Source: Ceratorhiza oryzae-sativae (Eukaryota; Basidiomycota; Agaricomycetes; Cantharellales; Ceratobasidiaceae). From it: a DNA stretch of 64,000 bases. This document shows, in pieces, positions 1 to 64,000 of the stretch. The stretch spans positions 20,170 to 84,169 of the forward strand of contig JARWMV010000067.1 of assembly GCA_030998015.1 (NCBI GenBank), in the 5' to 3' direction. A program made the position numbers and the translations under genes. Each line of letters starts with the position of its first letter. Within the stretch, counting starts at the first letter, position 1. A model generated the notes under the pieces. That model made no database searches. It had not been told where the DNA came from and worked only from the letters and a program-made list of their open reading frames with translations.

Positions 1-1592
1 GGGAAAATGTGAGGAGCAACAATAGATTGAAGAGTGGAAAGTGATCGAGAGGGAATTCGTATAGAATAACCCCGTTTAGAATACCTCCGCGCTCTTTGAT
101 CGCCCGCAGGGCGGCCTAAGCGCGGAGGGTTTGTCACGCGGCCTCGATAACCATACCCCTCGGGTCAACAGCATGTATTTATATATAAATACAATGCTGG
201 TTGACCCTAAGCGGGGGTTATGAAGAGCAGACTCCAAACCAAATTTATCAAGTAATAATTTTCGAAGAAGTTCAACTTCTTCTAGTGTAAAATTATCTAA
301 AACCCCGTGATGGTTAACCAGCACGGACTATAACCCTATCCAACGCTCTCTGATCGCGCCTTTAGGCGCGGCCTAAGCGCTGAGGACTCCTAAATTGGGG
401 GTGATTTGCGCAGGCAAATCTACACCCCCAATTTGGGGTTTTATACCAGGAGTTCGCTTTTTTTTTATTGAATCCACCATCATCGCAAATCCAATAACCG
501 AGGCCCGAGGGTGTCAACAGATTTGCGATATTAGCTGGTACAACTTTAACACCGTCCTGGTAAAAAATATTTAAAAACTCACCAAAACAAGGTAAAGCGT
601 AAGTTCCAAAATATATTGCTTTATAAACTTTCCCCGAGACTTTAAGCTTAAAAGTTTGTGTTTTTGGACCTGAAGGACAAAATTCTCCGCGCGCGTTAGT
701 TGCTGGTGGGACTTGTCCCACCAACCAACGTGAGCAATCGCAACCGTTTGCGATTGCTAGTGCGCGGCATAATATCGATATTTAGCCGCCGGCTGAAAAT
801 GACGAACGGTCGTCATTTTCTACGAGGGAATCTTTAGGATTCCCTCTAACGCCGGCGGGCTCATACAAGTGAAACAGGTAATCTTCATGTACAGCTCCTT
901 GTCTAAACCTTAAACATGGATTTATACCTAACCTTCGGTTGTTAACATTAAGGTCACCAAGTATGAGACCAACCAAGATGTCTTTCAATTGGGGTGAAAG
1001 AGTAAATTGCAATTTTTCAGATTCAGTTAACCGGCGTGACACTAAACCCTCTCGAGGTTTTAATAATGGTAAAGAAGAGAGTACTACACAATATCCAATT
1101 GGCTGAATGTTTTCGACATTAAATGATATTGCAACGGCACATAGTAACGGAATAATTATTACCCGTGCACGCCTGCGAACGCCTTGGCTTGCCAAGGCGG
1201 CCCTGGCGTGCGCGCGGCTCGCCGCGAACGCGGCCTCGTTAACAATGCCCACGGGTCGTTGACCCTCCGCTTTATTACCCCTGCCAAGACGTGCGCTAAA
1301 GCGCAGTTCTCTAGGCAGGGCGGCTGAAATCTTGGGTTACACCTAAGATTTTAGCCGATAGAGCGGGGGCCCGCGCGCGTTAGTTGCTGGTGGGACTTGT
1401 CCCACCAACCAACGTGAGCAATCGCAACCGTTTGCGATTGCTAGTGCGCGGCATAATATCGATATTTAGCCGCCGGCTGAAAATGACGAACGGTCGTCAT
1501 TTTCTACGAGGGAATCTTTAGGATTCCCTCTAACGCCGGCGGAAAATTAACAAAAGAGTTATTCGAAAAAAAGATTTGAATAAATAAAACAT
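1..1592 (-). pseudogene. HEG-h, arm 1 copy (tail cut by window start)
   Basis: Mirror of 39732-41323; same interruptions by A, L, G, B and F. Confidence 0.85.
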
Positions 1593-2044
1593 TTATATGA
1601 AATTAGTATAGTGATAACCTACGGTAAGGCCTTACCACGGATCTATGGGTCAGCGATAGCGATAGATTCGGCTTATTAATTCTTCCAACTCTCTGATCGC
1701 GCCTTTAGGCGCGGCCTAAGCGCTGAGGACTGATAGTTAGACCAAAGTTTGTCAAAATCAACTCGGGGTTAGGTCCCTTACAGGGACCAACCCCGGAGGC
1801 AGGGCTCCCGGAAAAATCCGCAGAGCTCCCACACTCTTAGAGAGCGGGGGTTATATTGATTGATCAAGCGCGCCATAGAATCCCTAACGCGGAGAGTCAA
1901 TCAATGAATTTTAACATTATTCCAATGTTAAAATTTTATAACTACAATCACTTTTATAGCGATTTGTGAACAGAGTGACTCGACCTGCTCCTCGACCGTG
2001 ACCGTCAAAGCCAGCATCTCTAATAAAAAAATATATTCCATAAG

Positions 2045-2516
2045 CTAGAGGGGGTTTATTTTATATTGCATACCGTCGCGTTGGGACCGCCCGAATGGTT
2101 TCCAAAAACACCTCCAAACATGTGCAGCTACGCTGCATTGTTTGGGGGTGGTTTTGGAGGTATAAAGCGCATTTCGGGCGTCCCCAGCGCGGCCGGCGCG
2201 GCCGAGAGTGCATGATTTGGTGTCCCATTGATGGGACGCCAAATCTACATGCATTCTCGAGTGGATGAATGAATATGCGGACCAATCAATGTAACTAGCT
2301 CATTAAATTTAGATTTGGGCATTTATACTCTATATTGGTCTTTAATGCCATTTTTGTGTAAAGCAGTATTTAAATCAAACTTAGTATTAAGTATAGAGGA
2401 TAAATATTTACTATCTTCAAGTGAGAAATTATCAGTACAAAAATAAAAAGCTCCTTTATTAAAAAAGCCATCATCCATAGCGAAATAGGCTAAGCTTAAA
2501 GGTGTTAGCAAATCAA
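2045..2516 (-). pseudogene. HEG-g, arm 1 copy
   Basis: Mirror of 38808-39279, with the same internal TAA. Confidence 0.82.
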
Positions 2517-3913
2517 ACCCCCGCTTAGGGTCAACCAGCATTGTATTTATATATAAATACATGCTGTTGACCCGAGGGGTTTGGTTATCGAGGCCGCGTT
2601 CGCGGCGAGGTATTGCGAGGTACCCTGGAACTTTAAGTTCCAGGGTACCTCGGAATCAGACGCCGCGCGCACGCCAGGGCCGCCTTGGCTTAAGCCAGGG
2701 CGTTCGCAGGCGTGCACGGGTCAACTAAATTAAAGTATAGTGATAGTCTCTAATGCTAAATACCTGTCGCTGCATGTCCGCGCGCGTTAGTTGCTGGTGG
2801 GACTTGTCCCACCAACCAACGTGAGCAATCGCAAACCGTTTGCGATTGCTAGTGCGCGGCATAATATCGATATTTAGCCGCCGGCTGAAAATGACGAACG
2901 GTCGTCATTTTCTACGAGGGAATCTTTATGGGAGGTAGCCTGGACCATGAGACTCATGGTCAAGGCTACCTCATCTGAGGATTCCCTCTAACGCCGGCGG
3001 GAGGCGGACATGTTCCGACTCGTGAGTCGGGAAAACAACTAGGATTTATTACCCTCGAGAATCGATGTAGATTTGCCTTCGCAAATCTTACCCGGGGTCA
3101 ATGGCGACATTGCAATTATTGGGGGTCACCGTCGACGGTGTCAAAAGACTCCGCTTAGTCATTCTTCATTCTCTAGAGAACTCCTACCCTAACCCTGTCG
3201 AAGAGTCCGATTTGGCCAGTGCTGTCATGATCTAAGCGCAAAGCGACGATTCTGTGGGGTAGTTAAACTTCAGTTGGTCTGGGTGCCAACTTAACTGGCA
3301 GAGCCTTGGTCTGAGTACGTTCTAACCCCAGGGCTCACCACAACTAGATTCTCTTTTACAGACCCTGGCACAAGCCCTGGCCTTACTTTTTAGTTCATTA
3401 CAAGGTGGATGAACTAAAAAAGAGGCCGCGTTCGCGGCGAGGTATTGCCTCGGAATCAGACGCCGCGCGCACGCCAGTTCGCAGGCGTGCACGGGTCATA
3501 ATCTTTTCCGTTCAGGACGATGCTTAATGTTATATGTAATCTCGGTATGGCATGCGACCATGCAGGGATGAAAGTTACCCGCATACCCTGTAACCGCCTT
3601 TATGGTAGTATTGAATATGCGGAAATTTCAATTGTTCTCACAATTGCTCGGACTATATCTCATAGACACTTGTCTATTGCTATTTCTAGTCTCTGAGGCG
3701 TATTTAAGCCTGCTTATTTACCTTACCCCGCTAATCGATACCCCTGCCAAGACGTGCGCTAAAGCGCAGTTCTCTAGGCAGGGTGTAGATTTGCCTTCGC
3801 AAATCATCGATTATTGGAGCCCTCCGCGCTTAGGCCGCCCTGCGGGCGATCAAAGAGCGCGGAGGGAAGGTGGTTCAAGCATTTGATAGCATTTAATGTG
3901 GGCCTATTTTCAA

Positions 3914-4117
3914 ACCAACAGCTAAGAAAATATATCCCATTTGAGAAATAGTACTAAACGCAATTATTCGTTTTAAATCATTTTGCAATAGACCAGTAGA
4001 AGCAGCAAAGAAAGCTGTTATGGCTCCTACCCATAAGATTACTAATAGTGCAGTAGAACTATATTCTAATAATGGGGATGATCTAAGAAGTAAGTAACAT
4101 CCAGCTGTAACTAGGGT
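3914..4117 (-). CDS. nad5: nad5 exon 4, arm 1 copy
   Basis: Mirror of 37208-37411, no differences seen. Confidence 0.95.
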
Positions 4118-5221
4118 ACAAATGTTTATATGACCCGTGCACGCCTGCGAACGCCTTGGCTTAAGCCAAGGCGGCCCTGGCGTGCGCGCGGCGTCTGATT
4201 CCGAGGTACCCTGGAACTTAAAGTTCCAGGGTACCTCGCAATACCTCGCCGCGAACGCGGCCTCGATAACCATACCCACGGGTCAACAGCATGTATTTAT
4301 ATATAAATACAATGCTGGTTGACCCTAAGCGGGGGTATGATTTTACCCTCGTCTGTAATCGTTTACAACACGACTTCAGACTCGGGCGCCGACCCTGCAA
4401 GCCAAGGAATTGTTCAACTCCGACTTGGGGTCGAGGCATAAATGGGACTATGTCTTTACCCATATAACAATTTTTATTCATTTTATTACGAATTGTAGAT
4501 TACGGTTATTATGGGTATACTCGTGTAGTCTCTGGGGAACTTAATTATTGGTCGGTTCCTGCTAATTGACCTATATTATATATTGAAATTATGACCCATA
4601 GTCGTTCAAAGACTTAGCGGGTATTCAAATATTAAGGTTATCCTAGCATACAGAGTAATTTTTCATAACCGTTACCGGTTAAGGCTGTTACCCTAAAATT
4701 TGTGGCATGTATTTTTTATAATATTTGTTTACTTTCCCCTACGACCCGACGGATTTTTGACTTGTCCTCTTATCGTGATTTGGGAGGAGCTCTCCGCGCA
4801 TGGGCCGCGCCTCTAATGATCTAAGCGCGGAGGGTTCCCTGTCGCAGCATGTCCGCGCGCGTTAGTTGCTGGTGGGACTTGTCCCACCAACCAACGTGAG
4901 CAATCGCAACCGTTTGCGATTGCTAGTGCGCGGCATAATATCGATATTTAGCCGCCGGCTGAAAATGACGAACGGTCGTCATTTTCTACGAGGGAATCTT
5001 TATGGGAGGTAGCCTGGACCATGAGACTCATGGTCAAGGCTACCTCATCTGAGGATTCCCTCTAACGCCGGCGGACATGCTACTGCGTTACCAAGCCTGT
5101 AAGGCCAACGTATTGGGAGGGCCATTACCCCCCCAAACAATGCAGCATAGCTGCATCAGTTTGGGGGGTCAATGGCGACATTGCAATTATTGGGGGTCTA
5201 CAGGGAAATTAAGAATCTTTT

Positions 5222-7773
5222 TTAATATAGTCTTTCAACCATACCGTCGCGTTGGGACCGCCCGAATGGTTTCGGGCGTCCCCAACGCGGCCGGCGCGGC
5301 CGAGAGTGCATGATTTGGTGTCCCATTGATGGGACGCCAAATCTACATGCATTCTCGAGTGATAGTTTAAACCGTTTTTTGAACTTAGAAGGTGCAGTGA
5401 TTTTACCGTCTCGAACAGGGCCTGTAATATAAGTCTGGGTAAATCCCCGTGAAGGTTTTAAATCCTACCCCTGCCAAGACGTGCGCTAAAGCGCAGTTGC
5501 CCAGGCAGGGGTAATGCCTAATAAATCAGATAGCTCTGCTCGAGCTGCATTTGGATTATTATGGAAACGAACTAAATTGTTGTCTAAAGTATCTATTGAA
5601 ACAACTGGCCAGTTTTTTTTATCCTGAATTTCTAGTAATGTTTCCCGATATGAAGGGTTACCCTGTCGTCAGCGTGTACAAGTACACGCTGCAATCAATT
5701 GTTGGGGGTCTACAGGGTACAACAAAGATATACCGTCAGGATTCCCCCTGCAATAGGTATTTGTTTTTCTTTCCCTGCCTAGGGAACTGCACTAAAGTGC
5801 ACGTCCTGGCAGGGGTAATTAATATAACGGTAGGCTTGCCAAGGGTTTAAGTTATTAGTTGTTGCAAACTCAGAAGCAGAGTGAAATTCCCCATAAAGTG
5901 TTTCTTTATCGTCTAAATATGCATGGATAACACCTTTAGGAATTTCTTCTAAGTTTATTCCGATAACAGGTAATAATTTCTCAAAAGAAGATAAGGGTGC
6001 TGAAGATGAAATTGATTGTCCGCGCGCGTTAGTTGCTGGTGGGACTTGTCCCACCAACCAACGTAAGCAATCGCAACCGTTTGCGATTGCTAGTGCGCGG
6101 AATAATATCGATATTTAGCCGCCGGCTGAAAATGACGAACGGTCGTCATTTTCTACGAGGGAATCTTTCAGATTCCCTCTAACGCCGGCGGATCTACAAT
6201 TCGAAGATGCAAATTAGGTTTCGGACATAAAACAAAGTGATTTACTCTATTTCTATTCCATCTGATGTCATATTCTGTTAAACCTAACGCTGATTTAGCT
6301 TTATTAATAGAATCATACCCCCGCTTAGGGTCAACCAGCATTGTATTTATATATAAATACATGCTGTTGACCCGTGGGTATGGTTATCGAGGCCGCGTTC
6401 GCGGCGAGGTATTGCGAGGTACCCTGGAACTTTAAGTTCCAGGGTACCTCGGAATCAGACGCCGCGCGCACGCCAGGGCCGCCTTGGCTTGATTATTGAC
6501 CTTAAGGTCAATATGAGCCAAGCTTGCTTGGCTTAAGCCAAGGCGTTCGCAGGCGTGCACGGGTCATAAGTATTAAATAAATTTCCTGCTATATCAAAAA
6601 CAGAGATTGGGTGAGAATTGTTCCACCGCGCGCGTTAGTTGCTGGTGGGACTTGTCCCACCAACCAACGTGAGCAATCGCAACCGTTTGCGATTGCTAGT
6701 GCGCGGCATAATATCGATATTTAGCCGCCGGCTGAAAATGACGAACGGTCGTCATTTTCTACGAGGGAATCTTTCAGATTCCCTCTAACGCCGGCGGGGA
6801 TTGTATTCTTCAATGTCAATAGCTGCAAAAGTAAAACTTACTGAAACTTTAGGATCATTAATTTCAGGATTTAGATGTGAAATTATACTCTGTTCTAACA
6901 ATCTAACATGAAACTCTGAAAAGCAGTTCAATATGAACATAGATTTGGCGTCTAATTTTATTTGCGGGTTTAACTCAATAAATAAATTTAGGTAATTTGG
7001 TGTTTTAAATACCGTCGCGTTGGGACCGCCCGAATGGTTTCCAAAAACACCTCCAAACATGTGCAGCTACGCTGCATTGTTTGGGGGTGGTTTTGGAGGT
7101 ATAAAGCGCATTTCGGGCGTCCCCAGCGCGGCCGGCGCGGCCGAGAGTGCATGATTTGGTGTCCCATTGATGGGACGCCAAATCTACATGCATTCTCGAG
7201 TGCAGGTAAGAAATAATAATTATCAAAGCCTCCACCAGTTGTTCGCATTTCGTTTAATAAACCTTGTCTACCGTAAGTCCAAGAATGTATGTAATTATGA
7301 AGTCTACTTACAGGATTAATAGTTGATCCAACATAGCGTCTTAGACTATCTTTATTAATAAAGAAATAAATATAACTACTATCTAGATCATCAAAAGCAA
7401 TTTCAGGAGTTCTTAATTTAGCACAATCTTTTAAATTACTGTTAGACAACATTGAATCTAAAGAAGTTAATGAAGAACATACTCCAGTGTGTTCTTTAGC
7501 TAAAAATCCCATTTTTAACAAGTGTAAACAATGATTGTTAATAAATAATTTAACTAGGCTGTCTTCAGGAAGCCAAGAAAAAAACTGTATTAAAGCGTTT
7601 TGAGCATTTACACCAGCAGATGTAATTCTCCAAGGGATAAACCCTTCACTTTTATCGTGGGGTTTTACAGGCACCAAAGAACAAAGAAAAATCCCATCTA
7701 AGGGAGATTGTAAAACTAATGACGACAAAGGCGCCATTAGAAACAATAACAGAAATAAATAAATTTTTAGCAT
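5222..7773 (-). pseudogene. HEG-f (GIY-YIG), arm 1 copy
   Basis: Mirror of 33554-36105. Confidence 0.83.
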
Positions 7774-9435
7774 TTGTTAATTAATAATAGGATAAGATAC
7801 GGTAACACAATATTGAAGTTATTTATTTTTGGCAAGTAAAGAAAAAGCAAAAATAAATAAGATTTGGTTGTACGTCAGCAAACTCTGTGGCCTTGATAAG
7901 CCCGAGCGCAATCTTCGATCGCGCTAACGAGTTTGAAGATGGGATTCCTGGCACTAAGATCGCCGTACTTAGTACGGGCTTTACTGCCCGCGCTGAGCCA
8001 ACTTTCACAGTCTTATCATTGATCGACCCGTCGGATTTTGGACTCTGATTCCGAGGTAGCCTGGAACCTCTGGGGTCCAGGCTACCTCGCAATACCTTGT
8101 GCTGGTCTGTCTCCATGCAAGATTTATAAAATCTTGCTGGACCTTAGACCAGCATCAGTCCAAATTTCACAATATCAGGGGGCATACGGTGGGATAATTG
8201 ACGGAAGTTGATCTGGTCAGACCAACTGACTTTTTTGCAGACGTCAATTTCCCGTCGGCTAAAATCCTAGGCTATACTGAAAGTATACCTAGGATTTCGG
8301 CAGGGTAAAGTACCAGAATAAATCGTCCTGGCCAGAGATCTCAGGCGAAGCGATTTTGGGTTAAGAAATGTCAACAACATTTCTATACACGGGGTTAATA
8401 GCAATTTATTTTTCGCTAAATTTAGGAATTATGACCCGTGCACGCCTGCGAACGCCTTGGCTTAAGCCAAGCAAGCTTGGCTCATATTGACCTTAAGGTC
8501 AATAATCAAGCCAAGGCGGCCCTGGCGTGCGCGCGGCGTCTGATTCCGAGGTACCCTGGAACTGAAAGTTCCAGGGTACCTCGCAATACCTCGCCGCGAA
8601 CGCGGCCTCGATAACCATACCCACGGGTCAACAGCATGTATTTATATATAAATACAATGCTGGTTGACCCTAAGCGGGGGTATGATTAAATCCAAAAATC
8701 TGCTTCTTTTATGGGAATTTTGGTTCCGTGTCGCAGCATGTCCGCCGGCGTTAGAGGGAATCCTAAAGATTCCCTCGTAGAAAATGACGACCGTTCGTCA
8801 TTTTCAGCCGGCGGCTAAATATCGATATTATGCCGCGCACTAGCAATCGCAAACGGTTGCGATTGCTCACGTTGGTTGGTGGGACAAGTCCCACCAGCAA
8901 CTAACGCGCGCGGACATGCTGCGACAGGGTTCCGGAACGCCCCTCAAATAATAATCCTAGAAGGGGTTAAAGGCGAAAGTTTGTTTCTTTAACCTCTTCT
9001 TAAAAAAAATAGCAATTATTTTTTTCCCTTGTGCCAATAGCCTACGTAAGAAAGCTGAGACACATTTTGTGACCATTGAAGGTCCGTATTAATCCTAAAA
9101 ATATAATTTCAAATGCATAGTATCAAGTATTCCGAACCCTGCCAGAGTGTACGGGCTAAGAAAAAAAACGGTTAATAATAGATGGAGATAAACAACCTCC
9201 TGCACTCAAGTGTATATGAGTCGCAAATTGGGTTAGTGTACGCAGACTCTAGTTTTAAAAGATTCTTAATTTATAAATAATCCCTGCCTGGACCCAATAA
9301 CAGGTGGGAGGGTATCCACCCTTCCCACCTGTGAAAGGGATGGGCAACTGCGTCTTTGCTCGAGTCAGAGGACGAATTTGGGTGGCGCAAGTCTTGGCAT
9401 GGGTAGTAAACAAATATTGTAATTTAATTTTCGGT

Positions 9436-9768
9436 AGCAGCATGCAGTAAAGCAGAAACAGGTGTTGGACCTTCCATTGAATGAGGTAACCAAGTATTAA
9501 GACCTAGTTGGGCTGATTTTCCCATAGCAGCAAATAATAACAATAAACCTATTATTGTTATAGCTGTTTCATTCATATATGGTGCAATACTGAATACTGT
9601 GGCATAATCAATATTTCCAAATAGCCAGAATATAGCAAAGAACCCAATACTTAAGAACATATCACCAACTCTATTCATAGTTAAAGCCAATATAGCAGAC
9701 TTATTAGCTTGAATTCTGGTAAACCAGAAGTTAATCAGTAAGTATGAAGATATACCAATACCCTCCCA
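9436..9768 (-). CDS. nad5: nad5 exon 3, arm 1 copy
   Basis: Mirror of 31559-31891. Confidence 0.95.
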
Positions 9769-10004
9769 CGGGAAATAGCGGACCTTAATCTTTATTCATT
9801 TAATTTTTCTAACATGGAAAAATAAACTCCCCGGTTATCGGCTGAAATCTTAGGTGTAACTCCCAACCACAAGGGGAGGGGTTGCAAGCCTAAGGAGTAT
9901 AGGCTTGTTTCCATGCAAGATTTATAAAATCTTGCTGGACCTGCATTAGGGTCATTGGTTGAGGGACCTGTGCAATGAAATCAAATTTCTTAAGAAGAAG
10001 GTAG

Positions 10005-11449
10005 TTAAATTAACGATGAAGATATTTTATATAGCATTGATGAATGCCCGCCGGCGTTAGAGGGAATCCTCAGATGAGGTAGCCTTGACCATGAGTCTCA
10101 TGGTCCAGGCTACCTCCCATAAAGATTCCCTCGTAGAAAATGACGACCGTTCGTCATTTTCAGCCGGCGGCTAAATATCGATATTATGCCGCGCACTAGC
10201 AATCGCAAACGGTTGCGATTGCTCACGTTGGTTGGTGGGACAAGTCCCACCAGCAACTAACGCGCGCGGGAGTTACAATAGCTCGAAGAATAGGTTGTTG
10301 TTTTACAGGAATACATATTAACCACTGATTTTCCCGTTTTAGTATTAATCGGGTTTCTATATTAAAATTACCCAATAATGATTTTTGTAGAAGTTTAACT
10401 TCTTCCAATGTGTATGACCCGTGCACGCCTGCGAACGCCTTGGCTTAAGCCAAGCAAGCTTGGCTCATATTGACCTTAAGGTCAATAATCAAGCCAAGGC
10501 GGCCCTGGCGTGCGCGCGGCGTCTGATTCCGAGGTACCCTGGAACTGAAAGTTCCAGGGTACCTCGCAATACCTCGCCGCGAACGCGGCCTCGATAACCA
10601 TACCCACGGGTCAACAGCATGTATTTATATATAAATACAATGCTGGTTGACCCTAAGCGGGGGTATGAAATATTTATTTCTAAAAGGTTTTCCCTTAAAC
10701 TTATTTTTATCGTGGTATTTTATAGTTGTATGATGACAGTTTAAAGCTTCAGCAGCTTGCCGTGTAGAATCATATACAATTACAGTATTTTTTTCAATAT
10801 CTGTAACTCCGCTCCCTGGATCTCTAGAGATCCAGGAGGCGGACTTTGTTACCTTTTTCAAAATTTAGTTTAGAAAGATGCGCTCTAATTTTAGATAAAG
10901 ACTCTTCGCTATGCTTAAACCCTAAGGATGAGCAAGCTTTTTTTAAAACCCCAAATTGGGGGTGTAGATTTGCCTGCGCAAATCACCCCCAATTTAGAAG
11001 TCCTCAGCGCTTAGGCCGCGCCTAAAGGCGCGATCAGAGAGTTGGAGGAAGCATGATTAGGAAAAGATTGCTCGAATCTAACTCGACTATTGTGTGATGA
11101 TTTTATTCGTTCAACACGAGAATCTCCGAGAAGAGTCCCTATTAAAATATCACGAAATTGTTGCACGTACGTGCAACAACTTCACCCTTGAGGCGCCTGA
11201 TTCCGAGGTAGCCTGGAACCTCTGGGGTCCAGGCTACCTCGCAATACCTCGGCAGTAATTTCCTTGAGGCGGAGCTGCGATCGTAGGCGGGCACGGGTCA
11301 GTTTGTTCAGAACTGAGATCAACTTCTAATTTTAATGGAGTTGTTTGTCGAGGTTTTCCGTATTCAGAACCTTTTTTCCTGCATAAAGTAAAATAGGACT
11401 AGTTAAAAAAGATTCCTGTAAAGTTTCACCGTTATAATTTTCGAGAAAT
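10005..11449 (-). pseudogene. HEG-e, arm 1 copy
   Basis: Mirror of 29878-31322. Confidence 0.8.
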
Positions 11450-11797
11450 GATAGCAATAGACCCCCAATGCGTTGCAGCGTATTGGGGGGCTATTGCCCC
11501 CCCAAACAATGCAGCGTAGCTGCATTTGTTTGGGGGGTCAATAGTGAAAATATAATATTCTCATCCCGCTTTATAAGACTAAATTTATTTAGTTTAGGAC
11601 TATATCTTTAAATTGATGAAACAATTCGCACCACGTATAGCCTCTGAGGATCCGCTTATTATTTAAAATAGGATATCCTGCTGATTATCCAATCTTTGGA
11701 ATTATTTTGGTTAAATAATTCAAAAGCTCTAAGGAGTTTCCAGCATATAGTGGTGTACATAATGTGTTTAGTAACACATTTAGGCCGGGAGTAATTG

Positions 11798-11890
11798 ACC
11801 GATAAACATAGTTAGGTATGAATCTCCTGCTACTAGAACAAGCATAAAGAAAGTGAATAATGATAAGTATGAAAAGAATCTTTGGTTGTG
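11798..11890 (-). CDS. nad5: nad5 exon 2, arm 1 copy
   Basis: Mirror of 29437-29529. A base near 11674 in the adjacent intron core (GGATATCC for GGATTTCC) differs from the other copies. Confidence 0.94.
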
Positions 11891-11926
11891 CATTGAGGTC
11901 AAATTTATCATACAATTAAATATTTA

Positions 11927-13429
11927 TTATAACTCTCTTCCTGTGTTCATCCCTGATTTTATTTTTATTATGGAATTTAAACCTTCAGTCGTAAGATGGG
12001 ATCCCTCATTCATCAATTTAGCGATTTTACACCAGTCCAAATAATCTAATAATTTTACACCAAGCAAAGGGTTATTTTCAAAAAAAGGTCCGCGCGCGTT
12101 AGTTGCTGGTGGGACTTGTCCCACCAACCAACGTGAGCAATCGCAACCGTTTGCGATTGCTAGTGCGCGGCATAATATCGATATTTAGCCGCCGGCTGAA
12201 AATGACGAACGGTCGTCATTTTCTACGAGGGAATCTTTAGGATTCCCTCTAACGCCGGCGGGACCCGTGCACGCCTGCGAACGCCTTGGCTTAAGCCAAG
12301 CAAGCTTGGCTCATATTGACCTTAAGGTCAATAATCAAGCCAAGGCGGCCCTGGCGTGCGCGCGGCGTCTGATTCCGAGGTACCCTGGAACTGAAAGTTC
12401 CAGGGTACCTCGCAATACCTCGCCGCGAACGCGGCCTCGATAACCATACCCACGGGTCAACAGCATGTATTTATATATAAATACAATGCTGGTTGACCCT
12501 AAGCGGGGGTATGATATTGGTTATATCTGAAAATTTAGTAATAGTTAAAACCACTGCTGCCTTTCCTGAATATTGTGTTACACTACCTGAACCCAGGTAT
12601 TTACTTAAACACTCCAATAAATTTTTATCTCTATCGTGCTGGGTTACTCTAAATCTTAATTGTATTCTATGCCCAATTGGATTTGATGGTCGTTCATAAA
12701 TTCTTACATCAAAACTTACATCAACAGATACAAAGCCTGAAACCCAATTAGAATCAGGAATTTCTTCAGTATTAATAACTGGTCTTTCAACAGGAGCATA
12801 GTCTTTAAACTCAGATTTTAAGGAATCCGATAACCCTAAATTCATTGAGGCCCGCGCGCGTTAGTTGCTGGTGGGACTTGTCCCACCAACCAACGTGAGC
12901 AATCGCAACCGTTTGCGATTGCTAGTGCGCGGCATAATATCGATATTTAGCCGCCGGCTGAAAATGACGAACGGTCGTCATTTTCTACGAGGGAATCTTT
13001 AGGATTCCCTCTAACGCCGGCGGGACTATTTGTTTCAACCCTTCCATAGTAAGATGAGATTTATTGCTTATTAGTTCTACTTCTTTAAACAAAAGAAAAT
13101 CTGCTTTTTTTTGTGTCAATAAAGGGTATTTATCTAAATGATCTATAAGTTGTAACAAATCTTGTTTAGAATCAATTGAATAATTCGCCTTATTTTCAGA
13201 AGGAGTTGAATGAATTGAGCCGATTCCACCCAGAGATTGTTGTAGTTTTAATAATCCGCTCCCTGGATCTCTAGAGATCCAGGAGGCGGGGTAAGTCTTT
13301 TATGTGAAGACCTAATTGAAATTTAGTTTGGATTCTCCATCCTAACTTTCTAGTCTTATTTTTGTCGACTATGATACTGAATGACCCCTCAAGGATACTA
13401 TATGACTTAGGTGGTATTCTTAAAATACC
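11927..13429 (-). pseudogene. HEG-d C-terminal piece, arm 1 copy
   Basis: Mirror of 27895-29400 but three bases shorter near 13070 (one codon of the run encoding VVEL is missing). Confidence 0.82.
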
Positions 13430-13706
13430 ATCTTACTCAAAAAGGGGAGACTTATAACAGCAACTACCCCCTAAAACTGAAAGCCGTGTAATTCACTATG
13501 GAATTGTGAGGTACCCTGGACCATTCAGTCCAGGGTACCTCACAATCATGGAATTACGAGTTTGTAGTATACAACATGAAAATATAATTGCACGATACTT
13601 AACAAACATAACGACAATTGACCCCCAATGCCTTACAGCATGTTGGGGGGCAATTGCCCCCCAAACTATGCAGCGTAGCTGCATATGTTTGGGGGGTCAA
13701 TTGTTT

Positions 13707-14730
13707 TTATAAACCTATTTTATATAGCATCATTTTTGGCATAACGTCTTTTAACAACCCTGCCTGGGCAACTGCGCTTTAGCGCACGTCTTGGCAGGGG
13801 TAGGATTGCAAAACCGGCATTGATCTACGTGGAATTACTATTCGGCAACCACTACCTCTGTTAACTTTTCGGCATTTTAAATCCCATTTGGCATTTAAAA
13901 CTCCGCTCCCTGGATCTCTAGAGATCCAGGAGGCGGACTAATAAACTTACTTCGTCGACTGTATAGCATTCCGTACAAAGAAAAACTCTTTGTGTTGTTC
14001 GACAAAAGCTACCATCATCGCACAACCAGTAGCTCAATGAGGAAACTGTTAACAACTCGTTTATGTTAGTTGGTATTATTTTTTTCCCATCAAGATAAAA
14101 TAGATCGTAAATTGTGTTAAAACACGGCAATGAAGAAGTATTAAATGAAATTTGAGTATAAATTTTGCCTGTCCGGTAATCAGGTTTCTGATCACGAGAT
14201 TTTGGAGCCGATAAACAATAGCTTCTGAATAATTCGTACAAGTGAAAAAGATACTCTTTATTAGCGGAACCTTGTTTAAATCTTAAACGAATACCCTCCG
14301 CGCTCTTTGATCGCCCGCAGGGCGGCCTAAGCGCGGAGGGCTCCACTAATCGATGATTTGCGAAGGCAAATCTACACCCTGCCTAGAGAACTGCGCTTTA
14401 GCGCACGTCTTGGCAGGGGTATCGATTAGCGGGGTTACTATTAATACTTGCTTTATGTGCGTTTAAGTCCCCCAAAATGAGTCCTACTAAAATTTGTTCT
14501 AATTCATTTGAAAGGGAAAAGGATTCTCGTTCAACTTTATTCAATTTTCGCATTTTAACAGGCAATAAAGAAGTAAGTAAAAATTCAATATGGGCGCCTG
14601 GGCCGGATCCGTTAAATGAAAATACTTCAAATTCAGCGGTAGCAATAACCATAATAATTAATAACCAGAAAATATGACAAAACCGTGGTTTGAGTTGAAG
14701 AAAAAAAGATAAAATTGAAAAATAAAACAT
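13707..14730 (-). pseudogene. HEG-c, arm 1 copy
   Basis: Mirror of 26593-27616. Confidence 0.84.
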
Positions 14731-15775
14731 TTTTAAAAATTAATATGTTGATAGTCTCTAAATCTAAACACACTAGATGTTCTTCACTAACCGGGACATT
14801 TAGAATAGACGGTACTTGACCGATTAGGTGGGAAATACCGTTCATGTTCCTAAACTTCAAGGGGCAAGAAAACAATGACCTCCCAATGCGTTACCAAGCC
14901 TGTAAGGCCAACGTATTGGGAGGGCCATTACCCCCCCCAAACAATGCAGCATAGCTGCATCAGTTTGGGGGGTCAACTGGGGTTTATTTTGTCAAAAGAC
15001 TGGGCCCGCCGGCGTTAGAGGGAATCCTAACTTGAGGTAGCCTTGACCATGAGTCCAGGCTACCTCAACATAAAGATTCCCTCGTAGAAAATGACGACCG
15101 TTCGTCATTTTCAGCCGGCGGCTAAATATCGATATTATGCCGCGCACTAGCAATCGCAAACGGTTGCGATTGCTCACGTTGGTTGGTGGGACAAGTCCCA
15201 CCAGCAACTAACGCGCGCGGAGTTCTTCATAGATTAGAAGTTGACCATAATTAAAAGTTGATTACCCTCGCCTATGTACGTTTACAACGTACACTGGCGT
15301 GAGAGTATACTTCGAAAATTGGTCATCCCTAAAGGACCACAACTCCGCCGGTGGTCCCCCGGCGAAAGAATAGGTAAATTGGTTGCCTTTATTCCTTCCC
15401 ATTTTGGTTAGGGTTCACCTAGCCCCAAATAAGAGGACAGTTTACCCCAAGTATGACCCGTGCACGCCTGCGAACGCCTTGGCTTAAGCCAAGGCGGCCC
15501 TGGCGTGCGCGCGGCGTCTGATTCCGAGGTACCCTGGAACTGAAAGTTCCAGGGTACCTCGCAATACCTCGCCGCGAACGCGGCCTCGATAACCATACCC
15601 ACGGGTCGTTGACCCTCCGCTTATCGGCTGAAATCTTGGGTTACACCTAAGATTTCAGCCGATAAGCGGGGGTATGATATAGTCCTTTCCTCCGCCTAGC
15701 GGAGAGATCGAAGACCATACTATGATTAGAGGCAAAAAGTGTAATCTAGAATCCTCTTTTATGTTGTTTTGCGTC

Positions 15776-15953
15776 AATTAATTTTTCCAACATCAATCAA
15801 ACCAATTATGAACCAGGGGTTTGCGTCAATCAGACCACTTATGAACCAAGGATTAACATCAGTTGAAGAGGCGCCTTCGGCGCGGTTATAAGATTTGGAA
15901 ACACTTATTTGCTTAGAATGGATTTTGACTTGATAATTTCTTTCGAAACCCAT
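15776..15953 (-). pseudogene. HEG-d N-terminal piece, arm 1 copy
   Basis: Mirror of 25370-25547 with the same duplicated motif. Confidence 0.78.
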
Positions 15954-16302
15954 TAGAGTACACCTTAAGCGAATAGTCTGAATTCAACTACTCACCAACT
16001 ACCGTCTACTCGTTGCGCTTTTACAAAGTTTAAATTTCCGGTCCCGATCCCGGATGGATTAAAGGATTTGATTCCTTTGATTAGCTCGAAATCCTTTACC
16101 CTCGCGAGAGATTTAAACTCTGATTTAGTTCCGCGGTAACCCATTTAACTTTCGTTTATCTTACGGCTTGTTACCTTACATGAGTAATTACTTCATCCAC
16201 AAACAGCCTTTCGACTATTGCTTGGTACCGTAAGCTTTAGGGTGTTCCCGGAGTTTGATAGTTTTGATCCCCAAATATTGAATGTTTTTCCAAAACAATT
16301 AA

Positions 16303-16626
16303 AGGATCCTCGCCCATATATGAAATAGAATAGATATGAACTAAAGTTGAAACGAATAAAACAGGAATTAACATTGAAACAGTTAAAGAATCAAATAAGA
16401 ATCCCCAAGAAACAGACATTAACTCAGAATCGATCCAACTTGTTAAGTAAATAGATACAGGTGAACCGCAGATACCTACTTCGTAAAAGGCTATAGCTGC
16501 CATAACACTAGTCAAACCTAGTGAAGAGCAAGTAATGATGTGACTTCCAGTCACACCAATTTTTCGTCCTAATAGTCCTGAAACTAAAGAACCTAGTAAT
16601 GGTAAAAATAAGATAGATAGATACAT
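16303..16626 (-). CDS. nad5: nad5 exon 1, arm 1 copy
   Basis: Mirror of 24697-25020. Confidence 0.96.
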
Positions 16627-16741
16627 TATGTTCTAAGTGAAATGGTTCCTCTTACAAACCCATGAATGGTAACACCTTAATTTTAAATGAATAGAAATTG
16701 GGGTAAGGGGATTTAATTAGGGATATTATTAAAACATATAA

Positions 16742-19241
16742 TTATTGCCCTTTAACTTTAGCAGCTAATTTATACCCGCCGGCGTTAGAGGGAATCCTAA
16801 AGATTCCCTCGTAGAAAATGACGACCGTTCGTCATTTTCAGCCGGCGGCTAAATATCGATATTATGCCGCGCACTAGCAATCGCAAACGGTTGCGATTGC
16901 TCACGTTGGTTGGTGGGACAAGTCCCACCAGCAACTAACGCGCGCGGGTGAACTAAAGTAGGGAGTTACAATACTTCGAAAAAGTTCCATAGAACCCGCA
17001 GGAATATATAGTTTGTACCCATCTAAATGTTTATCATATTTTTATTATATCTCATAAGATAATTTACTTTAAAATAGTCTCTAAATCTACTTCCTAAATT
17101 CATTGAACTTCCGATATAGGTTTTATTGTTTAATAAATTAGTCCATCGGTATACACCTATTTTTGCTTTATTATCCTTAATAATAGATACTTTCAATAAA
17201 TCAGCATTAGAGTACGTTACTACTGACCCCCAAACATGTGCAGCTACGCTGCATTGTTTGGTGGGCAGCAACCCCCCGATATTGTAATGCCCGCCGGCGT
17301 TAGAGGGAATCCTAAAGATTCCCTCGTAGAAAATGACGACCGTTCGTCATTTTCAGCCGGCGGCTAAATATCGATATTATGCCGCGCACTAGCAATCGCA
17401 AACGGTTGCGATTGCTCACGTTGGTTGGTGGGACAAGTCCCACCAGCAACTAACGCGCGCGGCAATGTCGGGGGTCTACGGGAATGACAGAAAATTGCAA
17501 TAAATATGAGCACTCAACAGTACTTACATAAGAATATATATTTAATAAATCAGTAGTTAAAGATAAAATAATTTGTTTCCAAAAACACCCCCAAACATGT
17601 GCAGCTACGCTGCATTGTTTGGGGGTGGTTTTGGCCAAGCCCGTAGGGCGCCCTACGGGCCATTTTTTGTTTATTTTCCGCCGGCGTTAGAGGGAATCCT
17701 AAAGATTCCCTCGTAGAAAATGACGACCGTTCGTCATTTTCAGCCGGCGGCTAAATATCGATATTATGCCGCGCACTAGCAATCGCAAACGGTTGCGATT
17801 GCTCACGTTGGTTGGTGGGACAAGTCCCACCAGCAACTAACGCGCGCGGGCCCCCGCTCTATCGGCTAAAATCTTAGGTGTAACCCAAGATTTCAGCCGC
17901 CCTGCCTAGAGAACTGCGCTTTAGCGCACGTCTTGGCAGGGGTAATAAAGCGGAGGGTCAACGACCCGTGGGCATTGTTAACGAGGCCGCGTTCGCGGCG
18001 AGCCGCGCGCACGCCAGGGCCGCCTTGGCAAGCCAAGGCGTTCGCAGGCGTGCACGGGTAATAAACTTCAAATAGTTTAAGAACCAAGAACCCTATTACA
18101 ATAGATATGTTTTGCGCTGCTAAAAAGGAATTTCTTCCTCTTCTTTTAATTACCCCTGCCAAGACGTGCGCTAAAGCGCAGTTGCCTAGGCAGGTTTATT
18201 TTAACCAACCCCAACAAATAGCCAAGGCTTGCGGTGTGATATATTCCGCTATAGCCATTGTAACATATTTTTTCCCATTAACTGTAAATACCTTTAACAG
18301 TTCGTTAAGACAAGGTAAACTTCTAGTAGTTAAATAACAATAATATGAGCCGTCTCTTCTTCTCACCATTGACCCCCCAAACTGCCATTCCTTGACAATT
18401 CCTTAGGAAATGTCAAGGATTGATGTTTGGGGGTGTTTTTGGAAATCGCATTTCGGGCGTCCCCAGCGCGGCCGGCGCGGCCGAGAGTGCATGATTTGGT
18501 GTCCCATTGATGGGACGCCAAATCTACATGCATTCTCGAGTGATAGAAGATATTCTATATGGAGCAACCCAACGTTGCATCTCCACTGAGGAGCTCCATT
18601 AGTTGAAGGTTTTCTAATACTCCCATCACCTAGAAGAGAACCCGCTAGAATTGACATTGCTTCAGCCGTTAATTTAATTTCAGATAGAACAGAAGTAGGT
18701 AATCTCATTCCTACTGTAGACCCTAAACCAAGGGAGTATGGTATTAACGAAATACAATTCCAACTCTCTGATCGCGCCTTTAGGCGCGGCCTAAGCGCTG
18801 AGGACTCCTAAATTGGGGGTGATTTGCGCAGGCAAATCTACACCCCCAATTTGGGGTTTGATTAGGTTTAACATAATCAAGATTACGTGAACCTGTGGAA
18901 ATGGTTACATCTTTGGGGTAGATATATGACCCGTGCACGCCTGCGAACGCCTTGGCTTAAGCCAAGCAAGCTTGGCTCATATTGACCTTAAGGTCAATAA
19001 TCAAGCCAAGGCGGCCCTGGCGTGCGCGCGGCGTCTGATTCCGAGGTACCCTGGAACTGAAAGTTCCAGGGTACCTCGCAATACCTCGCCGCGAACGCGG
19101 CCTCGATAACCATACCCACGGGTCAACAGCATGTATTTATATATAAATACAATGCTGGTTGACCCTAAGCGGGGGTATGAAGCAATTCGGTCAGCATTAC
19201 TAATTGTTCCCCAAGATTTAAGTGAAACTAAAGTATTTCTC
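16742..19241 (-). pseudogene. HEG-b, arm 1 copy
   Basis: Mirror of 22082-24581. Confidence 0.8.
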
Positions 19242-19890
19242 ACCCGTGCCCGCCTACGATCGCAGCTCCGCCTCAAGCGTGTCATTAAGTCATTAGTGAA
19301 ATATTCCCTCTTACAAAACCCCAATTTACCCTTATTCTTAAATATAGATTACCATTCAGGGTCGGACTATATCTTCTGTTAAATGTTTCCGTAGCTAAGA
19401 ATTACAACACCAACTAGAACTTTTAAGTACCCGCTTTGAATAAAATTAGACAAGTGGATACTGTTAGGCCGGCAAGTGTTATAAATAACAGACTCACGTG
19501 TAGTCTCTGAGGCTTCATAAAGCCTGCTGATTGGTTATGTCATAAGATCAAAACAAATGACATCTTGACAACATTTTAAATAATTATTAACATTATTAGT
19601 TATCATGATACGTCCCAGCATTTAGTGAATTGCGTGGATATATATTCCGGGGCGTAGGCCGCCATGCCCCGGTTCTACGGTTGGTTCCAATGTAGAATTA
19701 ATCCAGGACCAAGAAATTATTAACTTTATAAATAAGAATGACATAGACACAGAACAACCGCCGCGTGGTAGCGGGTTCCGCAAATAATAGACCCCTAGCT
19801 ACCGCGCTGAGGAGGGGAGTTTGTTATTTTACACAGAGGAGTACTGAATTAATGAAATATAATGAAATATTTTATCAAAATTGGCTGAAG

Positions 19891-20639
19891 CTAAACGGAA
19901 CTTAATTTATACCCGCCGGCGTTAGAGGGAATCCTAAAGATTCCCTCGTAGAAAATGACGACCGTTCGTCATTTTCAGCCGGCGGCTAAATATCGATATT
20001 ATGCCGCGCACTAGCAATCGCAAACGGTTGCGATTGCTCACGTTGGTTGGTGGGACAAGTCCCACCAGCAACTAACGCGCGCGGGAGATCCAAAATAAGG
20101 ACTTACAATATTTCGAAATAAGTCCATAGAATGTTTCCTTACCCGTGCCCGCCTACGATCGCAGCTCCGCCTCAAGTTATATTTGTACTTAAACCAAATT
20201 TACTCAAAAGGATTTGTTGAAGAATTTGTTGTTCAGTTAAACTGAAAGAATGAGTACATAGAACGAAACCGGAACCCATTCGGCCTCCGTCATCTTGGCT
20301 CCATATAGCAAGGGCCTGCGGCGTGATGTATTTCTTCCAACTCTCTGATCGCGCCTTTAGGCGCGGCCTAAGCGCTGAGGACTCCTAAATTGGGGGTGAT
20401 TTGCGCAGGCAAATCTACACCCCCAATTTGGGGGCAATAGACATTGTTACACATTTTTTACCATCAACTGCCCTCCCAAACATATGCAGCTACGCTGCAT
20501 TGTTTGGGGGGGCAATTACCCCCCAACATGCTGTAAAGCATTGGGGGTCAACTGTGAAGGCTTCATACAGTTCGTTAAGACAAGGTAAACTTCTGGTAGT
20601 TAGGTAACAATAAAATGTCCCATCTCGTCTCATTACCAT
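19891..20639 (-). pseudogene. HEG-a, arm 1 copy
   Basis: Mirror of 20684-21432; its 5' end abuts axis 1. Confidence 0.83.
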
Positions 20640-20640
20640 T

Positions 20641-20682
20641 GACCCCAAACAAATGCAGCTACGCTGCATTGTTTGGGGGGTC
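20641..20682. repeat. Axis 1: family C hairpin at the turn-around point
   Basis: A single family C hairpin with stem AATGCAGC/GCTGCATT and a three-base loop (TAC). The two arms are not exact complements: there is an extra A on the left and four versus six C/G at the base. This is the normal imperfection of family C elements. Outside it the flanks (from ATGGTAATGAGACG) are perfect reverse complements for kilobases. Confidence 0.9.
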
Positions 20683-20775
20683 AATGGTAATGAGACGAGA
20701 TGGGACATTTTATTGTTACCTAACTACCAGAAGTTTACCTTGTCTTAACGAACTGTATGAAGCCTTCACAGTTGA

Positions 20776-20853
20776 CCCCCAATGCTTTACAGCATGTTGG
20801 GGGGTAATTGCCCCCCCAAACAATGCAGCGTAGCTGCATATGTTTGGGAGGGC
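20776..20853 (+). mobile_element. Family C double hairpin C1 in HEG-a
   Basis: Two hairpins (CCCCCAATGC … GTTGGGGGG and CCCCCAAAC … GTTTGGGAGG with inner TGCAGC/GCTGCA) between AGTTGA repeats at 20770 and 20854. Removal with one repeat gives FTVDGKKC in frame. Confidence 0.88.
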
Positions 20854-20888
20854 AGTTGATGGTAAAAAATGTGTAACAATGTCTATTG

Positions 20889-20987
20889 CCCCCAAATTGG
20901 GGGTGTAGATTTGCCTGCGCAAATCACCCCCAATTTAGGAGTCCTCAGCGCTTAGGCCGCGCCTAAAGGCGCGATCAGAGAGTTGGA
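20889..20987 (+). mobile_element. Family G element G1 in HEG-a
   Basis: CCCAAATTGGGGGTGTAG … CACCCCCAATTTAGG hairpin with inner GATTTGCCTGCGCAAATC, then CTCAGCGCTTAGGCCGCG … CTCTCTGAT-type stem. Confidence 0.8.
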
Positions 20988-21147
20988 AGAAATACATCAC
21001 GCCGCAGGCCCTTGCTATATGGAGCCAAGATGACGGAGGCCGAATGGGTTCCGGTTTCGTTCTATGTACTCATTCTTTCAGTTTAACTGAACAACAAATT
21101 CTTCAACAAATCCTTTTGAGTAAATTTGGTTTAAGTACAAATATAAC

Positions 21148-21182
21148 TTGAGGCGGAGCTGCGATCGTAGGCGGGCACGGGT
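21148..21182 (+). repeat. Family J short GC repeat
   Basis: TTGAGGCGGAGCTGCGATCG, then TAGGCGGGCACGGGT. In HEG-a, upstream of its tail. Confidence 0.72.
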
Positions 21183-21238
21183 AAGGAAACATTCTATGGA
21201 CTTATTTCGAAATATTGTAAGTCCTTATTTTGGATCTC

Positions 21239-21410
21239 CCGCGCGCGTTAGTTGCTGGTGGGACTTGTCCCACCAACCAACGTGAGCAATCGCAACCGTT
21301 TGCGATTGCTAGTGCGCGGCATAATATCGATATTTAGCCGCCGGCTGAAAATGACGAACGGTCGTCATTTTCTACGAGGGAATCTTTAGGATTCCCTCTA
21401 ACGCCGGCGG
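21239..21410 (+). mobile_element. Family A two-domain GC hairpin element (reference copy)
   Basis: 172 nt. Domain 1 is closed by CCGCGC/GCGCGG and holds two arms: TGGTGGGAC/GTCCCACCA and GCAATCGCAA/TTTGCGATTGC. A short AT linker with the palindrome AATATCGATATT follows. Domain 2 is closed by CCGCCGG/CCGGCGG with arms GAAAATGACGA/TCGTCATTTTC and GAGGGAATC/GATTCCCTC. Each domain is thus a three-way junction. All six frames contain TAA or TAG. This copy splits the C-terminal tail of HEG-a. Confidence 0.9.
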
Positions 21411-21689
21411 GTATAAATTAAGTTCCGTTTAGCTTCAGCCAATTTTGATAAAATATTTCATTATATTTCATTAATTCAGTACTCCTCTGTGTAAAATAAC
21501 AAACTCCCCTCCTCAGCGCGGTAGCTAGGGGTCTATTATTTGCGGAACCCGCTACCACGCGGCGGTTGTTCTGTGTCTATGTCATTCTTATTTATAAAGT
21601 TAATAATTTCTTGGTCCTGGATTAATTCTACATTGGAACCAACCGTAGAACCGGGGCATGGCGGCCTACGCCCCGGAATATATATCCAC

Positions 21690-21965
21690 GCAATTCACTA
21701 AATGCTGGGACGTATCATGATAACTAATAATGTTAATAATTATTTAAAATGTTGTCAAGATGTCATTTGTTTTGATCTTATGACATAACCAATCAGCAGG
21801 CTTTATGAAGCCTCAGAGACTACACGTGAGTCTGTTATTTATAACACTTGCCGGCCTAACAGTATCCACTTGTCTAATTTTATTCAAAGCGGGTACTTAA
21901 AAGTTCTAGTTGGTGTTGTAATTCTTAGCTACGGAAACATTTAACAGAAGATATAGTCCGACCCT
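21690..21965 (+). ncRNA. Orphan group IB intron core
   Basis: Conserved core segments appear in order: AATGCTGGGA near 21700, the P/Q segment AATCAGCAGG at ~21790, the R segment CCTCAGAGACTACACG, and the S segment AAGATATAGTCC ending near 21960. These match the cores of nad5 introns 2, 3 and 4. I could not identify flanking exons, so the host gene is unknown. HEG-a upstream and HEG-b downstream may both belong to it. Confidence 0.75.
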
Positions 21966-22046
21966 GAATGGTAATCTATATTTAAGAATAAGGGTAAATT
22001 GGGGTTTTGTAAGAGGGAATATTTCACTAATGACTTAATGACACGC

Positions 22047-22081
22047 TTGAGGCGGAGCTGCGATCGTAGGCGGGCACGGGT
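22047..22081 (+). repeat. Family J short GC repeat
   Basis: Copy of the repeat at 21148, immediately before the readable start of HEG-b. Confidence 0.72.
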
Positions 22082-22147
22082 GAGAAATACTTTAGTTTCA
22101 CTTAAATCTTGGGGAACAATTAGTAATGCTGACCGAATTGCTTCATA

Positions 22148-22391
22148 CCCCCGCTTAGGGTCAACCAGCATTGTATTTATATATAAATACATGCTGTTGA
22201 CCCGTGGGTATGGTTATCGAGGCCGCGTTCGCGGCGAGGTATTGCGAGGTACCCTGGAACTTTCAGTTCCAGGGTACCTCGGAATCAGACGCCGCGCGCA
22301 CGCCAGGGCCGCCTTGGCTTGATTATTGACCTTAAGGTCAATATGAGCCAAGCTTGCTTGGCTTAAGCCAAGGCGTTCGCAGGCGTGCACG
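22148..22391 (-). mobile_element. Family B element B1 (with nested hairpin)
   Basis: Family B is a ~200-250-nt element. One end has an AT hairpin (GTATTTATATATAAATAC) within GGGTCAAC/GTTGACCC. The other end has stacked GC stems including GGTACCCTGGAACT/AGTTCCAGGGTACC and CGCCTGCGAA. This copy carries an extra hairpin with ATTGACCTTAAGGTCAAT. It lies in HEG-b between TCATA repeats; removing it with one repeat rejoins IASYIYPK. Confidence 0.88.
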
Positions 22392-22464
22392 GGTCATATA
22401 TCTACCCCAAAGATGTAACCATTTCCACAGGTTCACGTAATCTTGATTATGTTAAACCTAATCA

Positions 22465-22564
22465 AACCCCAAATTGGGGGTGTAGATTTGCCTGCGCAAA
22501 TCACCCCCAATTTAGGAGTCCTCAGCGCTTAGGCCGCGCCTAAAGGCGCGATCAGAGAGTTGGA
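22465..22564 (+). mobile_element. Family G element G2 in HEG-b
   Basis: Same layout as G1, between DYVKPNQ and CISLIPY. Confidence 0.8.
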
Positions 22565-22791
22565 ATTGTATTTCGTTAATACCATACTCCCTTGGTTTAG
22601 GGTCTACAGTAGGAATGAGATTACCTACTTCTGTTCTATCTGAAATTAAATTAACGGCTGAAGCAATGTCAATTCTAGCGGGTTCTCTTCTAGGTGATGG
22701 GAGTATTAGAAAACCTTCAACTAATGGAGCTCCTCAGTGGAGATGCAACGTTGGGTTGCTCCATATAGAATATCTTCTATCACTCGAGAAT

Positions 22792-22953
22792 GCATGTAGA
22801 TTTGGCGTCCCATCAATGGGACACCAAATCATGCACTCTCGGCCGCGCCGGCCGCGCTGGGGACGCCCGAAATGCGATTTCCAAAAACACCCCCAAACAT
22901 CAATCCTTGACATTTCCTAAGGAATTGTCAAGGAATGGCAGTTTGGGGGGTCA
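22792..22953 (-). mobile_element. Family E element E1 carrying a C-type hairpin, in HEG-b
   Basis: E is recognised by CTCGAGAATGCATGTAGATT, GGCGTCCCATCAATGGGAC and GGCCGCGCCGGCC. The inserted C-type hairpin here has a different loop stem (CCTTGACA/TGTCAAGG). Confidence 0.82.
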
Positions 22954-23127
22954 ATGGTGAGAAGAAGAGACGGCTCATATTATTGTTATTTAACTACTAG
23001 AAGTTTACCTTGTCTTAACGAACTGTTAAAGGTATTTACAGTTAATGGGAAAAAATATGTTACAATGGCTATAGCGGAATATATCACACCGCAAGCCTTG
23101 GCTATTTGTTGGGGTTGGTTAAAATAA

Positions 23128-23172
23128 ACCTGCCTAGGCAACTGCGCTTTAGCGCACGTCTTGGCAGGGGTA
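23128..23172 (-). mobile_element. Family D hairpin D1
   Basis: CCTGCCTAGGCAACTGCGC with complement ending GGCAGG; inner stem TGCGCTTTAGCGCA. In HEG-b. Confidence 0.8.
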
Positions 23173-23264
23173 ATTAAAAGAAGAGGAAGAAATTCCTTTT
23201 TAGCAGCGCAAAACATATCTATTGTAATAGGGTTCTTGGTTCTTAAACTATTTGAAGTTTATTA

Positions 23265-23473
23265 CCCGTGCACGCCTGCGAACGCCTTGGCTTGCCAAGG
23301 CGGCCCTGGCGTGCGCGCGGCTCGCCGCGAACGCGGCCTCGTTAACAATGCCCACGGGTCGTTGACCCTCCGCTTTATTACCCCTGCCAAGACGTGCGCT
23401 AAAGCGCAGTTCTCTAGGCAGGGCGGCTGAAATCTTGGGTTACACCTAAGATTTTAGCCGATAGAGCGGGGGC
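23265..23473 (+). mobile_element. Family L composite (L1): B-like end plus a D hairpin
   Basis: Starts like B (CCCGTGCACGCCTGCGAACG) but then has GTTAACAATGCCCACGGG, a complete D hairpin, and CTGAAATCTTGGGTTAC with its complement. It ends GAGCGGGGG. In HEG-b. Confidence 0.82.
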
Positions 23474-23645
23474 CCGCGCGCGTTAGTTGCTGGTGGGACT
23501 TGTCCCACCAACCAACGTGAGCAATCGCAACCGTTTGCGATTGCTAGTGCGCGGCATAATATCGATATTTAGCCGCCGGCTGAAAATGACGAACGGTCGT
23601 CATTTTCTACGAGGGAATCTTTAGGATTCCCTCTAACGCCGGCGG
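23474..23645 (+). mobile_element. Family A element
   Basis: Full 172-nt copy directly abutting L1, inside the decayed middle of HEG-b. Confidence 0.9.
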
Positions 23646-23661
23646 AAAATAAACAAAAAAT

Positions 23662-23749
23662 GGCCCGTAGGGCGCCCTACGGGCTTGGCCAAAACCACCC
23701 CCAAACAATGCAGCGTAGCTGCACATGTTTGGGGGTGTTTTTGGAAACA
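23662..23749. repeat. Family K palindrome plus C-type hairpin
   Basis: GGCCCGTAGGGCGCCCTACGGG (short palindrome) followed by CCAAAACCACC … GGTGTTTTTGG with an inner C loop. Confidence 0.75.
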
Positions 23750-23860
23750 AATTATTTTATCTTTAACTACTGATTTATTAAATATATATTCTTATGTAAG
23801 TACTGTTGAGTGCTCATATTTATTGCAATTTTCTGTCATTCCCGTAGACCCCCGACATTG

Positions 23861-24032
23861 CCGCGCGCGTTAGTTGCTGGTGGGACTTGTCCCACCAACC
23901 AACGTGAGCAATCGCAACCGTTTGCGATTGCTAGTGCGCGGCATAATATCGATATTTAGCCGCCGGCTGAAAATGACGAACGGTCGTCATTTTCTACGAG
24001 GGAATCTTTAGGATTCCCTCTAACGCCGGCGG
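23861..24032 (+). mobile_element. Family A element
   Basis: Full copy inside HEG-b, between an AT-rich remnant and the C3 hairpin that precedes the GIY-YIG fragment. Confidence 0.9.
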
Positions 24033-24057
24033 GCATTACAATATCGGGGGGTTGCTG

Positions 24058-24097
24058 CCCACCAAACAATGCAGCGTAGCTGCACATGTTTGGGGGT
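24058..24097 (-). mobile_element. Family C hairpin C3
   Basis: Single C hairpin just before the GIY-YIG fragment of HEG-b. Confidence 0.75.
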
Positions 24098-24375
24098 CAG
24101 TAGTAACGTACTCTAATGCTGATTTATTGAAAGTATCTATTATTAAGGATAATAAAGCAAAAATAGGTGTATACCGATGGACTAATTTATTAAACAATAA
24201 AACCTATATCGGAAGTTCAATGAATTTAGGAAGTAGATTTAGAGACTATTTTAAAGTAAATTATCTTATGAGATATAATAAAAATATGATAAACATTTAG
24301 ATGGGTACAAACTATATATTCCTGCGGGTTCTATGGAACTTTTTCGAAGTATTGTAACTCCCTACTTTAGTTCAC

Positions 24376-24547
24376 CCGCGCGCGTTAGTTGCTGGTGGGA
24401 CTTGTCCCACCAACCAACGTGAGCAATCGCAACCGTTTGCGATTGCTAGTGCGCGGCATAATATCGATATTTAGCCGCCGGCTGAAAATGACGAACGGTC
24501 GTCATTTTCTACGAGGGAATCTTTAGGATTCCCTCTAACGCCGGCGG
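24376..24547 (+). mobile_element. Family A element in the HEG-b tail
   Basis: Full copy at the same residue position (SSP before YKL) as the copy in HEG-a. Exactly 174 bases separate the flanking codons. Confidence 0.9.
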
Positions 24548-24696
24548 GTATAAATTAGCTGCTAAAGTTAAAGGGCAATAATTATATGTTTTAATAATAT
24601 CCCTAATTAAATCCCCTTACCCCAATTTCTATTCATTTAAAATTAAGGTGTTACCATTCATGGGTTTGTAAGAGGAACCATTTCACTTAGAACATA

Positions 24697-25020
24697 ATGT
24701 ATCTATCTATCTTATTTTTACCATTACTAGGTTCTTTAGTTTCAGGACTATTAGGACGAAAAATTGGTGTGACTGGAAGTCACATCATTACTTGCTCTTC
24801 ACTAGGTTTGACTAGTGTTATGGCAGCTATAGCCTTTTACGAAGTAGGTATCTGCGGTTCACCTGTATCTATTTACTTAACAAGTTGGATCGATTCTGAG
24901 TTAATGTCTGTTTCTTGGGGATTCTTATTTGATTCTTTAACTGTTTCAATGTTAATTCCTGTTTTATTCGTTTCAACTTTAGTTCATATCTATTCTATTT
25001 CATATATGGGCGAGGATCCT
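24697..25020 (+). CDS. nad5: NADH dehydrogenase subunit 5, exon 1 (codons 1-108)
   Basis: NAD5 is an antiporter-like, proton-pumping membrane subunit of respiratory complex I in the inner mitochondrial membrane. This exon begins at ATG with [17 protein letters not shown] and runs through the conserved blocks [32 protein letters not shown] and [14 protein letters not shown]. It holds the first hydrophobic segments typical of the NAD5 N-terminus. The exon ends at GGATCCT (25020), a T as expected before a group I intron. The next exon restores the family sequence [11 protein letters not shown]. No GC element interrupts it. It reads in the fungal mitochondrial code without internal TGA. Confidence 0.97.
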
Positions 25021-25369
25021 TTAATTGTTTTGGAAAAACATTCAATATTTGGGGATCAAAACTATCAAACTCCGGGAACACCCTAAAGCTTACGGTACCA
25101 AGCAATAGTCGAAAGGCTGTTTGTGGATGAAGTAATTACTCATGTAAGGTAACAAGCCGTAAGATAAACGAAAGTTAAATGGGTTACCGCGGAACTAAAT
25201 CAGAGTTTAAATCTCTCGCGAGGGTAAAGGATTTCGAGCTAATCAAAGGAATCAAATCCTTTAATCCATCCGGGATCGGGACCGGAAATTTAAACTTTGT
25301 AAAAGCGCAACGAGTAGACGGTAGTTGGTGAGTAGTTGAATTCAGACTATTCGCTTAAGGTGTACTCTA

Positions 25370-25547
25370 ATGGGTTTCGAAAGAAATTATCAAGTCAAAA
25401 TCCATTCTAAGCAAATAAGTGTTTCCAAATCTTATAACCGCGCCGAAGGCGCCTCTTCAACTGATGTTAATCCTTGGTTCATAAGTGGTCTGATTGACGC
25501 AAACCCCTGGTTCATAATTGGTTTGATTGATGTTGGAAAAATTAATT
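25370..25547 (+). pseudogene. HEG-d, N-terminal piece: LAGLIDADG (type 1) with duplicated first motif
   Basis: Starts at ATG with MGFERNYQVKIHSKQ, a start typical of LAGLIDADG_1 intron endonucleases. It then reads STDVNPWFISGLIDA followed at once by NPWFIIGLIDVGKIN and a TGA. The first LAGLIDADG helix is thus tandemly duplicated (about 33 bases). The expected continuation (EGSFSIIV...) is found 2.4 kb downstream at 27928, beyond HEG-c. It lies just 3' of the intron 1 core. Confidence 0.78.
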
Positions 25548-25650
25548 GACGCAAAACAACATAAAAGAGGATTCTAGATTACACTTTTTGCCTCTAATCA
25601 TAGTATGGTCTTCGATCTCTCCGCTAGGCGGAGGAAAGGACTATATCATA

Positions 25651-25867
25651 CCCCCGCTTATCGGCTGAAATCTTAGGTGTAACCCAAGATTTCAGCCGAT
25701 AAGCGGAGGGTCAACGACCCGTGGGTATGGTTATCGAGGCCGCGTTCGCGGCGAGGTATTGCGAGGTACCCTGGAACTTTCAGTTCCAGGGTACCTCGGA
25801 ATCAGACGCCGCGCGCACGCCAGGGCCGCCTTGGCTTAAGCCAAGGCGTTCGCAGGCGTGCACGGGT
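25651..25867 (-). mobile_element. Family B element B2 (variant)
   Basis: Flanked by TCATA on both sides. The usual AT hairpin is replaced by TATCGGCTGAAATCTT and its complement, as in family L. Confidence 0.85.
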
Positions 25868-26102
25868 CATACTTGGGGTAAACTGTCCTCTTATTTGGGG
25901 CTAGGTGAACCCTAACCAAAATGGGAAGGAATAAAGGCAACCAATTTACCTATTCTTTCGCCGGGGGACCACCGGCGGAGTTGTGGTCCTTTAGGGATGA
26001 CCAATTTTCGAAGTATACTCTCACGCCAGTGTACGTTGTAAACGTACATAGGCGAGGGTAATCAACTTTTAATTATGGTCAACTTCTAATCTATGAAGAA
26101 CT

Positions 26103-26317
26103 CCGCGCGCGTTAGTTGCTGGTGGGACTTGTCCCACCAACCAACGTGAGCAATCGCAACCGTTTGCGATTGCTAGTGCGCGGCATAATATCGATATTTA
26201 GCCGCCGGCTGAAAATGACGAACGGTCGTCATTTTCTACGAGGGAATCTTTATGTTGAGGTAGCCTGGACTCATGGTCAAGGCTACCTCAAGTTAGGATT
26301 CCCTCTAACGCCGGCGG
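26103..26317 (+). mobile_element. Family A element with short nested hairpin
   Basis: The last arm carries an extra GAGGTAGCC/GGCTACCTC hairpin, shorter than that in the other nested copies (it lacks part of the CATGAG inner stem). Confidence 0.9.
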
Positions 26318-26348
26318 GCCCAGTCTTTTGACAAAATAAACCCCAGTT

Positions 26349-26447
26349 GACCCCCCAAACTGATGCAGCTATGCTGCATTGTTTGGGGGGGGTAATGGCC
26401 CTCCCAATACGTTGGCCTTACAGGCTTGGTAACGCATTGGGAGGTCA
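26349..26447. mobile_element. Family C double hairpin C4
   Basis: CCCCCCAAACTG hairpin followed by CTCCCAATACGTTGGCC with its complement. In non-coding DNA upstream of HEG-c. Confidence 0.8.
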
Positions 26448-26560
26448 TTGTTTTCTTGCCCCTTGAAGTTTAGGAACATGAACGGTATTTCCCACCTAAT
26501 CGGTCAAGTACCGTCTATTCTAAATGTCCCGGTTAGTGAAGAACATCTAGTGTGTTTAGA

Positions 26561-26592
26561 TTTAGAGACTATCAACATATTAATTTTTAAAA
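26561..26592 (+). promoter_or_regulatory. Conserved HEG 5' leader (HEG-c)
   Basis: TTAGAGACTATCAACATATT just before the HEG-c ATG resembles the leaders of HEG-g (38571) and HEG-h (39703). It may be a processing or translation signal, or simply shared ancestry. Confidence 0.4.
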
Positions 26593-26888
26593 ATGTTTTA
26601 TTTTTCAATTTTATCTTTTTTTCTTCAACTCAAACCACGGTTTTGTCATATTTTCTGGTTATTAATTATTATGGTTATTGCTACCGCTGAATTTGAAGTA
26701 TTTTCATTTAACGGATCCGGCCCAGGCGCCCATATTGAATTTTTACTTACTTCTTTATTGCCTGTTAAAATGCGAAAATTGAATAAAGTTGAACGAGAAT
26801 CCTTTTCCCTTTCAAATGAATTAGAACAAATTTTAGTAGGACTCATTTTGGGGGACTTAAACGCACATAAAGCAAGTATTAATAGTAA

Positions 26889-27030
26889 CCCCGCTAATCG
26901 ATACCCCTGCCAAGACGTGCGCTAAAGCGCAGTTCTCTAGGCAGGGTGTAGATTTGCCTTCGCAAATCATCGATTAGTGGAGCCCTCCGCGCTTAGGCCG
27001 CCCTGCGGGCGATCAAAGAGCGCGGAGGGT
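26889..27030 (+). mobile_element. D plus F composite in HEG-c
   Basis: CCCCGCTAATCGAT, a D hairpin, GATTTGCCTTCGCAAATC, ATCGATTAGTGG, then an F hairpin (CCCTCCGCGC … GCGCGGAGGG). Splits HEG-c between INSNP and IRLRFK. Confidence 0.82.
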
Positions 27031-27386
27031 ATTCGTTTAAGATTTAAACAAGGTTCCGCTAATAAAGAGTATCTTTTTCACTTGTACGAATTATTCAGAA
27101 GCTATTGTTTATCGGCTCCAAAATCTCGTGATCAGAAACCTGATTACCGGACAGGCAAAATTTATACTCAAATTTCATTTAATACTTCTTCATTGCCGTG
27201 TTTTAACACAATTTACGATCTATTTTATCTTGATGGGAAAAAAATAATACCAACTAACATAAACGAGTTGTTAACAGTTTCCTCATTGAGCTACTGGTTG
27301 TGCGATGATGGTAGCTTTTGTCGAACAACACAAAGAGTTTTTCTTTGTACGGAATGCTATACAGTCGACGAAGTAAGTTTATTAGT

Positions 27387-27420
27387 CCGCCTCCTGGATC
27401 TCTAGAGATCCAGGGAGCGG
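27387..27420 (+). mobile_element. Family H mini-hairpin H1 in HEG-c
   Basis: 34 nt, CCGCCTCCTGGATCTCTAGA … CCAGGGAGCGG, between AGT repeats. Removal with one AGT restores SLLVLNAKW. Confidence 0.88.
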
Positions 27421-27520
27421 AGTTTTAAATGCCAAATGGGATTTAAAATGCCGAAAAGTTAACAGAGGTAGTGGTTGCCGAATAGTAATTCCACGTAGAT
27501 CAATGCCGGTTTTGCAATCC

Positions 27521-27565
27521 TACCCCTGCCAAGACGTGCGCTAAAGCGCAGTTGCCCAGGCAGGG
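27521..27565 (+). mobile_element. Family D hairpin D3 in HEG-c
   Basis: Splits PVLQS from LLKDVMPK near the C-terminus. Confidence 0.8.
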
Positions 27566-27623
27566 TTGTTAAAAGACGTTATGCCAAAAATGATGCTATA
27601 TAAAATAGGTTTATAAAAACAAT

Positions 27624-27704
27624 TGACCCCCCAAACATATGCAGCTACGCTGCATAGTTTGGGGGGGCAATTGCCCCCCAACATGCTGTAAGGCATTGGG
27701 GGTC
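27624..27704. mobile_element. Family C double hairpin C5
   Basis: Flanked by CAATTG on both sides; lies just 3' of HEG-c. Arm 1 has one C fewer in the run. Confidence 0.82.
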
Positions 27705-27776
27705 AATTGTCGTTATGTTTGTTAAGTATCGTGCAATTATATTTTCATGTTGTATACTACAAACTCGTAATTCCAT

Positions 27777-27818
27777 GATTGTGAGGTACCCTGGACTGAA
27801 TGGTCCAGGGTACCTCAC
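27777..27818 (+). mobile_element. Family I hairpin between AATTCCAT repeats
   Basis: GTGAGGTACCCTGGAC and its complement, flanked by the 8-base direct repeat AATTCCAT at 27769 and 27819; in the non-coding gap between HEG-c and HEG-d. Confidence 0.82.
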
Positions 27819-28032
27819 AATTCCATAGTGAATTACACGGCTTTCAGTTTTAGGGGGTAGTTGCTGTTATAAGTCTCCCCTTTTTGAGTAAGATGGTATT
27901 TTAAGAATACCACCTAAGTCATATAGTATCCTTGAGGGGTCATTCAGTATCATAGTCGACAAAAATAAGACTAGAAAGTTAGGATGGAGAATCCAAACTA
28001 AATTTCAATTAGGTCTTCACATAAAAGACTTA

Positions 28033-28069
28033 CCCCGCCTCCTGGATCTCTAGAGATCCAGGGAGCGGA
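28033..28069 (+). mobile_element. Family H mini-hairpin H2 in HEG-d
   Basis: 37 nt between TTA repeats. Removal with one TTA restores HIKDLLKLQQS. Confidence 0.88.
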
Positions 28070-28303
28070 TTATTAAAACTACAACAATCTCTGGGTGGAA
28101 TCGGCTCAATTCATTCAACTCCTTCTGAAAATAAGGCGAATTATTCAATTGATTCTAAACAAGATTTGTTACAACTTATAGATCATTTAGATAAATACCC
28201 TTTATTGACACAAAAAAAAGCAGATTTTCTTTTGTTTAAAGAAGTAGTAGAACTAATAAGCAATAAATCTCATCTTACTATGGAAGGGTTGAAACAAATA
28301 GTC

Positions 28304-28475
28304 CCGCCGGCGTTAGAGGGAATCCTAAAGATTCCCTCGTAGAAAATGACGACCGTTCGTCATTTTCAGCCGGCGGCTAAATATCGATATTATGCCGCGC
28401 ACTAGCAATCGCAAACGGTTGCGATTGCTCACGTTGGTTGGTGGGACAAGTCCCACCAGCAACTAACGCGCGCGG
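28304..28475 (-). mobile_element. Family A element in HEG-d
   Basis: Inverted copy. Exact removal of the 172 nt restores KQIV-ASMNLGLSD in frame. Confidence 0.9.
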
Positions 28476-28817
28476 GCCTCAATGAATTTAGGGTTATCGG
28501 ATTCCTTAAAATCTGAGTTTAAAGACTATGCTCCTGTTGAAAGACCAGTTATTAATACTGAAGAAATTCCTGATTCTAATTGGGTTTCAGGCTTTGTATC
28601 TGTTGATGTAAGTTTTGATGTAAGAATTTATGAACGACCATCAAATCCAATTGGGCATAGAATACAATTAAGATTTAGAGTAACCCAGCACGATAGAGAT
28701 AAAAATTTATTGGAGTGTTTAAGTAAATACCTGGGTTCAGGTAGTGTAACACAATATTCAGGAAAGGCAGCAGTGGTTTTAACTATTACTAAATTTTCAG
28801 ATATAACCAATATCATA

Positions 28818-29064
28818 CCCCCGCTTAGGGTCAACCAGCATTGTATTTATATATAAATACATGCTGTTGACCCGTGGGTATGGTTATCGAGGCCGCGTTC
28901 GCGGCGAGGTATTGCGAGGTACCCTGGAACTTTCAGTTCCAGGGTACCTCGGAATCAGACGCCGCGCGCACGCCAGGGCCGCCTTGGCTTGATTATTGAC
29001 CTTAAGGTCAATATGAGCCAAGCTTGCTTGGCTTAAGCCAAGGCGTTCGCAGGCGTGCACGGGT
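28818..29064 (-). mobile_element. Family B element B3
   Basis: Nested-hairpin form preceded by TCATA, in HEG-d. Its far end abuts a family A copy, so the second TCATA is missing. Confidence 0.85.
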
Positions 29065-29065
29065 C

Positions 29066-29237
29066 CCGCCGGCGTTAGAGGGAATCCTAAAGATTCCCTC
29101 GTAGAAAATGACGACCGTTCGTCATTTTCAGCCGGCGGCTAAATATCGATATTATGCCGCGCACTAGCAATCGCAAACGGTTGCGATTGCTCACGTTGGT
29201 TGGTGGGACAAGTCCCACCAGCAACTAACGCGCGCGG
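29066..29237 (-). mobile_element. Family A element abutting B3
   Basis: Inverted copy immediately after B3 in HEG-d, so one element may have inserted at the end of the other. Confidence 0.9.
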
Positions 29238-29436
29238 ACCTTTTTTTGAAAATAACCCTTTGCTTGGTGTAAAATTATTAGATTATTTGGACTGGTGTAA
29301 AATCGCTAAATTGATGAATGAGGGATCCCATCTTACGACTGAAGGTTTAAATTCCATAATAAAAATAAAATCAGGGATGAACACAGGAAGAGAGTTATAA
29401 TAAATATTTAATTGTATGATAAATTTGACCTCAATG

Positions 29437-29529
29437 CACAACCAAAGATTCTTTTCATACTTATCATTATTCACTTTCTTTATGCTTGTTCTAGTAGCAG
29501 GAGATTCATACCTAACTATGTTTATCGGT
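29437..29529 (+). CDS. nad5: NADH dehydrogenase subunit 5, exon 2 (codons 109-139)
   Basis: A 31-codon exon reading [31 protein letters not shown] across two lines, which is the third hydrophobic block of NAD5. The family has [11 protein letters not shown] upstream and MFVGWEGVG downstream, and both joints are restored by splicing to exons 1 and 3. The preceding intron base is G, and the exon ends in T (ATCGGT). It is too short to stand out as an open frame and was found by matching the protein family. Confidence 0.95.
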
Positions 29530-29788
29530 CAATTACTCCCGGCCTAAATGTGTTACTAAACACATTATGTACACCACTATATGCTGGAAACTCCTTAGAG
29601 CTTTTGAATTATTTAACCAAAATAATTCCAAAGATTGGATAATCAGCAGGAAATCCTATTTTAAATAATAAGCGGATCCTCAGAGGCTATACGTGGTGCG
29701 AATTGTTTCATCAATTTAAAGATATAGTCCTAAACTAAATAAATTTAGTCTTATAAAGCGGGATGAGAATATTATATTTTCACTATTG

Positions 29789-29866
29789 ACCCCCCAAACA
29801 AATGCAGCTACGCTGCATTGTTTGGGGGGGCAATAGCCCCCCAATACGCTGCAACGCATTGGGGGT
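29789..29866. mobile_element. Family C double hairpin C6
   Basis: Flanked by CTATTG on both sides, between the intron 2 core and HEG-e. Confidence 0.82.
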
Positions 29867-30028
29867 CTATTGCTATCATTTCTCGAAAATTATAACGGTG
29901 AAACTTTACAGGAATCTTTTTTAACTAGTCCTATTTTACTTTATGCAGGAAAAAAGGTTCTGAATACGGAAAACCTCGACAAACAACTCCATTAAAATTA
30001 GAAGTTGATCTCAGTTCTGAACAAACTG

Positions 30029-30064
30029 ACCCGTGCCCGCCTACGATCGCAGCTCCGCCTCAAG
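30029..30064 (-). repeat. Family J short GC repeat
   Basis: Inverted copy in HEG-e between LSSEQT and the first motif. Confidence 0.72.
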
Positions 30065-30075
30065 GAAATTACTGC

Positions 30076-30140
30076 CGAGGTATTGCGAGGTAGCCTGGAC
30101 CCCAGAGGTTCCAGGCTACCTCGGAATCAGGCGCCTCAAG
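30076..30140 (-). mobile_element. Family I hairpin in HEG-e
   Basis: GAGGTATTGCGAGGTAGCC … GGCTACCTCGGAATC. The same stem is nested in several family A copies. Confidence 0.78.
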
Positions 30141-30280
30141 GGTGAAGTTGTTGCACGTACGTGCAACAATTTCGTGATATTTTAATAGGGACTCTTCTCG
30201 GAGATTCTCGTGTTGAACGAATAAAATCATCACACAATAGTCGAGTTAGATTCGAGCAATCTTTTCCTAATCATGCTTCC

Positions 30281-30380
30281 TCCAACTCTCTGATCGCGCC
30301 TTTAGGCGCGGCCTAAGCGCTGAGGACTTCTAAATTGGGGGTGATTTGCGCAGGCAAATCTACACCCCCAATTTGGGGTT
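30281..30380 (-). mobile_element. Family G element G3 in HEG-e
   Basis: Inverted copy between FPNHA and KKACSSLG. Confidence 0.8.
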
Positions 30381-30484
30381 TTAAAAAAAGCTTGCTCATC
30401 CTTAGGGTTTAAGCATAGCGAAGAGTCTTTATCTAAAATTAGAGCGCATCTTTCTAAACTAAATTTTGAAAAAGGTAACAAAGT

Positions 30485-30518
30485 CCGCCTCCTGGATCTC
30501 TAGAGATCCAGGGAGCGG
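30485..30518 (+). mobile_element. Family H mini-hairpin H3 in HEG-e
   Basis: 34 nt between AGT repeats. Removal with one AGT restores GNKVTDIEKN. Confidence 0.88.
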
Positions 30519-30663
30519 AGTTACAGATATTGAAAAAAATACTGTAATTGTATATGATTCTACACGGCAAGCTGCTGAAGCTTTAAACTGTCATCATACA
30601 ACTATAAAATACCACGATAAAAATAAGTTTAAGGGAAAACCTTTTAGAAATAAATATTTCATA

Positions 30664-30910
30664 CCCCCGCTTAGGGTCAACCAGCATTGTATTTATATAT
30701 AAATACATGCTGTTGACCCGTGGGTATGGTTATCGAGGCCGCGTTCGCGGCGAGGTATTGCGAGGTACCCTGGAACTTTCAGTTCCAGGGTACCTCGGAA
30801 TCAGACGCCGCGCGCACGCCAGGGCCGCCTTGGCTTGATTATTGACCTTAAGGTCAATATGAGCCAAGCTTGCTTGGCTTAAGCCAAGGCGTTCGCAGGC
30901 GTGCACGGGT
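30664..30910 (-). mobile_element. Family B element B4 at the IENR1/tail junction of HEG-e
   Basis: Between TCATA repeats. Removal leaves the IENR1-like module one base out of frame with the LAGLIDADG tail. Confidence 0.85.
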
Positions 30911-31057
30911 CATACACATTGGAAGAAGTTAAACTTCTACAAAAATCATTATTGGGTAATTTTAATATAGAAACCCGATTAATACTAAAACGGGAAAATC
31001 AGTGGTTAATATGTATTCCTGTAAAACAACAACCTATTCTTCGAGCTATTGTAACTC

Positions 31058-31279
31058 CCGCGCGCGTTAGTTGCTGGTGGGACTTGTCCCACCAACCAAC
31101 GTGAGCAATCGCAACCGTTTGCGATTGCTAGTGCGCGGCATAATATCGATATTTAGCCGCCGGCTGAAAATGACGAACGGTCGTCATTTTCTACGAGGGA
31201 ATCTTTATGGGAGGTAGCCTGGACCATGAGACTCATGGTCAAGGCTACCTCATCTGAGGATTCCCTCTAACGCCGGCGG
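31058..31279 (+). mobile_element. Family A element with nested I-type hairpin, in the HEG-e tail
   Basis: 222 nt: the standard copy plus a 50-nt insertion in the loop of the last arm. Sits after IVTP, close to the sites used in HEG-a and HEG-b. Confidence 0.9.
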
Positions 31280-31558
31280 GCATTCATCAATGCTATATAA
31301 AATATCTTCATCGTTAATTTAACTACCTTCTTCTTAAGAAATTTGATTTCATTGCACAGGTCCCTCAACCAATGACCCTAATGCAGGTCCAGCAAGATTT
31401 TATAAATCTTGCATGGAAACAAGCCTATACTCCTTAGGCTTGCAACCCCTCCCCTTGTGGTTGGGAGTTACACCTAAGATTTCAGCCGATAACCGGGGAG
31501 TTTATTTTTCCATGTTAGAAAAATTAAATGAATAAAGATTAAGGTCCGCTATTTCCCG

Positions 31559-31891
31559 TGGGAGGGTATTGGTATATCTTCATACTTACTGATTAACTTC
31601 TGGTTTACCAGAATTCAAGCTAATAAGTCTGCTATATTGGCTTTAACTATGAATAGAGTTGGTGATATGTTCTTAAGTATTGGGTTCTTTGCTATATTCT
31701 GGCTATTTGGAAATATTGATTATGCCACAGTATTCAGTATTGCACCATATATGAATGAAACAGCTATAACAATAATAGGTTTATTGTTATTATTTGCTGC
31801 TATGGGAAAATCAGCCCAACTAGGTCTTAATACTTGGTTACCTCATTCAATGGAAGGTCCAACACCTGTTTCTGCTTTACTGCATGCTGCT
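31559..31891 (+). CDS. nad5: NADH dehydrogenase subunit 5, exon 3 (codons 140-250)
   Basis: The core of the proton-pump domain. It starts [20 protein letters not shown], continues [54 protein letters not shown] and ends SALLHAA. The conserved Glu of WEG and Lys of GKSAQ, parts of the proton path in this family, are present. The 3' boundary is ambiguous by up to five bases because TACC occurs at both ends of intron 3 (31891-31894 and 37207-37210). The protein is the same whichever is used. Confidence 0.97.
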
Positions 31892-31922
31892 ACCGAAAAT
31901 TAAATTACAATATTTGTTTACT

Positions 31923-32045
31923 ACCCATGCCAAGACTTGCGCCACCCAAATTCGTCCTCTGACTCGAGCAAAGACGCAGTTGCCCATCCCTTTCACAGGT
32001 GGGAAGGGTGGATACCCTCCCACCTGTTATTGGGTCCAGGCAGGG
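31923..32045 (+). repeat. Family D hairpin opened by further hairpins
   Basis: The D ends (TACCCATGCCAAGACTTGCG and CCAGGCAGGGA) flank about 85 extra bases. These contain a second stem CACAGGTGGGAAGGG/CCCTCCCACCTG and ACCCAA/TTGGGT. It looks like a D copy that received later insertions. Confidence 0.6.
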
Positions 32046-32413
32046 ATTATTTATAAATTAAGAATCTTTTAAAACTAGAGTCTGCGTACACTAACCCAAT
32101 TTGCGACTCATATACACTTGAGTGCAGGAGGTTGTTTATCTCCATCTATTATTAACCGTTTTTTTTCTTAGCCCGTACACTCTGGCAGGGTTCGGAATAC
32201 TTGATACTATGCATTTGAAATTATATTTTTAGGATTAATACGGACCTTCAATGGTCACAAAATGTGTCTCAGCTTTCTTACGTAGGCTATTGGCACAAGG
32301 GAAAAAAATAATTGCTATTTTTTTTAAGAAGAGGTTAAAGAAACAAACTTTCGCCTTTAACCCCTTCTAGGATTATTATTTGAGGGGCGTTCCGGAACCC
32401 TGTCGCAGCATGT
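32046..32413. other. Unassigned intron sequence
   Basis: AT-rich intron 3 sequence with no convincing reading frame. It ends in TGTCGCAGCATGT, which pairs with ACATGCTGCGACA after the family A copy. That A therefore sits in the loop of another palindrome. Confidence 0.5.
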
Positions 32414-32585
32414 CCGCGCGCGTTAGTTGCTGGTGGGACTTGTCCCACCAACCAACGTGAGCAATCGCAACCGTTTGCGATTGCTAGTGCGCGGCATAAT
32501 ATCGATATTTAGCCGCCGGCTGAAAATGACGAACGGTCGTCATTTTCTACGAGGGAATCTTTAGGATTCCCTCTAACGCCGGCGG
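32414..32585 (+). mobile_element. Family A element in the loop of another palindrome
   Basis: Flanked by GTCGCAGCATGT and its complement ACATGCTGCGAC, so the insertion lies at the centre of a pre-existing palindrome. Confidence 0.9.
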
Positions 32586-32646
32586 ACATGCTGCGACACG
32601 GAACCAAAATTCCCATAAAAGAAGCAGATTTTTGGATTTAATCATA

Positions 32647-32893
32647 CCCCCGCTTAGGGTCAACCAGCATTGTATTTATATATAAATACATGCTGTTGAC
32701 CCGTGGGTATGGTTATCGAGGCCGCGTTCGCGGCGAGGTATTGCGAGGTACCCTGGAACTTTCAGTTCCAGGGTACCTCGGAATCAGACGCCGCGCGCAC
32801 GCCAGGGCCGCCTTGGCTTGATTATTGACCTTAAGGTCAATATGAGCCAAGCTTGCTTGGCTTAAGCCAAGGCGTTCGCAGGCGTGCACGGGT
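32647..32893 (-). mobile_element. Family B element B5
   Basis: In non-coding intron 3 sequence, between TCATA repeats; nested-hairpin form. Confidence 0.85.
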
Positions 32894-33553
32894 CATAATT
32901 CCTAAATTTAGCGAAAAATAAATTGCTATTAACCCCGTGTATAGAAATGTTGTTGACATTTCTTAACCCAAAATCGCTTCGCCTGAGATCTCTGGCCAGG
33001 ACGATTTATTCTGGTACTTTACCCTGCCGAAATCCTAGGTATACTTTCAGTATAGCCTAGGATTTTAGCCGACGGGAAATTGACGTCTGCAAAAAAGTCA
33101 GTTGGTCTGACCAGATCAACTTCCGTCAATTATCCCACCGTATGCCCCCTGATATTGTGAAATTTGGACTGATGCTGGTCTAAGGTCCAGCAAGATTTTA
33201 TAAATCTTGCATGGAGACAGACCAGCACAAGGTATTGCGAGGTAGCCTGGACCCCAGAGGTTCCAGGCTACCTCGGAATCAGAGTCCAAAATCCGACGGG
33301 TCGATCAATGATAAGACTGTGAAAGTTGGCTCAGCGCGGGCAGTAAAGCCCGTACTAAGTACGGCGATCTTAGTGCCAGGAATCCCATCTTCAAACTCGT
33401 TAGCGCGATCGAAGATTGCGCTCGGGCTTATCAAGGCCACAGAGTTTGCTGACGTACAACCAAATCTTATTTATTTTTGCTTTTTCTTTACTTGCCAAAA
33501 ATAAATAACTTCAATATTGTGTTACCGTATCTTATCCTATTATTAATTAACAA
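32894..33553. other. GC-richer unassigned block with several hairpins
   Basis: Contains stems ATCCTAGGTATACT/AGTATAGCCTAGGAT (~33030), GTCCAGCAAGATTT/AAATCTTGCATGGA (~33187) and family I3. An open stretch ending near 33504 shows no family I recognise. Base composition from ~33285 to 33460 is richer in GC than the surrounding introns. It could be a decayed structured RNA or a HEG leader. The last ~50 bases lead into the HEG-f start. Confidence 0.4.
33229..33286 (-). mobile_element. Family I hairpin in intron 3
   Basis: Same form as at 30076, between the GTCCAGCAAGATTT stem and the GC-richer block. Confidence 0.78.
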
Positions 33554-34125
33554 ATGCTAAAAATTTATTTATTTCTGTTATTGTTTCTAATGGCGCCTTT
33601 GTCGTCATTAGTTTTACAATCTCCCTTAGATGGGATTTTTCTTTGTTCTTTGGTGCCTGTAAAACCCCACGATAAAAGTGAAGGGTTTATCCCTTGGAGA
33701 ATTACATCTGCTGGTGTAAATGCTCAAAACGCTTTAATACAGTTTTTTTCTTGGCTTCCTGAAGACAGCCTAGTTAAATTATTTATTAACAATCATTGTT
33801 TACACTTGTTAAAAATGGGATTTTTAGCTAAAGAACACACTGGAGTATGTTCTTCATTAACTTCTTTAGATTCAATGTTGTCTAACAGTAATTTAAAAGA
33901 TTGTGCTAAATTAAGAACTCCTGAAATTGCTTTTGATGATCTAGATAGTAGTTATATTTATTTCTTTATTAATAAAGATAGTCTAAGACGCTATGTTGGA
34001 TCAACTATTAATCCTGTAAGTAGACTTCATAATTACATACATTCTTGGACTTACGGTAGACAAGGTTTATTAAACGAAATGCGAACAACTGGTGGAGGCT
34101 TTGATAATTATTATTTCTTACCTGC

Positions 34126-34317
34126 ACTCGAGAATGCATGTAGATTTGGCGTCCCATCAATGGGACACCAAATCATGCACTCTCGGCCGCGCCGGCCGCG
34201 CTGGGGACGCCCGAAATGCGCTTTATACCTCCAAAACCACCCCCAAACAATGCAGCGTAGCTGCACATGTTTGGAGGTGTTTTTGGAAACCATTCGGGCG
34301 GTCCCAACGCGACGGTA
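34126..34317 (-). mobile_element. Family E element E2 with nested C-type hairpin, in HEG-f
   Basis: Same frame as E3, but with ~75 extra bases (CTCCAAAACCACC … GGTGTTTTTGGAAAC) inserted in the terminal arm, splitting CGCCCGAAA from CCATTCGGGCG. Confidence 0.85.
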
Positions 34318-34529
34318 TTTAAAACACCAAATTACCTAAATTTATTTATTGAGTTAAACCCGCAAATAAAATTAGACGCCAAATCTATGTTCATATTGAA
34401 CTGCTTTTCAGAGTTTCATGTTAGATTGTTAGAACAGAGTATAATTTCACATCTAAATCCTGAAATTAATGATCCTAAAGTTTCAGTAAGTTTTACTTTT
34501 GCAGCTATTGACATTGAAGAATACAATCC

Positions 34530-34701
34530 CCGCCGGCGTTAGAGGGAATCTGAAAGATTCCCTCGTAGAAAATGACGACCGTTCGTCATTTTCAGCCGGC
34601 GGCTAAATATCGATATTATGCCGCGCACTAGCAATCGCAAACGGTTGCGATTGCTCACGTTGGTTGGTGGGACAAGTCCCACCAGCAACTAACGCGCGCG
34701 G
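34530..34701 (-). mobile_element. Family A element in HEG-f
   Basis: Inverted copy with a slightly different last arm (AATCTGAAAGATT). 174 bases separate the flanking in-frame codons. Confidence 0.9.
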
Positions 34702-34763
34702 TGGAACAATTCTCACCCAATCTCTGTTTTTGATATAGCAGGAAATTTATTTAATACTTATGA

Positions 34764-35010
34764 CCCGTGCACGCCTGCGAACGCCTTGGCTTAAGCCAAG
34801 CAAGCTTGGCTCATATTGACCTTAAGGTCAATAATCAAGCCAAGGCGGCCCTGGCGTGCGCGCGGCGTCTGATTCCGAGGTACCCTGGAACTTAAAGTTC
34901 CAGGGTACCTCGCAATACCTCGCCGCGAACGCGGCCTCGATAACCATACCCACGGGTCAACAGCATGTATTTATATATAAATACAATGCTGGTTGACCCT
35001 AAGCGGGGGT
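34764..35010 (+). mobile_element. Family B element B6 in HEG-f
   Basis: Between TATGA repeats. Removal with one repeat rejoins LFNTYDSINKAK in frame. Confidence 0.88.
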
Positions 35011-35135
35011 ATGATTCTATTAATAAAGCTAAATCAGCGTTAGGTTTAACAGAATATGACATCAGATGGAATAGAAATAGAGTAAATCACTTTGTTTTAT
35101 GTCCGAAACCTAATTTGCATCTTCGAATTGTAGAT

Positions 35136-35307
35136 CCGCCGGCGTTAGAGGGAATCTGAAAGATTCCCTCGTAGAAAATGACGACCGTTCGTCATTTTCA
35201 GCCGGCGGCTAAATATCGATATTATTCCGCGCACTAGCAATCGCAAACGGTTGCGATTGCTTACGTTGGTTGGTGGGACAAGTCCCACCAGCAACTAACG
35301 CGCGCGG
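35136..35307 (-). mobile_element. Family A element, diverged, in HEG-f
   Basis: Inverted copy with base changes (ATTCCGCGCA and GCTTACGTT in place of the usual forms). Phase across it is not kept. Confidence 0.9.
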
Positions 35308-35509
35308 ACAATCAATTTCATCTTCAGCACCCTTATCTTCTTTTGAGAAATTATTACCTGTTATCGGAATAAACTTAGAAGAAATTCCTAAAGGTGTTAT
35401 CCATGCATATTTAGACGATAAAGAAACACTTTATGGGGAATTTCACTCTGCTTCTGAGTTTGCAACAACTAATAACTTAAACCCTTGGCAAGCCTACCGT
35501 TATATTAAT

Positions 35510-35554
35510 TACCCCTGCCAGGACGTGCACTTTAGTGCAGTTCCCTAGGCAGGG
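35510..35554 (+). mobile_element. Family D hairpin D4 in HEG-f
   Basis: Variant with compensating changes (GTGCACTTTAGTGC), so the inner stem is preserved. Confidence 0.8.
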
Positions 35555-35607
35555 AAAGAAAAACAAATACCTATTGCAGGGGGAATCCTGACGGTATATC
35601 TTTGTTG

Positions 35608-35670
35608 TACCCTGTAGACCCCCAACAATTGATTGCAGCGTGTACTTGTACACGCTGACGACAGGGTAAC
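35608..35670. repeat. C-like hairpin C8 in HEG-f
   Basis: TACCCTGT/ACAGGGTA stem around GCGTGTACTTGTACACGC. Confidence 0.7.
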
Positions 35671-35813
35671 CCTTCATATCGGGAAACATTACTAGAAATT
35701 CAGGATAAAAAAAACTGGCCAGTTGTTTCAATAGATACTTTAGACAACAATTTAGTTCGTTTCCATAATAATCCAAATGCAGCTCGAGCAGAGCTATCTG
35801 ATTTATTAGGCAT

Positions 35814-35861
35814 TACCCCTGCCTGGGCAACTGCGCTTTAGCGCACGTCTTGGCAGGGGTA
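35814..35861 (-). mobile_element. Family D hairpin D5 in HEG-f
   Basis: CCCCTGCCTGGGCAACTGCG and its complement; follows DLLGI. Confidence 0.8.
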
Positions 35862-35966
35862 GGATTTAAAACCTTCACGGGGATTTACCCAGACTTATAT
35901 TACAGGCCCTGTTCGAGACGGTAAAATCACTGCACCTTCTAAGTTCAAAAAACGGTTTAAACTATC

Positions 35967-36085
35967 ACTCGAGAATGCATGTAGATTTGGCGTCCCATCA
36001 ATGGGACACCAAATCATGCACTCTCGGCCGCGCCGGCCGCGTTGGGGACGCCCGAAACCATTCGGGCGGTCCCAACGCGACGGTA
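35967..36085 (-). mobile_element. Family E element E3, without insertion
   Basis: The terminal arm is intact (GGACGCCCGAAACCATTCGG), giving the empty-site form for E2 and E4. Near the end of HEG-f. Confidence 0.88.
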
Positions 36086-36127
36086 TGGTTGAAAGACTAT
36101 ATTAAAAAAGATTCTTAATTTCCCTGT

Positions 36128-36243
36128 AGACCCCCAATAATTGCAATGTCGCCATTGACCCCCCAAACTGATGCAGCTATGCTGCATTGTTTGGGGGGGT
36201 AATGGCCCTCCCAATACGTTGGCCTTACAGGCTTGGTAACGCA
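36128..36243. mobile_element. Family C multiple hairpin C7
   Basis: A further CCCCCAATAATTGCAATG segment, the double hairpin of C4 type, then a family A copy 9 bases on. Confidence 0.78.
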
Positions 36244-36252
36244 GTAGCATGT

Positions 36253-36474
36253 CCGCCGGCGTTAGAGGGAATCCTCAGATGAGGTAGCCTTGACCATGAG
36301 TCTCATGGTCCAGGCTACCTCCCATAAAGATTCCCTCGTAGAAAATGACGACCGTTCGTCATTTTCAGCCGGCGGCTAAATATCGATATTATGCCGCGCA
36401 CTAGCAATCGCAAACGGTTGCGATTGCTCACGTTGGTTGGTGGGACAAGTCCCACCAGCAACTAACGCGCGCGG
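36253..36474 (-). mobile_element. Family A element with nested hairpin
   Basis: Inverted 222-nt copy flanked by GCATGT and ACATGC, again within a small palindrome. Confidence 0.9.
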
Positions 36475-36845
36475 ACATGCTGCGACAGGGAACCCTCCGC
36501 GCTTAGATCATTAGAGGCGCGGCCCATGCGCGGAGAGCTCCTCCCAAATCACGATAAGAGGACAAGTCAAAAATCCGTCGGGTCGTAGGGGAAAGTAAAC
36601 AAATATTATAAAAAATACATGCCACAAATTTTAGGGTAACAGCCTTAACCGGTAACGGTTATGAAAAATTACTCTGTATGCTAGGATAACCTTAATATTT
36701 GAATACCCGCTAAGTCTTTGAACGACTATGGGTCATAATTTCAATATATAATATAGGTCAATTAGCAGGAACCGACCAATAATTAAGTTCCCCAGAGACT
36801 ACACGAGTATACCCATAATAACCGTAATCTACAATTCGTAATAAA
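36475..36845. other. 3' part of intron 3 with core, no gene
   Basis: Holds a short GC palindrome (CCTCCGCGCTTAGATC … GCGCGGAG, ~36492-36538) and then most of the group IB core of intron 3. No reading frame of note. Confidence 0.6.
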
Positions 36846-36991
36846 ATGAATAAAAATTGTTATATGGGTAAAGACATAGTCCCATTTATGCCTCGACCCC
36901 AAGTCGGAGTTGAACAATTCCTTGGCTTGCAGGGTCGGCGCCCGAGTCTGAAGTCGTGTTGTAAACGATTACAGACGAGGGTAAAATCATA

Positions 36992-37192
36992 CCCCCGCTT
37001 AGGGTCAACCAGCATTGTATTTATATATAAATACATGCTGTTGACCCGTGGGTATGGTTATCGACCGCGTTCGCGGCGAGGTATTGCGAGGTACCCTGGA
37101 ACTTTAAGTTCCAGGGTACCTCGGAATCAGACGCCGCGCGCACGCCAGGGCCGCCTTGGCTTAAGCCAAGGCGTTCGCAGGCGTGCACGGGT
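36992..37192 (-). mobile_element. Family B element B7 (without nested hairpin)
   Basis: Between TCATA repeats near the 3' end of intron 3. Lacks two bases (CGACCGCG for CGAGGCCGCG) present in the other two copies of the unit. Confidence 0.85.
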
Positions 37193-37207
37193 CATATAAA
37201 CATTTGT

Positions 37208-37411
37208 ACCCTAGTTACAGCTGGATGTTACTTACTTCTTAGATCATCCCCATTATTAGAATATAGTTCTACTGCACTATTAGTAATCTTATGGGTAGGA
37301 GCCATAACAGCTTTCTTTGCTGCTTCTACTGGTCTATTGCAAAATGATTTAAAACGAATAATTGCGTTTAGTACTATTTCTCAAATGGGATATATTTTCT
37401 TAGCTGTTGGT
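37208..37411 (+). CDS. nad5: NADH dehydrogenase subunit 5, exon 4 (codons 251-318)
   Basis: Reads TLVTAGCYLLLRSSPLLEYS, then STALLVILWVGAITAFFAAS, TGLLQNDLKRIIAFSTISQM and GYIFLAVG. The LLQNDLKRIIAFSTISQMG block carries the conserved lysine of the antiporter-like domain. It ends in GGT (37411, a T), and intron 4 begins TTGAAAATAGG. Splicing gives [13 protein letters not shown], as in the family. The copy in arm 1 (3914-4117) is identical by eye. Confidence 0.97.
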
Positions 37412-37458
37412 TTGAAAATAGGCCCACATTAAATGCTATCAAATGCTTGAACCACCTT

Positions 37459-37600
37459 CCCTCCGCGCTCTTTGATCGCCCGCAGGGCGGCCTAAGCGCG
37501 GAGGGCTCCAATAATCGATGATTTGCGAAGGCAAATCTACACCCTGCCTAGAGAACTGCGCTTTAGCGCACGTCTTGGCAGGGGTATCGATTAGCGGGGT
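37459..37600 (-). mobile_element. F plus D composite in the intron 4 core
   Basis: Inverted copy of the HEG-c composite, here between the first core segment and the P/Q segment of a group I ribozyme. Confidence 0.82.
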
Positions 37601-37829
37601 AAGGTAAATAAGCAGGCTTAAATACGCCTCAGAGACTAGAAATAGCAATAGACAAGTGTCTATGAGATATAGTCCGAGCAATTGTGAGAACAATTGAAAT
37701 TTCCGCATATTCAATACTACCATAAAGGCGGTTACAGGGTATGCGGGTAACTTTCATCCCTGCATGGTCGCATGCCATACCGAGATTACATATAACATTA
37801 AGCATCGTCCTGAACGGAAAAGATTATGA

Positions 37830-37903
37830 CCCGTGCACGCCTGCGAACTGGCGTGCGCGCGGCGTCTGATTCCGAGGCAATACCTCGCCGCGAACGCGGC
37901 CTC
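37830..37903 (+). mobile_element. Family B element B8, stripped-down copy
   Basis: Only the outer framework remains (CCCGTGCACGCCTGCGAA, GGCGTGCGCGCGGCGTCTG, GCAATACCTCGCCGCG). The inner TTGGCTTAAGCCAA and GTACCCTGGAACT hairpins and the AT hairpin are missing. It suggests those hairpins are later additions or separable modules. Confidence 0.7.
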
Positions 37904-38324
37904 TTTTTTAGTTCATCCACCTTGTAATGAACTAAAAAGTAAGGCCAGGGCTTGTGCCAGGGTCTGTAAAAGAGAATCTAGTTGTGGTGAGCCCTGGGGT
38001 TAGAACGTACTCAGACCAAGGCTCTGCCAGTTAAGTTGGCACCCAGACCAACTGAAGTTTAACTACCCCACAGAATCGTCGCTTTGCGCTTAGATCATGA
38101 CAGCACTGGCCAAATCGGACTCTTCGACAGGGTTAGGGTAGGAGTTCTCTAGAGAATGAAGAATGACTAAGCGGAGTCTTTTGACACCGTCGACGGTGAC
38201 CCCCAATAATTGCAATGTCGCCATTGACCCCGGGTAAGATTTGCGAAGGCAAATCTACATCGATTCTCGAGGGTAATAAATCCTAGTTGTTTTCCCGACT
38301 CACGAGTCGGAACATGTCCGCCTC
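37904..38324. other. Unassigned GC-rich intron block
   Basis: No reading frame recognised. It contains short stems: GGTGAGCCC/GGGCT-like pairs, CTCTAGAGAATG, ACCGTCGACGGT (a 12-base palindrome at ~38187), CCGACTCACGAGTCGG (~38304), and a remnant of family E ending TCTCGAGGG (~38271). It looks like decayed element sequence or a lost intron core. Confidence 0.4.
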
Positions 38325-38546
38325 CCGCCGGCGTTAGAGGGAATCCTCAGATGAGGTAGCCTTGACCATGAGTCTCATGGTCCAGGCTACCTCCCATAAA
38401 GATTCCCTCGTAGAAAATGACGACCGTTCGTCATTTTCAGCCGGCGGCTAAATATCGATATTATGCCGCGCACTAGCAATCGCAAACGGTTGCGATTGCT
38501 CACGTTGGTTGGTGGGACAAGTCCCACCAGCAACTAACGCGCGCGG
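38325..38546 (-). mobile_element. Family A element with nested hairpin
   Basis: Inverted 222-nt copy. The arm 1 counterpart (2778-3000) has one extra A in the second arm loop. Confidence 0.9.
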
Positions 38547-38570
38547 ACATGCAGCGACAGGTATTTAGCA

Positions 38571-38600
38571 TTAGAGACTATCACTATACTTTAATTTAGT
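38571..38600 (+). promoter_or_regulatory. Conserved HEG 5' leader left upstream of truncated HEG-g
   Basis: TTAGAGACTATCACTATACT is followed almost at once by B9 and then the C-terminal half of HEG-g. It marks where the lost N-terminus began. Confidence 0.4.
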
Positions 38601-38603
38601 TGA

Positions 38604-38807
38604 CCCGTGCACGCCTGCGAACGCCCTGGCTTAAGCCAAGGCGGCCCTGGCGTGCGCGCGGCGTCTGATTCCGAGGTACCCTGGAACTTAAAGTTCCAGG
38701 GTACCTCGCAATACCTCGCCGCGAACGCGGCCTCGATAACCAAACCCCTCGGGTCAACAGCATGTATTTATATATAAATACAATGCTGGTTGACCCTAAG
38801 CGGGGGT
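38604..38807 (+). mobile_element. Family B element B9 at the HEG-g truncation point
   Basis: Flanked by TTGA on both sides rather than TATGA. It separates the HEG-g leader from its C-terminal half. Confidence 0.82.
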
Positions 38808-39279
38808 TTGATTTGCTAACACCTTTAAGCTTAGCCTATTTCGCTATGGATGATGGCTTTTTTAATAAAGGAGCTTTTTATTTTTGTACTGATAATTTCT
38901 CACTTGAAGATAGTAAATATTTATCCTCTATACTTAATACTAAGTTTGATTTAAATACTGCTTTACACAAAAATGGCATTAAAGACCAATATAGAGTATA
39001 AATGCCCAAATCTAAATTTAATGAGCTAGTTACATTGATTGGTCCGCATATTCATTCATCCACTCGAGAATGCATGTAGATTTGGCGTCCCATCAATGGG
39101 ACACCAAATCATGCACTCTCGGCCGCGCCGGCCGCGCTGGGGACGCCCGAAATGCGCTTTATACCTCCAAAACCACCCCCAAACAATGCAGCGTAGCTGC
39201 ACATGTTTGGAGGTGTTTTTGGAAACCATTCGGGCGGTCCCAACGCGACGGTATGCAATATAAAATAAACCCCCTCTAG
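38808..39279 (+). pseudogene. HEG-g: C-terminal half of a LAGLIDADG (type 2) endonuclease
   Basis: Begins exactly where B9 ends, with LTPLSLAYFAMDDGFFNKG (second catalytic motif AMDDG). It goes on FCTDNFSLEDSKYLSSILNT, KFDLNTALHKNGIKDQYRV, then a TAA where the family expects Tyr, then MPKSKFNELVTLIGPHIHSS, E4 and MQYKINPL, stop. The N-terminal half is gone. A leader like those of HEG-c and HEG-h remains upstream of B9 at 38571-38597, so the loss lies between leader and B9. All three copies share the stop. Confidence 0.82.
39062..39253 (-). mobile_element. Family E element E4 with nested C-type hairpin, in HEG-g
   Basis: Essentially the same filled form as E2; lies between HIHSS and MQYKINPL. 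Confidence 0.85.
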
Positions 39280-39702
39280 CTTATGGAATATATTTTTTTA
39301 TTAGAGATGCTGGCTTTGACGGTCACGGTCGAGGAGCAGGTCGAGTCACTCTGTTCACAAATCGCTATAAAAGTGATTGTAGTTATAAAATTTTAACATT
39401 GGAATAATGTTAAAATTCATTGATTGACTCTCCGCGTTAGGGATTCTATGGCGCGCTTGATCAATCAATATAACCCCCGCTCTCTAAGAGTGTGGGAGCT
39501 CTGCGGATTTTTCCGGGAGCCCTGCCTCCGGGGTTGGTCCCTGTAAGGGACCTAACCCCGAGTTGATTTTGACAAACTTTGGTCTAACTATCAGTCCTCA
39601 GCGCTTAGGCCGCGCCTAAAGGCGCGATCAGAGAGTTGGAAGAATTAATAAGCCGAATCTATCGCTATCGCTGACCCATAGATCCGTGGTAAGGCCTTAC
39701 CG
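39280..39702. other. Unassigned spacer in intron 4 with hairpins and partial G element
   Basis: Contains palindromes TTTTAACATT/AATGTTAAAA (~39392), TGATTGA/TCAATCA (~39420-39468), GGTCCCTGTAAGGGACC (~39536), a partial family G (39594-39640) and GGTAAGGCCTTACC (~39689). A stretch near 39300 could encode RDAGFDGHGRGAGRVTLFTN, which I cannot assign. Confidence 0.45.
39594..39640 (+). repeat. Partial family G element
   Basis: Only the second stem (CTCAGCGCTTAGGCCGCGCC … GAGAGTTGG) is present. Confidence 0.75.
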
Positions 39703-39731
39703 TAGGTTATCACTATACTAATTTCATATAA
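39703..39731 (+). promoter_or_regulatory. Conserved HEG 5' leader (HEG-h)
   Basis: TAGGTTATCACTATACTAAT ends at the HEG-h ATG, sharing ATCACTATACT with the HEG-g leader and ATGTTTTATTT with the HEG-c start. Confidence 0.4.
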
Positions 39732-39781
39732 ATGTTTTATTTATTCAAATCTTTTTTTCGAATAACTCTTTTGTTAATTTT

Positions 39782-39953
39782 CCGCCGGCGTTAGAGGGAA
39801 TCCTAAAGATTCCCTCGTAGAAAATGACGACCGTTCGTCATTTTCAGCCGGCGGCTAAATATCGATATTATGCCGCGCACTAGCAATCGCAAACGGTTGC
39901 GATTGCTCACGTTGGTTGGTGGGACAAGTCCCACCAGCAACTAACGCGCGCGG
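39782..39953 (-). mobile_element. Family A element in HEG-h leader
   Basis: Inverted copy followed directly by L2. Together they separate codon 17 of HEG-h from the rest. Confidence 0.9.
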
Positions 39954-40163
39954 GCCCCCGCTCTATCGGCTAAAATCTTAGGTGTAACCCAAGATTTCAG
40001 CCGCCCTGCCTAGAGAACTGCGCTTTAGCGCACGTCTTGGCAGGGGTAATAAAGCGGAGGGTCAACGACCCGTGGGCATTGTTAACGAGGCCGCGTTCGC
40101 GGCGAGCCGCGCGCACGCCAGGGCCGCCTTGGCAAGCCAAGGCGTTCGCAGGCGTGCACGGGT
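39954..40163 (-). mobile_element. Family L composite (L2)
   Basis: Inverted L copy directly after a family A in HEG-h. The A+L pair also occurs at 23265-23645, so they may have moved or been copied together. Confidence 0.82.
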
Positions 40164-40465
40164 AATAATTATTCCGTTACTATGTGCCGTTGCAATATCA
40201 TTTAATGTCGAAAACATTCAGCCAATTGGATATTGTGTAGTACTCTCTTCTTTACCATTATTAAAACCTCGAGAGGGTTTAGTGTCACGCCGGTTAACTG
40301 AATCTGAAAAATTGCAATTTACTCTTTCACCCCAATTGAAAGACATCTTGGTTGGTCTCATACTTGGTGACCTTAATGTTAACAACCGAAGGTTAGGTAT
40401 AAATCCATGTTTAAGGTTTAGACAAGGAGCTGTACATGAAGATTACCTGTTTCACTTGTATGAGC

Positions 40466-40637
40466 CCGCCGGCGTTAGAGGGAATCCTAAAGATTCCCTC
40501 GTAGAAAATGACGACCGTTCGTCATTTTCAGCCGGCGGCTAAATATCGATATTATGCCGCGCACTAGCAATCGCAAACGGTTGCGATTGCTCACGTTGGT
40601 TGGTGGGACAAGTCCCACCAGCAACTAACGCGCGCGG
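40466..40637 (-). mobile_element. Family A element in HEG-h
   Basis: Inverted copy between HLYE and EFCPSG. The phase is kept but all frames of the element are closed. Confidence 0.9.
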
Positions 40638-40883
40638 AGAATTTTGTCCTTCAGGTCCAAAAACACAAACTTTTAAGCTTAAAGTCTCGGGGAAAGTTTA
40701 TAAAGCAATATATTTTGGAACTTACGCTTTACCTTGTTTTGGTGAGTTTTTAAATATTTTTTACCAGGACGGTGTTAAAGTTGTACCAGCTAATATCGCA
40801 AATCTGTTGACACCCTCGGGCCTCGGTTATTGGATTTGCGATGATGGTGGATTCAATAAAAAAAAAGCGAACTCCTGGTATAA

Positions 40884-40985
40884 AACCCCAAATTGGGGGT
40901 GTAGATTTGCCTGCGCAAATCACCCCCAATTTAGGAGTCCTCAGCGCTTAGGCCGCGCCTAAAGGCGCGATCAGAGAGCGTTGGA
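40884..40985 (+). mobile_element. Family G element G4 in HEG-h
   Basis: Follows the second catalytic motif of HEG-h; has an extra CG near its end. Confidence 0.8.
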
Positions 40986-41105
40986 TAGGGTTATAGTCCG
41001 TGCTGGTTAACCATCACGGGGTTTTAGATAATTTTACACTAGAAGAAGTTGAACTTCTTCGAAAATTATTACTTGATAAATTTGGTTTGGAGTCTGCTCT
41101 TCATA

Positions 41106-41242
41106 ACCCCCGCTTAGGGTCAACCAGCATTGTATTTATATATAAATACATGCTGTTGACCCGAGGGGTATGGTTATCGAGGCCGCGTGACAAACCCTCC
41201 GCGCTTAGGCCGCCCTGCGGGCGATCAAAGAGCGCGGAGGTA
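41106..41242 (-). mobile_element. Partial family B followed by family F hairpin
   Basis: The AT-hairpin end of B breaks off at GAGGCCGCG. A family F palindrome (CCTCCGCGCTTAGGCCG … GCGCGGAGG) follows. Lies in the tail of HEG-h. Confidence 0.75.
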
Positions 41243-41372
41243 TTCTAAACGGGGTTATTCTATACGAATTCCCTCTCGATCACTTTCCACTCTTCAATCT
41301 ATTGTTGCTCCTCACATTTTCCCTAGCCTGTTATATAAAATCGGTATGTAATAGTTACATTTAACATAACTG

Positions 41373-41474
41373 CTTTCTCAACACAATGTAGCTTTATTCC
41401 ACTTAGTAAACCACGCTTTCTTCAAGAGTTTACTATTCTTATCTGCAGGTGCAATTATTCACGCTATGGCAGAT
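41373..41474 (+). CDS. nad5: NADH dehydrogenase subunit 5, exon 5 (codons 319-352)
   Basis: Reads [20 protein letters not shown] then [14 protein letters not shown], including the [13 protein letters not shown] helix with the conserved His and Lys of the family. Joins in frame to exon 4. It ends at GAT (41474, a T), followed by CAATAAGCC. The family continues QQDLRRLGG, but no later exon is found in the unit. About the last 45% of NAD5 (full length is usually near 650 residues) is therefore missing. Confidence 0.95.
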
Positions 41475-42022
41475 CAATAAGCCAGTGTGTTCGCACACGA
41501 AATGTTGTAATACTGCCAAACTCCGGGCAATTCCTAAAGCTTAAGTTACAGCGAGTAAAAGGGTAACCTTTGAAAGTACGATAGAGTAATTATCTATCTA
41601 TGGACAATGTTCCGATGTAATGAGACTCAAGATGATCGAAAGTGAAATGGATCTTCGCGGAACTAAAATCCTTACGGTTAAACCGTTGGCAGTGCCACTT
41701 CAAATCAAGTTTGATTTCATCCGAAGTGACTGCTGAATTTTTTGTTTAATTTATTAAGGATAAAAGCGCATCGACTAAAAGGTAGTAGTGTCTACACGGG
41801 ATCAAAAATCTCGCATTAAATTAAGTAACTTGCTTATAAGTGTAGAATTAAGATATAGTCAGACCCCATACGAAAGTATGAAAAACCTGTAAAACCTAAG
41901 GAACGGCCAGTAACAGTTTCTCTAGATACTGTCCTGTTCTATATATTTAAAGGTTTCAATGCGGTAAGATAACATCAAGCTGTGAGGATACAAGTCTAAT
42001 TTTGCTAAAGTATATAATAATG
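41475..42022 (+). ncRNA. nad5 intron 5, 5' part (group IA-like) without a 3' exon
   Basis: Core pieces: CTCCGGGCAATTCCTAAAGC at ~41521, R CATCGACTAAAAGGTAG at ~41769, S AAGATATAGTCAGACC at ~41851. The layout closely resembles intron 1. No nad5 exon 6 was found between here and nad4L or axis 2, so the 3' boundary is unknown. This is either a trans-splicing half-intron or the edge of a rearrangement. Confidence 0.75.
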
Positions 42023-42231
42023 CCCCCGCTCTATCGGCTAAAATCTTAGGTGTAACCCAAGATTTCAGCCGCCCTGCCTAGAGAACTGCGCTTTAGCGCA
42101 CGTCTTGGCAGGGGTAATAAAGCGGAGGGTCAACGACCCGTGGGCATTGTTAACGAGGCCGCGTTCGCGGCGAGCCGCGCGCACGCCAGGGCCGCCTTGG
42201 CAAGCCAAGGCGTTCGCAGGCGTGCACGGGT
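42023..42231 (-). mobile_element. Family L composite (L3)
   Basis: Inverted L copy between the intron 5 core and the unrecognised minus-strand frame; no family A next to it. Confidence 0.82.
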
Positions 42232-42234
42232 AAT

Positions 42235-42461
42235 AATAATTTTACGGGAAAATTTACTCCTTTGATTCCAATCCGATGCCCACCTGCTAAAACTTTATAT
42301 TGGATTTCACTTACCCTCAGACGGCAGATTCCTACTCGCAATCCTTCTACCATAGGCCCGGACTGAGTAGCGCCAAGGAGGTCGACAAACAAACCCTTAG
42401 TTGGTCTTGAATTATTAAATTCCGTGATTTTTGATAAAAGAGACGGTAATGTCAACAACAC
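42235..42461 (-). other. Unrecognised open reading frame on the opposite strand
   Basis: Reads MLLTLPSLLSKITEFNNSRP, then TKGLFVDLLGATQSGPMVEG, then LRVGICRLRVSEIQYKVLAG and GHRIGIKGVNFPVK before running into L3. It is free of GC elements over 75 codons and more GC-rich than the HEGs. I do not recognise the family. It is flanked by L3 and K2. The plus strand shows no better candidate. Confidence 0.35.
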
Positions 42462-42508
42462 TTAATTTATTACGTTGAATCTAGCTGAACTGTAAATAAG
42501 TTAAGTAA

Positions 42509-42549
42509 GCCCGTAGGGCCCAAAACCACCGTAAAGGTGTTTTTGGAAG
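42509..42549 (+). repeat. Family K hairpin
   Basis: GCCCGTAGGGC followed by CCAAAACCACCGTAAAGGTG-type stem; 260 bases upstream of nad4L. Confidence 0.72.
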
Positions 42550-42625
42550 CAATTTTTCATTGCACGCATTACTAAATGTGACCAATTTCGGTTGGTCAAC
42601 AACAATTTAGTCTGCCCATAAGGAT

Positions 42626-42797
42626 CCGCGCGCGTTAGTTGCTGGTGGGACTTGTCCCACCAACCAACGTGAGCAATCGCAACCGTTTGCGATTGCTAGT
42701 GCGCGGCATAATATCGATATTTAGCCGCCGGCTGAAAATGACGAACGGTCGTCATTTTCTACGAGGGAATCTTTAGGATTCCCTCTAACGCCGGCGG
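42626..42797 (+). mobile_element. Family A element upstream of nad4L
   Basis: Ends 10 bases before the nad4L ATG. It would lie in the 5' leader of that mRNA. Confidence 0.9.
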
Positions 42798-42807
42798 AAT
42801 TTAAATT

Positions 42808-42939
42808 ATGATTTTTTTAATGTTTTTAATTGGAATTTTGGGATTTATATTAAATAGAAAAAATATTGCCCTATCAGTCAGTTCCATCGAGACAATGATA
42901 CTAGCTGTATCATTTCTTGTTTTAATTAGTTCTTTTGGT
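42808..42939 (+). CDS. nad4L: NADH dehydrogenase subunit 4L, exon 1 (codons 1-44)
   Basis: NAD4L is a small membrane subunit of complex I. The reading MIFLMFLIGILGFILNRKNI then ALSVSSIETMILAVSFLVLI, SSFG matches the family N-terminus, including the FLIGILGFILNRKNI block and the conserved Glu in SSIET. The family continues with roughly FDDIIGQTFAIYII. Here it goes LGVP into a family A element, so an intron probably starts after SSFG; the 3' limit is uncertain by a few codons. Just after that A comes AIAGA, which could match the later family motif AIAGAES, but about 15 residues between are absent. In most fungi nad4L lies directly before nad5; here it follows nad5 exon 5. Confidence 0.85.
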
Positions 42940-42949
42940 CTCGGTGTAC

Positions 42950-43121
42950 CCGCGCGCGTTAGTTGCTGGTGGGACTTGTCCCACCAACCAACGTGAGCAA
43001 TCGCAACCGTTTGCGATTGCTAGTGCGCGGCATAATATCGATATTTAGCCGCCGGCTGAAAATGACGAACGGTCGTCATTTTCTACGAGGGAATCTTTAG
43101 GATTCCCTCTAACGCCGGCGG
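42950..43121 (+). mobile_element. Family A element directly after nad4L exon 1
   Basis: Begins 10 bases after the last codon that matches the NAD4L family. It is the closest approach of an element to a nad exon. Confidence 0.9.
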
Positions 43122-43362
43122 GCTATAGCAGGAGCATTGTGGGTAATTATTTTTAATTTAGTCATTGCAACTATTACGTTATTCTTGTTTATTTTTGAAG
43201 AACCCTTTTTTGTTTTAAGTACCCTTCTTGATAAAACTTTATTAGTTGAATTTCCTGAAATTGATTCAACAACTCTTATGGCCCTTTCACCCTACTTTGT
43301 CACTGGTTTTTGTGACGCTGAGTCTTGTTTTAATGTCTCGGTATCCAAAAGGATTAAATCAA

Positions 43363-43474
43363 TAGCCCCCCAATGCGTTACCAAGCCTGTAAGGCACGCC
43401 CTACGGGCCAGCGTATTGGGGGGCTATCACCCCCCCAAACAATGCAGCGTAGCTGCATTAGTTTGGGGGGTCAA
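43363..43474. mobile_element. Family C double hairpin C9 in HEG-i
   Basis: Includes a K-type GCCCTACGGGC inside the first hairpin. TCAA flanks both ends; removal with one copy rejoins RIKSTVGY. Confidence 0.8.
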
Positions 43475-43554
43475 CTGTTGGATATGTTGTACAAGCGAGG
43501 TTTGTCATAGAACTTCAGTTAAGTGATATAGATTTATTGTTTAAAATACAATCT

Positions 43555-43726
43555 CCGCGCGCGTTAGTTGCTGGTGGGACTTGTCCCACCAACCAACGTG
43601 AGCAATCGCAACCGTTTGCGATTGCTAGTGCGCGGCATAATATCGATATTTAGCCGCCGGCTGAAAATGACGAACGGTCGTCATTTTCTACGAGGGAATC
43701 TTTAGGATTCCCTCTAACGCCGGCGG
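43555..43726 (+). mobile_element. Family A element in HEG-i
   Basis: Full copy between LFKIQS and GIGTVTKD. Confidence 0.9.
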
Positions 43727-43900
43727 GGGGATTGGGACAGTCACAAAAGATCCTGTAAAAAATGTTTGCCGATTTAGTGTTGTAAGTATCAAAGATATTA
43801 ATAATTTAATTATTCCTCATTTTACTGAATACCCTTTACAAAGTGCTAAATCCGTAGATTTTTCTATATGGGCACAAATTGTGAAATTACTAAATGATAA

Positions 43901-43941
43901 AGCCCGTAGGGCCCAAAACCACCGTAAAGGTGTTTTTGGAA
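43901..43941 (+). repeat. Family K hairpin in HEG-i
   Basis: Same sequence as at 42509, between IVKLLNDK and HLTLAGL. Confidence 0.72.
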
Positions 43942-44144
43942 ACACCTTACACTGGCGGGGTTACATCAGATTGTGTCTCTTAAAGCAACACTAAATTTTG
44001 GATTATCTGAAAATTTGAAAAAGGAATTTCCTAATCTAAGTGTATTAGAAAGACCCAACTATAGCCCTGACAACACCATTTTAAATCCTGATTGGATTAG
44101 TGGGTTTGTGGAAGGGGAGCCTATTACACAATCAATAGTTTTTA

Positions 44145-44273
44145 ACCTCGACTGTGGGCGGCTTTAGCCGCCCACAGGCTCCGGCCCCTCCAAACAATGC
44201 AGCGTAGCTGCACATGTTTGGGGGGCAGAAGTCTGCGGTCGTGTTCCTGGAACAAGACCACAGACGAGGTAGA
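44145..44273. mobile_element. Composite hairpin cluster in HEG-i
   Basis: Three hairpins in a row: CTGTGGGCGGC/GCCGCCCACAG, a C hairpin, and GTCTGCGGTCGTG/CAAGACCACAGAC. They follow the second LAGLIDADG motif. Confidence 0.75.
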
Positions 44274-44387
44274 AATAGTAATTCAAGTTTTTTATGTCAA
44301 ATAAAAATGCCTTTAATCAGAAATGGTAGTAAAATACCAATTGACCTATTAGGTGCAATCATTCTCTTTGAGAATGTGATATTTAGG

Positions 44388-44445
44388 ACTCTGATTCCGA
44401 GGTAGCCTGGAACCTCTGGGGTCCAGGCTACCTCGCAATACCTTG
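44388..44445 (+). mobile_element. Family I hairpin after HEG-i
   Basis: Inverted form of the copy at 33229. The flanking GACTCTGATTCCGAG is shared with it. Confidence 0.78.
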
Positions 44446-44472
44446 AAACTAATCTTAGTTACGAGGCTGACT

Positions 44473-44694
44473 CCGCGCGCGTTAGTTGCTGGTGGGACTT
44501 GTCCCACCAACCAACGTGAGCAATCGCAACCGTTTGCGATTGCTAGTGCGCGGCATAATATCGATATTTAGCCGCCGGCTGAAAATGACGAACGGTCGTC
44601 ATTTTCTACGAGGGAATCTTTATGGGAGGTAGCCTGGACCATGAGACTCATGGTCAAGGCTACCTCATCTGAGGATTCCCTCTAACGCCGGCGG
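44473..44694 (+). mobile_element. Family A element with nested hairpin near axis 2
   Basis: 222-nt copy. The next element outward is the half-A that forms axis 2. Confidence 0.9.
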
Positions 44695-44802
44695 AGTCTT
44701 GTTCTGAAGTTTTAGGGTAGAGATTTGATCTTTATCTAGAAACATGCCGTTTTGTATGGAACACTAGTGCTTTACAGTAAAAAGCCAACCGTGGTTTAGC
44801 GT
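44695..44802. other. Flank of axis 2, no gene
   Basis: 108 bases without a recognisable feature between a nested family A copy and the axis hairpin. It is mirrored exactly at 44921-45028. Confidence 0.6.
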
Positions 44803-44920
44803 CCGCGCGCGTTAGTTGCTGGTGGGACTTGTCCCACCAACCAACGTGAGCAATCGCAAACGGTTGCGATTGCTCACGTTGGTTGGTGGGACAAGTCCCA
44901 CCAGCAACTAACGCGCGCGG
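44803..44920. repeat. Axis 2: half family A element folded on itself
   Basis: The first domain of a family A element runs from CCGCGCGCG into its second arm (GCAATCGCAA). It turns in a four-base loop (ACGG) and returns as the reverse complement. The loop itself is not self-complementary, as expected for a hairpin turn. The flanks match as inverted copies out to at least 3.5 kb. Confidence 0.92.
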
Positions 44921-45319
44921 ACGCTAAACCACGGTTGGCTTTTTACTGTAAAGCACTAGTGTTCCATACAAAACGGCATGTTTCTAGATAAAGATCAAAT
45001 CTCTACCCTAAAACTTCAGAACAAGACTCCGCCGGCGTTAGAGGGAATCCTCAGATGAGGTAGCCTTGACCATGAGTCTCATGGTCCAGGCTACCTCCCA
45101 TAAAGATTCCCTCGTAGAAAATGACGACCGTTCGTCATTTTCAGCCGGCGGCTAAATATCGATATTATGCCGCGCACTAGCAATCGCAAACGGTTGCGAT
45201 TGCTCACGTTGGTTGGTGGGACAAGTCCCACCAGCAACTAACGCGCGCGGAGTCAGCCTCGTAACTAAGATTAGTTTCAAGGTATTGCGAGGTAGCCTGG
45301 ACCCCAGAGGTTCCAGGCT

Positions 45320-46601
45320 ACCTCGGAATCAGAGTCCTAAATATCACATTCTCAAAGAGAATGATTGCACCTAATAGGTCAATTGGTATTTTACTACCAT
45401 TTCTGATTAAAGGCATTTTTATTTGACATAAAAAACTTGAATTACTATTTCTACCTCGTCTGTGGTCTTGTTCCAGGAACACGACCGCAGACTTCTGCCC
45501 CCCAAACATGTGCAGCTACGCTGCATTGTTTGGAGGGGCCGGAGCCTGTGGGCGGCTAAAGCCGCCCACAGTCGAGGTTAAAAACTATTGATTGTGTAAT
45601 AGGCTCCCCTTCCACAAACCCACTAATCCAATCAGGATTTAAAATGGTGTTGTCAGGGCTATAGTTGGGTCTTTCTAATACACTTAGATTAGGAAATTCC
45701 TTTTTCAAATTTTCAGATAATCCAAAATTTAGTGTTGCTTTAAGAGACACAATCTGATGTAACCCCGCCAGTGTAAGGTGTTTCCAAAAACACCTTTACG
45801 GTGGTTTTGGGCCCTACGGGCTTTATCATTTAGTAATTTCACAATTTGTGCCCATATAGAAAAATCTACGGATTTAGCACTTTGTAAAGGGTATTCAGTA
45901 AAATGAGGAATAATTAAATTATTAATATCTTTGATACTTACAACACTAAATCGGCAAACATTTTTTACAGGATCTTTTGTGACTGTCCCAATCCCCCCGC
46001 CGGCGTTAGAGGGAATCCTAAAGATTCCCTCGTAGAAAATGACGACCGTTCGTCATTTTCAGCCGGCGGCTAAATATCGATATTATGCCGCGCACTAGCA
46101 ATCGCAAACGGTTGCGATTGCTCACGTTGGTTGGTGGGACAAGTCCCACCAGCAACTAACGCGCGCGGAGATTGTATTTTAAACAATAAATCTATATCAC
46201 TTAACTGAAGTTCTATGACAAACCTCGCTTGTACAACATATCCAACAGTTGACCCCCCAAACTAATGCAGCTACGCTGCATTGTTTGGGGGGGTGATAGC
46301 CCCCCAATACGCTGGCCCGTAGGGCGTGCCTTACAGGCTTGGTAACGCATTGGGGGGCTATTGATTTAATCCTTTTGGATACCGAGACATTAAAACAAGA
46401 CTCAGCGTCACAAAAACCAGTGACAAAGTAGGGTGAAAGGGCCATAAGAGTTGTTGAATCAATTTCAGGAAATTCAACTAATAAAGTTTTATCAAGAAGG
46501 GTACTTAAAACAAAAAAGGGTTCTTCAAAAATAAACAAGAATAACGTAATAGTTGCAATGACTAAATTAAAAATAATTACCCACAATGCTCCTGCTATAG
46601 C
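45320..46601 (-). pseudogene. HEG-i, arm 3 copy
   Basis: Mirror of 43122-44403. Confidence 0.8.
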
Positions 46602-46783
46602 CCGCCGGCGTTAGAGGGAATCCTAAAGATTCCCTCGTAGAAAATGACGACCGTTCGTCATTTTCAGCCGGCGGCTAAATATCGATATTATGCCGCGCAC
46701 TAGCAATCGCAAACGGTTGCGATTGCTCACGTTGGTTGGTGGGACAAGTCCCACCAGCAACTAACGCGCGCGGGTACACCGAG

Positions 46784-46915
46784 ACCAAAAGAACTAATTA
46801 AAACAAGAAATGATACAGCTAGTATCATTGTCTCGATGGAACTGACTGATAGGGCAATATTTTTTCTATTTAATATAAATCCCAAAATTCCAATTAAAAA
46901 CATTAAAAAAATCAT
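46784..46915 (-). CDS. nad4L: nad4L exon 1, arm 3 copy
   Basis: Mirror of 42808-42939. Confidence 0.85.
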
Positions 46916-47261
46916 AATTTAAATTCCGCCGGCGTTAGAGGGAATCCTAAAGATTCCCTCGTAGAAAATGACGACCGTTCGTCATTTTCAGCCGGCGGCT
47001 AAATATCGATATTATGCCGCGCACTAGCAATCGCAAACGGTTGCGATTGCTCACGTTGGTTGGTGGGACAAGTCCCACCAGCAACTAACGCGCGCGGATC
47101 CTTATGGGCAGACTAAATTGTTGTTGACCAACCGAAATTGGTCACATTTAGTAATGCGTGCAATGAAAAATTGCTTCCAAAAACACCTTTACGGTGGTTT
47201 TGGGCCCTACGGGCTTACTTAACTTATTTACAGTTCAGCTAGATTCAACGTAATAAATTAA

Positions 47262-47488
47262 GTGTTGTTGACATTACCGTCTCTTTTATCAAAAATCACG
47301 GAATTTAATAATTCAAGACCAACTAAGGGTTTGTTTGTCGACCTCCTTGGCGCTACTCAGTCCGGGCCTATGGTAGAAGGATTGCGAGTAGGAATCTGCC
47401 GTCTGAGGGTAAGTGAAATCCAATATAAAGTTTTAGCAGGTGGGCATCGGATTGGAATCAAAGGAGTAAATTTTCCCGTAAAATTATT
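47262..47488 (+). other. Unrecognised open reading frame, arm 3 copy
   Basis: Mirror of 42235-42461. Confidence 0.35.
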
Positions 47489-48248
47489 ATTACCCGTGCA
47501 CGCCTGCGAACGCCTTGGCTTGCCAAGGCGGCCCTGGCGTGCGCGCGGCTCGCCGCGAACGCGGCCTCGTTAACAATGCCCACGGGTCGTTGACCCTCCG
47601 CTTTATTACCCCTGCCAAGACGTGCGCTAAAGCGCAGTTCTCTAGGCAGGGCGGCTGAAATCTTGGGTTACACCTAAGATTTTAGCCGATAGAGCGGGGG
47701 CATTATTATATACTTTAGCAAAATTAGACTTGTATCCTCACAGCTTGATGTTATCTTACCGCATTGAAACCTTTAAATATATAGAACAGGACAGTATCTA
47801 GAGAAACTGTTACTGGCCGTTCCTTAGGTTTTACAGGTTTTTCATACTTTCGTATGGGGTCTGACTATATCTTAATTCTACACTTATAAGCAAGTTACTT
47901 AATTTAATGCGAGATTTTTGATCCCGTGTAGACACTACTACCTTTTAGTCGATGCGCTTTTATCCTTAATAAATTAAACAAAAAATTCAGCAGTCACTTC
48001 GGATGAAATCAAACTTGATTTGAAGTGGCACTGCCAACGGTTTAACCGTAAGGATTTTAGTTCCGCGAAGATCCATTTCACTTTCGATCATCTTGAGTCT
48101 CATTACATCGGAACATTGTCCATAGATAGATAATTACTCTATCGTACTTTCAAAGGTTACCCTTTTACTCGCTGTAACTTAAGCTTTAGGAATTGCCCGG
48201 AGTTTGGCAGTATTACAACATTTCGTGTGCGAACACACTGGCTTATTG

Positions 48249-48350
48249 ATCTGCCATAGCGTGAATAATTGCACCTGCAGATAAGAATAGTAAACTCTTG
48301 AAGAAAGCGTGGTTTACTAAGTGGAATAAAGCTACATTGTGTTGAGAAAG
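48249..48350 (-). CDS. nad5: nad5 exon 5, arm 3 copy
   Basis: Mirror of 41373-41474; the only second copy of this exon, as arm 1 starts just beyond it. Confidence 0.94.
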
Positions 48351-48371
48351 CAGTTATGTTAAATGTAACTA

Positions 48372-49991
48372 TTACATACCGATTTTATATAACAGGCTAG
48401 GGAAAATGTGAGGAGCAACAATAGATTGAAGAGTGGAAAGTGATCGAGAGGGAATTCGTATAGAATAACCCCGTTTAGAATACCTCCGCGCTCTTTGATC
48501 GCCCGCAGGGCGGCCTAAGCGCGGAGGGTTTGTCACGCGGCCTCGATAACCATACCCCTCGGGTCAACAGCATGTATTTATATATAAATACAATGCTGGT
48601 TGACCCTAAGCGGGGGTTATGAAGAGCAGACTCCAAACCAAATTTATCAAGTAATAATTTTCGAAGAAGTTCAACTTCTTCTAGTGTAAAATTATCTAAA
48701 ACCCCGTGATGGTTAACCAGCACGGACTATAACCCTATCCAACGCTCTCTGATCGCGCCTTTAGGCGCGGCCTAAGCGCTGAGGACTCCTAAATTGGGGG
48801 TGATTTGCGCAGGCAAATCTACACCCCCAATTTGGGGTTTTATACCAGGAGTTCGCTTTTTTTTTATTGAATCCACCATCATCGCAAATCCAATAACCGA
48901 GGCCCGAGGGTGTCAACAGATTTGCGATATTAGCTGGTACAACTTTAACACCGTCCTGGTAAAAAATATTTAAAAACTCACCAAAACAAGGTAAAGCGTA
49001 AGTTCCAAAATATATTGCTTTATAAACTTTCCCCGAGACTTTAAGCTTAAAAGTTTGTGTTTTTGGACCTGAAGGACAAAATTCTCCGCGCGCGTTAGTT
49101 GCTGGTGGGACTTGTCCCACCAACCAACGTGAGCAATCGCAACCGTTTGCGATTGCTAGTGCGCGGCATAATATCGATATTTAGCCGCCGGCTGAAAATG
49201 ACGAACGGTCGTCATTTTCTACGAGGGAATCTTTAGGATTCCCTCTAACGCCGGCGGGCTCATACAAGTGAAACAGGTAATCTTCATGTACAGCTCCTTG
49301 TCTAAACCTTAAACATGGATTTATACCTAACCTTCGGTTGTTAACATTAAGGTCACCAAGTATGAGACCAACCAAGATGTCTTTCAATTGGGGTGAAAGA
49401 GTAAATTGCAATTTTTCAGATTCAGTTAACCGGCGTGACACTAAACCCTCTCGAGGTTTTAATAATGGTAAAGAAGAGAGTACTACACAATATCCAATTG
49501 GCTGAATGTTTTCGACATTAAATGATATTGCAACGGCACATAGTAACGGAATAATTATTACCCGTGCACGCCTGCGAACGCCTTGGCTTGCCAAGGCGGC
49601 CCTGGCGTGCGCGCGGCTCGCCGCGAACGCGGCCTCGTTAACAATGCCCACGGGTCGTTGACCCTCCGCTTTATTACCCCTGCCAAGACGTGCGCTAAAG
49701 CGCAGTTCTCTAGGCAGGGCGGCTGAAATCTTGGGTTACACCTAAGATTTTAGCCGATAGAGCGGGGGCCCGCGCGCGTTAGTTGCTGGTGGGACTTGTC
49801 CCACCAACCAACGTGAGCAATCGCAACCGTTTGCGATTGCTAGTGCGCGGCATAATATCGATATTTAGCCGCCGGCTGAAAATGACGAACGGTCGTCATT
49901 TTCTACGAGGGAATCTTTAGGATTCCCTCTAACGCCGGCGGAAAATTAACAAAAGAGTTATTCGAAAAAAAGATTTGAATAAATAAAACAT
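48372..49991 (-). pseudogene. HEG-h, arm 3 copy
   Basis: Complete mirror of 39732-41351. Confidence 0.84.
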
Positions 49992-50443
49992 TTATATGAA
50001 ATTAGTATAGTGATAACCTACGGTAAGGCCTTACCACGGATCTATGGGTCAGCGATAGCGATAGATTCGGCTTATTAATTCTTCCAACTCTCTGATCGCG
50101 CCTTTAGGCGCGGCCTAAGCGCTGAGGACTGATAGTTAGACCAAAGTTTGTCAAAATCAACTCGGGGTTAGGTCCCTTACAGGGACCAACCCCGGAGGCA
50201 GGGCTCCCGGAAAAATCCGCAGAGCTCCCACACTCTTAGAGAGCGGGGGTTATATTGATTGATCAAGCGCGCCATAGAATCCCTAACGCGGAGAGTCAAT
50301 CAATGAATTTTAACATTATTCCAATGTTAAAATTTTATAACTACAATCACTTTTATAGCGATTTGTGAACAGAGTGACTCGACCTGCTCCTCGACCGTGA
50401 CCGTCAAAGCCAGCATCTCTAATAAAAAAATATATTCCATAAG

Positions 50444-50915
50444 CTAGAGGGGGTTTATTTTATATTGCATACCGTCGCGTTGGGACCGCCCGAATGGTTT
50501 CCAAAAACACCTCCAAACATGTGCAGCTACGCTGCATTGTTTGGGGGTGGTTTTGGAGGTATAAAGCGCATTTCGGGCGTCCCCAGCGCGGCCGGCGCGG
50601 CCGAGAGTGCATGATTTGGTGTCCCATTGATGGGACGCCAAATCTACATGCATTCTCGAGTGGATGAATGAATATGCGGACCAATCAATGTAACTAGCTC
50701 ATTAAATTTAGATTTGGGCATTTATACTCTATATTGGTCTTTAATGCCATTTTTGTGTAAAGCAGTATTTAAATCAAACTTAGTATTAAGTATAGAGGAT
50801 AAATATTTACTATCTTCAAGTGAGAAATTATCAGTACAAAAATAAAAAGCTCCTTTATTAAAAAAGCCATCATCCATAGCGAAATAGGCTAAGCTTAAAG
50901 GTGTTAGCAAATCAA
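50444..50915 (-). pseudogene. HEG-g, arm 3 copy
   Basis: Mirror of 38808-39279, with the same TAA. Confidence 0.82.
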
Positions 50916-52311
50916 ACCCCCGCTTAGGGTCAACCAGCATTGTATTTATATATAAATACATGCTGTTGACCCGAGGGGTTTGGTTATCGAGGCCGCGTTC
51001 GCGGCGAGGTATTGCGAGGTACCCTGGAACTTTAAGTTCCAGGGTACCTCGGAATCAGACGCCGCGCGCACGCCAGGGCCGCCTTGGCTTAAGCCAGGGC
51101 GTTCGCAGGCGTGCACGGGTCAACTAAATTAAAGTATAGTGATAGTCTCTAATGCTAAATACCTGTCGCTGCATGTCCGCGCGCGTTAGTTGCTGGTGGG
51201 ACTTGTCCCACCAACCAACGTGAGCAATCGCAACCGTTTGCGATTGCTAGTGCGCGGCATAATATCGATATTTAGCCGCCGGCTGAAAATGACGAACGGT
51301 CGTCATTTTCTACGAGGGAATCTTTATGGGAGGTAGCCTGGACCATGAGACTCATGGTCAAGGCTACCTCATCTGAGGATTCCCTCTAACGCCGGCGGGA
51401 GGCGGACATGTTCCGACTCGTGAGTCGGGAAAACAACTAGGATTTATTACCCTCGAGAATCGATGTAGATTTGCCTTCGCAAATCTTACCCGGGGTCAAT
51501 GGCGACATTGCAATTATTGGGGGTCACCGTCGACGGTGTCAAAAGACTCCGCTTAGTCATTCTTCATTCTCTAGAGAACTCCTACCCTAACCCTGTCGAA
51601 GAGTCCGATTTGGCCAGTGCTGTCATGATCTAAGCGCAAAGCGACGATTCTGTGGGGTAGTTAAACTTCAGTTGGTCTGGGTGCCAACTTAACTGGCAGA
51701 GCCTTGGTCTGAGTACGTTCTAACCCCAGGGCTCACCACAACTAGATTCTCTTTTACAGACCCTGGCACAAGCCCTGGCCTTACTTTTTAGTTCATTACA
51801 AGGTGGATGAACTAAAAAAGAGGCCGCGTTCGCGGCGAGGTATTGCCTCGGAATCAGACGCCGCGCGCACGCCAGTTCGCAGGCGTGCACGGGTCATAAT
51901 CTTTTCCGTTCAGGACGATGCTTAATGTTATATGTAATCTCGGTATGGCATGCGACCATGCAGGGATGAAAGTTACCCGCATACCCTGTAACCGCCTTTA
52001 TGGTAGTATTGAATATGCGGAAATTTCAATTGTTCTCACAATTGCTCGGACTATATCTCATAGACACTTGTCTATTGCTATTTCTAGTCTCTGAGGCGTA
52101 TTTAAGCCTGCTTATTTACCTTACCCCGCTAATCGATACCCCTGCCAAGACGTGCGCTAAAGCGCAGTTCTCTAGGCAGGGTGTAGATTTGCCTTCGCAA
52201 ATCATCGATTATTGGAGCCCTCCGCGCTTAGGCCGCCCTGCGGGCGATCAAAGAGCGCGGAGGGAAGGTGGTTCAAGCATTTGATAGCATTTAATGTGGG
52301 CCTATTTTCAA

Positions 52312-52515
52312 ACCAACAGCTAAGAAAATATATCCCATTTGAGAAATAGTACTAAACGCAATTATTCGTTTTAAATCATTTTGCAATAGACCAGTAGAAG
52401 CAGCAAAGAAAGCTGTTATGGCTCCTACCCATAAGATTACTAATAGTGCAGTAGAACTATATTCTAATAATGGGGATGATCTAAGAAGTAAGTAACATCC
52501 AGCTGTAACTAGGGT
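52312..52515 (-). CDS. nad5: nad5 exon 4, arm 3 copy
   Basis: Mirror of 37208-37411. Confidence 0.95.
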
Positions 52516-53619
52516 ACAAATGTTTATATGACCCGTGCACGCCTGCGAACGCCTTGGCTTAAGCCAAGGCGGCCCTGGCGTGCGCGCGGCGTCTGATTCC
52601 GAGGTACCCTGGAACTTAAAGTTCCAGGGTACCTCGCAATACCTCGCCGCGAACGCGGCCTCGATAACCATACCCACGGGTCAACAGCATGTATTTATAT
52701 ATAAATACAATGCTGGTTGACCCTAAGCGGGGGTATGATTTTACCCTCGTCTGTAATCGTTTACAACACGACTTCAGACTCGGGCGCCGACCCTGCAAGC
52801 CAAGGAATTGTTCAACTCCGACTTGGGGTCGAGGCATAAATGGGACTATGTCTTTACCCATATAACAATTTTTATTCATTTTATTACGAATTGTAGATTA
52901 CGGTTATTATGGGTATACTCGTGTAGTCTCTGGGGAACTTAATTATTGGTCGGTTCCTGCTAATTGACCTATATTATATATTGAAATTATGACCCATAGT
53001 CGTTCAAAGACTTAGCGGGTATTCAAATATTAAGGTTATCCTAGCATACAGAGTAATTTTTCATAACCGTTACCGGTTAAGGCTGTTACCCTAAAATTTG
53101 TGGCATGTATTTTTTATAATATTTGTTTACTTTCCCCTACGACCCGACGGATTTTTGACTTGTCCTCTTATCGTGATTTGGGAGGAGCTCTCCGCGCATG
53201 GGCCGCGCCTCTAATGATCTAAGCGCGGAGGGTTCCCTGTCGCAGCATGTCCGCGCGCGTTAGTTGCTGGTGGGACTTGTCCCACCAACCAACGTGAGCA
53301 ATCGCAACCGTTTGCGATTGCTAGTGCGCGGCATAATATCGATATTTAGCCGCCGGCTGAAAATGACGAACGGTCGTCATTTTCTACGAGGGAATCTTTA
53401 TGGGAGGTAGCCTGGACCATGAGACTCATGGTCAAGGCTACCTCATCTGAGGATTCCCTCTAACGCCGGCGGACATGCTACTGCGTTACCAAGCCTGTAA
53501 GGCCAACGTATTGGGAGGGCCATTACCCCCCCAAACAATGCAGCATAGCTGCATCAGTTTGGGGGGTCAATGGCGACATTGCAATTATTGGGGGTCTACA
53601 GGGAAATTAAGAATCTTTT

Positions 53620-56171
53620 TTAATATAGTCTTTCAACCATACCGTCGCGTTGGGACCGCCCGAATGGTTTCGGGCGTCCCCAACGCGGCCGGCGCGGCCG
53701 AGAGTGCATGATTTGGTGTCCCATTGATGGGACGCCAAATCTACATGCATTCTCGAGTGATAGTTTAAACCGTTTTTTGAACTTAGAAGGTGCAGTGATT
53801 TTACCGTCTCGAACAGGGCCTGTAATATAAGTCTGGGTAAATCCCCGTGAAGGTTTTAAATCCTACCCCTGCCAAGACGTGCGCTAAAGCGCAGTTGCCC
53901 AGGCAGGGGTAATGCCTAATAAATCAGATAGCTCTGCTCGAGCTGCATTTGGATTATTATGGAAACGAACTAAATTGTTGTCTAAAGTATCTATTGAAAC
54001 AACTGGCCAGTTTTTTTTATCCTGAATTTCTAGTAATGTTTCCCGATATGAAGGGTTACCCTGTCGTCAGCGTGTACAAGTACACGCTGCAATCAATTGT
54101 TGGGGGTCTACAGGGTACAACAAAGATATACCGTCAGGATTCCCCCTGCAATAGGTATTTGTTTTTCTTTCCCTGCCTAGGGAACTGCACTAAAGTGCAC
54201 GTCCTGGCAGGGGTAATTAATATAACGGTAGGCTTGCCAAGGGTTTAAGTTATTAGTTGTTGCAAACTCAGAAGCAGAGTGAAATTCCCCATAAAGTGTT
54301 TCTTTATCGTCTAAATATGCATGGATAACACCTTTAGGAATTTCTTCTAAGTTTATTCCGATAACAGGTAATAATTTCTCAAAAGAAGATAAGGGTGCTG
54401 AAGATGAAATTGATTGTCCGCGCGCGTTAGTTGCTGGTGGGACTTGTCCCACCAACCAACGTAAGCAATCGCAACCGTTTGCGATTGCTAGTGCGCGGAA
54501 TAATATCGATATTTAGCCGCCGGCTGAAAATGACGAACGGTCGTCATTTTCTACGAGGGAATCTTTCAGATTCCCTCTAACGCCGGCGGATCTACAATTC
54601 GAAGATGCAAATTAGGTTTCGGACATAAAACAAAGTGATTTACTCTATTTCTATTCCATCTGATGTCATATTCTGTTAAACCTAACGCTGATTTAGCTTT
54701 ATTAATAGAATCATACCCCCGCTTAGGGTCAACCAGCATTGTATTTATATATAAATACATGCTGTTGACCCGTGGGTATGGTTATCGAGGCCGCGTTCGC
54801 GGCGAGGTATTGCGAGGTACCCTGGAACTTTAAGTTCCAGGGTACCTCGGAATCAGACGCCGCGCGCACGCCAGGGCCGCCTTGGCTTGATTATTGACCT
54901 TAAGGTCAATATGAGCCAAGCTTGCTTGGCTTAAGCCAAGGCGTTCGCAGGCGTGCACGGGTCATAAGTATTAAATAAATTTCCTGCTATATCAAAAACA
55001 GAGATTGGGTGAGAATTGTTCCACCGCGCGCGTTAGTTGCTGGTGGGACTTGTCCCACCAACCAACGTGAGCAATCGCAACCGTTTGCGATTGCTAGTGC
55101 GCGGCATAATATCGATATTTAGCCGCCGGCTGAAAATGACGAACGGTCGTCATTTTCTACGAGGGAATCTTTCAGATTCCCTCTAACGCCGGCGGGGATT
55201 GTATTCTTCAATGTCAATAGCTGCAAAAGTAAAACTTACTGAAACTTTAGGATCATTAATTTCAGGATTTAGATGTGAAATTATACTCTGTTCTAACAAT
55301 CTAACATGAAACTCTGAAAAGCAGTTCAATATGAACATAGATTTGGCGTCTAATTTTATTTGCGGGTTTAACTCAATAAATAAATTTAGGTAATTTGGTG
55401 TTTTAAATACCGTCGCGTTGGGACCGCCCGAATGGTTTCCAAAAACACCTCCAAACATGTGCAGCTACGCTGCATTGTTTGGGGGTGGTTTTGGAGGTAT
55501 AAAGCGCATTTCGGGCGTCCCCAGCGCGGCCGGCGCGGCCGAGAGTGCATGATTTGGTGTCCCATTGATGGGACGCCAAATCTACATGCATTCTCGAGTG
55601 CAGGTAAGAAATAATAATTATCAAAGCCTCCACCAGTTGTTCGCATTTCGTTTAATAAACCTTGTCTACCGTAAGTCCAAGAATGTATGTAATTATGAAG
55701 TCTACTTACAGGATTAATAGTTGATCCAACATAGCGTCTTAGACTATCTTTATTAATAAAGAAATAAATATAACTACTATCTAGATCATCAAAAGCAATT
55801 TCAGGAGTTCTTAATTTAGCACAATCTTTTAAATTACTGTTAGACAACATTGAATCTAAAGAAGTTAATGAAGAACATACTCCAGTGTGTTCTTTAGCTA
55901 AAAATCCCATTTTTAACAAGTGTAAACAATGATTGTTAATAAATAATTTAACTAGGCTGTCTTCAGGAAGCCAAGAAAAAAACTGTATTAAAGCGTTTTG
56001 AGCATTTACACCAGCAGATGTAATTCTCCAAGGGATAAACCCTTCACTTTTATCGTGGGGTTTTACAGGCACCAAAGAACAAAGAAAAATCCCATCTAAG
56101 GGAGATTGTAAAACTAATGACGACAAAGGCGCCATTAGAAACAATAACAGAAATAAATAAATTTTTAGCAT
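53620..56171 (-). pseudogene. HEG-f (GIY-YIG), arm 3 copy
   Basis: Mirror of 33554-36105. Confidence 0.83.
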
Positions 56172-57833
56172 TTGTTAATTAATAATAGGATAAGATACGG
56201 TAACACAATATTGAAGTTATTTATTTTTGGCAAGTAAAGAAAAAGCAAAAATAAATAAGATTTGGTTGTACGTCAGCAAACTCTGTGGCCTTGATAAGCC
56301 CGAGCGCAATCTTCGATCGCGCTAACGAGTTTGAAGATGGGATTCCTGGCACTAAGATCGCCGTACTTAGTACGGGCTTTACTGCCCGCGCTGAGCCAAC
56401 TTTCACAGTCTTATCATTGATCGACCCGTCGGATTTTGGACTCTGATTCCGAGGTAGCCTGGAACCTCTGGGGTCCAGGCTACCTCGCAATACCTTGTGC
56501 TGGTCTGTCTCCATGCAAGATTTATAAAATCTTGCTGGACCTTAGACCAGCATCAGTCCAAATTTCACAATATCAGGGGGCATACGGTGGGATAATTGAC
56601 GGAAGTTGATCTGGTCAGACCAACTGACTTTTTTGCAGACGTCAATTTCCCGTCGGCTAAAATCCTAGGCTATACTGAAAGTATACCTAGGATTTCGGCA
56701 GGGTAAAGTACCAGAATAAATCGTCCTGGCCAGAGATCTCAGGCGAAGCGATTTTGGGTTAAGAAATGTCAACAACATTTCTATACACGGGGTTAATAGC
56801 AATTTATTTTTCGCTAAATTTAGGAATTATGACCCGTGCACGCCTGCGAACGCCTTGGCTTAAGCCAAGCAAGCTTGGCTCATATTGACCTTAAGGTCAA
56901 TAATCAAGCCAAGGCGGCCCTGGCGTGCGCGCGGCGTCTGATTCCGAGGTACCCTGGAACTGAAAGTTCCAGGGTACCTCGCAATACCTCGCCGCGAACG
57001 CGGCCTCGATAACCATACCCACGGGTCAACAGCATGTATTTATATATAAATACAATGCTGGTTGACCCTAAGCGGGGGTATGATTAAATCCAAAAATCTG
57101 CTTCTTTTATGGGAATTTTGGTTCCGTGTCGCAGCATGTCCGCCGGCGTTAGAGGGAATCCTAAAGATTCCCTCGTAGAAAATGACGACCGTTCGTCATT
57201 TTCAGCCGGCGGCTAAATATCGATATTATGCCGCGCACTAGCAATCGCAAACGGTTGCGATTGCTCACGTTGGTTGGTGGGACAAGTCCCACCAGCAACT
57301 AACGCGCGCGGACATGCTGCGACAGGGTTCCGGAACGCCCCTCAAATAATAATCCTAGAAGGGGTTAAAGGCGAAAGTTTGTTTCTTTAACCTCTTCTTA
57401 AAAAAAATAGCAATTATTTTTTTCCCTTGTGCCAATAGCCTACGTAAGAAAGCTGAGACACATTTTGTGACCATTGAAGGTCCGTATTAATCCTAAAAAT
57501 ATAATTTCAAATGCATAGTATCAAGTATTCCGAACCCTGCCAGAGTGTACGGGCTAAGAAAAAAAACGGTTAATAATAGATGGAGATAAACAACCTCCTG
57601 CACTCAAGTGTATATGAGTCGCAAATTGGGTTAGTGTACGCAGACTCTAGTTTTAAAAGATTCTTAATTTATAAATAATCCCTGCCTGGACCCAATAACA
57701 GGTGGGAGGGTATCCACCCTTCCCACCTGTGAAAGGGATGGGCAACTGCGTCTTTGCTCGAGTCAGAGGACGAATTTGGGTGGCGCAAGTCTTGGCATGG
57801 GTAGTAAACAAATATTGTAATTTAATTTTCGGT

Positions 57834-58166
57834 AGCAGCATGCAGTAAAGCAGAAACAGGTGTTGGACCTTCCATTGAATGAGGTAACCAAGTATTAAGA
57901 CCTAGTTGGGCTGATTTTCCCATAGCAGCAAATAATAACAATAAACCTATTATTGTTATAGCTGTTTCATTCATATATGGTGCAATACTGAATACTGTGG
58001 CATAATCAATATTTCCAAATAGCCAGAATATAGCAAAGAACCCAATACTTAAGAACATATCACCAACTCTATTCATAGTTAAAGCCAATATAGCAGACTT
58101 ATTAGCTTGAATTCTGGTAAACCAGAAGTTAATCAGTAAGTATGAAGATATACCAATACCCTCCCA
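57834..58166 (-). CDS. nad5: nad5 exon 3, arm 3 copy
   Basis: Mirror of 31559-31891. Confidence 0.95.
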
Positions 58167-58402
58167 CGGGAAATAGCGGACCTTAATCTTTATTCATTTA
58201 ATTTTTCTAACATGGAAAAATAAACTCCCCGGTTATCGGCTGAAATCTTAGGTGTAACTCCCAACCACAAGGGGAGGGGTTGCAAGCCTAAGGAGTATAG
58301 GCTTGTTTCCATGCAAGATTTATAAAATCTTGCTGGACCTGCATTAGGGTCATTGGTTGAGGGACCTGTGCAATGAAATCAAATTTCTTAAGAAGAAGGT
58401 AG

Positions 58403-59847
58403 TTAAATTAACGATGAAGATATTTTATATAGCATTGATGAATGCCCGCCGGCGTTAGAGGGAATCCTCAGATGAGGTAGCCTTGACCATGAGTCTCATG
58501 GTCCAGGCTACCTCCCATAAAGATTCCCTCGTAGAAAATGACGACCGTTCGTCATTTTCAGCCGGCGGCTAAATATCGATATTATGCCGCGCACTAGCAA
58601 TCGCAAACGGTTGCGATTGCTCACGTTGGTTGGTGGGACAAGTCCCACCAGCAACTAACGCGCGCGGGAGTTACAATAGCTCGAAGAATAGGTTGTTGTT
58701 TTACAGGAATACATATTAACCACTGATTTTCCCGTTTTAGTATTAATCGGGTTTCTATATTAAAATTACCCAATAATGATTTTTGTAGAAGTTTAACTTC
58801 TTCCAATGTGTATGACCCGTGCACGCCTGCGAACGCCTTGGCTTAAGCCAAGCAAGCTTGGCTCATATTGACCTTAAGGTCAATAATCAAGCCAAGGCGG
58901 CCCTGGCGTGCGCGCGGCGTCTGATTCCGAGGTACCCTGGAACTGAAAGTTCCAGGGTACCTCGCAATACCTCGCCGCGAACGCGGCCTCGATAACCATA
59001 CCCACGGGTCAACAGCATGTATTTATATATAAATACAATGCTGGTTGACCCTAAGCGGGGGTATGAAATATTTATTTCTAAAAGGTTTTCCCTTAAACTT
59101 ATTTTTATCGTGGTATTTTATAGTTGTATGATGACAGTTTAAAGCTTCAGCAGCTTGCCGTGTAGAATCATATACAATTACAGTATTTTTTTCAATATCT
59201 GTAACTCCGCTCCCTGGATCTCTAGAGATCCAGGAGGCGGACTTTGTTACCTTTTTCAAAATTTAGTTTAGAAAGATGCGCTCTAATTTTAGATAAAGAC
59301 TCTTCGCTATGCTTAAACCCTAAGGATGAGCAAGCTTTTTTTAAAACCCCAAATTGGGGGTGTAGATTTGCCTGCGCAAATCACCCCCAATTTAGAAGTC
59401 CTCAGCGCTTAGGCCGCGCCTAAAGGCGCGATCAGAGAGTTGGAGGAAGCATGATTAGGAAAAGATTGCTCGAATCTAACTCGACTATTGTGTGATGATT
59501 TTATTCGTTCAACACGAGAATCTCCGAGAAGAGTCCCTATTAAAATATCACGAAATTGTTGCACGTACGTGCAACAACTTCACCCTTGAGGCGCCTGATT
59601 CCGAGGTAGCCTGGAACCTCTGGGGTCCAGGCTACCTCGCAATACCTCGGCAGTAATTTCCTTGAGGCGGAGCTGCGATCGTAGGCGGGCACGGGTCAGT
59701 TTGTTCAGAACTGAGATCAACTTCTAATTTTAATGGAGTTGTTTGTCGAGGTTTTCCGTATTCAGAACCTTTTTTCCTGCATAAAGTAAAATAGGACTAG
59801 TTAAAAAAGATTCCTGTAAAGTTTCACCGTTATAATTTTCGAGAAAT
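58403..59847 (-). pseudogene. HEG-e, arm 3 copy
   Basis: Mirror of 29878-31322. Confidence 0.8.
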
Positions 59848-60195
59848 GATAGCAATAGACCCCCAATGCGTTGCAGCGTATTGGGGGGCTATTGCCCCCC
59901 CAAACAATGCAGCGTAGCTGCATTTGTTTGGGGGGTCAATAGTGAAAATATAATATTCTCATCCCGCTTTATAAGACTAAATTTATTTAGTTTAGGACTA
60001 TATCTTTAAATTGATGAAACAATTCGCACCACGTATAGCCTCTGAGGATCCGCTTATTATTTAAAATAGGATTTCCTGCTGATTATCCAATCTTTGGAAT
60101 TATTTTGGTTAAATAATTCAAAAGCTCTAAGGAGTTTCCAGCATATAGTGGTGTACATAATGTGTTTAGTAACACATTTAGGCCGGGAGTAATTG

Positions 60196-60288
60196 ACCGA
60201 TAAACATAGTTAGGTATGAATCTCCTGCTACTAGAACAAGCATAAAGAAAGTGAATAATGATAAGTATGAAAAGAATCTTTGGTTGTG
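60196..60288 (-). CDS. nad5: nad5 exon 2, arm 3 copy
   Basis: Mirror of 29437-29529. Confidence 0.94.
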
Positions 60289-60324
60289 CATTGAGGTCAA
60301 ATTTATCATACAATTAAATATTTA

Positions 60325-61830
60325 TTATAACTCTCTTCCTGTGTTCATCCCTGATTTTATTTTTATTATGGAATTTAAACCTTCAGTCGTAAGATGGGAT
60401 CCCTCATTCATCAATTTAGCGATTTTACACCAGTCCAAATAATCTAATAATTTTACACCAAGCAAAGGGTTATTTTCAAAAAAAGGTCCGCGCGCGTTAG
60501 TTGCTGGTGGGACTTGTCCCACCAACCAACGTGAGCAATCGCAACCGTTTGCGATTGCTAGTGCGCGGCATAATATCGATATTTAGCCGCCGGCTGAAAA
60601 TGACGAACGGTCGTCATTTTCTACGAGGGAATCTTTAGGATTCCCTCTAACGCCGGCGGGACCCGTGCACGCCTGCGAACGCCTTGGCTTAAGCCAAGCA
60701 AGCTTGGCTCATATTGACCTTAAGGTCAATAATCAAGCCAAGGCGGCCCTGGCGTGCGCGCGGCGTCTGATTCCGAGGTACCCTGGAACTGAAAGTTCCA
60801 GGGTACCTCGCAATACCTCGCCGCGAACGCGGCCTCGATAACCATACCCACGGGTCAACAGCATGTATTTATATATAAATACAATGCTGGTTGACCCTAA
60901 GCGGGGGTATGATATTGGTTATATCTGAAAATTTAGTAATAGTTAAAACCACTGCTGCCTTTCCTGAATATTGTGTTACACTACCTGAACCCAGGTATTT
61001 ACTTAAACACTCCAATAAATTTTTATCTCTATCGTGCTGGGTTACTCTAAATCTTAATTGTATTCTATGCCCAATTGGATTTGATGGTCGTTCATAAATT
61101 CTTACATCAAAACTTACATCAACAGATACAAAGCCTGAAACCCAATTAGAATCAGGAATTTCTTCAGTATTAATAACTGGTCTTTCAACAGGAGCATAGT
61201 CTTTAAACTCAGATTTTAAGGAATCCGATAACCCTAAATTCATTGAGGCCCGCGCGCGTTAGTTGCTGGTGGGACTTGTCCCACCAACCAACGTGAGCAA
61301 TCGCAACCGTTTGCGATTGCTAGTGCGCGGCATAATATCGATATTTAGCCGCCGGCTGAAAATGACGAACGGTCGTCATTTTCTACGAGGGAATCTTTAG
61401 GATTCCCTCTAACGCCGGCGGGACTATTTGTTTCAACCCTTCCATAGTAAGATGAGATTTATTGCTTATTAGTTCTACTACTTCTTTAAACAAAAGAAAA
61501 TCTGCTTTTTTTTGTGTCAATAAAGGGTATTTATCTAAATGATCTATAAGTTGTAACAAATCTTGTTTAGAATCAATTGAATAATTCGCCTTATTTTCAG
61601 AAGGAGTTGAATGAATTGAGCCGATTCCACCCAGAGATTGTTGTAGTTTTAATAATCCGCTCCCTGGATCTCTAGAGATCCAGGAGGCGGGGTAAGTCTT
61701 TTATGTGAAGACCTAATTGAAATTTAGTTTGGATTCTCCATCCTAACTTTCTAGTCTTATTTTTGTCGACTATGATACTGAATGACCCCTCAAGGATACT
61801 ATATGACTTAGGTGGTATTCTTAAAATACC
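60325..61830 (-). pseudogene. HEG-d C-terminal piece, arm 3 copy
   Basis: Mirror of 27895-29400; has the three bases missing from arm 1. Confidence 0.82.
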
Positions 61831-62108
61831 ATCTTACTCAAAAAGGGGAGACTTATAACAGCAACTACCCCCTAAAACTGAAAGCCGTGTAATTCACTAT
61901 GGAATTGTGAGGTACCCTGGACCATTCAGTCCAGGGTACCTCACAATCATGGAATTACGAGTTTGTAGTATACAACATGAAAATATAATTGCACGATACT
62001 TAACAAACATAACGACAATTGACCCCCAATGCCTTACAGCATGTTGGGGGGCAATTGCCCCCCCAAACTATGCAGCGTAGCTGCATATGTTTGGGGGGTC
62101 AATTGTTT

Positions 62109-63132
62109 TTATAAACCTATTTTATATAGCATCATTTTTGGCATAACGTCTTTTAACAACCCTGCCTGGGCAACTGCGCTTTAGCGCACGTCTTGGCAGG
62201 GGTAGGATTGCAAAACCGGCATTGATCTACGTGGAATTACTATTCGGCAACCACTACCTCTGTTAACTTTTCGGCATTTTAAATCCCATTTGGCATTTAA
62301 AACTCCGCTCCCTGGATCTCTAGAGATCCAGGAGGCGGACTAATAAACTTACTTCGTCGACTGTATAGCATTCCGTACAAAGAAAAACTCTTTGTGTTGT
62401 TCGACAAAAGCTACCATCATCGCACAACCAGTAGCTCAATGAGGAAACTGTTAACAACTCGTTTATGTTAGTTGGTATTATTTTTTTCCCATCAAGATAA
62501 AATAGATCGTAAATTGTGTTAAAACACGGCAATGAAGAAGTATTAAATGAAATTTGAGTATAAATTTTGCCTGTCCGGTAATCAGGTTTCTGATCACGAG
62601 ATTTTGGAGCCGATAAACAATAGCTTCTGAATAATTCGTACAAGTGAAAAAGATACTCTTTATTAGCGGAACCTTGTTTAAATCTTAAACGAATACCCTC
62701 CGCGCTCTTTGATCGCCCGCAGGGCGGCCTAAGCGCGGAGGGCTCCACTAATCGATGATTTGCGAAGGCAAATCTACACCCTGCCTAGAGAACTGCGCTT
62801 TAGCGCACGTCTTGGCAGGGGTATCGATTAGCGGGGTTACTATTAATACTTGCTTTATGTGCGTTTAAGTCCCCCAAAATGAGTCCTACTAAAATTTGTT
62901 CTAATTCATTTGAAAGGGAAAAGGATTCTCGTTCAACTTTATTCAATTTTCGCATTTTAACAGGCAATAAAGAAGTAAGTAAAAATTCAATATGGGCGCC
63001 TGGGCCGGATCCGTTAAATGAAAATACTTCAAATTCAGCGGTAGCAATAACCATAATAATTAATAACCAGAAAATATGACAAAACCGTGGTTTGAGTTGA
63101 AGAAAAAAAGATAAAATTGAAAAATAAAACAT
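62109..63132 (-). pseudogene. HEG-c, arm 3 copy
   Basis: Mirror of 26593-27616; the window ends before exon 1 would recur. Confidence 0.84.
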
Positions 63133-64000
63133 TTTTAAAAATTAATATGTTGATAGTCTCTAAATCTAAACACACTAGATGTTCTTCACTAACCGGGACA
63201 TTTAGAATAGACGGTACTTGACCGATTAGGTGGGAAATACCGTTCATGTTCCTAAACTTCAAGGGGCAAGAAAACAATGACCTCCCAATGCGTTACCAAG
63301 CCTGTAAGGCCAACGTATTGGGAGGGCCATTACCCCCCCCAAACAATGCAGCATAGCTGCATCAGTTTGGGGGGTCAACTGGGGTTTATTTTGTCAAAAG
63401 ACTGGGCCCGCCGGCGTTAGAGGGAATCCTAACTTGAGGTAGCCTTGACCATGAGTCCAGGCTACCTCAACATAAAGATTCCCTCGTAGAAAATGACGAC
63501 CGTTCGTCATTTTCAGCCGGCGGCTAAATATCGATATTATGCCGCGCACTAGCAATCGCAAACGGTTGCGATTGCTCACGTTGGTTGGTGGGACAAGTCC
63601 CACCAGCAACTAACGCGCGCGGAGTTCTTCATAGATTAGAAGTTGACCATAATTAAAAGTTGATTACCCTCGCCTATGTACGTTTACAACGTACACTGGC
63701 GTGAGAGTATACTTCGAAAATTGGTCATCCCTAAAGGACCACAACTCCGCCGGTGGTCCCCCGGCGAAAGAATAGGTAAATTGGTTGCCTTTATTCCTTC
63801 CCATTTTGGTTAGGGTTCACCTAGCCCCAAATAAGAGGACAGTTTACCCCAAGTATGACCCGTGCACGCCTGCGAACGCCTTGGCTTAAGCCAAGGCGGC
63901 CCTGGCGTGCGCGCGGCGTCTGATTCCGAGGTACCCTGGAACTGAAAGTTCCAGGGTACCTCGCAATACCTCGCCGCGAACGCGGCCTCGATAACCATAA

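Follow-up and report, generated by a model that had tools for sequence, protein, structure and literature searches.

The window analysed here, the 64,000 nucleotides C67:20170-84169, forms the end of contig C67, which is 84,169 bp long, and it raises the question of how a 24.2-kb stretch of mitochondrial DNA comes to be present in alternating orientations. Self-BLAST of the window, with matches of at least 150 bp listed, revealed the following arrangement:

1..41323, no strand: palindrome 1, axis 20661/20662 (i + j = 41323), self-BLAST 99.94%
25726..63999, no strand: palindrome 2, axis 44861/44862 (i + j = 89723), self-BLAST 99.98%
20662..44862, + strand: the 24.2-kb unit in nad5 orientation
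25726..41323, + strand: stretch with three copies in the window, the other two being 1-15597 and 48400-63999 on the opposite strand (self-BLAST)

Among the matches listed, palindrome 1 aligns with its own reverse complement over 41,334 columns with 2 mismatches and 14 gap openings, palindrome 2 does so over 38,276 columns with 2 mismatches and 2 gap openings, and positions 48400-63999 repeat 1-15597 directly (99.96%), giving a unit of 24.2 kb and a period of 48.4 kb. The left arm and the middle copy differ by 11 one-base events in ~20.7 kb, 10 of which are indels. Chance falls far short of explaining palindromes 41 and 38 kb long, and the original prediction of near-identical copies mirrored about two axes with a 48.4-kb period agrees with these matches.

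The mitochondrial nature of the unit, also anticipated from the sequence, is apparent from its content, for which reading frames and the Pfam search assumed genetic code 4 (codes 4 and 16 in one further analysis). Mirror coordinates of nad5 parts were computed from the axis positions and are a few bases off owing to indels:

24691..25083, + strand: frame with the N-terminal part of nad5 (Proton_antipo_N, Pfam E 2.3e-15); mirror at ~16240-16632, - strand
31493..31900, + strand: frame with a middle part of nad5 (Proton_antipo_M 8-123, Pfam E 3.6e-27); mirrors at ~9423-9830 and ~57823-58230, both - strand
37031..37429, + strand: frame with a further middle part of nad5 (Proton_antipo_M 122-192, Pfam E 9.9e-19); mirrors at ~3894-4292 and ~52294-52692, both - strand
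29508..29750, + strand: group I intron core (Rfam RF00028, 57.5 bits); mirrors at 11577-11819 (51.6 bits) and 59975-60217 (57.5 bits), both - strand
26941..27402, + strand: LAGLIDADG_2 frame (Pfam E 9e-34)
33554..34339, + strand: weak GIY-YIG frame, at 20.6 bits just below the Pfam cut-off of 22.6
C67:12960-13898, - strand, outside the window: nad5 3' end, which the unrearranged order places beyond axis 2, on the same contig

The nad5 exons, the LAGLIDADG frames, the weak GIY-YIG frame and the group I intron in each of the three copies all point to mitochondrial DNA, and the gene presumably resembles basidiomycete nad5. The assignment to a fungus is based on the original prediction, the genome size, the introns and this presumed resemblance. 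No tRNA was detected by ARAGORN run with the bacterial code, and a megablast search with 24,001 bases of the unit returned nothing from plasmids and phages. Only in the unrearranged order are the three parts of nad5 (N-terminal, middle and C-terminal) colinear, and a maintained molecule with only part of the gene is not supported, given the 3' end found beyond axis 2.

This unrearranged order, derived from BLAST of the unit against the contigs (pieces of at least 600 bp listed), runs from the nad6 side (C199:1-16485) through the 24.2-kb unit to the 3' end of nad5 (reverse complement of C67:1-16633). Copies of this mitochondrial sequence are numerous in the assembly, where 50 of 253 contigs contain a 25-mer of its repeat. 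The axis-1 border occurs at 21 places, two of which are the C67 mirror, and the other 19 (C152 and C153 among them) continue into one common flank. In C156 this border is present twice in the same orientation, a direct duplication. The axis-2 border occurs at 16 places: nine continue into one common flank, six are the three mirrors in C67, C109 and C131, and C205 begins short of the axis. With each mirror counted once, mirrored forms account for 1 of 20 copies at axis 1 and for 3 of 12 copies at axis 2. Run-through into other sequence, which the original prediction had named as the sign of an assembly artefact, is therefore found at both axes at contig level, but the axis-2 mirror recurs in C109 and C131.

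Our first hypothesis was a special 24.2-kb subgenome, and it was dropped once contigs were seen to cross both axes and to fold elsewhere. Such a subgenome, maintained as a linear molecule with covalently closed hairpin ends or as a palindromic concatemer, had also been the original proposal; it would suit the clean alternating mirrors and the three contigs that carry the axis-2 mirror. We consider it very improbable, as its ends should be fixed, whereas 19 of 21 axis-1 borders and 9 of 16 axis-2 borders continue past the axis, in each case into a single common flank, other contigs have different axes, including a second alternating contig (C97, axes 14261 and 28013), and axis 2 splits nad5.

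Altogether, nine distinct axes were found in seven contigs, two each in C67 and C97 and one each in C106, C121, C127, C152 and C153; contigs other than C67 were read in part, with BLAST pieces of at least 500 bp listed for the other-axis contigs. Six contigs (C106, C121, C127, C109, C152 and C153) have a hook-like fold 2-5 kb from the contig start. With axes varying in this way between contigs, the arrangement differs from a single inverted repeat with constant borders of the Termitomyces type. A natural hairpin, 26-72 bp across, lies at 9 of 9 distinct axes, a non-random sample because the contigs were found via the shared unit, with some of the axis hairpins being copies of one family. The two hairpins in the window are as follows:

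20636..20687, no strand: imperfect hairpin at axis 1, with stem mismatches, also present in unrearranged copies
44849..44874, no strand: hairpin at axis 2 with an 11-bp stem, within a copy of the double-hairpin element (see below) in the unrearranged map

By eye, the perfect outer stem of the axis-1 hairpin is ~11 bp long, and natural stem mismatches are retained at axis 1, in C121 and at the first C97 axis. In C106 and at the second C97 axis the switch point lies within the stem, and small axis irregularities are present in C106, C127, C153 and again at the second C97 axis.

Hairpins with stems of at least 11 bp are frequent in this DNA (132 in the 57 kb put in order). Of simulated random fold-backs (n=2000), 3.05% fell on hairpins. 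This argues against fold-back reads that follow the strand and turn at random fragment ends, a known artefact that was enriched for mtDNA in one study (PMC9054137, as excerpted); of the readings considered, we regard this one as the most remote. The coincidence of all nine axes with hairpins would also fit a pure graph error, in which the assembler changed strand at a hairpin with no fold-back molecule or read behind it, and C67, C131 and C205 do all end at one point of the unit. However, the shared stems, ~11 bp at axis 1 (the outer perfect part) and 11 bp at axis 2, are short for the usual overlaps, which makes a pure graph error improbable.

We therefore favour, with considerable confidence, the reading that the contig is a chimera of fold-back copies, seeded at hairpins and derived from a larger mitochondrial genome, a judgement that covers origins in the mitochondrion and in the tube together. 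Fold-back had been listed among the possible causes at the outset, and the hairpins at 9 of 9 axes against 3.05% in simulation now support seeding of these fold-backs by hairpins. The parent sequence would have a short imperfect inverted repeat at each axis, and the unrearranged parent is indeed present in the assembly. If a single strand terminates within such a hairpin or close to it, it would fold back and use its own strand as template for extension (snap-back), or a nascent strand may switch template at the hairpin; either step would yield a long palindrome centred on the hairpin. Two fold-backs, at both ends of the 24.2-kb stretch, would give flank - rc unit - unit - rc unit, and the assembler may have chained fold-backs together. 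A counter-point to hairpin-seeded fold-back is the axis-2 mirror in three contigs, which possibly reflects a favoured or abundant molecule; C131 and C67 are perhaps not independent, because they share an end. The switch points within the stem in C106 and at the second C97 axis, and the small axis irregularities described above, also count against it.

Where the fold-backs arose is a separate matter. We think it an evenly balanced proposition that they formed in vitro, by snap-back of single strands with hairpin ends while the DNA was prepared, end-repaired or amplified, and were then assembled into contigs. In the excerpts available, the share of inverted-repeat reads in ligation libraries ranges from 0.18% to 7.33% (PMC13141652), fold-back reads are enriched among yeast mtDNA reads (PMC9054137), and after MDA palindromic mitochondrial reads often exceed one third, with impaired assembly (PMC13265396). 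The repeated presence of this mitochondrial sequence in the assembly points the same way. An MDA study, however, excluded hairpin self-priming as a major route in the part considered (PMC1855051), and the excerpts that deal with read artefacts do not place them at genomic hairpins.

The specificity of the axes for hairpins also suits an origin in vivo, by mitochondrial template switching akin to origin-dependent inverted repeat amplification (ODIRA), in which case the culture would contain inverted triplications or minor molecules that are palindromic or hairpin-capped; we hold this to be possible but rather unlikely. In C67 a left flank is followed by three alternating copies, with both junctions at short inverted repeats, a layout like that of the inverted triplications reported for yeast ODIRA in the excerpt of PMC10766183, and tandemly repeated inverted dimers are known from petites (PMC9054137, likewise excerpted). 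The triplication is not closed, however, because the contig ends within the third copy; in addition, the hooks near contig starts resemble rare molecules or reads, and the mirrors are a minority at both axes.

Four of the nine axes lie in copies of a double-hairpin element of 172 or 222 bp. In the 57.3 kb of the mitochondrial genome that were put in order, the basis for all counts of this element, 47 copies are present, one per 1.2 kb, and their 47 insertion sites collapse into 26 distinct contexts. Two domains are present in its predicted fold, and a scan of viral contigs for one exact 26-mer from it found none. The element looks mobile. Paquin et al. 2000 reportedly described double-hairpin elements in Allomyces mtDNA, with two stem-loop domains joined by a linker and dispersed near-identical copies, features that the present element displays. 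It may prove a more durable observation than the mirror itself. It is possible, though rather unlikely, that a mobile hairpin family packing a fungal mtDNA makes hairpin-capped or palindromic molecules and inverted triplications in the living cell, through template switching at replication-fork hairpins.

If made in the mitochondrion, the mirrors would represent natural, sequence-resolved hairpin-seeded inversion in an organelle DNA with more than 100 seed hairpins in 57 kb. An origin in the tube would make them a warning: from mtDNA rich in hairpins, credible-looking palindromic contigs of more than 80 kb can be assembled, which could be mistaken for subgenomes. For either origin, the rate of fold-back against hairpin strength is measurable from the reads behind the assembly.

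Several known systems share features with this locus. Tanaka et al. 2002 are said to have described palindromes seeded by short inverted repeats. In Hermetz et al. 2014 (PMC3907307), too, short inverted repeats of the parent sequence seed palindromes and inverted duplications and lie at the centre of long mirrors, but here the DNA is mitochondrial, the loops are small, the seed hairpins are very numerous and the palindromes may have formed outside the cell. Yeast ODIRA, with its hairpin-capped or dogbone intermediates and inverted triplications (PMC10766183), shares the alternating orientation and the short inverted repeats at junctions; unlike it, the present locus is mitochondrial and its triplication is not seen closed. 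Yeast petites with inverted dimers (PMC9054137) likewise contain alternating mirrored mtDNA units, whereas in the present assembly unrearranged copies are abundant and the axes differ between contigs.

Fold-back artefacts of nanopore sequencing, ligation and MDA (PMC12870357, PMC13141652, PMC13265396, PMC1855051) are palindromic as well and can affect mtDNA, in contrast to which the axes described here lie on genomic hairpins. Termitomyces mtDNA has large mirrored copies too, in the form of one large inverted repeat per genome with borders confirmed by PCR in two strains (PMC6609731), whereas many axes are present here. Finally, the double-hairpin element resembles the double-hairpin elements of Allomyces (mentioned in PMC7218506), the GC palindromes of Heterobasidion mtDNA (PMC10234125) and the repetitive hairpin-forming elements of sponge mtDNA (PMC2800124) in being short and dispersed in mtDNA, but is set apart from them by its own sequence, its length of 172 or 222 bp, its density of one copy per 1.2 kb and the fold-back axes in some of its copies.

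The assembly comprises 48.8 Mb in 253 contigs, and the window forms the final 64,000 bases of the 84,169-bp contig C67. Self-comparison bore out the mirrored arrangement of the original prediction, revealing two overlapping palindromes at 1-41323 (99.94%) and 25726-63999 (99.98%), with the proposed axes at 20661/20662 (axis 1) and 44861/44862 (axis 2). The 48.4-kb direct repeat results from these two palindromes. The 24.2-kb unit lies between the axes; C67:1-16633 falls outside the mirror and contains different sequence, after which the unit follows downstream in reversed orientation. One substitution inside a group I intron (near window position 11676) and a 3-base deletion at unit position 7582 (window 28243) set the left arm apart from the other compared copies, possibly through heteroplasmy or consensus error.

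Elsewhere in the assembly, the sequence runs through both axes. The border sequence of axis 1 is found at 21 places, two of which form the C67 mirror, while the other 19, including those in contigs C152 and C153, lead into a single common flank. Of the 16 places that carry a marker near axis 2, six belong to three mirrors (C67, C109, and C131), nine lead into a single common flank, and one lies in C205, which begins short of the axis. These unmirrored flanks show that the axes are interior points of a longer sequence. C156:511-9331 carries two axis-1 borders that point the same way, spaced by about 5.9 kb; this is a direct duplication rather than a mirror. A 25-mer of mitochondrial repeat plus flank has 90 places in 50 of the 253 contigs (ranging from C67 to C228); mitochondrial sequence thus seems to have been assembled many times over, though these places may include nuclear copies.

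Other contigs fold at other points:

C106, near contig start: fold at unit position ~1542
C121, near contig start: fold at unit position ~3080
C127, near contig start: fold at unit position ~650
C97, 14261 and 28013: folds of a second alternating contig, with axes different from those of C67
C152 and C153, unit positions ~5118 and ~5023: folds at two neighbouring hairpins

C97 passes the axis-2 point normally three times. C67, C131, and C205 share an end at unit position ~5065, between the C152 and C153 hairpins.

nad5 is colinear when the nad6 side (C199:1-16485), the unit, and reversed C67:1-16633 are joined in this order, giving an unrearranged map of 57.3 kb. The unit holds the N-terminal part and two middle parts of nad5; the remaining landmarks are:

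C67:12960-13898, minus strand: nad5 C-terminal part (NADH5_C, with Proton_antipo_M 228-282), beyond axis 2
C199:6175-7311: nad6

Proton_antipo_M profile positions ~193-227 were not located among the nad5 parts. The mirrored unit carries a partial nad5, as predicted, and this is an outcome of the mirroring; the 3' part stands beyond axis 2. C199 also contains an inverted repeat of ~836 bp (4222-5057 and 12913-13747, 99.76%) around roughly 8 kb, which fits an 8,141-bp 25-mer spacing in several other contigs and is possibly a flip-flop recombination pair.

We placed the two arms of each mirror on the 57.3-kb map and measured their overlap. At all nine distinct axes the overlap, 26 to 72 bp, is a natural hairpin (folding energy -17 to -53 kcal/mol, RNA parameters), and only 3.05% of 2000 simulated random-point fold-backs reached 26 bp; the nine axes are only partly independent, four lying within copies of one element, and their contigs were chosen because they share the unit. 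By eye, axis 1, C121, and C97a (one of the two C97 axes) retain the mismatches of the natural stem, and the mirror starts at its outer part, the pattern that extension of a 3' end after pairing inside the hairpin should leave. For C106 and C97b the switch falls within the stem, and slight irregularities occur at the axis of C106, C127, C97b, and C153.

Hairpin-seeded fold-back is the best-supported account of the mirrors: a 3' end would pair inside a hairpin and be extended, producing a mirror from the outer stem, and the assembler would have chained the mirrors. There is about an even chance that the fold-backs arose in vitro. There is ample documentation of fold-backs as artefacts, including in mtDNA, but the portions consulted of these reports do not link them to hairpins in the genome (PMC9054137, PMC13141652, PMC13265396), and an excerpt on MDA rules out hairpin self-priming as a major route (PMC1855051). 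Formation in the cell, through a resected end or template switching at a fork, is a less probable origin, for which excerpts describe a fold-back model of this kind (PMC3907307) and, in ODIRA, an in-cell precedent (PMC10766183).

Hairpin-seeded fold-back would find abundant seeds here. On the 57.3-kb map, 132 hairpin loci show a perfect stem of 11 bp or longer, whereas five block shuffles yielded 0, 0, 0, 0, and 2 such loci. Many lie within a dispersed double-hairpin element that comes in a 172-bp form, with 27 exact copies, and a 222-bp form, with 17; its 47 near-identical copies, one per ~1.2 kb, make up 15.7% of the map; the window has 45, one starting near 21239. The predicted fold has an A+T-rich linker between two composite hairpins, and the 222-bp form adds a 50-bp hairpin in the last loop. 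The element looks mobile. Among 26 distinct insertion contexts, seven have flanks complementary over at least 3 bases (shuffled mean 1.25; seven reached in 0 of 5000 shuffles), placing the element on the tip of a second inverted repeat, and 12 have no flank complementarity. Hairpins are thus nested, with the element at hairpin tips and the 50-bp hairpin in its own loop. Across the assembly, an exact element 34-mer in normal form occurs 2515 times and an exact mirrored 34-mer three times; the latter count misses the C127 mirror, which lies at another copy of the element and lacks one base. Four reading frames contain a stretch, ...RALVAGGTCPTNQREQSQPFAIASARHNIDI, read from the element, and by eye some look LAGLIDADG-like:

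C67:760-1284, plus strand: reading frame with the stretch
C67:14811-15221, minus strand: reading frame with the stretch
unit 2912-3295, plus strand: reading frame with the stretch
C199:3686-4441, minus strand: reading frame with the stretch

The in vivo reading would be the more interesting one. Among the matches listed from the open-licence literature, no title concerned fungal mtDNA palindromes seeded by hairpin elements. Singly, fold-back palindromes at short inverted repeats, petite inverted dimers, and mobile mitochondrial hairpins are known. Allomyces mtDNA contains double-hairpin elements, which the present element resembles. An excerpt of PMC7218506 mentions these Allomyces elements.
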